IMG/VR virus record: IMGVR_UViG_3300044993_000139
Coordinates: 1 to 33,804 of that record
Length of the DNA stretch: 33,804 bases
Source: a virus
Direction: 5' to 3' (one strand)
Shown: positions 1 through 33,804 of the stretch, in pieces
Numbering within the stretch: position 1 is the first letter of the stretch
Layout of the letters: every line of letters starts with the position of its first letter
Program-made: the position numbers and the translations under genes
Notes under the pieces: generated by a model
The model's input: the letters and a program-made list of their open reading frames with translations, nothing else
Databases searched by the model: none
What the model was told of the DNA's origin: nothing

Positions 1-74
1 GTCGGGCTCGAAGGGCACCGCGTGCAGGGCGTACAGGCGCAGGACCAGGTCGCGCTGGACTTCGGCAGTCACGT
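1..74. other. host flank, left of prophage
   Basis: These bases lie outside the inferred left terminus. If the prophage and one copy of CACGT are removed, the flank joins the right flank into a segment that is open on both strands (minus strand begins VLVRDVTAEVQRDLVLRLY; plus strand begins VGLEGHRVQGVQAQDQVALD). The piece is too short to decide which strand codes or to name the gene, but an insertion inside a host gene is likely. Confidence 0.6.
70..74. repeat. target-site duplication, left copy (CACGT)
   Basis: CACGT occurs here and again at 33787-33791, directly outside the two inverted end regions. Five-base duplications are typical of Mu-type transposition. A five-base match can arise by chance, and this choice makes the termini GT...AC, one base off from the canonical TG...CA. 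Confidence 0.55.
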
Positions 75-154
75 GTAGCGGCGCGCGATAATCCGGGGGC
101 CATCAGCGCGATATTTGAGAAGTTGGCGCGTTGCGTAGGATGCAAAGCCTTTGC
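75..154. other. left phage end with transposase-binding-like sites
   Basis: Two related sites are visible: GCGCGCGATAATCC at 81-94 and CAGCGCGATATTTGA at 104-118, 23 bases apart. Similar sites with the same spacing occur, inverted, at the right end (33744-33758 and 33766-33786). Such arrays at Mu ends bind the transposase. A 13-bp inverted repeat, GCAAAG-C-CTTTGC, follows at 142-154. It could be a further site or a weak hairpin downstream of the tail operon. Confidence 0.7.
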
Positions 155-219
155 AAGATTACGCCCCACGGCCGACCTTCGCGGCCGCCTCGACTGACCT
201 GAGCTCAGACTCAACTCGC

Positions 220-270
220 TTACATGCGGTGTCGAAGTAGCGGGGTCCAGCTCCGCTCGACCAGGCCCAT
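220..270 (-). CDS. 16-residue ORF after the last tail gene (doubtful)
   Basis: An ATG overlaps the stop of the upstream tail gene (TGATG arrangement) and opens a 16-codon frame, MGLVERSWTPLLRHRM. The coupling resembles that of the real genes in this phage, but the product is tiny and lies next to the phage end. It may be a remnant of a longer distal tail gene cut off at the terminus, or chance. The 144 bases further left hold only the phage end. Confidence 0.2.
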   Translation of the reverse strand: MGLVERSWTPLLRHRM

Positions 271-1127
271 CAGCGCTCCTCCACGACGGTCAGGCTGGCC
301 GAGTAGTTGTCGGCGTCGGTGTGCTGGATGGCGTCGGCGAGATCCGAGGTGATGCGGCCGTAGACCGCAAGCTGATCGACCATCCTCGAGTTTTGTTCGA
401 CCCATCCCGCGGGGCTGACCCGGCCGAGGCCACGGGGGACGATCAGCACCTCGCCAGTGTTGCCGGTCACGCGCAGCGTGCTCTTGAGGTCGTGCGTGCC
501 CTCCGGGTTGGACGGGCCGAGGGCATCGGCCAGCGGCATCGAGCCGAACGTCCCGGACAGGGTGTCGAGGATCACGCCGGGACGTGGCGTGTTCGCGCCA
601 CCGCGCAGGGGTCGGTTGGTGCCGGAGTCGATCTGGCCGGTCGACCAGTTGGTGTCGATGCCGTCCTGTGGCCACCACACCGGGCTGACCCAGACACGGC
701 CGGCGGACCAGTTGTTGGCCCCGCTGCGAAAGACGAACGACACCCAGCGCGCGATCGGCAGGATGCGGACGTTGCCGGCGGCCGGGATTGCGAGGGCGTG
801 GCGGACACCTAGGGTGTAGCCGCTCCAAGCCTCCGCGCCGGCGGCGCTGACGTTGCTGATCTCGACGCGCGCGGTCGGGACGACCACCGGGAACGGGGCA
901 TCTTCCGGCATCAACAGCGGGTCGGGGCTGAGCAGTCCGACGAGGCCGATGGGGCGCGGCTGGCCCAGGTCGACGGTCAGCCGAAATAGCGTTTCGGCCG
1001 CGACGGTGGAGCGGCCGCGCTGGCCGAGCCGGCGGGTCTGCAGGTTGGCCAGTGGCGCCGAGCCGCTGAAGGCGCGATCGCACGACAGGGTGCCGGATCG
1101 GGCGTAATCGCTGAATCCAAGGATCAT
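270..1127 (-). CDS. distal tail protein, last gene of tail operon
   Basis: The 285-residue product starts MILGFSDYARSGTLSCDRAF. I chose this ATG because TGAGG lies 7 bases upstream and the previous gene ends 10 bases away; the longer frame to 1388 merely shadows the neighbour. No named domain is recognised. Its place after the tail tip protein, at the end of the tail operon, suggests a structural or receptor-contacting role at the tail tip. No longer tail fibre and no fibre chaperone are encoded in the phage, so this protein and its two or three neighbours are the best candidates for host recognition. That is inference from position. Confidence 0.75.
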   Translation of the reverse strand: MILGFSDYARSGTLSCDRAFSGSAPLANLQTRRLGQRGRSTVAAETLFRLTVDLGQPRPIGLVGLLSPDPLLMPEDAPFPVVVPTARVEISNVSAAGAEAWSGYTLGVRHALAIPAAGNVRILPIARWVSFVFRSGANNWSAGRVWVSPVWWPQDGIDTNWSTGQIDSGTNRPLRGGANTPRPGVILDTLSGTFGSMPLADALGPSNPEGTHDLKSTLRVTGNTGEVLIVPRGLGRVSPAGWVEQNSRMVDQLAVYGRITSDLADAIQHTDADNYSASLTVVEER

Positions 1128-1137
1128 GGTCAGTACC

Positions 1138-2994
1138 TCAAGGCGCGGGAAGGCTCGGCGGCACCGGTCCGGGCAGCCAGAGCGTGAGCAGGACAGCGCC
1201 GCTGGCGAGGTCGGCATCGATGCCGACGACCACGCCCTCGGCGACCAGGTCAAAGCGCGGCAGGTCGAGCTCGGCCCACTGTCCGATCCACAGATCGAGC
1301 AGATCGGCGGTGATTTCGACCGTTGCAAAGCGGTGCCGGCGTCCCGCCGAGAAGATGTCGCGCAGGCGTGCGGCCTCGGCGGTGACATCGGCGGCCTCGA
1401 CCAATGCGGTGCCGATGCCGTTGCCGGTTGCCTCCGCGCGGGGCTTGCGCGGGCTGGCGCCGCCGGGGCGGGTGACGTAGCCGTCGCCCGGATCAGACGG
1501 TAGTGCGGGCGGGCTCTCGTCGCCGCGACGGCGGTAGCGGTAGTCGGCCTGCAGGTCGATCGCGGCTTGGGTGATCGTCGGGTCCAGCAGCGCGCCGGCC
1601 AGCTCGCCGGGGCTGTGCACGTGCCAGTTGCGGCCGCCTGCGACGACGTCGACGTATCCGGGTGCGGTGTCGGAGGTCACCGCGATCTGTCGGTCGGTGA
1701 GGTCGTCGATCGTGATCTTGCGGCCGGCCACGCTGGGCAGATCGGCGCTCAGCTGCCACACCGCGATGCGGTCGAAGCGGTCGACGTACCAGCCGGCGGC
1801 GAATGAGTCCAGCACGTAGCTCAGCAGCTCCGCGCCCGTGGTCGGGGTGCCGGACCAGACGCCCACCGGCGTCGACACCGGCAGCGTGGCATCGGCGACA
1901 TCCTCGGGGGCGATGCCGGCACGCGCCAGCAGCGCGAGGATCACGAGCTCGGCGTCGGCGTCGCTGCCAAACAGCACGTCGGCGACGACACGCTGGCCGA
2001 AGGGGTTGGTGAGCAGCGTGAAGCCGCGGTCGGACACGCTCCATTCGGTCGCGGGGGTCAGGATGTTGCCGGCCGCCCGCACCCGCTCGACCGTGATTTC
2101 CGTCCCGTCGTGGACCTCGTAGACCAGGTCCGCAGGGTCGACCAGCACGGCGGGCACGCTGTAGCAGTACCCGAAACCGAAGGGCCGCTGCTGACCGCGC
2201 AGCGCCTCGGCCGGTGTGTCATCGGGGAAAATCTGCGTCTGCAGCGGCTGATCGAGGCGGTCCGCGATCGAGCCCAGCGTCAGCGTCACCGTCTCCTCAT
2301 CCTCGGCCGAGGGCGGGCCGGCGAGTCGGGTGCGCACCAGCAGCGTCCACTCGCTGACCGGCACATCGCGGTCGCCGCGGTAGATCTCTGCGATGCGGCC
2401 GGTCCAGCCGGCGCCGACGATCGCATCCAGCGCGCCGTCGCCGTTGGCCAGCGTGATCTGCCCCACCGGCGACGCGCCCTCACCGCGACCCCAGACCAGC
2501 GGCACCACCCGGGCGCGATAGCGGACCTCGCCCACCAGCCGCTCCTCGATCGCGACCGCGCTCGGCGTGTCGTCGACGTCGGTGGTGATGCCGAGATCCG
2601 ACCACCACACCTCCGGCCAGACCTCGGTCGGAGGGTCGCCGGCGAGCACGGCGGGCAGGCGGACGGCGAGGATGTCGGCGGCGACGGTGAGCGGGCGGAT
2701 GTCGGGGATGGCCACTGCACTGAGCGCCGCGGTCGGCGCATCGTCCCGGACCTCGACCGTGACCGGGCTTATCGTGTAGCCCGCAATGACGCCGCTGATC
2801 GTGTAGTCGCCGTTGCCGGTGGCCAGCCACGCTTCGCCGCTGCCGTCCGTCGTCGCGGTCGCAGTGCCGGGCGAGGCCGACACCGCGACCCCTGCGAGCG
2901 CCGGCGTGACGGTGACCGCGACGCCGGGTGCGAGGTCGACATCGACCGCACTCGCGGGAGGCGTCGGGATCAGCCACAGGTCGGCGACGCTCAT
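1138..2994 (-). CDS. large tail tip / baseplate-like protein
   Basis: The 618-residue protein lies downstream of the tape measure, where siphovirus tail tip and hub proteins are encoded. Residues about 20-95 look like a beta-rich, carboxypeptidase-regulatory or Ig-like module (GVAVSASPGTATATTDGSGE), similar in style to the neighbouring 109-residue protein. The remainder contains hub-like stretches rich in aromatic, Asp and Gly residues. Its ATG overlaps the upstream stop (ATGA at 2991-2994), so the two are translationally coupled. It is similar in size and position to tail proteins of D3112-like phages, but I cannot assign a precise role from sequence alone. Confidence 0.75.
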   Translation of the reverse strand: MSVADLWLIPTPPASAVDVDLAPGVAVTVTPALAGVAVSASPGTATATTDGSGEAWLATGNGDYTISGVIAGYTISPVTVEVRDDAPTAALSAVAIPDIRPLTVAADILAVRLPAVLAGDPPTEVWPEVWWSDLGITTDVDDTPSAVAIEERLVGEVRYRARVVPLVWGRGEGASPVGQITLANGDGALDAIVGAGWTGRIAEIYRGDRDVPVSEWTLLVRTRLAGPPSAEDEETVTLTLGSIADRLDQPLQTQIFPDDTPAEALRGQQRPFGFGYCYSVPAVLVDPADLVYEVHDGTEITVERVRAAGNILTPATEWSVSDRGFTLLTNPFGQRVVADVLFGSDADAELVILALLARAGIAPEDVADATLPVSTPVGVWSGTPTTGAELLSYVLDSFAAGWYVDRFDRIAVWQLSADLPSVAGRKITIDDLTDRQIAVTSDTAPGYVDVVAGGRNWHVHSPGELAGALLDPTITQAAIDLQADYRYRRRGDESPPALPSDPGDGYVTRPGGASPRKPRAEATGNGIGTALVEAADVTAEAARLRDIFSAGRRHRFATVEITADLLDLWIGQWAELDLPRFDLVAEGVVVGIDADLASGAVLLTLWLPGPVPPSLPAP

Positions 2995-3320
2995 GTCGCG
3001 TAGAGCCCGCGGATCGTGACGTCACGCTCGCCGCCGGTGCCGCGCACGATGTAGCGCAGCGGCCGCGTTGTCGTCAGCCCGGAGATTAACCAGCTGCCAT
3101 CGCCAGCGCTGGTCGTCGATGCGGCGAGCTGTAACGTGACCTCGTCGTAGACCTCGACCACGCGGGCAGCTGGCACTGATGCGACGCGGACGGTCCCCGA
3201 CAGCGAGCCCGCGCCAGTCAGCGTGACCCGCCCGTCAGCCACGACCGCGGAACGCACCCAGCGATGCGGGCGCGTCGCATAGACCGGCCCCGAGTCGCTC
3301 GGTGGGCTGACGACGCTCAT
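2991..3320 (-). CDS. small beta-sandwich tail protein
   Basis: The 109-residue product has a short N-terminal part and then a pattern like a carboxypeptidase-regulatory-like or Ig-type domain: a GTVRVASVPAARVVEVYDE segment, then DGSWLISGL and RYIVRGTGGERDVTIRG. Such domains decorate many phage tail tips and may bind surface sugars or proteins. It overlaps both neighbours by four bases (ATGA), so it belongs to the same tail tip operon. A precise function is not known. Confidence 0.7.
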   Translation of the reverse strand: MSVVSPPSDSGPVYATRPHRWVRSAVVADGRVTLTGAGSLSGTVRVASVPAARVVEVYDEVTLQLAASTTSAGDGSWLISGLTTTRPLRYIVRGTGGERDVTIRGLYAT

Positions 3321-4204
3321 ACCGTGCTACCCGTCCACGGCAGCAGCACGCAGTGATCTGTCGTCGACGTGACGCTGGATTTGGGGATTTGCGGCCCCAG
3401 GGCGAGGTAGTCCAGCACCCCGCCGACGATGTCGAGTGACGTGATAGCGCCGGCGCTGATTTCGGGGTTGACGTACGTCGCGATGTGCCGCAGACGCGCC
3501 GCTGCCGGCAGCGGACACCAGTGCCGATACACCTGCGGGCCGCTGCCGGTTTCGGTTGAGGCCAGCGCCCCGACTACCATGCAGTACGACCTATGCGCGC
3601 CAAATACGCTAGACGACGCACGGCTGATCACGCGCTGCAGCAGTCCAGGGTTGGATTCCGCGGCATTGGTGTAGTACAGCGCGACGCCGTCTGACGTGAT
3701 CTCCCCCGCTGCGTCTACGGTACGCATGATCGCCCAAGCCGACATGGTGGCTACGCTGTCGGGCATTGCGTGCCCCATCATGTAAGACATCCACGCAAAG
3801 CCTGGGCCAGCACAGAAATACGACGGGATTGCACCCGGGGTCGCGGGAGCGATCCCCCAGCTCGTGTCGATCTCGCCAGTATTGAGCCCAGTAATCGTCC
3901 CGGCCCCGTTCGTGGACAGGCCCATGTTGAGCTTGATCCTCAAGCCGCCGCCGCTGTATCGGCCGTACACGATCCGCAGGAAAACTGGCGCGGTCGTGTG
4001 CAGCGAGTCGTTGAGGTAGCGGATTTCGTATCCGGCATCGCTCCCTGCGCTGGGGAGCGTCGTCGTAGCCGGGTCGATCTGCCCGGTGTCCGCGGCCTGC
4101 GGGAGGCCGACCGCTGTGAGCGAATCGCTGATTTCGCTGACCCGAGCGCGCCACGCCGTGGTGTCGGCGACTGAAAAGACTTTACTGAATGTACGTTTTG
4201 CCAT
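3317..4204 (-). CDS. tail tip protein of unknown function
   Basis: The 295-residue product begins MAKRTFSKVFSVADTTAW. It is not recognised beyond its context: first gene after the tape measure (4-base gap), before the other tip proteins. It is rich in Ser, Thr, Gly and aromatic residues, with beta-like segments (GGLRIKLNMGLSTNGAGTIT), as expected for an extracellular structural protein. Its DNA looks less GC-biased, and its codon use less extreme, than the surrounding tail genes. That would fit recent acquisition, which is common for host-range determinants. This last point is an impression, not a calculation. Confidence 0.7.
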   Translation of the reverse strand: MAKRTFSKVFSVADTTAWRARVSEISDSLTAVGLPQAADTGQIDPATTTLPSAGSDAGYEIRYLNDSLHTTAPVFLRIVYGRYSGGGLRIKLNMGLSTNGAGTITGLNTGEIDTSWGIAPATPGAIPSYFCAGPGFAWMSYMMGHAMPDSVATMSAWAIMRTVDAAGEITSDGVALYYTNAAESNPGLLQRVISRASSSVFGAHRSYCMVVGALASTETGSGPQVYRHWCPLPAAARLRHIATYVNPEISAGAITSLDIVGGVLDYLALGPQIPKSSVTSTTDHCVLLPWTGSTV

Positions 4205-4208
4205 TATC

Positions 4209-7200
4209 TCACCCCATCAAATGCCGGACAGGCGCGCCCGGCGGTTTTTGTCTGATTGCGTTGATTTGTTTTTCGCCAGTCGCCTCGACCGCGCGAATCA
4301 GCTGCCGGATCAATGCCGGCGTCGGGTCGACCTCGGCTTGATCGTTCGCCGGCCGCACCGGCGGACGGCTCACCGGGCGCGGGCGGGCGATGTCCTGGGC
4401 GCCGGGGGGGGGGCGGTCGATCTGCACGAGGCGGGCGGCGATCGGCAGCTGCAGGGACTGGCTGCGCAAGCCGGCGATGCCCTCGCTGATCGTATCGGTC
4501 AGGCCGGACACCAGCGCACCGGGCGCCATGCCGGCGGCAGTCGCGAGCCGCTCCAGCGAGCTTGCGGCGCGGCCGGCGCTGTCGCCGAGGCCGTCGATCG
4601 GGCGGATCTGTCCGCCGCCGGCGTCGACGACGCCCGCGACGCCGCCGACGACCTGGCGCACCTGGTTGAAGAGCTGCGTGTACGCGGCCCCTGGGCCCAG
4701 ATAGGCCTGCGCCTGGCGCAGCAGCCCGTCGGACAGGCCCTGCAGTCGGCGCGCGGCCTCGATGTCACCGGCCTGTGCGGCGGCTGCAGCGGCCTGCCAC
4801 TCGCGCAGGCTCTCGGCGTACTGCTGCGCCGGCGTGAGCGGCGACAGCGGCCCGGTGGTCAGGTCGCGCCACCAGTTCCGGAGCGCCTCCCGGACGCGCT
4901 CGAACTCGCGCGCGGTGTCGTTGCCGCCGCTGCCAGCATCACCGCCGATGATGCCGCCACCGCCGCCGCCGATAATGCCGCCACCGCCCCCGATCGGCGC
5001 ACCGCCGATCGGCCTGCCGTACTCGTCAACCATGCCGCCCACCGCGCCCGCGGCACCGCCGGCCGCCTGCTCGACCCGGTTGAACGCGGCGGCGACGCGC
5101 AGCAGCTGCTCGGCCAGCGTGGTGTTGCCATCGGCCAGCGCCTGCATGACCGCCGCGCGGATCTGCTCGCGGGTGGCGAGCTGTTCGGCGGCCATGCCGG
5201 CTGCCGCGAGGGCGGCGGCGTAGTTGGCTTGCGCGATCTCGGCGCGGCGGGCCTGCTGCTCCGCCTCGCTGAAGTAGCTGCTGAAAAAATCGTTTGCGAG
5301 TGAGCCAAACTCCGCTGAAACCCCATTTGCGGCCGCCGCAAACTGCGCCGCGCTGCCCTCGAAGGCCACGCCGAGCAGCGTCAGCGCCTCGGTCAGCGTC
5401 GCCCCGCCGGCGCTCAGTCGCTCGTAGGCAGCCGCCGCGCTCTCGCCCTCGCGGCGCAGGGCCTCGACGGCCGCGCCGATCTCCTCGGCCGAGCCTCGCA
5501 ATCCCGTTGCGCCAGTCGCAACGTCCGCCGCGATGCGGGCGGACAGGCCGTCATCGACCACGGTGCCCGTGCCTGCAGCTTGCGCGGCCTGCGCGACGGC
5601 GGCGCTGAATACGCGGATCGCCTCGGCCGCTTCGAGGTAGCGGACGGTCTGCTCGGCGCTGAGCCCGTCCGCCGCCGCCTCGAAGGCGCGGCGGAAGGCC
5701 TCGTTGGTGATGCCGGTGTCCAGCCCCAGCGCCTCCAGCGCGCTGTTGCGCCGCCGGGTGGCTTCGTCGACGGCGCGCTGGGCGCGCTCGGCAGCGCTGT
5801 AGAACTCGTTGAAGTAGCCGTCCCACAGCTGCCGCGCGCGATCCAGACCACCGGCCGCCTCGCTGATCTCCACCGCGCGACGCACCAGCGCCTCGCCGAC
5901 CTCTGCGGTCGAGCGGCCCATCAGATCGAGCGCGGTGCGGTAGAGCTGCGTCTCCGCCGACACGCGGGCGTAGGCGCCGGCCAGCGACTCGCCAGAGCGC
6001 GCCAGCTCCTCGACCAGGTCCGCGACTTGCGTCAGCGTGCCGTCGGTCAGCAGGCCCATGCCGTTGCGCATGTCCACGGCAGCGGCAAACAGCATCTGCG
6101 CGCCGTCCAGCAGCGTGTCCGCATCAGACCGCCAGCGCTCGGCAATGCGCGAGGCCTCGCCCTGCACGGCCTCGGTCGCCCCCTTGAGCATCGTGGTGAT
6201 GCCGCGCTCGAGCTGCTCGCCGTACTGCCCGGCCGCAGACGCGCCGACCTGGAAGGCGGCGCCCGCGGCGTCGCCGATGGCCTCGCCCACCGCCGCGGCT
6301 CCGCCGGCGAGGCTGCGGTCGATCACGTCGATCAGGCTCTCCGCCTGCAGCCGCCGGCCGAACTGATCGAAGCTCTCGGCAAATTGGCGGCCGAGGATGG
6401 TCCCGACCTCGGAGATGACCTTGCCGTCCTTGTCCACCGTCGCCCGGAAGCTGGCGGTGATCCGCGGAGGCAGGGACGTGCCGAGCGCCGCCGCGGCACT
6501 GGCGACGGTCTGCCCGACCGCCGCGAACAGTCCGTCGATCTGCGCCTGCGCGTCGTCGTCGAGGGCACTCTCGACCGTGCGGCGCGCGGTCCCGCGGAAC
6601 AGCGAGCGGCGCCGCGATTGGTCCTGGAAATTGACGCCGCTGGCGCCGCCCTCGCCGAAGTTGAACTGGGCGCCGCTGCGGTCGGTCTGGTAGCTCGTCC
6701 CGAACAGCCGCCCGCCGGCGAGGCTATTGATCGCCATCGCGGCCAGTGCGATCGGGCCGGCGACCGAGGCAATCGATGACAGCGCGCCCATCAAGCCCAG
6801 CCCCGCCGACGCGCCCGCCGTCGCGCCGGCGAATGCGCCTGCACCAGCGGCCGCGCCGCCGCCGAGACCGGCAAGGCCGAGCCCCGCGGAACCGCCGGCC
6901 GCGCCGACCGCCCCCAGGCCCGCCGCTGCCGCCGTGCCGCCGCCGATGCCAAGGATGCTCCCCAGCACGCCGCGCACCGCGCCGCCGACGCCGGAGGCGA
7001 TCGACCCAAACAGCCCGCCGCCGCCCGCCCCACCGCCGAGCCCGAACAGGCTGCCGATACTGCCCAGCAGCCCGCCACCACCCTGCCCACCGCCGCCGGA
7101 CAGCAGCTGCAGCAGGCCGGGCCCGCTGCCCAGCTGCATGCCGGCGGTCGGGAGGCCGAGCCGGGCCAGCAGCGGGATCACCAGCCGCTGCGCCGCGATC

Positions 7201-10136
7201 TGCGCCGCCATGTCGGCCAGCAGGCGCTTGAGCATGTCCTTGAGCCGGCCGGCCGTGTCCCTGAACCCGTTGACCAAGCCGTCGCCGAGAATGTTGGCGA
7301 ACGCATCGCCGAAGCTGCCCCAATAGCGGGTCGATTCTTCGGCCGCCTGACGCGCGGCCGCAGCCACCTGACCCTGTGCGGTGGCGGCTTCGGCCGCGGC
7401 GCCAGCGCTAGCGATCAGGGCCGCAGCCTCCTCGCGCAGACCTGCGTTGCCGTCCTTGATCGCGGCCTCGACCAGCCGACGCATCTCCTCCTCGGCGCGC
7501 AGCCGGGCGGCCAGCCGCTCGCGCTCGGCGCCGGACATCTGAGCCGCGGCGGCCTCCGCGCGGATTTGCGGGATCAACCCGTTTACCGCTGCAAGGCTGC
7601 GCTGCTGCGCGGCGATCGTCTGATCGACCGTGGCGTTGTATCGCTCCCGCTGGCGCGTCGCGCTCGCCAGCAGCTCCGCCTCGCGCTCGCTGGTCAGCTG
7701 GCCAGTCTTGGCCAGCCTCGCACGGATCGCATCGATGCGCTCCAGGGCCGCGACGTACTCCAGCGCGGCGCGAGTGATCGCCGGCACGTCTTGGCCGGCT
7801 TGCTGGCGCAGGGCGGCGGAGTACTCGTCGACGGCCGACTTGGCCTCGCGGGCGGCAGCGGCAGCGTCGCGCTTGGCCGTCGCGGAGCCGCGGTTGGCTT
7901 TGCGGGCGGCGTCCAGGCTGCCCTCCAGGGTGGTGATCGATCCCGTCAGCCGCTCCAGCTCCGCACGCTGCTCGGCGCTGGCGCCGGTCAGGCCGATCTG
8001 CTCAGCCCGCAGCCGCGCGACTGCCGCGGCGCCGCCTTGCGCGCTTGCGATCTGCTCGCGCAACGCCTGCTCTTGTTTCTTGAGGTCTTCGATCAGGCCG
8101 GCAAAGCCCTCGCGCGCCTTGAGGTCCACCGGCTCGGCGTTGGCCTCGCGGATCGCATCGCGGACCCGACCGATCGCCGCAGCGACTGGATCGGCCGCGG
8201 ACATGATCTCGACAAAGCCCTGCGCGCTCGCGCGGACCCAGTTGGTCGTGCTGTTGCTGAGTTGGGCGGCGGTGCTGTCGAGGGTCTGCAGCTGCTGCTG
8301 CAGGCTTTCGACCTCGCGTGCGGCACGCTGCAGGCTGGCATCGGCACCCATCAGATCGGACCCACCGGCCCGCGCAGGCGCCTGGCTGCTGGCACGGCGG
8401 AGCTCGGCGAGCCGCGCCTCGGCTGCGGCCACCCGCTCGACGATGGCCTGGCGCTCGCGCAGGATGTCCTGATAGAGCTGCTCGTCGGTCTGCAGTGACT
8501 GCGCGGTGATGCGGCTCTGCTCGATGCGTTGCTGAGCGCGTTGCACGGCAGTCTCGGCCTGTCCAGCAGACGCCTCTGCCGCACTGCCCCACACGGACCA
8601 CGCAACGGCGCCGACCGTAAGCGCGGTCACCACGGCCCCAAGCGGACCGCCGACGAAGGCCAGCAGCCCGGCGCCTGCGGCGCGCACCGTCGCCAAGAAT
8701 CCCCCGGCGGCGGCAGCAGCGGCAGTGGACGACGCCGCTGCAGTGGTCTGCGCGGTGGCGAGCGCCGCGGAGCTGCTGGCGGCCGCGGCCTGCGCGGCGG
8801 CGAGGGCGGCAGTCGAGGCAGTCACGCGCTGAGTCGCGGCCTCGCGGGCCGCCAGCGCGAAGGCCACGCGCTGCTGCGCTACTGCCAACTCTGCCGCACC
8901 CACGCCGGCGAATCGCACCTGACGCTGCAGGGCCTGCTCGGCCTGCGTGGTCCGCAGCACCTCAAGACGCGAGCGCTGCAGCTCCGCAGCCGCAGCGGCT
9001 GCACTGGCCTGCGCGGCGGCGACAGCAGCGGCAGTCGTCTGCGCCTGGATGCCCAGCGAGCGGACGCGCGCGGCGTCGATTGCGGCGATCATGTCCAGCC
9101 GCGCGGAATCGGCCGCGACGGCCAGCCGAGACGCTTGGACTTGCGCGATCTGCGAGGCGATGTACCCCTGCCCAGCCTGCACCGCCCGCCCGAGACCGAC
9201 CGCCACGGCGCCGAGCGCGAGCGGTCCGGCGATCTCGGCGAGGACGCCGGCGAGGGTCGTCGCCGGGCCGAGCAGCCCCTGCAGCGAGCCCGCACCCGCG
9301 ATGATCGCGGCAGCTACGCTGGCCGACGCGCCGGTTGCGGCGTCGATCTTGCCGACGAATTGCGTCACGGCATTGCCCGCGACCGTCAGCGCGCCTTCGA
9401 TGGTCGGCGGGAGCTTCGCGAACTCGGCGGCGATCTTTGCGGCCTGTTCGCCGGTCAGCGCCCGGGACAGGACTTCGCTGGTGAGCTTGCCCTCCTCCGC
9501 CATTTTGCGCAGGGCCCCGGTGCCGACGCCGAGGCTTTCGGCCAGCGCGCGCACCAAGCGCGGCGCGGCTTCGTTGATCGAGTTGAACTCGTCGCCCCGT
9601 AGCGCTCCGCTGGCGAAGGCTTGCCCCAGCTGGACGATGGCGCCGTCGGCCGCGGCGGCACTGGCGCCACTGATGACCATCGCCTGCGACACGCTGCGGG
9701 TGATCGTCGCCAGTTGCTCCTGGCTGGCGCCGGTCTCGCGCAGCGAGGACGACAGCCGCGCATACAGCCCGGTCACCGCCTCCAGAGGCTGCCGGGTGCC
9801 CTGCGCGATGGCAAAGACGGTCTCCTGCGCAGCGCCGAACTCCCGCGACGACGACGTGGCCAGCGTCAGCTGACCCGTCATCCGCGTATACGCATCAGCC
9901 GCCTGCACCAGCCGCCCGGTCGCAAATGCCGCGGCCGCGGCCCCTGCCATCCCGAGCAGGGCCGTCCGCGCCTGATCCAAACGACCCGCCAGGCCGCCGG
10001 AAGCGTCGCCCGCGGCCCGGAGGCTCGCGGTCACATCGCCGCCAGCGCGGGTGCCGGCGTCGCGGATGCCGTCCAGCGCGCGGATCGCGACGGAGCCGTC
10101 GGCCTGGATGACGAGGCGGACGCGGATGTCGGTCAC
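4209..10136 (-). CDS. tail tape measure protein
   Basis: At 1975 residues this is by far the longest gene. The N-terminal 250 residues match the tape-measure N-terminal type (ALDGIRDAGTRAGGDV, LYARLSSSLRETGASQEQLA, DEFNSINEAAPRLVRALAES). Long Ala/Glu/Arg-rich helical and coiled-coil stretches follow. There is a hydrophobic segment at about residues 482-515 (LLAFVGGPLGAVVTALTVG) and a Gly-rich hydrophobic region at about 1005-1115, both typical of tape measures that insert into the membrane during DNA entry. The start is GTG, overlapping the upstream stop (GTGA at 10133-10136). At about 1.5 angstrom per residue, a tail of nearly 300 nm would be predicted, which is long for this group. Confidence 0.95.
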   Translation of the reverse strand: MTDIRVRLVIQADGSVAIRALDGIRDAGTRAGGDVTASLRAAGDASGGLAGRLDQARTALLGMAGAAAAAFATGRLVQAADAYTRMTGQLTLATSSSREFGAAQETVFAIAQGTRQPLEAVTGLYARLSSSLRETGASQEQLATITRSVSQAMVISGASAAAADGAIVQLGQAFASGALRGDEFNSINEAAPRLVRALAESLGVGTGALRKMAEEGKLTSEVLSRALTGEQAAKIAAEFAKLPPTIEGALTVAGNAVTQFVGKIDAATGASASVAAAIIAGAGSLQGLLGPATTLAGVLAEIAGPLALGAVAVGLGRAVQAGQGYIASQIAQVQASRLAVAADSARLDMIAAIDAARVRSLGIQAQTTAAAVAAAQASAAAAAAELQRSRLEVLRTTQAEQALQRQVRFAGVGAAELAVAQQRVAFALAAREAATQRVTASTAALAAAQAAAASSSAALATAQTTAAASSTAAAAAAGGFLATVRAAGAGLLAFVGGPLGAVVTALTVGAVAWSVWGSAAEASAGQAETAVQRAQQRIEQSRITAQSLQTDEQLYQDILRERQAIVERVAAAEARLAELRRASSQAPARAGGSDLMGADASLQRAAREVESLQQQLQTLDSTAAQLSNSTTNWVRASAQGFVEIMSAADPVAAAIGRVRDAIREANAEPVDLKAREGFAGLIEDLKKQEQALREQIASAQGGAAAVARLRAEQIGLTGASAEQRAELERLTGSITTLEGSLDAARKANRGSATAKRDAAAAAREAKSAVDEYSAALRQQAGQDVPAITRAALEYVAALERIDAIRARLAKTGQLTSEREAELLASATRQRERYNATVDQTIAAQQRSLAAVNGLIPQIRAEAAAAQMSGAERERLAARLRAEEEMRRLVEAAIKDGNAGLREEAAALIASAGAAAEAATAQGQVAAAARQAAEESTRYWGSFGDAFANILGDGLVNGFRDTAGRLKDMLKRLLADMAAQIAAQRLVIPLLARLGLPTAGMQLGSGPGLLQLLSGGGGQGGGGLLGSIGSLFGLGGGAGGGGLFGSIASGVGGAVRGVLGSILGIGGGTAAAAGLGAVGAAGGSAGLGLAGLGGGAAAGAGAFAGATAGASAGLGLMGALSSIASVAGPIALAAMAINSLAGGRLFGTSYQTDRSGAQFNFGEGGASGVNFQDQSRRRSLFRGTARRTVESALDDDAQAQIDGLFAAVGQTVASAAAALGTSLPPRITASFRATVDKDGKVISEVGTILGRQFAESFDQFGRRLQAESLIDVIDRSLAGGAAAVGEAIGDAAGAAFQVGASAAGQYGEQLERGITTMLKGATEAVQGEASRIAERWRSDADTLLDGAQMLFAAAVDMRNGMGLLTDGTLTQVADLVEELARSGESLAGAYARVSAETQLYRTALDLMGRSTAEVGEALVRRAVEISEAAGGLDRARQLWDGYFNEFYSAAERAQRAVDEATRRRNSALEALGLDTGITNEAFRRAFEAAADGLSAEQTVRYLEAAEAIRVFSAAVAQAAQAAGTGTVVDDGLSARIAADVATGATGLRGSAEEIGAAVEALRREGESAAAAYERLSAGGATLTEALTLLGVAFEGSAAQFAAAANGVSAEFGSLANDFFSSYFSEAEQQARRAEIAQANYAAALAAAGMAAEQLATREQIRAAVMQALADGNTTLAEQLLRVAAAFNRVEQAAGGAAGAVGGMVDEYGRPIGGAPIGGGGGIIGGGGGGIIGGDAGSGGNDTAREFERVREALRNWWRDLTTGPLSPLTPAQQYAESLREWQAAAAAAQAGDIEAARRLQGLSDGLLRQAQAYLGPGAAYTQLFNQVRQVVGGVAGVVDAGGGQIRPIDGLGDSAGRAASSLERLATAAGMAPGALVSGLTDTISEGIAGLRSQSLQLPIAARLVQIDRPPPGAQDIARPRPVSRPPVRPANDQAEVDPTPALIRQLIRAVEATGEKQINAIRQKPPGAPVRHLMG

Positions 10137-10537
10137 AGCAGGTCATCCTCAAATGTGGCGACGTCGCCACATTTGCCGGCCAGCTCCAGCTGCAGCTGGC
10201 CCATCAGCGTCGGCAGGCTGACCCGGCGCAGCTGGGCGATCTGCACGAGCGAGGTCATGGCTCGCGCGCGCAGGAAGGCCAGCGTGCGGGACAGCTCATC
10301 GTCGGTCTCGGCGAGGTAGTAGCCGTCCTCCGGCGTCGCGCAGATCGGGTGACCGTCGCGGCGCAGGGATTCGACGGCGGACCGCACCTTGCGCTGAGCA
10401 CCCGGACCCCACGACACGCCTTTGTCGCCCGCTTGCATCTTGCGGTCGGCGATGACGAAGGCCAGCAGCCGCACCGTCATGCCGTGCGCCCGGCCCCGCG
10501 GCATCACGGCCAGCACGTCATCAGGGGTGATCGTCAT
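10133..10537 (-). CDS. winged-helix-like protein inside the tail module
   Basis: The 134-residue protein (MTITPDDVLAVMPRGRAHGM start) resembles small phage regulators. Residues about 25-75 suggest a winged helix (VRSAVESLRRDGHPICATPE, then GYYLAETDDELSRTLAFLRA). It lies between the tail chaperone gene and the tape measure, coupled to both by four-base overlaps. DNA-binding proteins are not expected at this place. Near its C-terminus the gene contains a perfect 26-bp palindrome that encodes CGDVATFE. It may be a late regulator or an inserted moron. Function is unknown. Confidence 0.75.
   Translation of the reverse strand: MTITPDDVLAVMPRGRAHGMTVRLLAFVIADRKMQAGDKGVSWGPGAQRKVRSAVESLRRDGHPICATPEDGYYLAETDDELSRTLAFLRARAMTSLVQIAQLRRVSLPTLMGQLQLELAGKCGDVATFEDDLL
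10150..10175. repeat. perfect 26-bp palindrome within coding sequence
   Basis: The two 13-base arms, CAAATGTGGCGAC and its complement, abut with no loop. It lies about 5 codons before the stop of the 134-residue protein. A copy matching at 23 of 26 positions lies in the portal gene (31875-31900). There is no T tract, so a terminator is unlikely. A protein-binding site or a mobile palindromic unit is more plausible. Confidence 0.85.
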
Positions 10538-10908
10538 GAGCGGGGCTCCTTGGGCTTGCGCAGGATCGGCAGCGCGGTGGCGGCCATCAGGTCGAGGTGG
10601 TCGAGCAGCGGGCCGTCGTAGGTGATGCCCAGCGCGCGGCAGACGGACTCGATGTCGGTCGGTGCCTGGTGGATCGGCAGGCCCTCTGCGCAGCGCTGCC
10701 AGGGCACGCGGAGGAACACCTGCACTGCGGGCCAGTGGATGTCGAGGACCTCGACATCCTTGTCGGGCGTCTTGCTGCGGACCCGGCCGGCGCGGTCACG
10801 GATGACGACGCCGCGCCGGTACAGCGCCCGCGTTACGCGGCGAAGGCCTGCCGATAGGTCTCCCCCACGGCGCGGTAGTACGCGATGGCGATGGCGGAGA
10901 CGAGCCAA
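10534..10908 (-). CDS. tail assembly chaperone, T-type extension (probably made by frameshift)
   Basis: The frame ends 10534 and resembles DUF1799-type proteins (DKDVEVLDIHWPAVQVFLRV, then SVCRALGITYDGPLLDHLD) that lie between tail chaperone G and the tape measure. Its only standard start is the ATG at 10908, deep inside the preceding gene, and no ATG, GTG or TTG occurs after that gene's stop until well into the conserved part. This frame is -1 relative to the preceding gene, and a run of five G residues (minus strand, 10862-10866) sits about 30 bases before that gene's stop. Production as a G-T fusion by -1 slippage, as in lambda, is therefore likely. The given start is the formal one only. 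Confidence 0.7.
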   Translation of the reverse strand: MARLRHRHRVLPRRGGDLSAGLRRVTRALYRRGVVIRDRAGRVRSKTPDKDVEVLDIHWPAVQVFLRVPWQRCAEGLPIHQAPTDIESVCRALGITYDGPLLDHLDLMAATALPILRKPKEPRS

Positions 10909-11183
10909 TCGTCAGCCTTGACCAGCTCGACGGCGGCGACCGGGTCGACCGGGTTGCCGGCCTCGTCCTCGATTCCGGCGATCGACACCACGGCATCTGC
11001 GTACAGCTCGTTGTCGAGCTTGGTCTTCTGCTGAGCCCGGCTCATGGCTGCGGTCGCGTCGCGCACGTCGGTGTGGCGGAACTGCACGGTCAGCTGGACT
11101 TTGCTGCCGTCCGGCAGCGTCAGGTCAATCGCGGTCGGGGCCGCAAAGTGTTTGCCGATGGTGGAGCGGATGCGGTATGCCAT
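10833..11183 (-). CDS. tail assembly chaperone, G-type
   Basis: The 116-residue protein (MAYRIRSTIGKHFAAPTAID start) has the position and size of the G tail chaperone: after the tail tube, before the T-type frame and the tape measure. The family wraps the tape measure during tail assembly. A typical internal stretch is VQFRHTDVRDATAAMSRAQQ, followed by WLVSAIAIAYYRAVGETYRQ. The gene is the first after a terminator and a copy of the shared late-promoter motif, with a 77-base leader. Its 3' end overlaps the T-type frame. Confidence 0.8.
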   Translation of the reverse strand: MAYRIRSTIGKHFAAPTAIDLTLPDGSKVQLTVQFRHTDVRDATAAMSRAQQKTKLDNELYADAVVSIAGIEDEAGNPVDPVAAVELVKADDWLVSAIAIAYYRAVGETYRQAFAA

Positions 11184-11260
11184 TGTCGTTTGCTCTGAGG
11201 TTTCGCGGTGCCGCCGCGTCGGTTGACACTGCGCATCTTCCGCGCGCGCGCCAGCCGTCG

Positions 11261-11281
11261 CATCGGGCCGCGGGCCACATC
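11261..11281 (-). promoter_or_regulatory. shared late-promoter motif, copy before tail chaperones
   Basis: On the minus strand this reads GATGTGGCCCGCGGCCCG followed by ATG. The first 18 bases are identical to the copy before the endolysin (26317), and the 12-base core GGCCCGCGGCCC is also found before the protease (16643-16654). It lies just downstream of a terminator (11291-11318) and 77 bases before the tail chaperone start, the place of the P promoter in Mu. It is presumably bound by the late activator, perhaps Mor. Confidence 0.65.
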
Positions 11282-11290
11282 ACAAGCGAC

Positions 11291-11318
11291 AAAAAGGGCC
11301 GGCGCAACGGCCGGCCCT
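11291..11318 (-). terminator. rho-independent terminator after tail tube gene
   Basis: On the minus strand the 9-base stem AGGGCCGGC pairs across a 6-base loop and is followed by TTTTT. It lies 28 bases after the tail tube stop and would limit read-through, giving high tail tube expression relative to the downstream tail genes. Confidence 0.85.
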
Positions 11319-11346
11319 CAAGTCCCTGACAGAGCGGATCAGGGGA

Positions 11347-12297
11347 TCAGGGGATGCGGTAAAGCTTGAGCGAGTAGTCGTCGTGGCCGGTGGACGGCAG
11401 GATGCGGCCGGTGACCTGGATGCCCTTGTACTCGTCGATTACCTCGCTCTGCATGCCGGTGATCTGCACGACCGGGGCCCCGAACTCGAGGTTGGCGGTG
11501 CCCGTCGCCATCGCGATGTCCAGCAGCATCGGCACCTTGGCTTCGGTGCGGATCATCTGGGCGAAGTTGGTGACCGCCAGCGTCGTCCGCATGACACGCA
11601 TCGTGAAGGTCGCCGCGTGCTTGTCGTTTTTCGATCGTTGCACGGCCATGTTGCGGGTCATCGTGTTGTTGCGGCCGGTCGAGACCACCAGCCCGTAGCA
11701 GTGCATCTCGTTGCCGTCGAGGTCCAGCTGCGACGCCTCGGTCGTGATCGACAGCGGGTCCTGGATCGCGTCGTAGGTCGGCGTGGCCATCGCGGCTTCG
11801 ACGAGGTCGGTGGATGCGTCGAAAGGCGCCATGATGGTGAAGCCGGCCGACGGCACCTCGCCCATGTTGAAGCGGAACTCGGTGATGACCCCGCGTGCGT
11901 CCTTGACGAGATAGCGATAGTCGCCGTCGTCGTGTCGGAGCGTCAGGAACGGCAGCTGGCTGCGGTTGCTGGTCGGCGTGTAGGTGTAGTCGTCGGTGTT
12001 GGCGGTCTCCACGTGCCCGCAGGCGCGCAGGATGCGGCCGATTCGCGGGGCAGCCCACGGGTCGGTGCCGACCAGATAGATGTTGCCGGCCGTGGTCAGC
12101 ATGTGGTTGATCGTGCGAACCGAACGCGAGCCCGAGAACGGCCGATCACGCCGGATCTCGATCTCCTCGTTGCCCGGGTTGCTGGTCAGCTCGTAGCAGT
12201 CGATGGCATCCGCCGCGACGTTGAGGGTCTCGGCCGTGCCTTCGGTGGCCTGGATTTTGGCGTAGAGCGTGTTGAGCTCTTGGTCCTGATAGATCAC
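11347..12297 (-). CDS. major tail tube protein
   Basis: The 316-residue product begins at GTG 12297, overlapping the upstream stop by three bases (GTGA). It starts MIYQDQELNTLYAKIQATEG and contains DAIDCYELTSNPGNEEIEIR, a form typical of tail tube proteins of Mu-like siphoviruses. The second half (about 190-310) is beta-rich, ending RILPSTGHDDYSLKLYRIP. It is placed between the tail terminator-like gene and the tail chaperones, the usual position of the tube gene, and is followed directly by a strong terminator. Confidence 0.85.
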   Translation of the reverse strand: MIYQDQELNTLYAKIQATEGTAETLNVAADAIDCYELTSNPGNEEIEIRRDRPFSGSRSVRTINHMLTTAGNIYLVGTDPWAAPRIGRILRACGHVETANTDDYTYTPTSNRSQLPFLTLRHDDGDYRYLVKDARGVITEFRFNMGEVPSAGFTIMAPFDASTDLVEAAMATPTYDAIQDPLSITTEASQLDLDGNEMHCYGLVVSTGRNNTMTRNMAVQRSKNDKHAATFTMRVMRTTLAVTNFAQMIRTEAKVPMLLDIAMATGTANLEFGAPVVQITGMQSEVIDEYKGIQVTGRILPSTGHDDYSLKLYRIP

Positions 12298-12740
12298 GGG
12301 ATGGTCCTCGTGGCGGTGGCGGTAAAGCGGGACGTGAACTGCTGCTCGTACGCGACCACGCCCTCGAAAACCTGGCGGAGCGTGCCGGCGCCGAGCTGCA
12401 GCGGGCGTTCGAGGGACGGGGGACGCGCCCCAAACAGCGTGTCGATCACGGCCTGGTTGGCGGCGCGGGCGGTCTGATGCAGACCTGGCCCAGGGCGTGC
12501 GCTGCCGACGACGACCGCGACGCTGATGCGCACTTGGATGACCTGCCGGAGCCGGGCCGTGCTGCTGTTGTCGGCGACGGGGTCGACGCCGCACTGGAAG
12601 ACAAAAGCGGCCGGCAGATCGGCGGCGTTGGGGTGCTGCAGGTAGCGCGCGAGGTCCTCGATCTCCTGCACTTTGCGCCAGCCGCCCGCATCCTTGAGCT
12701 GCTCGATGCACCACAGGATCGCATCGCCGACCGCGTCCAT
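12294..12740 (-). CDS. tail terminator-like protein (Mu gp37-like)
   Basis: The 148-residue protein (MDAVGDAILWCIEQLKDAGG start) fits the Mu gp37 / DUF1834-type small proteins that cap the tail tube or join tail to head. Visible features are an N-terminal helix with a QEIEDLARYLQH segment, then a beta-rich middle (VIQVRISVAVVVGSARPG) and C-terminal strands. It is coupled to the tail tube (GTGA) and directly adjoins the connector gene, sharing one base (12740). Confidence 0.7.
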   Translation of the reverse strand: MDAVGDAILWCIEQLKDAGGWRKVQEIEDLARYLQHPNAADLPAAFVFQCGVDPVADNSSTARLRQVIQVRISVAVVVGSARPGPGLHQTARAANQAVIDTLFGARPPSLERPLQLGAGTLRQVFEGVVAYEQQFTSRFTATATRTIP

Positions 12741-13264
12741 CAGCGCAGGCCCCCTGCGAAGTAATCGAGGTACTCGGCGGCGGAGCGCTGCAGCAGCGGC
12801 GGCGCCTCGTCGATCATGACCTCCGCGGCCTGGGCAGGCTGCGGCAGGCCGAGTGTCATCCGGCCTGCACCAATCTCGCGGAGCGTGGCCATCGCGGCGC
12901 GGTAGTCGCGGATGATCGGGCTGTCCTCGCTGCTGGTCAGCAAGTGGGTGTGCAGGATGTAGCGGACGATGGCGCGGGCGAGCCGGGTCAGCACCAGCGG
13001 CGTCGTGGGCAGCGGCAGCGAGTACCGGCTGCCGAGGCTCGCGTCGATGGTGGCGCTGGCCTCGGCGATCGCGCTGTGCACGCGCTCCAGCGCCGCATCC
13101 GCGGCCGGCAGGTCCGACGAGTCGAATCCGGAGCGGTCAGCGCCGGCCAGCGTCGCGGTCATGAGGTCGGTGGCGACGATCGGCAGTTCGGCGGGTGTCG
13201 CGACTTGCGCGATTTCGGCGGCACCGGGTCGCTCGATCAGGTCCGCGTCGCTGATGTAGCTCAC
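12740..13264 (-). CDS. head-tail connector (Mu gp36 / DUF1320-like)
   Basis: The 174-residue protein starts MSYISDADLIERPGAAEIAQ, a recognisable DUF1320 opening. The helical signature ASATIDASLGSRYSLPLP, followed by LVLTRLARAIVRYILHTH, is that of this connector family, which sits below the portal. The C-terminal 40 residues are Ala/Pro-rich and variable. The ATG overlaps the upstream stop (ATGA). Confidence 0.85.
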   Translation of the reverse strand: MSYISDADLIERPGAAEIAQVATPAELPIVATDLMTATLAGADRSGFDSSDLPAADAALERVHSAIAEASATIDASLGSRYSLPLPTTPLVLTRLARAIVRYILHTHLLTSSEDSPIIRDYRAAMATLREIGAGRMTLGLPQPAQAAEVMIDEAPPLLQRSAAEYLDYFAGGLR

Positions 13265-13593
13265 GACGCGCTCCGACGGCGTCGTGACGCCGGGGCCGGC
13301 GCTGCGGCGGGCTCGGCGGCCGGCGGCTCGGCAGGCACCGCGGTGGACGCGGGATCAGCGGCAGCCGGGGCGACAGATTCGGGAGCGGCGGCAGGCACCA
13401 CCGGATCAGCTGCAGCAGGAGTCGCATCGGCGGGCTCGGCGGTGGGAGCGGGAGCGATCAGGCGGGCGTCGATCAGGGGCTGCGCTTGCTCGGGCGTCAG
13501 CATGATCCCGACACCGGGCCGGTAGACGACATTGCCGCGCTTGAAGGGCTCGATCACCCAGTAAAGGATTTTCGGTTGCTGCATGGTTTCCAT
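13261..13593 (-). CDS. small protein with Ala/Pro-rich tail
   Basis: The 110-residue protein has a folded-looking first 45 residues (ILYWVIEPFKRGNVVYRPGV, GIMLTPEQAQPLIDARLI) and then about 60 residues made almost only of Ala, Pro, Glu and Val, ending in RRRRSAS. A comparable short protein lies between capsid and connector genes in many Mu-like phages, and its function is not known. AGAGG lies 7 bases before the ATG. The downstream gene overlaps by four bases. Confidence 0.75.
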   Translation of the reverse strand: METMQQPKILYWVIEPFKRGNVVYRPGVGIMLTPEQAQPLIDARLIAPAPTAEPADATPAAADPVVPAAAPESVAPAAADPASTAVPAEPPAAEPAAAPAPASRRRRSAS

Positions 13594-13675
13594 CGTGCAC
13601 CTCTGGTTGGGGATGCCGGGTTGTGCAGGAGCGCCCGGCGCGCCCCCAGAACCGCCTGCACGCGGCCGGCGAGGA

Positions 13676-14029
13676 TCAGCTCAGGTCGGTTTTCTTCATT
13701 TCGATGGTCGCGCCGCCCTGCAGCTGCGGCGGACCGAACTGCAGCTCGATGGTCTGCGCCTCGGCGAGCACGACCTCGACGGCGCCGGTGGCGGTGATGG
13801 TGCGGACGCCCTCGCCCAGGTCGGCGTCGACACTGACGCTGATCTGCGCGACGCCCGGACCGACAGCGGTGACGGTGGCGCGAGTCGGGTCGGCCGGGTC
13901 AGGCAGGACGGTGGCGACGGTGTCGTCGCTGGACGCCCAGACCGGGGCGCCGTCGATCGGGGCCGGGCGGCCCAGCGCAGTGATAGTGCTGATGGCAAGG
14001 ACAGAGAACTGCTCGGTGGTCAAACGCAT
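13676..14029 (-). CDS. Ig-like (BIG2-type) head-associated protein
   Basis: The 117-residue protein starts MRLTTEQFSVLAISTITALG. Residues about 20-85 resemble a bacterial Ig-like group 2 domain: APVWASSDDTVATVLPDP, then RATVTAVGPGVAQISVSVDA. Such domains often decorate capsids. The frame is open up to an ATG at 14191, 4 bases after the capsid stop, which would add 54 residues (MAAATRAVLLWLLAQAHQIV). The shorter start is preferred because the extra part is Pro/Arg-rich like a shadow frame, but the longer form is not excluded. With the short start, 14030-14194 is non-coding and I see no clear signal in it. Confidence 0.65.
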   Translation of the reverse strand: MRLTTEQFSVLAISTITALGRPAPIDGAPVWASSDDTVATVLPDPADPTRATVTAVGPGVAQISVSVDADLGEGVRTITATGAVEVVLAEAQTIELQFGPPQLQGGATIEMKKTDLS

Positions 14030-14194
14030 GGTGTAGATCTCGCAGTGGATGACGGGCGTGAGCCCAGGGGTACCGATCCGCCACCGGATCCGAGGAGCCG
14101 GCGGCGGGGCTGGGGTGCAGGGGAGGCGCCGGACGATCTGGTGGGCCTGCGCGAGCAGCCAGAGCAGTACGGCGCGTGTAGCGGCGGCCATGCG

Positions 14195-15139
14195 TCAGGC
14201 GAACGCGGCGCCCGCGTCCTTGAACAGGTAGCCGGCGAGGATCCCCGACAGAACCGGCGTCTGGTGGAAGGCCACCGGATAGATCCAGCTGGACGCGTTG
14301 CGGTCCTGGTAGGGCTCCTCGACGACCGGGTGGCCGTCGATGTAATAGGTGTAGCCGTAGCCCGGCTCCTCGGCGTTGGCGGAGGCGTCGCCATTGCCCT
14401 GCGGGACGTAGGCCAGCACCGCGTCGTCGCCCCAGATCGGCGTCAGCGTGTCATCGACGCCGGTCGCCTGGATCGCGGCCGCCACGATGATCCGCGGCAC
14501 CTCGAAAATGGCCTGCAGTGTGTCCAGCGTCACCGTACGGGTGATGTTGGTGGCCACGCGGTTGATGATGTCCGGGTGGCGCTGCAGCGCGTAATAGCAG
14601 GACCGCGAGAGCACCAGCGTGTTGGGGTCCATGCCCGTACTGGTCGCGACGGCATCACGGCCGGCCGCGATGTCCGCGATCGGGTCCGAGTCCGGCGAGG
14701 TCCACCGCGCCGTGCTGGTGAGCGTGACCTTGTGGGTGCTCGGGTAGTTGGCCGCATTGGTCGCCAGCGCCGCAGCGTCGATCTCATGCGTCAGCAGCAC
14801 GCTGTTGAGCGCGAGGCTGATGGCCCGCTGGCCCAGGTCGATGCCCGGGACCTGCGCGGCGTCGCGCATGTGCTCGAAGGGCACGACGCCCTCGATGTCG
14901 CTGGGGATGATGCTGTAGGGCTTGCCGGTGTAGCCGAAGCGGATACGGCGCTTGTTGGCGCCAGGGGCGCGCTTGGTGACGTAGGCACGGAACGACTCTT
15001 TGCCGAACTCCAGCACCTGGCCGCCGTACTGCATGACGGGCGCGAGCGGGAACAGCTCCCGCGCGACCAGCTGACGCTGACGGTAGCCGCGGGCGAACTG
15101 CGAGAGGATCGGATTGACGACCCGGATAGCGAGGGACAT
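14195..15139 (-). CDS. major capsid protein
   Basis: The 314-residue protein (MSLAIRVVNPILSQFARGYR start) has the size, position and sequence style of the major head protein of Mu-like siphoviruses. It follows protease and cement genes. Recognisable parts are RQRQLVARELFPLAPVMQYG, then a conserved middle with DVDPNTLV-like wording (TGMDPNTLVLSRSCYYALQR) and a C-terminal SGILAGYLFKDA. HK97 fold is expected from the family. It lies 10 bases after the cement gene. Confidence 0.85.
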   Translation of the reverse strand: MSLAIRVVNPILSQFARGYRQRQLVARELFPLAPVMQYGGQVLEFGKESFRAYVTKRAPGANKRRIRFGYTGKPYSIIPSDIEGVVPFEHMRDAAQVPGIDLGQRAISLALNSVLLTHEIDAAALATNAANYPSTHKVTLTSTARWTSPDSDPIADIAAGRDAVATSTGMDPNTLVLSRSCYYALQRHPDIINRVATNITRTVTLDTLQAIFEVPRIIVAAAIQATGVDDTLTPIWGDDAVLAYVPQGNGDASANAEEPGYGYTYYIDGHPVVEEPYQDRNASSWIYPVAFHQTPVLSGILAGYLFKDAGAAFA

Positions 15140-15149
15140 TGCGGTTACC

Positions 15150-15482
15150 TCAGTTGGGGAGCAGCAGGACTTCGATACGCTGACCGGCCACGGTGGCGGC
15201 CTGCAGCGCGCGACCGACGGCGACGCCGGCAGAGCGATTGATCGCGCGGCCCTGGGCGTCGGTCTCGACCAGGCCGCCGGCGGTGACGGCAGCGCCGGCC
15301 GCGACGACTGCGGTGCCGATGCGCACCACCGGGATCACGTCACCGGACACGCCGGCCTCCGCGGACACGCCGGCGGAGGCGACACCCGCCCCGCACTCGG
15401 CGCCGGCGTAGGTCACGAATCGCTCAGTGCGCACCGTGGCGGAGGCAGTGAGCGGCAAGGTGAGGATGGGGATGCTCTGCAT
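15150..15482 (-). CDS. capsid cement / decoration protein (DUF2190-like)
   Basis: The 110-residue protein (MQSIPILTLPLTASATVRTE start) shows the DUF2190 pattern: alternating small residues and strands, with the segment DAQGRAINRSAGVAVGRALQ typical of the family's end. Related proteins stabilise the head shell. It lies between the protease/scaffold and major capsid genes, with gaps of 3 and 10 bases, as in related phages. Confidence 0.75.
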   Translation of the reverse strand: MQSIPILTLPLTASATVRTERFVTYAGAECGAGVASAGVSAEAGVSGDVIPVVRIGTAVVAAGAAVTAGGLVETDAQGRAINRSAGVAVGRALQAATVAGQRIEVLLLPN

Positions 15483-15485
15483 GTC

Positions 15486-16604
15486 TTAGCGCTCCAGCTG
15501 CTTTGCAGCGTCGATGAGAGAGAGGTGCGGGTTGGTGCGCCGCAGCTGTTCGGCGGCGGCGTAGAGCTGCATCGATGCGGGGTCAACCGCGTATCCCGGC
15601 GGCGCCGCGAAGCTGACGTCCTCGAGGACGCCGGGCTCGGGATCGGACACAGCGCCGAGTGCGGGCAGGCCGCCGCCGGCGAGCTGGCGGACCAGCTGGC
15701 GCGGGTCGGCACCGTCGCCGGCCGCGAACTCCGCGGTGCTGCGCAGGCTCTTGAGGAGCTGCAGGGTGGCGTCGCGCTTGGCGGGCAGCAGTTCGCCGGA
15801 CGCGATAAGCGAATCCGCGAAGGCGACGTCCTCACGATCGGCTAGCGCGGCCTCACGGGCAGCGACGGCGGCTTCGCGGGCCTGGACGGCGCGCAGCTCG
15901 GGAGTGATTTCGGGGAGGGCACCTTCGGGCGGCCCCGCGAATCGGGTCTCCAGCACCGCGGGCACCACGTCGGGCTCGCGATATCTGGCGGCCTCCGCGA
16001 TGACATCGATCATCCAGGTTGGCATCAGCCGATCAGCGACCTCGCTGCCGCGGTTGGCGATGGCGTCCTCGCGCAGTCTGCGCAGCATATCTGAGAGCGT
16101 GCCGAGCACCCACCAAGGGGCGCCGGGCAGCTCCGCGAACTCGACCGTGAGGATCTCCTCGCCGTCGGCGAGCGCGACGTCCCGCAGGCCTGGCACGGCC
16201 GGCGCAGCAGCGCCGAGCCAGCCCACGTGCTTCGGGTACCAAATGCCGGGCTTGGGATTGGCGGTCGAGGCCGGCCCGTGGAAGGCCATGCTGCGCTTGC
16301 GGTAGCGGCCGGCTGCGACCTGGTCCGCGAACGCAGGGGCGACATCGCGATGCTCGCTCGCGACCAGCACATCGCCCCGCAGCTCGAGCTTGCCGACCCA
16401 GCCTTGGGCCGGATCGTCCAGCTGCGGGTGACCGATGACGTGCGGTGCCGGCGAGTGCGCCGGGTCGTAGGCGGCGACGGTGGCGGCGAGGTCGGCCACG
16501 GTGATCGTGACCTGCTGCCCGCGTGCGTCGGTATAGGTGCCCGCGCGAAACACCTCGGTGGGTGCCAGCGCGGGAGTCGTCTCGGGTGTGGGTTTGTCGC
16601 TCAT
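15486..16604 (-). CDS. head maturation protease with scaffold domain (Mu gpI-like)
   Basis: The 372-residue protein has a protease-like N-terminal half. Candidate catalytic residues are His59 in HVIGHPQLDD and Ser105 in RKRSMAF; these assignments come from family resemblance only. Residues about 235-260 form an Ala/Glu/Arg coiled coil (LRAVQAREAAVAAREAALAD), consistent with the scaffold part. In Mu this gene directly follows G; here G lies at the opposite end of the prophage on the other strand. It is the first gene after a copy of the late-promoter motif, with a 34-base leader, so it starts the head operon. Confidence 0.85.
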   Translation of the reverse strand: MSDKPTPETTPALAPTEVFRAGTYTDARGQQVTITVADLAATVAAYDPAHSPAPHVIGHPQLDDPAQGWVGKLELRGDVLVASEHRDVAPAFADQVAAGRYRKRSMAFHGPASTANPKPGIWYPKHVGWLGAAAPAVPGLRDVALADGEEILTVEFAELPGAPWWVLGTLSDMLRRLREDAIANRGSEVADRLMPTWMIDVIAEAARYREPDVVPAVLETRFAGPPEGALPEITPELRAVQAREAAVAAREAALADREDVAFADSLIASGELLPAKRDATLQLLKSLRSTAEFAAGDGADPRQLVRQLAGGGLPALGAVSDPEPGVLEDVSFAAPPGYAVDPASMQLYAAAEQLRRTNPHLSLIDAAKQLER

Positions 16605-16638
16605 GAGGAGCGACTTTCCGGGCTCGCGCGGGGCCGGT

Positions 16639-16659
16639 CAGTGGGCCGCGGGCCGCAAT
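16639..16659 (-). promoter_or_regulatory. shared late-promoter motif, copy before protease
   Basis: On the minus strand this reads ATTGCGGCCCGCGGCCCACTG (split: ATTGC, then the core GGCCCGCGGCCC, then ACTG). The core equals those at 11265-11276 and 26322-26333. Similarity to the endolysin copy continues downstream (CTG...CGGCCCC...GCGCG...GC). The distance to the start codon (34 bases) nearly equals that before the endolysin (32 bases). It corresponds in place to the Mu I promoter. Confidence 0.65.
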
Positions 16660-16678
16660 GCCGATCTACCCGGCGTTT

Positions 16679-16695
16679 TAACGCGTGCTAACGCG
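16679..16695 (-). promoter_or_regulatory. direct repeat upstream of head promoter
   Basis: CGCGTTA occurs twice on the minus strand, its copies at 16679-16685 and 16689-16695 being 10 bases apart, one helical turn. It lies about 20 bases upstream of the late motif, where an activator could bind. The other two late motifs lack it. Confidence 0.4.
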
Positions 16696-16748
16696 GGTCT
16701 GTGCGATTTGATGGGGCTGGGGGCTCCACGGTAGCCCTGCGGGCCTCT

Positions 16749-16778
16749 GCGGGCGCGTAGGCGATCCTACGCGCCCGC
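16749..16778 (-). terminator. strong hairpin overlapping the Mor stop codon
   Basis: A perfect 13-base stem (GCGGGCGCGTAGG and its complement) encloses the loop CGAT. The Mor stop codon lies within it. There is no T tract on either strand, so intrinsic termination is uncertain. It marks the border between early and head operons and may protect or attenuate the early transcript. Confidence 0.6.
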
Positions 16779-17189
16779 CCCGAACAGGTCCGTCTGCGGG
16801 CGAGCATGGCGCTCCCTGACCCGCTTGATGATCTTGCGCACTGCGCGCTCGCCGACGCTGTACCGCTGGGCCAAGGCGGTGATGCTGACGCCGGCTGCGT
16901 GCTCCTTGTACAGCTCGAGGTCGCGCGCCGAAAGCCTGTAGTGATAGTCGGCCGGGAACAAAATTTGCTGGCCCGCCCACTCCTCGACCAACATCTGGAC
17001 GATCGCGCAGGCGACCTGCTCGGCCACGTCGACCGGGATGCCGTACTCGGTCAGCTCCGACACGACGCGATCGTCAATCTCTTGGTACAGCATGTGACGG
17101 CGGCGCCACTGGGGCACCGCCTTTAGGCTCTCATGCCGCTCGGGGATCTGCACACCCGCCTTTTGCGCGGTGGTCAGTCGCTCGCTCAT
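16767..17189 (-). CDS. mor: Mor/C-family transcription activator
   Basis: The 140-residue protein (MSERLTTAQKAGVQIPERHE start) ends the early operon. Residues about 40-90 match the Mor dimerisation region (YGIPVDVAEQVACAIVQMLV, then GQQILFPADYHYRLSARDLE), followed by a helix-turn-helix at about 95-130 (GVSITALAQRYSVGERAVRK). Mu Mor activates the middle promoter and its relative C the late promoters. Here no second family member is seen, so this protein may control the three shared late motifs directly. The ATG overlaps the upstream stop (ATGA at 17186-17189); the longer open frame to 17582 is a shadow. Confidence 0.88.
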   Translation of the reverse strand: MSERLTTAQKAGVQIPERHESLKAVPQWRRRHMLYQEIDDRVVSELTEYGIPVDVAEQVACAIVQMLVEEWAGQQILFPADYHYRLSARDLELYKEHAAGVSITALAQRYSVGERAVRKIIKRVRERHARPQTDLFGAGA

Positions 17190-17899
17190 GCCGGCTGCTC
17201 CGTCCGCTCCGCCAGCCAGCCGCGCCAGTTGAGGACGGCGGCGTCGGCCGGGTCGAGCGTCGCCACAGCTTTGGCCGCGACAGCGAGGATCGAGGCGCGC
17301 TCCTCGCCGTCGTCGATCTGACGGCTCAGCATCTGCCGACACCACTGCAGATTCGCACGCGCCCGGTCGGGGCTGGTCTCGTTGACTGCGGGGCTGTTGC
17401 CGCTCCGGGTGACGGCCGTCAGCAGCCCGCCGATCTCCACGCCCTCGCCCGTGGAGCCGGTGCGACGCTGCGACTCGCGGGCCTTGAGCGCCGCCTCGGC
17501 GCTGCTGACCTGCGCCCGCTGGGCGTTGGTCATCACGACCTCCAGCAGATAGCCGTTGGACTGCAGGGGCAGCCTGGCCCACTTGCGGTCCGCAAGTTCA
17601 TGCATCGCGTCGGCCCACAGCTCCACACTCGCGTCCATCGTCACCCCATCGCGCCTTACGACGCCGTCGCGCATCATCGGCAGCAGCTCGGCAAGGATAC
17701 GTAGACCGCGGCTCCAGCTCGTCGCGCGGCCCGGCGCGCGGAACAGCTGCAAGTACCGCAGGGCGGGCTTTCCGACGCCGGCCGGCAGCTCCGCGATCAG
17801 CGCGACAAATTGGCGGGCGTCGGTGCCGTCCACGAGCGCCGCCAGCTCGTGGACGCTGTTGCACGAGGGGCAGACCACGCGCATCAGATTTTTGCTCAC
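17186..17899 (-). CDS. early protein with N-terminal Cys pair, unknown function
   Basis: The 237-residue protein starts MSKNLMRVVCPSCNSVHELA; the CPSC pair suggests half of a zinc ribbon, but no second Cys pair follows. The rest is mainly helical, with SWSRGLRILAELLPMMRDGV and a C-terminal RANLQWCRQMLSRQIDDGEE segment. It overlaps GemA and Mor by four bases on each side. Position in the early operon suggests a replication or host-control role, but I do not recognise the family. Confidence 0.75.
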   Translation of the reverse strand: MSKNLMRVVCPSCNSVHELAALVDGTDARQFVALIAELPAGVGKPALRYLQLFRAPGRATSWSRGLRILAELLPMMRDGVVRRDGVTMDASVELWADAMHELADRKWARLPLQSNGYLLEVVMTNAQRAQVSSAEAALKARESQRRTGSTGEGVEIGGLLTAVTRSGNSPAVNETSPDRARANLQWCRQMLSRQIDDGEERASILAVAAKAVATLDPADAAVLNWRGWLAERTEQPA

Positions 17900-18600
17900 G
17901 CCGGCACCCCTCCGCGGTACGTCTCATCAACCGTGACCTCGCCCGTCCGGCACTGCAGCGCCGACGCACCAGCCGTCCGCGCCGTGTGCCAAGCGTGCGC
18001 CTCCTCGATCAGCCCCAGCGTGCAGAGGCGCGTGTGCATGACCTTGAGTGTCGGCAGGTGTCGGCGCCAGCCGTCGCGCAGGCCCTGCAGCAGGTCCGCT
18101 CGAGCGACGCCGGCGGCCATCACGAGCTCGATGTCGGCGAGCAGCGCGCGCTTGGCGCGCTCGTTGTAGAGCGCTGCGAGGATCGCCACCACCTGCTTTT
18201 CGTCCTTGAGCCACGCAACTCTCTCGACCCGAAACATCCGCTTGGCGATGGCATCGGCGTAGCACCAGCTGAGGCGCATCTCGGTCAGCAGCGCCTCGAC
18301 CACCTCAATCTGCGCCGGCAGGCTGTCGATGTTGTGCGGCGTGCCCGGGTAGTGCGCGGGCTTGCTGCGGCCCTGCGGCCGCGCCTGCGTCGGCTGCGCC
18401 GCGCCCAGGCGCCGCATCTCGCTCAGCACCCGGCGGAGCTGCACGGCGTCCAGCTCCGCCGCGCTGCGCTTGCCGGTGACCCGCTCCAGCAGCGCGCGGT
18501 AGGTGTCGTCGTCGAGGGCCAGCTGGCGCTTGCTCGCATGCACCGCTTTGAGGGCAGAGCCGCGAGCGTCGGCCGTGCCGGGCTTAGCCGAGGGGCGCAT
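17896..18600 (-). CDS. gemA: GemA-like regulatory protein
   Basis: The 234-residue protein resembles the GemA / DUF1018 family. The first 70 residues contain the family style ALKAVHASKRQLALDDDTYR, ALLERVTGKRSAAELDAVQL. The central part, with SKPAHYPGTPHNIDSLPAQI then MRLSWCYADAIAKRMFRVER, matches the conserved core. Mu GemA changes host gene expression, apparently through DNA supercoiling. It lies two genes before Mor, close to its Mu position, and overlaps its neighbours by 17 and 4 bases. Confidence 0.85.
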   Translation of the reverse strand: MRPSAKPGTADARGSALKAVHASKRQLALDDDTYRALLERVTGKRSAAELDAVQLRRVLSEMRRLGAAQPTQARPQGRSKPAHYPGTPHNIDSLPAQIEVVEALLTEMRLSWCYADAIAKRMFRVERVAWLKDEKQVVAILAALYNERAKRALLADIELVMAAGVARADLLQGLRDGWRRHLPTLKVMHTRLCTLGLIEEAHAWHTARTAGASALQCRTGEVTVDETYRGGVPA

Positions 18601-18952
18601 GCGTCACCTCCTGGGCCAGCGCCTCAAGGGCGCGCTCTGCGATGCCTGGCGCCGACTGCAGGTCGCCGTCGTCGCACATGCGGGAGATCCTGAACAGCGC
18701 GTCCAGGGCGGCCTGCAGCGTTGGCGTGCGCGGAGACTTGCACCAGTCATCGAAAACAAGCATCTGCAGCACCGGCCCAACCTCCCAATGCTGCACCGAG
18801 ATCGCCGAGTGCATCTGCACGTCCACATCGCCGTGCATCGTCTCGTGCGTGCCAAGTGCGCCGTGTTGCGCCAGCACACCGGTGATCGCGCCCAGCATGG
18901 TCTGGCCGTCGGCGGCCGGGGCGTGGTCGGCTTTGAGCAGGATGTAGATCAT
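18584..18952 (-). CDS. early protein of unknown function
   Basis: The 122-residue product starts MIYILLKADHAPAADGQTML. It contains a His/Met-rich segment (THETMHGDVDVQMHSAIS) and the stretch HWEVGPVLQMLVFDDWCKSP. It is not recognised. The start is chosen because the ATG overlaps the stop of the tiny upstream frame (ATGA) and the longer frame to 19024 is a shadow of that region. Confidence 0.65.
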   Translation of the reverse strand: MIYILLKADHAPAADGQTMLGAITGVLAQHGALGTHETMHGDVDVQMHSAISVQHWEVGPVLQMLVFDDWCKSPRTPTLQAALDALFRISRMCDDGDLQSAPGIAERALEALAQEVTHAPLG

Positions 18953-19017
18953 GAGCCAACTCCCAGCGCCTGCAACGGGAGCGCGAAAGCGCACGAGACG
19001 CTGAGCCAGCGGATCAC
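18949..19017 (-). CDS. 22-residue hydrophobic ORF, coupled on both sides
   Basis: A GTG overlaps the stop of the Gam-like gene (GTGA) and the frame's own stop overlaps the next ATG (ATGA). The product, MIRWLSVSCAFALPLQALGV then GS, is hydrophobic. The double coupling fits the exact pattern of the other early genes, which argues for translation. It could be a small membrane protein or merely a coupling leader. Confidence 0.45.
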   Translation of the reverse strand: MIRWLSVSCAFALPLQALGVGS

Positions 19018-19565
19018 GACGCACCTCCGTCGATCTCCGCCCGAGGCCCGAGCAGCGCCCGGACGGCGTCCTCGGGGTCCAGCGGCAGGGTCACGACGAC
19101 GCGGGTCTCGCCCTCGACGCGGACACCGCCGATGCGGGCCAGCTGGAAGTCGTCGAGGAGCTTGACGGCGGCGAGGCTGACCTCGCGGCGGGCGGGTGCG
19201 AGCATCGACGCAGACTCCGGCAGCTCCCGGTCGATGCGATTGATGAGCGCGATGCCGGTGTCCTCCAGCATCAGTTTCGGCGGCAGACCCTGCAGGCCGA
19301 CCTTGACGCCGTGATAGATGCGGGTGCGCGGCCGGTCGAAAAGGTCGCGGTGCTGCTCGACCAGATCCGCAACGGCTTTGCGGCTGGCGCGATGCTGCAC
19401 CAGGGCGGCGCGGATGCGCGGCAGGGCGCGGGCGATGCTCGGCTCGATCGCGGCGCGGAGGTCGGTGATTGCGCCGGACAGGTCTTCGGCGGCCTCGGCC
19501 GCCCGCTTGCAGGCGGCCTCGATGTCGGCGAGGGCGGTCGTGGTCTGGATGGCTGCGTTGCTCAT
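19014..19565 (-). CDS. putative Gam-like host-nuclease inhibitor
   Basis: The 183-residue protein starts MSNAAIQTTTALADIEAACK. Its first 90 residues are helical, coiled-coil-like. The C-terminal half has a spacing of residues reminiscent of Mu Gam: LPPKLMLEDTGIALINRIDR, then REVSLAAVKLLDDFQLARIG and GVRVEGETRVVVTLPLDPED. Gam binds linear DNA ends and shields them from host exonucleases. Its location shortly after the MuB-like gene supports this. Similarity is judged by eye and weak, so this could be an unrelated early protein. It starts 8 bases after the ATPase stop. Confidence 0.55.
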   Translation of the reverse strand: MSNAAIQTTTALADIEAACKRAAEAAEDLSGAITDLRAAIEPSIARALPRIRAALVQHRASRKAVADLVEQHRDLFDRPRTRIYHGVKVGLQGLPPKLMLEDTGIALINRIDRELPESASMLAPARREVSLAAVKLLDDFQLARIGGVRVEGETRVVVTLPLDPEDAVRALLGPRAEIDGGAS

Positions 19566-19573
19566 GTCGTATC

Positions 19574-20716
19574 TCAGCGAGTGGCGCGGACCATGTCCGC
19601 GGTGACTTTCGGCGCGCCGAGGTCGGCGGCCTGGTTGATCGCACGCGCCAGCACGTTGTGCACGGCCAGCGGGTACAGGTTGGACTGCGCCCGGCGGCTG
19701 GTGCCGGTGGGCGTGGTCAATCGGGTGGCGATGGCGTCGATTGCGGCGGGCTCGACGACCTCGGCCAGCGTCAGGCCGACGCGGGCGAATCGATGCGACA
19801 GATAGCCGGAGAGGTGCTGGTCCAGCGGGGCGAGGTGCACGACCTCGATGCGCTGCACCACCTCCCGGACCTCCGGGTTTTGCTCGCTGAGCTTGACGCC
19901 CAGCTCGGGCTGACCGATCAGGATGATGGCCAGCAGCGGGCGCATGCCGTCCTTGAGCTCGAGGAATCGCTTGAGGTGCTTGAGCGTCGCGATCGGCATC
20001 GCGTGCGCCTCCTCGATCATCAGCACGTGCCGATGCCCCGCGCGGGACGATTCGCGCAGCGCGTTGTGCAGCTGGCGAAAGCGCGCCTCCGGGCTGCTGT
20101 GCGTGCGGGTCAGCGGGGCGACGACCGCCATGATCGACTCGGCGATGTGCACGGCCTTGAGGCACTTCCCGCGGCTGTCGCTCTCCTCCATCGCCAGCAC
20201 ATAGGGCTGGATCACCAGCGCCGGGTGCTCCTCGCGCTGGATGCGGTCGATCAGCTCCTCGCGCAAGGTCGACTTGCCGGCGCCGGACTCGCCGACGACG
20301 GCGAGCATGCCGCCGTGCTTGACCTTGTCGAGCATCGACTCGCGGACGTAGCGGATGTCGGGGCTGCCGGTGTAGACGTCGGCGATGTCGCGCGGCTCCC
20401 CGAAGGGGTCGCGGGTGATGCGGAAATGGCGACGCGCGTCGGGCGTCAGCGTCTCGCGGCGTAGAAGCATGGTCAGATCCTCCTGGGTTGGGGGCGTTGC
20501 CGGTGATGCGGGTGAGGCGACGGGCGCGGTCCAGTCGTCGGTGATGCCGCGGGCGCGCAGGTACTCGGTGATCGGGCCGCGCACGTCACCGGCCGGCCAC
20601 ACGCCCTGGTTGGCTAAGCGGCTGACGGCGGTGCGGGAGCGGTCGAGGTGGGCGGCAATGTCGCTGAGCGCGACGCCGTGATGACGGCAGAGGTCACGCA
20701 GGCGCAGGGCGGTCAC
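19574..20716 (-). CDS. MuB-like AAA+ ATPase, target-DNA activator
   Basis: The 380-residue protein starts at GTG 20716, overlapping the transposase stop (GTGA). Residues 1-60 form a helix-turn-helix (RDLCRHHGVALSDIAAHLDR, SRTAVSRLANQG), as in MuB. The ATPase has Walker A GESGAGKS at 142-149 and Walker B VLMIEE at 231-236, followed by AH. The family binds target DNA in an ATP-dependent way, delivers it to the transposase and stimulates strand transfer. A Pro/Ala linker (about 64-80) separates the parts. An internal ATG at residue 83 could give a form without the helix-turn-helix. Confidence 0.92.
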   Translation of the reverse strand: MTALRLRDLCRHHGVALSDIAAHLDRSRTAVSRLANQGVWPAGDVRGPITEYLRARGITDDWTAPVASPASPATPPTQEDLTMLLRRETLTPDARRHFRITRDPFGEPRDIADVYTGSPDIRYVRESMLDKVKHGGMLAVVGESGAGKSTLREELIDRIQREEHPALVIQPYVLAMEESDSRGKCLKAVHIAESIMAVVAPLTRTHSSPEARFRQLHNALRESSRAGHRHVLMIEEAHAMPIATLKHLKRFLELKDGMRPLLAIILIGQPELGVKLSEQNPEVREVVQRIEVVHLAPLDQHLSGYLSHRFARVGLTLAEVVEPAAIDAIATRLTTPTGTSRRAQSNLYPLAVHNVLARAINQAADLGAPKVTADMVRATR

Positions 20717-22497
20717 AGGCCACCCCCGACCGCGCGCAGGACCGGGCGCAGCAGCTGCAGCACTGCGGGCGGCAGCTCGTCCTCGGTCAGCCCCTCCGGC
20801 CACCGCTGCTGCGCCTGGGCGTACAGCTCCGGCGTCCACTGCGCGCCGCGCTCGATGACCAGGCGGCGCAGCTCGCGGATCGTGTCCAGCTGGCTCAGCC
20901 GCTGCGCGACGTACCGGCGGCGCTCGGTCGGCACCACCGGCGTGGGCTCGACCACCGTCGGCGCGACGACGTCGCTGGCTTGCCCGGCCCGCGGCAGCGC
21001 CACCACCGGCGCTGTCCACGACTGGGTCGGGTCGATGCTGCCGCCGAAGGGCACGCGCTTGGCCTTGCGGGCAGCCTTCGCCGCGGCGTCGGTGTCGACC
21101 TCCATCGCGAGGCGCTCGATCTCCTTGCGCGCGGCGTCCACCGGAGTCTCCGGCGCCGCCTTGTATTCGGTGCCGATCTGCGCGGCGTCCGACCGGAACC
21201 CCCACTCATCGTGCTGGATGAGCGGCGCGATGTAGTGAGAGGGCTTGCCGTCCTCGCCGTCGATCAGCACGCGGACCGAGCCGTCGAGGTCGAAAGGGTT
21301 GATGACGACGTCGACCTTGGCGCCCTGCACCAGCGTCGGCAGACCGCGCAGGTCGTACTTCTTGCCGCGGAAATTGATGGTGTGGTCGCGGACGGTGCAG
21401 GCCTTCGGCACCGACTGCGGCAGCTGCTGCAGCACGGCCACCGGCGGCGCGAGGGTCAGCTGCTCCGAGGTGATGCGCAGCCACGCATCGCGGCGGGTCA
21501 TGCCGTGGCGGCCGTGCTCCTGGGTGGCTGCGTACCAGGTCGCCCAGCGCACGGCGTGACGGTTGATTTCCTCGAGCGTCTTCACCGGGGACCGCAGCTT
21601 GAGCGGCGCCTCGAAGCTGCGCTCGATGATGTTGTGGGCGCCCTCGACCTGCCCCTTGACGCGCGCCTTGCCGGTCGCGTTCTTGATCGGGTTGATACCG
21701 AGCGCGCGGAGGAAGGTCTGCATGGCGGTCGACCCGAGCACACCGCCGTCGGACATCACGTAGCGCGGCACGCCGTACATCACAGAGTCCGGCCGCTGCG
21801 TCATGGCGAAGATCAGCGCGCTGATGGCGTTCGCCGCCGACTCCGCGCCGAGGCAGTACCACAGCGCGATCGCGCCGGAGCAGTGATCGGTGATCGCGTA
21901 GCGCCAAAGCCGGCGGTCGGCGATCTTGGCCAGGTGCTGCGGCTTGCCCTCGTAGTGCAGGGTTTTGTCGAGCTGCTGCGTGCCGGCGTCCGCGAGGTAG
22001 AACTGCGCAGACAGCGACGCGTCGATCTGCCAGCACCAGTTCGGGTGCGGGCTGCTCAGCGACGTCGCCGGCGTCTCCGCGGCCAGCTGGCCGGGGTGGC
22101 AGTGGTAGTGCCGCATCGCGCGGCTGATTGCCGACAGCGACAGCGGGCGCATCTCGCCGGTGCCCTCGTCGACGCTGCCGGCGAGGATCCGGCCATCCTC
22201 TCGCAGGATGCGCACCGCATCCTCCAGCGTCAGCGCACCGGTGCCGGTCTGCCGGCGGCTGGCCTCGATCAGCGCGGCGATCAGGATCGCCTCCGACTCC
22301 AGCAGCTCGGTCTGACCGGCGTCGGCGCGGCGCCGCCGGCCGGTGTCCGCAAGCTGGTGCTCACGGAGCTGACGATAGGCCGTCTGCACCGATACGCCCA
22401 GCGTCGCAGCGAGGTCCGCGACGATGCGCGTGCGCTCCCCGCGACCGGCAGCAGCCAGCGCGCGGGCGGCATCGACGATGGCGGGGAGCCGGGACAT
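20713..22497 (-). CDS. MuA-like DDE transposase
   Basis: The 594-residue protein starts MSRLPAIVDAARALAAAGRG; the ATG overlaps the upstream stop by one base. Residues about 20-50 form a helix-turn-helix (ADLAATLGVSVQTAYRQLRE). The integrase core has the acidic triad Asp159 (WCWQIDAS), Asp250 (YVMSDGG) and Glu285 (KGQVEGAHN), with D to E spacing of 35. A Mu-type C-terminal beta-barrel follows at about 360-420 (TINFRGKKYDLRGLPTLVQG). The C-terminus (about 500-594) is Pro/Arg-rich and helical, as expected for contact with the ATPase. It catalyses integration and replicative transposition. Confidence 0.94.
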   Translation of the reverse strand: MSRLPAIVDAARALAAAGRGERTRIVADLAATLGVSVQTAYRQLREHQLADTGRRRRADAGQTELLESEAILIAALIEASRRQTGTGALTLEDAVRILREDGRILAGSVDEGTGEMRPLSLSAISRAMRHYHCHPGQLAAETPATSLSSPHPNWCWQIDASLSAQFYLADAGTQQLDKTLHYEGKPQHLAKIADRRLWRYAITDHCSGAIALWYCLGAESAANAISALIFAMTQRPDSVMYGVPRYVMSDGGVLGSTAMQTFLRALGINPIKNATGKARVKGQVEGAHNIIERSFEAPLKLRSPVKTLEEINRHAVRWATWYAATQEHGRHGMTRRDAWLRITSEQLTLAPPVAVLQQLPQSVPKACTVRDHTINFRGKKYDLRGLPTLVQGAKVDVVINPFDLDGSVRVLIDGEDGKPSHYIAPLIQHDEWGFRSDAAQIGTEYKAAPETPVDAARKEIERLAMEVDTDAAAKAARKAKRVPFGGSIDPTQSWTAPVVALPRAGQASDVVAPTVVEPTPVVPTERRRYVAQRLSQLDTIRELRRLVIERGAQWTPELYAQAQQRWPEGLTEDELPPAVLQLLRPVLRAVGGGL

Positions 22498-23390
22498 CAG
22501 CGCACCTCGCTCGCGGGATCGTCGCGCAGCCAATCCGGCGTCGGGTCAGCGCTCACCGCAGCGGGCACGCCGAGCTCATCGCGCAGGCACCGCAGATCGC
22601 GCTCGATCTCCGCAAACACGCCGGCGAGGTAGACGGTCTGATCGATGCCCGCGGCCACGCCAGCCTCGACCAGGACCGCCGCGCGAGTGCGCAGCGATGA
22701 GACCTCCTCGCCCTCGCGTGAGGGGTGAGCAATCACCCGGCTGCGGATTTCGATGGCTACCACCGACACGTCCTGCCGCAGCTGCTCGATCTGCTCGTCG
22801 GGCTTGGCGCTCTGCCACTGCCGGCGGAGCTTGCGGACTTCGGCCTGCAGCCTTTCGTTGCTCTCGCTCTTGTTCCGCGCAAGCTCGCGACTCGCTTCCA
22901 GGTCGAGCTGGAGATCGCGAATCTCCTTGTCACGCTCTGCGCGCCAGGCACGCAGCTCGGCGCGTGTCATCCGTGCAATGTCGTCGACGTCCTTGCCGTC
23001 GACCTTGCCGCCGGTGTCCAGCTCCTTGAGTTCCGAATCAGAAAGCGACAGCAGCTCCGCGACCTTCGACTTCGGCAGCTTCTGCTGGATGAGACCTGCC
23101 GGGTCGACGGTCTCGGCAGCGCGCATCATTTGCCAGGCCGTCGTGCGAGGGATACCGGCGTCTGCGAGGAGCTGCTGCCACTCCCCGCCGGTCTCTCCGA
23201 GATGCGCCTTGGCGACCAGCAGCAGACTACCGGTCCGCAGGAACGATTGAATCGCAGACTCGAATGAGTCGCGGATCAGCGCGGTGTAGTGATCGATGTT
23301 CCACGGCAGACCGGCGGCGTACTTGGCTACCATTTCGCGCTGGTGCTTGAGCAGCTCGGCTTCGCCGCTCACGATGAGTTCTGTGCTCAT
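22497..23390 (-). CDS. DUF3102-like coiled-coil early protein
   Basis: The 297-residue protein starts MSTELIVSGEAELLKHQREM. Residues about 40-95 resemble DUF3102 (FLRTGSLLLVAKAHLGETGG, EWQQLLADAGIPRTTAWQMM), a module found in phage and plasmid replication or partition regions. A long charged coiled coil follows at about 140-205 (RAERDKEIRDLQLDLEASRE). It precedes the transposase, with a one-base overlap, in the early operon. Its role is unknown; DNA binding is plausible. Confidence 0.75.
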   Translation of the reverse strand: MSTELIVSGEAELLKHQREMVAKYAAGLPWNIDHYTALIRDSFESAIQSFLRTGSLLLVAKAHLGETGGEWQQLLADAGIPRTTAWQMMRAAETVDPAGLIQQKLPKSKVAELLSLSDSELKELDTGGKVDGKDVDDIARMTRAELRAWRAERDKEIRDLQLDLEASRELARNKSESNERLQAEVRKLRRQWQSAKPDEQIEQLRQDVSVVAIEIRSRVIAHPSREGEEVSSLRTRAAVLVEAGVAAGIDQTVYLAGVFAEIERDLRCLRDELGVPAAVSADPTPDWLRDDPASEVR

Positions 23391-23399
23391 GGGTTCGCC

Positions 23400-23720
23400 T
23401 CAGTGGTGCCGGCCAGTGCCGGCCAAGTAATTGGTGTTGAACTCGTCGACGCGTTGCTGCAGCCGGACGTATTCCGCTTGGGTCGCGACGGCGATGCGCG
23501 TCATTCGCGAGGAGAGGCGCCAGCTGCCTTCGGCGCCGGGCACTTGCTGCACGAGCCCGAGCGCTTCGAGGTCTTGCAGGTCGCGCAGCGTGGTGCTCGG
23601 CAGCTGCTCAAGCTGTTTTGACAGGGCATTGAGTCGACGGCCGGTGGCCGCGTGCCCGGCTAGCGCCTCGATCAGCCGCCATGCGCGCTCCACGGGCTTT
23701 TTCGCGCTGCGCTCGGTCAT
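23400..23720 (-). CDS. winged-helix (IclR-like) DNA-binding early protein
   Basis: The 106-residue protein reads like an IclR-type winged helix: ERAWRLIEALAGHAATGRRL, NALSKQLEQLPSTTLRDLQD, LEALGLVQQVPGAEGSWRLS, followed by a C-terminal helix (AEYVRLQQRVDEFNTNYLAG). Comparable small helix-turn-helix proteins occur in early regions of Mu-like phages. The ATG overlaps the upstream stop (ATGA). It may tune early transcription, and it lies right beside the three long palindromes, which are candidate binding sites. Confidence 0.8.
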   Translation of the reverse strand: MTERSAKKPVERAWRLIEALAGHAATGRRLNALSKQLEQLPSTTLRDLQDLEALGLVQQVPGAEGSWRLSSRMTRIAVATQAEYVRLQQRVDEFNTNYLAGTGRHH

Positions 23721-24196
23721 GACGTGACTCCAGCCGCGGACTGACGTTCCGCATGCGGAACGTGGGGACCAGCGGCAGACTGACGTTCCGCATGCGGAAC
23801 GTGGGGACCAGCGGCAGACTGACGTTCCGCATGCGGAACGTCAGTCGCCAGCCGAACTCGCCGACTGATCCACGACTCCGCTTCGCAGAGCGCCGTCTGC
23901 CAGCTGATCTCGGCTGCGGCATAGCGGTGCCACCACCGCTCCAAGCGCATGGACAGCTCAGGCCACTCGCTGTCAGGCAGGCCGCGGCGCTGTGCAGCAC
24001 GCTGCACAGCGGTCTCGTAGTCCAGGCGCTGGCGCTGCATCTCGCGCTCCCAGCGGGCCATCTCGGCGAGTTCGATTCGCGCGAGGTCTTGTCGGAGGAA
24101 GCGCAGGAGTGCCGGCACCCACATCGGGACGGTGGTGGCGAGGACGATGACCAGCAAAATTAAGATGCTGGCCCAGATCATGAGCATGTCGTTCAC
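23717..24196 (-). CDS. membrane protein ending in three palindrome-encoded repeats
   Basis: The 159-residue protein starts at GTG 24196, which overlaps the upstream stop (GTGA) and has GGAAG upstream. Residues about 5-27 form a transmembrane segment (MIWASILILLVIVLATTVPM). Residues 35-120 are helical and charged, with RWEREMQRQRLDYETAVQRA. The last 40 residues consist of three copies of a 13-residue unit, VPHAERQSAAGPH, generated by the tandem DNA repeat beneath. Role unknown; a membrane-bound early protein such as a superinfection or host-control factor is possible. Confidence 0.7.
   Translation of the reverse strand: MNDMLMIWASILILLVIVLATTVPMWVPALLRFLRQDLARIELAEMARWEREMQRQRLDYETAVQRAAQRRGLPDSEWPELSMRLERWWHRYAAAEISWQTALCEAESWISRRVRLATDVPHAERQSAAGPHVPHAERQSAAGPHVPHAERQSAAGVTS
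23744..23846. repeat. three tandem copies of a long perfect palindrome
   Basis: The 20-base palindrome ACGTTCCGCATGCGGAACGT occurs at 23744-23763, 23783-23802 and 23822-23841, with a period of 39 bases. The third copy extends to a perfect 30-base palindrome (23817-23846). The intervening sequence (GGGGACCAGCGGCAGACTG) is the same both times. The period is a multiple of three, so the reading frame stays open. Candidate operator or enhancer cluster, about 1 kb from the early promoter. Confidence 0.9.
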
Positions 24197-24534
24197 TTCG
24201 GCTTCCTTTCGTAGACGGTCCCAATCAGCGGCAGCGCACAAGAGCGCTCGATCTTTTCGATGCAGTGCCGGGCAATCCCAGCCGCGTCACTGATCTCCCT
24301 GAGCAGCTTTGCTCGCTCGGCGCACTCTGTTGCCGTGCTCAGCAAGGGCAGAAACCCGCTCACCAATCGCGTGGATTCGCGCACCCCCTTCAGCTCCTCA
24401 CGCACCTCGCGGATTGCAATCTTCACGTCGCGAGAAAAGACAGAATTAGGATCGCTCTTGGCTTCCGTCCCGCTCGCTCGCCAGACCTGGCGAAGCGCGC
24501 GAGTCGGAAGCGGAGGCAGTTTTTCCTCGCTCAT
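24193..24534 (-). CDS. small early protein of unknown function
   Basis: The 113-residue protein starts MSEEKLPPLPTRALRQVWRA; the ATG overlaps the upstream stop (ATGA), and the longer frame to 24849 crosses the promoter and cannot be the gene. It is mainly helical: SRDVKIAIREVREELKGVRE, TECAERAKLLREISDAAGIA. I do not recognise it. Confidence 0.65.
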   Translation of the reverse strand: MSEEKLPPLPTRALRQVWRASGTEAKSDPNSVFSRDVKIAIREVREELKGVRESTRLVSGFLPLLSTATECAERAKLLREISDAAGIARHCIEKIERSCALPLIGTVYERKPK

Positions 24535-24761
24535 GCGGCCTCCCGCACGGGCAGGCCGTTGAGGCCAGCGGCTTGCAGCAGCTGCTCGCGCACCTGAGTG
24601 CCCTTCGGCCCATTCCAGCCGCCGAGCAGGGCGGACCGCGCGTGCTGCAGTCGGATGTTGTGGTTGCGGCAGTAAGCGCCGAGGGTGGTGCCCTGCATCA
24701 CGAATCCAGCGCGCACAGATCGCACCAGATCGGGTCCCAGGTTGTGCATTACTTTCTTCAC
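24531..24761 (-). CDS. first early gene, small HTH protein (BcepMu gp16 / Ner-like)
   Basis: The 76-residue protein starts at GTG with AGAGGA 7 bases upstream. It resembles the small gp16-type proteins of BcepMu-like phages: VRAGFVMQGTTLGAYCRNHN, IRLQHARSALLGGWNGPKGT, a short helix-turn-helix. In Mu the first early gene, ner, codes for a small DNA-binding protein that turns down the repressor and early promoters. The position here, right behind the early promoter, suggests the same duty. Overlaps the next gene by four bases. Confidence 0.7.
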   Translation of the reverse strand: MKKVMHNLGPDLVRSVRAGFVMQGTTLGAYCRNHNIRLQHARSALLGGWNGPKGTQVREQLLQAAGLNGLPVREAA

Positions 24762-24817
24762 GGTTGCATCCTCTTGTTATTCGGTGTCGGCTCCGAGGTA
24801 CGTACCCGACGACCGGA

Positions 24818-24846
24818 AGGATATGCCAGAACTCTGGCATTGTCAA
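24818..24846 (-). promoter_or_regulatory. early (lytic) promoter
   Basis: On the minus strand there is a -35 TTGACA (24841-24846), exactly 17 bases, then -10 TATCCT (24818-24823). It faces the early operon, whose first start codon is at 24761. A perfect operator palindrome fills the spacer, so repressor binding would block RNA polymerase. A second palindrome, GGTACGTACC, lies at 24797-24806, just past the expected transcription start. Confidence 0.8.
24823..24840. promoter_or_regulatory. repressor operator palindrome
   Basis: ATGCCAGA-AC-TCTGGCAT is a perfect 8+2+8 inverted repeat between the early -35 and -10. A half-site-like ACCAGAGG follows at 24849-24856, overlapping the repressor ribosome-binding site (AGAGGA), which suggests autoregulation. 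Confidence 0.75.
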
Positions 24847-24863
24847 CACCAGAGGACCAAATC

Positions 24864-25289
24864 ATGGGCATCAATCAGAGGATCAAAGAGGAGCGGCGCC
24901 GGCTTGGCTGGACCGTGCTGGAGATGGCCGAGCACGCAGGCGTCAGCAAGAGCACCATCGTCAACTGGCAAAACGGCACTTCGAACCCCCAGATCGAGGC
25001 GCTTTCGCTTCTTGGCGAACGAGGAATTGACCTGTTCTTCGTGCTGACGGGCCAGCGCTCAGCAGTGATCCCTGGCGCCTCCGAAGACCAGCGATCTCAG
25101 ATCACGAGCCTTATCGACAGCTACCTTTGCCTCGACGACGTCGATCAGGAATTCTTGCTCAACACGGCGACCGGGCTGGTCGCAAAAGCGGTCAAGCGCG
25201 GCACCGCAAAGCTCGTCCGCAAGGTCGCGCCAGCCCCGGGCGGAGGCGCAGAATCTGCACTCCCAACATCGGATGAGGTGCAGTCATGA
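24864..25289 (+). CDS. phage repressor (Xre-type HTH)
   Basis: The 141-residue protein starts MGINQRIKEERRRLGWTVLE, with AGAGGA 7 bases before the ATG. A classic helix-turn-helix lies at about residues 8-60 (MAEHAGVSKSTIVNWQNGTS, NPQIEALSLLGERGIDLFF). The C-terminal part (SLIDSYLCLDDVDQEFLLNT) is short and helical and lacks the LexA/S24 Ser-Lys protease, so RecA-driven self-cleavage is not expected. It is divergent from the early operon across an 18-bp operator. Its location in mid-genome, not next to the left terminus as in Mu, is unusual. Confidence 0.85.
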   Translation: MGINQRIKEERRRLGWTVLEMAEHAGVSKSTIVNWQNGTSNPQIEALSLLGERGIDLFFVLTGQRSAVIPGASEDQRSQITSLIDSYLCLDDVDQEFLLNTATGLVAKAVKRGTAKLVRKVAPAPGGGAESALPTSDEVQS

Positions 25290-25582
25290 GCGGGTGGTGG
25301 TTCGTTTTCGTGGTGGTCGCCGTGCTCGTCGCCGGCGCGTGGCAGCAGCAGTGGATCATGTCGGAGGGCAAGGCCCTTGCCGAAAAGTTCGGCGCCCTCG
25401 GCAATCTCATCGGACGCACCGAGGCCGACATCGTCGCCGCCGTCGGCCCGCCGACCTCGCGCAGCGCCACCGTCGGCGGCCAGCTGCTGCAGTGGCAACG
25501 CACCGGCTACCACATCGCCCTGATCTTCGACGACCACGGCCAGTGCGGCGGCATCACCCACGAGCACCTCCACCAGGGCTAA
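25286..25582 (+). CDS. small membrane-anchored protein, SmpA-like
   Basis: The 98-residue protein overlaps the repressor stop (ATGA), so it is probably made in the lysogen. Residues 4-19 form a membrane anchor (WWFVFVVVAVLVAGAW). The rest resembles a small SmpA/BLIP-like fold (LIGRTEADIVAAVGPPTSRS, QLLQWQRTGYHIALIFDDHG) that would lie in the periplasm. Coupling to the repressor makes a superinfection-exclusion or lysogenic-conversion role plausible, but this is inference. Confidence 0.7.
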   Translation: MSGWWFVFVVVAVLVAGAWQQQWIMSEGKALAEKFGALGNLIGRTEADIVAAVGPPTSRSATVGGQLLQWQRTGYHIALIFDDHGQCGGITHEHLHQG

Positions 25583-25702
25583 CCTGACCAAATCCTAAAC
25601 AATTCTGGGCGCCATCCATTCGTCACTTGTCACCGTCGCAAGTAACGGGCAATCTACATCCACCGCAGCCAACCGGCTCGGGCAATCCCAGGAGATGCAG
25701 AC
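25583..25702 (+). promoter_or_regulatory. non-coding gap, possible weak promoter
   Basis: This gap holds TTGTCA at 25627-25632 and, 17 bases on, CAATCT at 25650-25655, a weak -35/-10 pair. An inverted repeat ACTTG-N8-CAAGT overlaps it. If active, it would transcribe the two accessory genes that follow. AGGAG lies 8 bases before the next ATG. Confidence 0.3.
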
Positions 25703-25924
25703 ATGAGCCACACCTACACCGCCAAGTACGCCCACAATAACTCCGATGTGCCAGGCCGCATTGAGCTGGCCGCCACAACCGAAGCAGCTGCCATCGCTGA
25801 GGCCGACGCCTTTGTCGAGCAAGGCTACGACGGCACCTGGATCAATGTGTCCCTCGAGGGCGGCGCGTACGCAGCGGTCAATCGCAACGGCCGCGCGGTC
25901 GGCGAGATCACGAGGTACGCATGA
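25703..25924 (+). CDS. 73-residue accessory protein of unknown function
   Basis: The product starts MSHTYTAKYAHNNSDVPGRI and looks like a compact alpha/beta domain: strand, helix (TTEAAAIAEADAFVEQGYDG), strands (TWINVSLEGGAYAAVNRNGR). There is a good ribosome-binding site. No family is recognised. It forms a pair with the following ribbon-helix-helix gene through an ATGA overlap, downstream of the repressor and upstream of a terminator. Confidence 0.65.
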   Translation: MSHTYTAKYAHNNSDVPGRIELAATTEAAAIAEADAFVEQGYDGTWINVSLEGGAYAAVNRNGRAVGEITRYA

Positions 25925-26250
25925 GCGGCGCCGCTCGCGCTGCACGGTACCGGGCAAAGGGGAGGACCATCACGGTCCTCCTCGACCCCGAGACCTACCA
26001 GCTGCTGCAGACCCTGCAGCAGCAGCTGGACCTGACGCAGGCCGAGGCCATCACCACCGCCCTGCGCGCGCTGTCGCCCCGCAAGGCGCAGCGCGAGGTG
26101 ACCGAAGCGGAGATCGACGCGCTGCTCGACCGCATCGAGGCACAGGCCGCCGCCGCCCGGCGGCTGCGGAGTGCAGATCCCGTGCCGGCGCCGGCAAAGA
26201 CCCGTGCAGGCCTGGGCACAGTCCGGTTGCGCTCCAAACCGCGAGCGTGA
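25921..26250 (+). CDS. ribbon-helix-helix DNA-binding protein
   Basis: The 109-residue protein starts MSGAARAARYRAKGRTITVL. The stretch GRTITVLLDPETYQLLQTLQ, then LDLTQAEAITTALRALSP, has the strand-helix-helix pattern of Arc/CopG-type regulators, followed by a charged helix and a basic tail. Together with the upstream gene it could be a cargo gene with its own regulator, in the manner of anti-CRISPR/Aca pairs or toxin-antitoxin pairs. Aca proteins are usually helix-turn-helix, so this is only an analogy. A terminator follows after 18 bases. Confidence 0.7.
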   Translation: MSGAARAARYRAKGRTITVLLDPETYQLLQTLQQQLDLTQAEAITTALRALSPRKAQREVTEAEIDALLDRIEAQAAAARRLRSADPVPAPAKTRAGLGTVRLRSKPRA

Positions 26251-26268
26251 TTGCGGCCCTCACCTGAC

Positions 26269-26298
26269 GCCCCGCCCCGCGCGGGGCTTTTTGTTTTT
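26269..26298 (+). terminator. rho-independent terminator after accessory genes
   Basis: The stem GCCCCGC / GCGGGGC with loop CCCGC is followed by TTTTTGTTTTT. It separates the repressor-side genes from the lysis operon, so lysis genes should stay off in the lysogen. Confidence 0.92.
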
Positions 26299-26316
26299 CG
26301 ATCGGGCGGACCGCCG

Positions 26317-26337
26317 GATGTGGCCCGCGGCCCGCTG
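26317..26337 (+). promoter_or_regulatory. shared late-promoter motif, copy before endolysin
   Basis: GATGTGGCCCGCGGCCCG then CTG lies directly after the terminator and 32 bases before the endolysin ATG, the place of the lys promoter in Mu. The 18-base start equals the copy before the tail chaperone on the other strand. No conventional -10 follows, as the region is almost purely G and C; an activator would be needed. Confidence 0.65.
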
Positions 26338-26369
26338 CGGCCCCTCGCGCGCGCGGGGACGATGGGCAT

Positions 26370-26864
26370 ATGGACACGACATCTCCCCGGCGGCGGACGC
26401 CGCTCTATCTGACACTCAGCGCGCTCGGCCTGGTGTCGATTGCCGGCTACGAGGGCTATCGGTCTGCCGCCTATGACGACGGCGTCGGGGTGCAGACGAT
26501 CGGCTACGGGACGACCCGGATCGACGGTCGGCCGGTGGTGCCGTCGGATCGCACCACGCCCGAGCGGGCGCTGATCTGGCTGGCTGCCGATGCCGAGGCC
26601 AAGCAGCAGGCGATGCGTCGGTGTCTCGGCGACGTGCCGCTGCATCAGCACGAGTGGGATGCGTACGTGTCGCTGACCTACAACATCGGGACCGGTGCCT
26701 GGTGCAACTCGACGCTGGTCCGGCTGCTCAAGCAGACGCCGCCGGATTACGCCGGCGCCTGCGCGCAGATTTTGCGCTGGACCCGCGCCGGCGGCCGCGT
26801 GATGCGCGGGCTGGTGACTCGGCGCGAGTCGGAGTATCGGACTTGCATGGGGGTGTCGTCGTGA
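26370..26864 (+). CDS. SAR endolysin (muramidase, GH24-type)
   Basis: The 164-residue protein cuts the glycan strands of peptidoglycan. The catalytic pattern E-x8-D-x5-T is complete: Glu28 in AGYEGYR, Asp37 and Thr43 in DGVGVQTIGYGTT. Residues about 11-27 (PLYLTLSALGLVSIAGY) form a weakly hydrophobic N-terminal segment of the signal-anchor-release type, as in phage 21 R. The C-terminal part, VPLHQHEWDAYVSLTYNIGT then MRGLVTRRESEYRTC, is typical of the family. It opens the late operon on the plus strand. Confidence 0.93.
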   Translation: MDTTSPRRRTPLYLTLSALGLVSIAGYEGYRSAAYDDGVGVQTIGYGTTRIDGRPVVPSDRTTPERALIWLAADAEAKQQAMRRCLGDVPLHQHEWDAYVSLTYNIGTGAWCNSTLVRLLKQTPPDYAGACAQILRWTRAGGRVMRGLVTRRESEYRTCMGVSS

Positions 26865-27157
26865 TCGTGATCCTGTTGGCGTTGATCGTGATGCTGGTGC
26901 TGGTCGTGGCCGACCGCAAACTCACACAGGCGCGCCAGGCGCGCGAGGCTGAGCTGGCTGACGAGGCCCTGCAATACGCCGCTCAGCAGCGCCGCGAGCG
27001 GCAAATGACGCTGCGACAACGCTTTACGGGCCCAGCCCCCGCACCGGAGCAGCCGGATAGCCGAGCGGATTGCGGCAGCTCATGGAGTAGCTCCTGCGAC
27101 AGCGGCAGCAGCTCCTGCGACAGCTCGAGCGGCGGTGGCGGTGGAGGTGGCGAGTGA
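26861..27157 (+). CDS. small membrane protein with Ser/Cys/Gly-rich tail, possible holin
   Basis: The 98-residue protein starts at GTG 26861, overlapping the endolysin stop (GTGA). Residues 1-17 are a membrane segment (MIVILLALIVMLVLVVA). A charged helix follows (RQAREAELADEALQYAAQQR), and the last 30 residues are low-complexity: two SSSCDS units and seven glycines. Between endolysin and spanins it is a candidate pinholin or lysis modulator, though the cysteine-rich tail is unusual for holins. The longer open frame from 26621 is a shadow. Confidence 0.65.
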   Translation: MIVILLALIVMLVLVVADRKLTQARQAREAELADEALQYAAQQRRERQMTLRQRFTGPAPAPEQPDSRADCGSSWSSSCDSGSSSCDSSSGGGGGGGE

Positions 27158-27681
27158 TCGCGCGACTGTTGGGCCTGCCGATTTGGCAGCTGCTGGCGGG
27201 TGGGGCGCTGCTCGGCGCTGCGCTCGGTGGGTCGGGTGCGGGCTGGCTGGCGTGGCAGCTGCAGGGCGCGAGGGTCGCAAGCTGCGAGGCTGCGGCGGCA
27301 CGGGCGGCACAGGCAACGGCGGACTACGCCTCGCGACAGATCGAGGCCGCGCACCGCGCGGCAGAGAGTGCGACGGTGGAGGCGATGCGCCGCGCCGACG
27401 TCGCCGAGACCCTGGCGCGGAGGTATCGAGGTGAGATTGATCGCTTGGCGGTGGGCCGTCCTTGCTTGTCTGCTGATTTGCGCAGGCTGCTCCAGCAGTC
27501 CCCGGCGTTCCTGCCCGCCACCTCCGGCGGGCCTGTTGCAGCCACTCCCGCCGTTGCCCGCTATACCGGCGACAGCACCGACGCGGACGTCGCGCGATGG
27601 ATCGTAGACGCGTCGGCGATGTACGAGGTGTGCCGCGGGCGTATCGACGCGCTGCGCGGCGTGTATGGGGAGCCGCGCTGA
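27154..27681 (+). CDS. inner-membrane spanin (Rz-like)
   Basis: The 175-residue protein has an N-terminal membrane anchor at about residues 5-34 (LLGLPIWQLLAGGALLGAAL) and a long Ala/Arg/Glu coiled coil at about 40-95 (ATADYASRQIEAAHRAAESA), the build of Rz. The C-terminal part carries the conserved-looking DADVARWIVDASAMYEVCRG. A lipoprotein gene nested in another frame (27431-27607) supports the call. Spanins fuse the inner and outer membranes at lysis. The ATG overlaps the upstream stop (ATGA). Confidence 0.82.
   Translation: MIARLLGLPIWQLLAGGALLGAALGGSGAGWLAWQLQGARVASCEAAAARAAQATADYASRQIEAAHRAAESATVEAMRRADVAETLARRYRGEIDRLAVGRPCLSADLRRLLQQSPAFLPATSGGPVAATPAVARYTGDSTDADVARWIVDASAMYEVCRGRIDALRGVYGEPR
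27431..27607 (+). CDS. outer-membrane spanin Rz1, nested in Rz
   Basis: The 58-residue frame starts at GTG 27431 and lies wholly inside the Rz-like gene in another frame. It encodes a lipoprotein signal, MRLIAWRWAVLACLLICAGC, with Cys20 as the lipidated residue. The mature part is Pro-rich (SCPPPPAGLLQPLPPLPAIP), as usual for Rz1. It would sit in the outer membrane and join Rz. Confidence 0.82.
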   Translation: MRLIAWRWAVLACLLICAGCSSSPRRSCPPPPAGLLQPLPPLPAIPATAPTRTSRDGS

Positions 27682-27929
27682 TGGGTGCCGTGCTGACCGG
27701 ATGTGCCGTGACGATGCAGCCCGAGTGCGAGCAGCCGATCGATGTGCGCAGTGATGCCGGGACCACCCGGCTGTGCGACGCGGAGCGGCAGGAGTACGAG
27801 CTGGCGATGCAGGTGCTCGGGCAGATCGCCGAGCGGCCGCGACGCACGCAGGAGCAGCGGCTGGCCAGCAGCTGCCTGCGTTTCATCCGCTGCCTGCGCG
27901 ATCAACAGGAGCAAGCGCATGGAGGGTGA
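27681..27929 (+). CDS. small Cys-containing protein, probable lipoprotein
   Basis: The frame ends 27929. The ATG at 27681 overlaps the Rz stop (TGATG) and has GGGGAG 8 bases before it, giving 82 residues that begin MGAVLTGCAVTMQPECEQPI. The LTGC is a good lipobox but only 7 residues precede it. If the start lies further up (GTG 27630 or ATG 27597), a full signal RRAARRVWGAALMGAVLTGC results. Conserved cysteines (PECEQ, RLCDAER, SCLRFIRCLR) suggest disulphides. Its place is that of small lysis-cluster proteins in Mu-like phages; function unknown. Confidence 0.65.
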   Translation: MGAVLTGCAVTMQPECEQPIDVRSDAGTTRLCDAERQEYELAMQVLGQIAERPRRTQEQRLASSCLRFIRCLRDQQEQAHGG

Positions 27930-28266
27930 GGTGCTACAGCACGGCCTGCAACCGGGCCACGTCGTGATGGCGCTGTCCATCCTGCTCGGCGCGGTCGGGA
28001 CGATCGTCGGGGCGATCTGGGCGCTGATCCGGATCGCTGCGACCCGCGTCTGGGCGCAGCTGGATACGCGACTGATCCGACTCGAGGAGCAGCAGCAGGC
28101 GCAACAGTCGGCGATGCGCGACTGGGAGACGCAGCTGGTGCGTGACTACGTGCGGCGCGAGGACTGGATTCGATTTTCGAGCGTAATCGACGCCAAGTTG
28201 GACCGACTGGCCGACCGCATGAGCGAGTTAACCCGGGCCGAGCTGGCTCGACTGAGAGATCATTAA
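27919..28266 (+). CDS. membrane protein, Mu gp25 / DUF2730-like
   Basis: The 115-residue protein starts at ATG 27919, with AGGAG upstream. A membrane segment lies at about residues 17-36 (MALSILLGAVGTIVGAIWAL), followed by a coiled coil (LDTRLIRLEEQQQAQQSAMR) and C-terminal SVIDAKLDRLADRMSELTRA. This matches the DUF2730 layout of Mu gp25, a protein of unknown function between lysis and terminase genes. Confidence 0.82.
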   Translation: MEGEVLQHGLQPGHVVMALSILLGAVGTIVGAIWALIRIAATRVWAQLDTRLIRLEEQQQAQQSAMRDWETQLVRDYVRREDWIRFSSVIDAKLDRLADRMSELTRAELARLRDH

Positions 28267-28574
28267 TGAGCCCTGAGCAGCTACAGCGGGCAGAGCGCGA
28301 GCAGACTCGCTGGCGCATCCTCGTGACCCTCGACGCGGGCCGGCCGACGCCGGTCAGCGAGCACCTGCTGCTGCAGGTGCTCGGCGACATCAAGCTGAGT
28401 GCGACGCCAGCCAGCCTGCGGCGCGAGCTCGACTACCTCGAGTCGCGCAAGCTGATCGAGATCGAGCGTACGCCTTACAACACCTGGCTGGCCGAGCTGA
28501 CCCGGCTCGGCGTCGACGTGGTCGAGTACACGGTGCCGTGCGAGCCCGGCATCGCCCGGCCGGTGCGGGGCTGA
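28266..28574 (+). CDS. winged-helix protein, Mu gp26-like
   Basis: The 102-residue protein starts MSPEQLQRAEREQTRWRILV, with the ATG overlapping the upstream stop (TAATG). The winged-helix pattern is clear: LVTLDAGRPTPVSEHLLLQV, SATPASLRRELDYLESRKLI, EIERTPYNTWLAELTRLGVD. It lies just before the small terminase, as gp26 does in Mu. It may bind DNA, though its role is not established. Confidence 0.8.
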   Translation: MSPEQLQRAEREQTRWRILVTLDAGRPTPVSEHLLLQVLGDIKLSATPASLRRELDYLESRKLIEIERTPYNTWLAELTRLGVDVVEYTVPCEPGIARPVRG

Positions 28575-28576
28575 AC

Positions 28577-29095
28577 GTGCCGCGGCGGTCCAAGGTCATC
28601 GACCTGCCCATCGACATCCGGCAGGAGCTGGAGCGCAGGCTGATGGCCAATGCTTTCAGCGATTACGAGGGGCTGTCGGCCTGGCTGGCTGAGCAGGGCT
28701 ACGAGCTGTCGCGATCGGCGGTGCATCGCTACGGCCAGTCCTTCGAGGACCGCGTCGGCGCGCTGCGCCTCGCGACGGAGCAGGCGCGGGTGCTGTGCGA
28801 GAGCTCGCCGGACGATGACGGCGTGATGGGCGAGGCGCTGATGCGGCTTGCCCAGGAACGCATGTTTGGGCTGCTGGTCGAGATGGAGGTCGACCCAGAA
28901 AAGGTGGACATCACCAAGCTGGTTCGTTCGATCAGCGAGCTGTCGAGGTCGCAGGTCGGGCTCAAGCAGTACCAATCCAAGGTCCGGGCGCAGGTCGACG
29001 CCGCGAAAAAGGCCCTCGACAGCGCCGCGAAGTCCGGCGGGATCAGCGCGGAGACGCGGCAGATCATCGAGCGCGAGCTGTTGGGGATCCCGTGA
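28577..29095 (+). CDS. small terminase subunit (Mu gp27 / DUF3486-like)
   Basis: The 172-residue protein starts at GTG 28577, two bases after the previous stop. It opens MPRRSKVIDLPIDIRQELER, a typical DUF3486 start, followed by a helix-turn-helix (FSDYEGLSAWLAEQGYELSR, SAVHRYGQ). The rest is a helical oligomerisation part (LRLATEQARVLCESSPDDDG, ELSRSQVGLKQYQSKVRAQV). The family recognises phage DNA near the end for packaging. It overlaps the large subunit by four bases (GTGA). Confidence 0.88.
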   Translation: MPRRSKVIDLPIDIRQELERRLMANAFSDYEGLSAWLAEQGYELSRSAVHRYGQSFEDRVGALRLATEQARVLCESSPDDDGVMGEALMRLAQERMFGLLVEMEVDPEKVDITKLVRSISELSRSQVGLKQYQSKVRAQVDAAKKALDSAAKSGGISAETRQIIERELLGIP

Positions 29096-30684
29096 CGACC
29101 GCGCCGCCGAACCCGATCCCGCGCGCGGCCCCGGAGCACGTCGACCGGGGTTTGCTGTTGCCCTATCAACAGCGCTGGCTTGCCGACAAATCACCGCTCA
29201 AGGTCGCCGAGAAGTCCCGGCGGATCGGCCTGACCTGGGCGGAGGCGGCGGATTGCGCATTGACCGCAGCGCAGACCCGCGCGGATGGCGGGTCAAATTG
29301 CTATTACACCGGTTATAACCGGGAAATGGCGCTGGAGTTCATTCAGACGGTTGCGGCATGGGCGCGTGCATTTGGTCATGCGGCGTCGGATATTCAAGAG
29401 ACCGAGGAAGTATTCGAGGCGGAAAAGGCTGACCAATCGATCCAGGCATTCAATGTCTGGTTCGCGTCGGGCTTTCGCGTGTGCGCACTGTCGTCACGCC
29501 CGAGCAACTTGCGCGGCAAGCAAGGCGTCGTGGTGATCGACGAGGCTGCCTTCCACTGCGACCTGGGCGAGATGCTCAAGGCGGCGCTGGCGCTGGTGAT
29601 CTGGGGCGGCCGGATTCGGGTGATCTCGACGCACGACGGCGCAGACAACCCCTTCGCGCAACTGTGCGATGACCTGCGCAGCGGACGGCAGTCTGGATCG
29701 CTGCACAAGATCAGTTTCCGCGATGCGATTGCGGACGGGCTGGCGCGCCGGATCGCGCGCGTCAAGCGAGTCGAGTACTCGCCGGAGTTCGAAAGCGGGT
29801 TGATCGCCGAGGTCTACGGCTACTACCGCGCCAACGCAGCCGAAGAACTCGACGTTATCCCGTCGGCCGGGTCGGGCACGTACCTGACTCGGGCCCAGAT
29901 CCTGCAGACGCAGGACCCGAGCGTCCCGGTGGTGCGCATCTCGCGGCCGGCGGATTGGTCGCTGCTGCCGCCACCGCAGCGGACGCAGGAGATCGCGGAC
30001 TGGCTGGCGATGCACCTCGCGCCGCACCTGGTGCAGCTGCCGCGCAGTGCTCGGCATTGGTACGGGTTTGACTTTGCGCGCAAGTCGCACAAGTCGTCGA
30101 TGTGGGTGTTGAGCGAGGACGGCACGCGGACGCGATGTGCGCTGGTCGTCGAAATGTCGCGGATGCCGTACGACCAGCAGGCGGAGATTGCGAGCTACAT
30201 CGTCCGCGCGCTGCCGCGCTGGTGTGGTGGCGCGCACGATGCGTCGGGCAATGGCGGGTGGCTGGCCGAAAAGATGGCGGAGCGTTTCGGCGGCATGCGG
30301 ATCACGCAGATCCAGCTGAGCCAGCGCTGGTACTCGGACCACATGCCGCGGCTGCGGGCTGCGATCGAGGACGGCTCGACGACCACGCCGGAGGATGCGG
30401 ACATCCTGGGCGACTTGCGCTCGATCAAGGTCGAGGGCGGCGTGCCGCGGCCGGATTCCGTCGAGGCGATCGGCGCCGACGGCGAAAAGCGGCACGGTGA
30501 CAGCGCGGTCGCGCTGGCCCTGGCGCTTTACGCCCGCGAGTACGCACCCGGCCACGCGGTCGATTGGGCCAGCGCCGGGCCGCGCGGTGGCGTGGTGACG
30601 CAGGACCTGCAGCTGGACCTCGACCGGGGCTTCGGCACCGTGCGAGGGGACCTCGAGGAGACGGATACCTATGGCTACTACTGA
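29092..30684 (+). CDS. large terminase subunit (Mu gp28-like)
   Basis: The 530-residue packaging motor starts at GTG 29092. The ATPase has a Walker A-like stretch EKSRRIGLT at 40-48, Walker B VVVIDE at 146-151, and the coupling motif STHDG at 179-183. The nuclease domain begins with HWYGFDFARKSHKSSMWVLS (Asp327). This is the Mu gp28 type. It cuts and pumps DNA through the portal. The portal gene overlaps its end by 14 bases. Confidence 0.92.
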   Translation: MTTAPPNPIPRAAPEHVDRGLLLPYQQRWLADKSPLKVAEKSRRIGLTWAEAADCALTAAQTRADGGSNCYYTGYNREMALEFIQTVAAWARAFGHAASDIQETEEVFEAEKADQSIQAFNVWFASGFRVCALSSRPSNLRGKQGVVVIDEAAFHCDLGEMLKAALALVIWGGRIRVISTHDGADNPFAQLCDDLRSGRQSGSLHKISFRDAIADGLARRIARVKRVEYSPEFESGLIAEVYGYYRANAAEELDVIPSAGSGTYLTRAQILQTQDPSVPVVRISRPADWSLLPPPQRTQEIADWLAMHLAPHLVQLPRSARHWYGFDFARKSHKSSMWVLSEDGTRTRCALVVEMSRMPYDQQAEIASYIVRALPRWCGGAHDASGNGGWLAEKMAERFGGMRITQIQLSQRWYSDHMPRLRAAIEDGSTTTPEDADILGDLRSIKVEGGVPRPDSVEAIGADGEKRHGDSAVALALALYAREYAPGHAVDWASAGPRGGVVTQDLQLDLDRGFGTVRGDLEETDTYGYY

Positions 30685-32203
30685 TGACATTCCAGCGCGC
30701 CCGACGCGCGCCACGCTCGGCGAGATCGCGACCACGCAGGACGGCATGGACGTCACCCGGTACACGGGTGGCCAGCTGCTGTATCCGACGGATGAGTTGC
30801 TCCGTCAGCGCGGGTCCGGGCTGGATCTGACGATCTACAAGCAGGTGCTCAGCGACCCCAAATGCAGGTCGGCGTTCGGCGAGCGTCAATCGGCAGTGAC
30901 CTCATCTGAGTGGGCGGTGGAGCCGGCCAGCGAGCGGCGCATCGACAAGCGCGCGGCGGAGTACGTGACGCAGCAGCTGCGGCGCGTTGGGCTCGACCGC
31001 ATCACCTCGCTGATGCTGTATTCGATTTGGTACGGCTACGGCGTGGCGGAGTGGATCTACGAGATCCGCGACGGGCTGGTCGGGCTCGATATGTGCCGCG
31101 TCCGGGATCGTCGGCGATTCCGATTCGCGCCGGATGGCTCGCTGCGCATGCTGACACGCTCGCGGATGGCGGAGGGCATCGCGGTGGACCCGGGCAAGTT
31201 CTGGGTGCTGTCGGTCGGGGCGGATCACGATGACGAGCCCTACGGCACCGGGCTGGGCCATTGGGCGTACTGGCCGGTGCTGTTCAAGCGGCAGGGCCTG
31301 GCGCGCTGGCTGACATTCCTGGATCGTTTCGCGCAACCGCTGGCCATCGGCACCTACGACAGCAAGCTGGACGACGAGTCCGGCACGCAGCGGGCGCGGT
31401 TGCTGGCCGCGCTGCGCGCCCTGCGGACTGACAGCGGGATTGCGCTGCCCGAGGGCATGGCGATCACGCTGCTGGAGGCGTCGCGCTCAGGGACGCCCGA
31501 CTATGAGTCCATGTATCGGCTCATGGACCAGGTGCTGTCGCAGGTGATCGTCGGGCAGACGATGACCAGCGAGAGTGGTAGCTCGATGGCGCAGGCGAAC
31601 GTGCATTTGACGGTGCGCGGCGAAATCGTCAAAGCGGACGCAGACCTGATCTGCGAGTCGCTCAATCGTACGGTGGTTACATGGCTAACGCGGTGGAACT
31701 TCGCCGGCGCGGATCCGCCGCGGCTGTATCGCAAGCTGGACCCGCCGAGCGACCTCGACAAGCAATCGGAGCGCGACGAGCGGCTCAGTCGGATCGGATA
31801 CCGGCCGACGCTCATGCAGGTGCAGGCGGACTACGGCGGCGAGTGGGAGCCGATGCCAAATGCGACGGCGTCGACGCATGTGGCGACGTCGCTACATTTG
31901 GATGGGGCAGCGTCCGTGGCCTTCGCCGACGGCGATACGCCGCCGCCGTCGATCGCCGAGACGCTCGCCGACAAGCTGGCGCGAGAGTCGGAGCCGGCCT
32001 GGCGAGAGATCGTCGACGTGATCGAGGCGCGGGTGCAGGCGGCGACCAGCCTGCCGGCGCTGCGGGATGAGCTGCTGTCGATGTGGCCGGAGCTGCCGCG
32101 CGAGCGACTGGCCGCAGCGATGGGCGCGGCGATGGCCGCGGCGGAAGTCATCGGGCAGCTGGATGTGATCGAGGAGTCGGAGGGCACCGCAAATGGCGGA
32201 TGA
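30671..32203 (+). CDS. portal protein (Mu gp29 / DUF935-like)
   Basis: The 510-residue protein contains the DUF935 features: DPKCRSAFGERQSAVTSSEW, the core SLMLYSIWYGYGVAEWIYEI, then RFAQPLAIGTYDSK and MDQVLSQVIVGQTMTSESGS. It forms the dodecameric ring at the capsid vertex. At about residue 402 to 410 a degenerate copy of the 26-bp palindrome encodes THVATSLHL, at the border of the conserved core and the variable C-terminal part. Confidence 0.93.
   Translation: MATTDDIPARPTRATLGEIATTQDGMDVTRYTGGQLLYPTDELLRQRGSGLDLTIYKQVLSDPKCRSAFGERQSAVTSSEWAVEPASERRIDKRAAEYVTQQLRRVGLDRITSLMLYSIWYGYGVAEWIYEIRDGLVGLDMCRVRDRRRFRFAPDGSLRMLTRSRMAEGIAVDPGKFWVLSVGADHDDEPYGTGLGHWAYWPVLFKRQGLARWLTFLDRFAQPLAIGTYDSKLDDESGTQRARLLAALRALRTDSGIALPEGMAITLLEASRSGTPDYESMYRLMDQVLSQVIVGQTMTSESGSSMAQANVHLTVRGEIVKADADLICESLNRTVVTWLTRWNFAGADPPRLYRKLDPPSDLDKQSERDERLSRIGYRPTLMQVQADYGGEWEPMPNATASTHVATSLHLDGAASVAFADGDTPPPSIAETLADKLARESEPAWREIVDVIEARVQAATSLPALRDELLSMWPELPRERLAAAMGAAMAAAEVIGQLDVIEESEGTANGG
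31875..31900. repeat. second, degenerate copy of the 26-bp palindrome
   Basis: This matches the perfect palindrome at 10150-10175 at 23 of 26 positions, including the uninterrupted block ATGTGGCGACGTCGC. It lies in the portal gene. The reading frame is maintained and encodes HVATSLHL, parallel to CGDVATFE at the first site. Confidence 0.75.
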
Positions 32204-32384
32204 GGCCGACCGAGCGCAGGAGCGGATCGAGGAGTGGCTGACCGCGCAGCTGGCCGTCCGGCGGCCGGCAGGCCCGGTCGCGACGGGTCACTGCCTGAGC
32301 TGCGGCGTCAAGGTGGAGGCCGGGCGCCGGTGGTGCGCGGCGGAGTGCCGGGACGACTGGCAAGCGGTGTGCCATGAGCGCTGA
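32193..32384 (+). CDS. 63-residue zinc-finger protein
   Basis: The product has the pairs CLSC (residues 34-37) and CAAEC (about 48-52), consistent with one zinc-binding site, and a helical N-terminus (DEADRAQERIEEWLTAQLAV). It overlaps the portal end by 11 bases and the F-like start by 11. Small zinc proteins at this spot occur in Mu-like phages, role unknown. Confidence 0.75.
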   Translation: MADEADRAQERIEEWLTAQLAVRRPAGPVATGHCLSCGVKVEAGRRWCAAECRDDWQAVCHER

Positions 32385-33159
32385 CGCCATCCGCGCGGCG
32401 CTGCGGGAGCCCTTCGCGGCGGCTTTCTCGGCGATGCGCATTCGGTTCGAGCGGCTGATTCCCACGGCGCGGTGGGATGATGTTTGGCAGTCCCAGCACG
32501 ACCGCGGATTCATGGTGGCCGGGGCGGGTCAGGCTGATCTGCTGCAGGACCTGGCCACCGCGATCGATTCGGCGATCTCGCAAGGCGAGACGCTCGAGGA
32601 GTTCCGGGCTCGCTTTCGGACGATTGTCCAGGAGCGTGGCTGGCAGGGCTGGACGGGCCAGGGCACGCCTGCGGGCGAGGCGTGGCGGACGCGGATCATC
32701 TACACCACCAACCTGCGCACCGCGCATGCGGCCGGCCGCGTCGCTCAGCTGACGACCGGCGGATACACGCTGTGGGTGTATCGGCATGGCGGATCGCTCG
32801 ATCCGCGGCCGGAGCATCTGGCGTGGGATGGGTTGACCCTGCCGCCGGCCCATCCGTTCTGGGCCACGCACACGCCCCCGAATGGCTGGGGCTGCAGCTG
32901 CCGGATCAGCGGCGCGCGGTCGGCGGCGCAGGCTCGGCGCCTCGGCGGTGACCCGGATCTGCAGCTGCCGGAGGGTTGGCAGTCGATCGACGCGAAGACT
33001 GGCGCGCCGGTCGGCATCGATCGCGGGTGGGCGTATCAACCGGGCGCGACGGTGGTCGACGAGATCCGGCGCAAGGCAGCAGCGCTGCCTCGGCCGCTCG
33101 GTCCGGATCTGCAGGCAGGCCTCGACGCCGGGCCGCCTCCAGCGCCGCCGATCCCATGA
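32374..33159 (+). CDS. head morphogenesis / minor head protein (Mu gpF-like)
   Basis: The 261-residue protein resembles the Mu F head morphogenesis family: an N-terminal helical part (RIRFERLIPTARWDDVWQSQ), then the conserved core WRTRIIYTTNLRTAHAAGR, RHGGSLDPRPEHLAWDGLTL and FWATHTPPNGWGCSCRISGA. The final 40 residues are Pro/Ala-rich. It is a minor virion component needed for head assembly. The G-like gene overlaps by four bases. Confidence 0.92.
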   Translation: MSADAIRAALREPFAAAFSAMRIRFERLIPTARWDDVWQSQHDRGFMVAGAGQADLLQDLATAIDSAISQGETLEEFRARFRTIVQERGWQGWTGQGTPAGEAWRTRIIYTTNLRTAHAAGRVAQLTTGGYTLWVYRHGGSLDPRPEHLAWDGLTLPPAHPFWATHTPPNGWGCSCRISGARSAAQARRLGGDPDLQLPEGWQSIDAKTGAPVGIDRGWAYQPGATVVDEIRRKAAALPRPLGPDLQAGLDAGPPPAPPIP

Positions 33160-33674
33160 GCGACTGGCGCGTCATCAGCGACGAGCTCAACCGCGAGCTG
33201 CGGGAGATGTTCGCACGGCTCACCAATCTGGCGCCGTTTTGGCAGGACGTCGGCGAGCTGCTGGTGGTGTCGACAGAGCGGCGGTTCGGCACGCAGACCG
33301 GGCCGGATGGCGCCGCGTGGGCGCCGAACAAGCCGATCACGATCGCAAAGTGGATCGGGCGCGAAGGCCTCGAAGGCAAAAAGGCAGAGCGCGCGACCGC
33401 CCGCAAACGCATCCTGCGGCAGAGCGGCGCCCTCGCAAACTCGATTGCGTATCAAGTCGGCGCAGACGGCGTCCAGATCACCTCAGGCCTCAAGTACGCG
33501 GGCGTGATGCAGTTCGGCGCGGCGCAGGGTGCGTTCGGTCGGACTCGCCGAAACGGCCCGATCCCCTGGGGGAACATCCCCGCGCGGCCCTACGTCGGCA
33601 TCTCGGACAAGGATCGGCAGGGCATTGCCGAGACCCTCGAGGAGCATCTGACCGGCGGATTCGGCGCCCCGTAG
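33156..33674 (+). CDS. virion morphogenesis protein (Mu gpG-like)
   Basis: The 172-residue protein starts MSDWRVISDELNRELREMFA. It shows the family's typical wording: STERRFGTQTGPDGAAWAPN, RILRQSGALANSIAYQVGAD, KYAGVMQFGAAQGAFGRTRR, IPARPYVGISDKDRQGIAET. Mu G acts in tail completion and head-tail joining. In Mu the protease gene follows directly; here the phage right end follows about 110 bases on, so the late block is interrupted at this point. Confidence 0.92.
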   Translation: MSDWRVISDELNRELREMFARLTNLAPFWQDVGELLVVSTERRFGTQTGPDGAAWAPNKPITIAKWIGREGLEGKKAERATARKRILRQSGALANSIAYQVGADGVQITSGLKYAGVMQFGAAQGAFGRTRRNGPIPWGNIPARPYVGISDKDRQGIAETLEEHLTGGFGAP

Positions 33675-33686
33675 CGATTGCGCCCA

Positions 33687-33786
33687 CCGCAAAGTTATTG
33701 CGGAGGACCCATCTCGCAACATCCCGCAGAGGCTCGCCAAATCCCATTTATCGCGCTGGAGGTGGGGGATTTATCTCGCGGCTGAC
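33687..33786. other. right phage end with transposase-binding-like sites
   Basis: Inverted relative to the left end are GTCAGCCGCGAGATAAATCC (33767-33786, minus strand) and CAGCGCGATAAATGG (33744-33758, minus strand), again 23 bases apart. Further in, CCGCAA-AGTTA-TTGCGG (33687-33703) forms a small hairpin, either a third site or a weak terminator for the late operon. Confidence 0.7.
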
Positions 33787-33804
33787 CACGTCGCGCACGA
33801 GGAC
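33787..33804. other. target-site duplication (CACGT, 33787-33791) and right host flank
   Basis: CACGT directly follows the inferred right terminus and repeats 70-74. The last 13 bases are host sequence that joins the left flank in an uninterrupted reading frame on either strand. Confidence 0.55.

Follow-up and report, generated by a model that had tools for sequence, protein, structure and literature searches.

Covarying palindromes of Mu-like phages as probable binding sites of a ParB-like protein encoded beside transposase A

A parS site lies inside spo0J of B. subtilis, and the Mu internal enhancer (IAS) is likewise an element within phage DNA. Rickettsia palindromic elements are palindromic DNA in coding sequence, readable in frame, and consist of much longer repeats of one sequence. 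Jalal et al. (2020, PMC7383237) describe how the recognition helix of ParB enters the grooves of palindromic parS and how few interface residues set specificity. Another paper (PMC7783346) presents KfrA of IncP/IncU plasmids as an autoregulator with a DNA-binding head, a long alpha-helical tail and an accessory maintenance role. MuB target immunity is covered in a third source (PMC5977238).

Here, we analyzed the palindromes of a 33.8-kb virus record from IMG/VR (70% G+C; all 33,804 nucleotides, hereafter the window), which carries Mu-type genes including portal, transposase A and B and tape measure (Table 1). Judged from sequence, these palindromes are quite probably DNA sites of the ParB-type HTH protein phrog_1748, with two residues of its recognition helix setting the arms; a triple palindrome would be the window's own site, and those in its tail and portal genes would be foreign. 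As in ParB/parS and Noc/NBS, a palindromic duplex site would be read by an HTH recognition helix with few specificity residues (here predicted), and the modeled domain fold is weakly similar. In contrast to these systems, the phrog_1748 site is longer (~26 bp), varies between phages and is located in the codons that immediately follow those of the recognition helix. The Mu enhancer and MuB immunity also combine an internal phage DNA element with proteins of the transposition module, a likeness at the level of description. Unlike Rickettsia palindromic elements, the phage arms covary with a DNA-binding protein; and unlike REP/BIME, which are extragenic with one sequence per genome, the phage palindromes are intragenic, mostly present in one copy per phage, and differ in their arms within one phage.

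The full AlphaFold model of the phrog_1748 protein (mean pLDDT 75, pTM 0.32) contained an HTH with its recognition helix at 112-127 and long helices at 177-214, 220-256 and 261-282. At this pTM, the modeled HTH head and long helices may resemble those of KfrA, whose operator, however, consists of direct repeats at its promoter. Neither a KfrA Pfam match nor, at E<=0.1, a match to the ParB N-terminal/CTPase domain was found in the L011 protein (identical to that of L096), the window protein or the L005 protein. The full-length model gave no usable match in Foldseek, and a PDB sequence search with the domain profile returned chance-level rows only. The domain model (pLDDT 82, recognition helix at 56-70) had Spo0J, SopB and P1 ParB among its best Foldseek rows (E 0.9-1.6), all rows being weak (E>=0.8). 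Its 11 best rows in VIA were all ParB/Noc/Spo0J, with Z of 5.0-4.2, which is too low alone to prove kinship. The resemblance of the modeled domain to ParB/Noc is weak but consistent.

The preliminary description of this DNA had reported a perfect palindrome in the tail module and a related copy in the portal gene, translated as the similar peptides DVATF and HVATS, and both were borne out; the arms of the first are CAAATGTGGCG, with ACGT at the centre. It had also considered two related copies unlikely by chance. In 33.8 kb at 70% G+C, 0.003 perfect 26-bp palindromes are expected, and two are present (10150-10175 and the 30-bp palindrome at 23817-23846). The portal copy falls in a linker that was hypervariable when 80 homologue loci were aligned. 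No NATASTHVATSLHL-like segment was found among the aligned rows from these 80 portal loci, and the KCGDVATF stretch, i.e., the C-terminal tail with the palindrome, was absent from 10 of 10 tail-gene homologue loci, which argues against selection on an ancestral peptide. The same peptide encoded by non-palindromic DNA, which had been named as evidence against the initial interpretation, was thus not what the homologues carried. Besides, a link had been proposed between palindromes of the CAAAT.. type and those of the ACGTTCCG.. type, and the two families indeed seem to be connected.

Table 1. Positions of genes, palindromes and palindrome arrays in the window and in other Mu-like records.
Feature	Record	Positions	Strand	Details
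Late gene phrog_2113, upstream of tape measure	window	10133-10537	-	last codons include the 10150-10175 palindrome; frame KCGDVATF
Perfect 26-bp palindrome	window	10150-10175		CAAATGTGGCGACGTCGCCACATTTG; two 13-bp arms, 100% complementary, no spacer
Transposition protein B, phrog_296	window	19574-21205	-	
Transposase A, phrog_310	window	20713-22533	-	
phrog_1748 / DUF3102-like gene	window	22497-23390	-	predicted site-specific DNA-binding protein; profile matches E 4.9e-42, 3.8e-29
IclR-like HTH regulator, phrog_1368	window	23400-23720	-	
Small early gene	window	23717-24196	-	C-terminal tail encoded by triple palindrome; no PHROG match
Triple palindrome, copy 1	window	23741-23766		CTGACGTTCCG-CATG-CGGAACGTGGG
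Triple palindrome, copy 2	window	23780-23805		same sequence as copy 1
Triple palindrome, copy 3	window	23817-23846		perfect over 30 bp
Mu-type portal gene, PF06074	window	30671-32203	+	E 3.3e-97; two overlapping palindromes in linker; frame of 31875-31900, HVATS
Second family palindrome	window	31857-31882		CAAATGCGACG-GCGT-CGACGCATGTG; near-palindrome, 9/11 pairs; overlaps 31875-31900; absent from preliminary description
Copy of 10150-10175 palindrome	window	31875-31900		CGCATGTGGCGACGTCGCTACATTTG; 23/26 identical; in variable portal linker
Short perfect palindrome array, ~1-2 kb	L004	6310-6940		Mu-like phage DNA
Short perfect palindrome array, ~1-2 kb	L009	3922-5897		Mu-like phage DNA
Short perfect palindrome array, ~1-2 kb	L015	7777-9180		Mu-like phage DNA
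Long phrog_1748-like protein, 602 aa	L173	15823-17631	+	Mu-like prophage
Long phrog_1748-like protein, 443 aa	L307	8024-9355	-	Mu-like prophage
Truncated B3-type phrog_1748 fragment	L173	15182-15316		helix and palindrome, in site array

Palindromes of 24-30 bp with the consensus CAAA-N5-CG-N4-CG-N5'-TTTG recur in Mu-like phages. Ten further viral contigs and 3 genome records contained the exact pattern AAATGTNGCGACGTCGCNACATTT, and a repeat private to the window phage was therefore rejected. Six of these 13 loci (L005, L008, L010, L011, L012 and L014) were inside one gene family and two were in a CI-like regulator. This gene family, phrog_1748, has no explained function, is weakly DUF3102-like and includes B3ORF13 of Pseudomonas phage B3, named 'DUF3102 domain-containing' in RefSeq. 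For example, the L096 protein matched the phrog_1748 profile at E 3.8e-75, and its domain scored 17.5 bits against DUF3102 (PF11300), below the Pfam gathering cut-off of 24.4; 50 of 57 domains matched DUF3102 at E<=0.01 (best 9.9e-9). In B3, PM105, KP12, phiSHP3 and Ps59, the gene has transposase A on one side and an HTH regulator, IclR-like or of another type, on the other side, and PhiKM has the same neighborhood plus one extra small gene. The annotated neighbors were HTH regulators and transposases, with no ParA beside phrog_1748 in B3, PM105, KP12, PhiKM, phiSHP3, JBD25, Bise or Ps59. As a separate observation, Leptospira phage LE1, which is plasmid-like, has a far DUF3102-like relative between parA and parB (L339, 1119-1541), the sole such case. 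The family palindrome was not found in the DUF3102 gene of this phage or of an uncultured phage (L340).

In the 65 relatives collected, the palindrome occupied one homologous place, and its arms varied by phage yet remained complementary, at least 11 of 13 positions being paired in 53 of 71 rows. An in-gene palindrome (score >=11) was present in 81 of 119 distinct phrog_1748-like proteins, right after the recognition-helix codons, and was perfect in B3, KP12, PhiKM and Ps59; the predicted target of B3ORF13 is CAAAACGGACA-ACGT-TGTCCGTTTTG. When whole phages were searched with the pattern, a match was found in 33 of 41 records, about once per genome. REP-like elements of host chromosomes were rejected as a source, since the general pattern occurred 0, 2 and 4 times in G001, G002 and G003, respectively, against one match each for the backwards control; three of the four matches in G003 were by a prophage gene (contig C127) and the fourth was inside a second phrog_1748-like gene (C126).

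We found that the arms follow two residues of the helix motif x1-V-A-x2, at the start of the predicted recognition helix (x1 and x2 are residues 113 and 116 of L096, i.e., i and i+3). At arm positions 6-7, Q at x2 goes with GC, R with CG, A, V or H with GT, S with GT or TT, and K with GG. From position 8, R at x1 goes with G at 8, S or T with TG or CG at 8-9, H or Y with GC, and K with CG or CT at these two positions. These rules were applied to 39 helix-site pairs from named phages and genomes that had not been used in rule making. The x2 rule fitted 33 of 35 scorable pairs (shuffled mean 11.0, maximum 21) and the x1 rule 35 of 36 (shuffled mean 18.2, maximum 29), although the shuffle values are optimistic because the rows are partly related, e.g., four RQAQ proteins. 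Pairs with F, W, T or Y at x2, or Q at x1, were unscorable. The exceptions were L262 (RVAR with TGCG) and L234 (left arm only) for x2, and L268 (T with TC) for x1. In addition, two predictions were made in writing ahead of data retrieval: CATATGCGGCG, located in a CI-like gene, should go with an RxAQ helix, and EVRVAQRFM was found; TGTCTCG should go with a KxA[A/V] helix, and DRKVAVKFM was found. Our strong inference is that the phrog_1748 protein most likely binds at these palindromes. Mechanistically, this protein, encoded just upstream of transposase A, would read the palindromes on duplex DNA, presumably as a dimer. One may conjecture that it nucleates a complex marking the phage DNA in a parS- or enhancer-like manner.

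It is improbable that the palindromes are instead mobile elements (RPE-/REP-like) at tolerated protein sites, with recognition by phrog_1748 being incidental. Such elements would suit the units specific to the window that lie in its portal linker and at its tail C-terminus, those in linkers of CI-like regulators (L201, L203, L007 and L205) and the arrays in L004, L009 and L015. However, the position of the main site is conserved in proteins down to ~36% identity, the arms covary and are not one moving sequence, and the helix code is left unexplained. Mobile insertion into the phrog_1748 gene itself was rejected, as homologues have a native segment there, with covarying arms. Of the earlier proposal that palindromic units were inserted at tolerated sites, the part concerning location held, the units being window-specific and situated in a hypervariable linker and C-terminus, but they are not random insertions, as their sequence is predicted by the recognition helix.

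Selection acts on the DNA of the in-gene palindrome, far beyond codon constraint. In the 81 genes with an in-gene site, which were preselected out of 119 for having a palindrome, arm pairing was 10.38/11, compared with 4.40/11 after synonymous shuffling by each gene's own codon usage, and 2 of 40,500 shuffles reached the observed pairing. The arms, as perfect 11-bp stems closed by 4-nt loops of which many are non-palindromic (TCAA, ATGT), might also suggest hairpins that act in mRNA as a terminator, RNase III site or attenuator. We regard this as very unlikely. The 49 mismatches in 57 distinct palindromes were T-T (17), A-C (12), G-T (9), C-T (5), A-A (3), C-C (2) and A-G (1), so that the signature of RNA pairing, G-U above A-C, was not seen in this set, which points to duplex DNA and not RNA. 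Moreover, a DNA-type recognition helix predicts the arm sequence, some sites are in a CI-like gene that is on the strand opposite to phrog_1748, and the tail is TTT only.

Comparison of L096 and L098 revealed a swap within the phrog_1748 gene. Along four consecutive segments the two had 93/95, 24/45, 98/100 and 62/65 identical residues, and the divergent segment (residues 96-140) holds both the helix and the palindrome; thus, helix and site swap together as one cassette. With the site in the gene beside the residues reading it, specificity and site stay together through swaps. The idea of recombination tags for module exchange, put forward in the preliminary description, applies to this gene but not to the tail or portal genes. 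A joint swap is also what would be seen if the helix-arm link were mere hitch-hiking in a small recombining cassette whose palindrome is read by another factor, which again appears very improbable. A column scan was carried out over 286 alignment columns of 55 representatives (<75% identity), with palindrome codons left out of the ranking. For arm positions 6-7, residue 116 had z 22.6, followed by 113 (11.3) and 112 (7.1), with the rest at 4.1 or below; for positions 8-9, residue 113 had z 11.6, followed by 116 (6.5), 142 (5.3) and 120 (5.0). The signal is therefore at residues 113 and 116 and not between, and no column of residues 117-126, which are nearer to the palindrome, exceeded z 5.0.

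Unlinked sites obey the code as well, contrary to what hitch-hiking would give. Among the 39 hold-out pairs, eight had the site outside the gene, and these fitted in 6 of 6 scorable cases for x2 and 8 of 8 for x1. Not counting the window, 23 phages had no in-gene site; 10 of them (G028, G031, G004, G011, PM105, L296, L297, L313, L314 and L319) had a site either 5' of the gene or upstream by 2-3 kb, several inside a CI-like regulator gene, and in the examined flanks of the other 13 (L298, L299, L300, L301, L303, L304, L305, L315, L317, L318, L325, JBD25 and Bise) no site was found. In L345 and L347 (1.5-kb flanks), the palindrome was at the 5' end. Template switching is a known mutational route to quasi-palindrome correction, and some palindromes are imperfect, mostly at arm position 5 (19/49 mismatches), but that it maintains perfect palindromes without function is hardly credible, as it gives no reason for two helix residues forecasting the arms or for a right-type site kilobases away in phages without an in-gene site.

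Returning to sites read by the phrog_1748 protein, the window's own gene lacks the palindromic segment, and no relatives of its protein were found in the viral contigs searched. Its recognition helix is PRTTAWQMM (x1=T, x2=W). Two genes upstream, at a distance of 351-456 bp from the start codon, is the triple palindrome, ACGTTCCG-CATG-CGGAACGT (CGTTCCG-CATG-CGGAACG) in 39-bp direct repeats (23741-23846). The only other helix seen with W at x2 is that of L268 (THAW), whose in-gene palindrome, CAAACGTTCCC / TGGAACATTTG, is imperfect (9/11) and shares CGTTC with the triple; the triple is thus probably the window phage's own site, the weakest link being that there is one comparison protein. On the other hand, the triple has no CAAA ends, and L268 breaks the x1 rule. 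When the ACGTTCCGNNNNCGGAACGT / window ACGTTCCG palindrome was scanned for, it occurred in 5 viral contigs, in which no phrog_1748-like gene was detected at E<=10. The region 23717-24241 (minus strand) also had a weak Pfam match to Ntox47 (E 0.0005, 20.7 of 25 bits), which is below the cut-off and probably due to chance.

If the triple is the window's own site, then the palindromes at 10150, 31857 and 31875 would be sites of foreign specificity. Their arm types are TGTGGCG and, at 31857, TGCGACG, a class otherwise found with proteins that have the helix RVAQ. L338, a distant relative encoded by an AT-rich gene on a 70-kb contig, had the window arms TGTGGCG, CAAATGTGGCG, directly after its helix. 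Similarly, palindromes with differing arms were grouped in arrays of four to ten in L004, L009 and L015, near the tape measure gene (and, in L015, also adjoining the late activator), as well as in G003 and G001, upstream of long phrog_1748-like genes. The long genes of L173 and L307 have a Mor/C-type late activator nearby and sites of mixed specificity upstream. One element of the G003 array is a fragment, 42 residues long, of a B3-type phrog_1748 gene (E 1.7e-13), with the helix RTAR and an ACGG arm, as the code predicts. At least one foreign site therefore consists of part of a gene from another phage; for other array elements, searches for extended likeness to phrog_1748 genes gave short matches, mostly the palindrome itself.

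As roles of the foreign sites, titrating the protein of a rival, tagging the DNA against incoming transposition and being left over from recombination would all fit, and any choice among them is conjecture. Somewhat more tentatively than for the reading of duplex DNA, we suggest that foreign sites may titrate the proteins of competing transposing phages or protect against them. A bolder and rather doubtful extension is that Mu-like phages tag themselves through a ParB-like protein with its own address in its gene, and that some collect the addresses of rivals, partly as captured gene fragments and including the tail and portal palindromes of the window, as an anti-competitor device that shelters from transposition or titrates, like plasmid partition incompatibility. 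The mixed-specificity arrays raise the question of whether transposing phages tag themselves, and whether they imitate or titrate the tags of competitors.

In the open-licence literature (titles and abstract openings), no description of these palindromes or of phrog_1748 protein function was found. A family without known function that occurs in well-studied Pseudomonas phages, B3 among them, can now be viewed as one predicted to bind DNA site-specifically by a readable two-residue code; to our knowledge, few natural HTH families offer one. Its likely binding site is in the codons beside the residues reading it, such that specificity and site would be inherited as one cassette. Elsewhere in the window, the 13-bp inverted repeat GCGGGCGCGTAGG/CCTACGCGCCCGC at 16749-16778 is perfect, has a spacer of 4 nt and is possibly a terminator.

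Follow-up and report, generated by a model that had tools for sequence, protein, structure and literature searches.

The window, by which we mean the whole 33,804-bp stretch of DNA that was analysed, is a complete IMG/VR record (positions 1-33,804) with a GC content of 70%, and represents a Mu-like (transposable) phage of a GC-rich host. Its early operon and the module extending from protease gene I to the tail are read leftward, and the genes from lysis to F are read rightward. The main genes are located as follows, where A, B and C denote the three candidate promoters described below:

4209-10136: tape measure, 1975 aa
10534-10908: PHROG 680 gene, following the first ORF of promoter A and followed by the tape measure
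10833..11183, minus strand: first ORF after promoter A, with no family match of its own
12740-13264: gp36
14195-15139: major capsid
15150-15482: scaffold
15486..16604, minus strand: head maturation protease (I), first gene after promoter B (PHROG 976, E 8.7e-78)
16767..17189, minus strand: Mor-family activator, about 140 aa (PF08765, E 2.5e-22; PHROG 532, late transcriptional activator)
20713-22533: transposase A
22497-23390: companion gene of transposase A
26370..26864, plus strand: endolysin (lysozyme), first gene after promoter C (PHROG 7, E 3.2e-48)
28538-29095: gp27
29092-30684: terminase
30671-32203: portal
32374-33159: F

In the Mu-like Stenotrophomonas phages vB_SmaS_Bhz63 and phiSHP3, which carry a transposase module related to that of the window, the late genes all run in a single direction, and by this comparison the late regulon of the window is split. 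Relative to these phages, the protease-tail module of the window is inverted and lies downstream of mor (15486-16604 and 26370-33159). Among the loci examined, only contig L016 shares this inverted placement, and the mor-I gene order of the window is also found there. Three tandem repeats of 39 bp, each with the palindrome ACGTTCCGCATGCGGAACGT, were observed close to where the leftward early operon begins (23730-23846); these repeats probably serve as operators, either of the repressor or of early genes. A palindrome of 26 bp without mismatches, CAAATGTGGCGACGTCGCCACATTTG, is located near the start of the tape measure gene (10150-10175), and an imperfect palindrome related to it lies within the portal gene (31856-31901).

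An exact scan of the window revealed three copies of the 12-mer GGCCCGCGGCCC, at 11265-11276 on the minus strand (copy A), 16643-16654 on the minus strand (copy B) and 26322-26333 on the plus strand (copy C), and no other, in agreement with an earlier note on this DNA that had reported no further copy. Dinucleotide-shuffled windows contained 0.13 copies on average, and none of 100 shuffles held three. As that note had also described, all three copies lie in intergenic gaps, copies A and C share 18 consecutive identical bases (GATGTGGCCCGCGGCCCG), and each copy is preceded by a terminator or hairpin. The hairpins ahead of A and C proved to be terminator-like with a T-run, and that ahead of B lacks one. 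The distances of 32 and 34 bases given in the note between the 12-mer and two of the start codons had to be corrected to 36 nt (copy C) and 38 nt (copy B), the 2-nt difference between them being retained. Copies A and C are identical at 44 of 52 bp without gaps (score 36), which makes them the top dispersed repeat of the window, where other dispersed repeats score at most 27 and the maxima in 20 shuffled windows, palindromes counted, were 22-33. Starting at the 12-mer, 26 of 42 columns are common to all three copies, and their consensus reads TG-Y-GGCCCGCGGCCC-N2-TG, followed by GA...T at positions 25-30 counted after the 12-mer. When a degenerate version of this consensus was searched with a tolerance of three mismatches, it matched the three sites only and nothing in shuffles, and a weight matrix built on the three copies found no fourth site in the window (next best score 6.7, against 36-41). 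The 12-mer singled out as the motif is real, but it is merely the centre of a putative promoter of about 51 bp. The elements of the three copies are listed below:

11235..11240, minus strand: copy A, -10 hexamer GAAGAT; predicted +1 at about 11228, leader of 45 nt, ATG at 11183
11259..11279, minus strand: copy A, operator TGTGGCCCGCGGCCCGATGCG, ahead of the operon with the tail chaperone and tape measure
11297-11312, minus strand: hairpin resembling a terminator, with T-run, preceding copy A
16613..16618, minus strand: copy B, -10 hexamer GAAAGT; predicted +1 at about 16606, I start codon at 16604 (+3)
16637..16657, minus strand: copy B, operator TGCGGCCCGCGGCCCACTGAC, upstream of protease gene I
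16749-16778, minus strand: hairpin lacking a T-run, preceding copy B at the mor end
26269-26287, plus strand: hairpin resembling a terminator, with T-run, preceding copy C
26319..26339, plus strand: copy C, operator TGTGGCCCGCGGCCCGCTGCG of the operon for lysis, terminase and portal, at predicted positions -51 to -31
26358..26363, plus strand: copy C, -10 hexamer GACGAT; predicted +1 at 26370, the A of the lysozyme ATG

Each copy consists of a 21-bp operator, 18 bp of spacer and a -10-like hexamer (GAAGAT in A, GAAAGT in B and GACGAT in C), with 33-34 bp from the operator centre to the -10 element. The -10 slot is occupied in all three copies, and there is no -35 box. A scan for consensus sigma-70 promoters around the sites found nothing, as would be expected of activator-dependent promoters. 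The operator core, GGCC-CGC-GGCC, forms a weak or partial palindrome, less symmetric than most of the operators compared, and its outer half-sites are more degenerate than those of the relatives. A CGCGCGCG-like run was observed in the spacer between operator and -10 hexamer of copies A-C and of Pseudomonas phage B3 (L241 11566 and 26818), and directly upstream of the operator instead in the Stenotrophomonas phages. The CGCGCG spacer stretch was considered as a binding site and rejected, since its position is not constant among phages.

Relatives were collected via protease searches; the capsid protein of the window retrieved no relatives from viral contigs, and the L016 protease retrieved L016 alone. 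The exact 12-mer was absent from the first 54 related loci, and the reading of this absence as non-conservation was dropped because the operators proved to be lineage-specific. Among 81 relatives, the block upstream of I, a short and mostly inverted repeat, often recurs in the same contig with a sequence that differs per lineage, its best repeat lying on the lysis side, about 8 kb upstream, or on the tail side, about 6 kb downstream. Operators like TTTTGAACCCGGACCAAAGAC characterise one broad group of relatives; that of G031 (TGCGGACCGCGGTCCCAATAC) is identical to copy B at 15 of 21 bases, and that of L016 (CTTTGGCCTCGGCCACAATAC) stands before I and once more, on the other strand, before the late operon that diverges from it. 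With operator 21-mers picked by eye from the repeated blocks, their register set by hand and related sequences thinned for redundancy by the 48 nt downstream only, A...T was present at offsets 19 and 23 after the operator in all but one of 39 non-redundant sites (38 of 39; 21 transposable phages), and at any other offset in at most five of the 39. This -10 spacing had already been seen beforehand in the window, G042, G019, G045, L016 and Bhz63, whereas for the second copies and the TTAAAAG group the operator was the sole criterion. The one exception, L121, belongs to these operator-defined sites and misses A...T by a single base. The two offsets correspond to A-11 and T-7 in the -10 element of sigma-70 promoters, which are the most important bases for opening the promoter. 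In the 39-site set the hexamer mostly begins with G or C and not with T, in keeping with a weak promoter that depends on an activator. In other lineages (RcapMu-like and others), nAnnnT often lies 34-35 bp from the dyad centre of a palindromic operator, with less strict spacing. Dyads are clear in many relatives, and in many I genes of the leaderless type discussed below the best dyad centre lies between -46 and -42 relative to the start codon.

The same arrangement of operator, 18 bp and nAnnnT was found in the Pseudomonas phages B3 and D3112. B3 has three sites, before the lysis genes, I and the tape measure (slots GATGAT, CACTCT and GAGGAT), and D3112 has two, before the lysis genes and I (CAGGAT and CACCAT). 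Their operators differ from those of the window (TTTTCGGTCCGCCGAAAAGCC; GTTGAACCCCTTCCCGTAACC), their late genes lie on a single strand, and the records seen bear no promoter marking at these sites. The ATG is at +1 or +2 in the I genes of both phages and in the lysis operon of D3112. The annotated start of B3 I (L241 19857) looks too early, the promoter-based prediction being 19887. In D3112 (L240), the lysis operon apparently opens with an unannotated ORF at 10749, and the I region (19793) is seemingly frameshifted between the predicted and the annotated starts. In Bhz63 and phiSHP3, one operator, CTGTGAACCCGTGCAAATGAC, different from that of the window, is common to the lysis and I promoters and the I start codon is at +1; two sites only were found, and the I-tail module is not inverted. 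The fit of B3 and D3112, together with the 38 sites above, supports the proposal of the earlier note that a shared late-promoter motif links the separated late operons.

Within 85 non-redundant I genes, 37 have A...T at -11/-7 or -12/-8 relative to the start codon, against an expectation of about 3.6 per offset, and 82% of the I genes with A...T at these offsets have C at -1. The same two offsets were occupied at 13 of 275 starts of major capsid, portal, terminase, F, gp27 and gp36 genes. Shine-Dalgarno-like words occur in a fraction of 0.19 of the leaderless-type I genes versus 0.50 of the others. The position of A...T in the I genes places the predicted +1 on or beside the start codon. In the window, the ATG of lysozyme lies at predicted position +1 and that of I at +3, so the mRNAs of both genes look leaderless or nearly so, and leaderless late mRNAs are probable for lysozyme and I. 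The earlier note, whose reading of the sites as promoters is supported, had overlooked how nearly the predicted +1 and the start codon coincide. No description of leaderless starts in transposable phages was found in the literature searched, which mostly did not include subscription papers.

One Mor-family gene was matched in the window record, which may be incomplete, and it adjoins promoter B. A longer ORF (16767-17582) was rejected as the extent of Mor, being over-extended: its first 130 residues overlap 17186-17899 in another frame, and the real start lies near 17189. The Mor of the window shares at most 39% identity with any Mor compared. Most phages with operators carry a recognisable Mor-family gene, usually one; a PF08765 search of the operator-bearing G005, G010 and G036 gave no significant Mor match, some homologues being highly divergent. 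Mor distance was correlated with operator distance (Mantel r 0.58, n=15 non-redundant phages). The correlation persisted when protease distance was controlled for (partial r 0.34, p 0.007), and that between protease and operator controlling for Mor was not significant (partial r 0.10, p 0.26), in tests that can be liberal and with strongly correlated Mor and protease distances (r 0.92). This covariation favours Mor as the binder, short of proof, and is in line with the Mor-like protein having been put forward as the likely activator.

The promoter anatomy, the fixed spacing, the placement at late operons and the covariation with Mor are established at the level of sequence. The fixed geometry of operator and -10 element, the fit of B3 and D3112, the spacing similar to that at Mu Pm and the Mor covariation argue that the three copies are very probably late promoters of the Mor/C type that would coordinate the split late regulon, the single Mor being their most likely activator. 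From these features we infer Mor binding, activator dependence and timing, as well as a +1 on or next to the lysozyme and I start codons. In the proposed mechanism, Mor, produced from the end of the early operon, would bind the operators (about 21 bp, -51 to -31) and turn on all three promoters, where host sigma-70 RNA polymerase would read a poor -10 element (GAnnnT) across an 18-bp spacer without a usable -35 box. Promoter C would then serve lysis-terminase-portal-F rightward, promoter B protease-capsid-tail leftward and promoter A chaperone-tape measure-tail leftward, so that a common activator would coordinate the two halves of the late regulon, which run in opposite directions.

It is improbable, though less so than the two readings that follow, that the promoters are real but their operators are bound by some phage or host regulator other than Mor. 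The three operator-bearing phages without a significant PF08765 match would suit such a regulator; however, operator sequence follows Mor and not the protease, the operator geometry of the window equals that of Mu Mor at Pm, and the one Mor-family gene of the window stands directly before promoter B. The conserved GGA/GA..T after the core might instead be a Shine-Dalgarno sequence or an RNA structural element and not a -10 box, given that copies B and C have a GGA-containing element 10-12 nt before the start codon. This appears very unlikely, because copy A keeps the same operator offset at more than 50 nt from its start codon and the lysis and tail sites of relatives with long leaders have the GA..T element at that offset as well, whereas several members (GACGATGGCCCC-ATG) have no Shine-Dalgarno sequence and such words are rarer in the leaderless-type I genes.

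Equally slight is the chance that module shuffling left the copies behind as a dispersed repeat or a recombination seam, with no regulatory role. The late modules of the window are indeed rearranged relative to Bhz63 and phiSHP3, with the repeats at module borders, yet only the operator and the two -10 bases are kept in register while the 18-bp spacer diverges, and unrearranged relatives have the same paired elements.

Beyond the window, Mor-activated late promoters of this kind may well represent one architecture across the transposable phages of Proteobacteria, with the operator diversifying along with Mor and with I (here also lysozyme) routinely leaderless, a generalisation that we regard as rather likely. 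If so, the late regulon of each lineage would be private. The layout would allow late promoters to be read from sequence in B3, D3112, the Stenotrophomonas phages and many prophages, and suggests corrected start codons for gene I; in the literature searched, no description of late promoters of transposable phages other than Mu was found. Moreover, the natural activator-operator pairs offer a route to how Mor recognises DNA, and leaderless translation of a strongly expressed late gene would be unusual.

TTAT-N6-ATAA, a pattern attributed to Mu C, proved to be absent ahead of lys, I and P in Mu, so the operators of Mu were not compared in sequence. In Mu, C activates the late promoters Plys, PI, PP and Pmom (PMC4461284, PMC4287176) from sites upstream of -35 (PMC4461284), and Mor activates the middle promoter Pm (PMC4461284, PMC4287176), where its dyad spans -51 to -36 with its centre at -43.5 (PMC4287176). 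The window resembles Mu in having a Mor/C-family activator, an operator upstream of and overlapping the -35 region, only partly dyad-like in the window, with its centre about 34 bp from the -10 element, no -35 box, and promoters before the lysis genes and protease I. It differs from Mu in its GC-rich operator, in late operons on both strands, in a predicted transcription start on or near the start codon at two of the three promoters, and in a single Mor-family gene, in a record that may be incomplete, in place of the Mor-then-C cascade. The placement at lys, I and P attributed to the three copies by analogy with Mu holds for lys and I; the third promoter is not the counterpart of that at P, as promoter A precedes the tail chaperone and tape-measure genes, whereas P of Mu comes after the tape measure.
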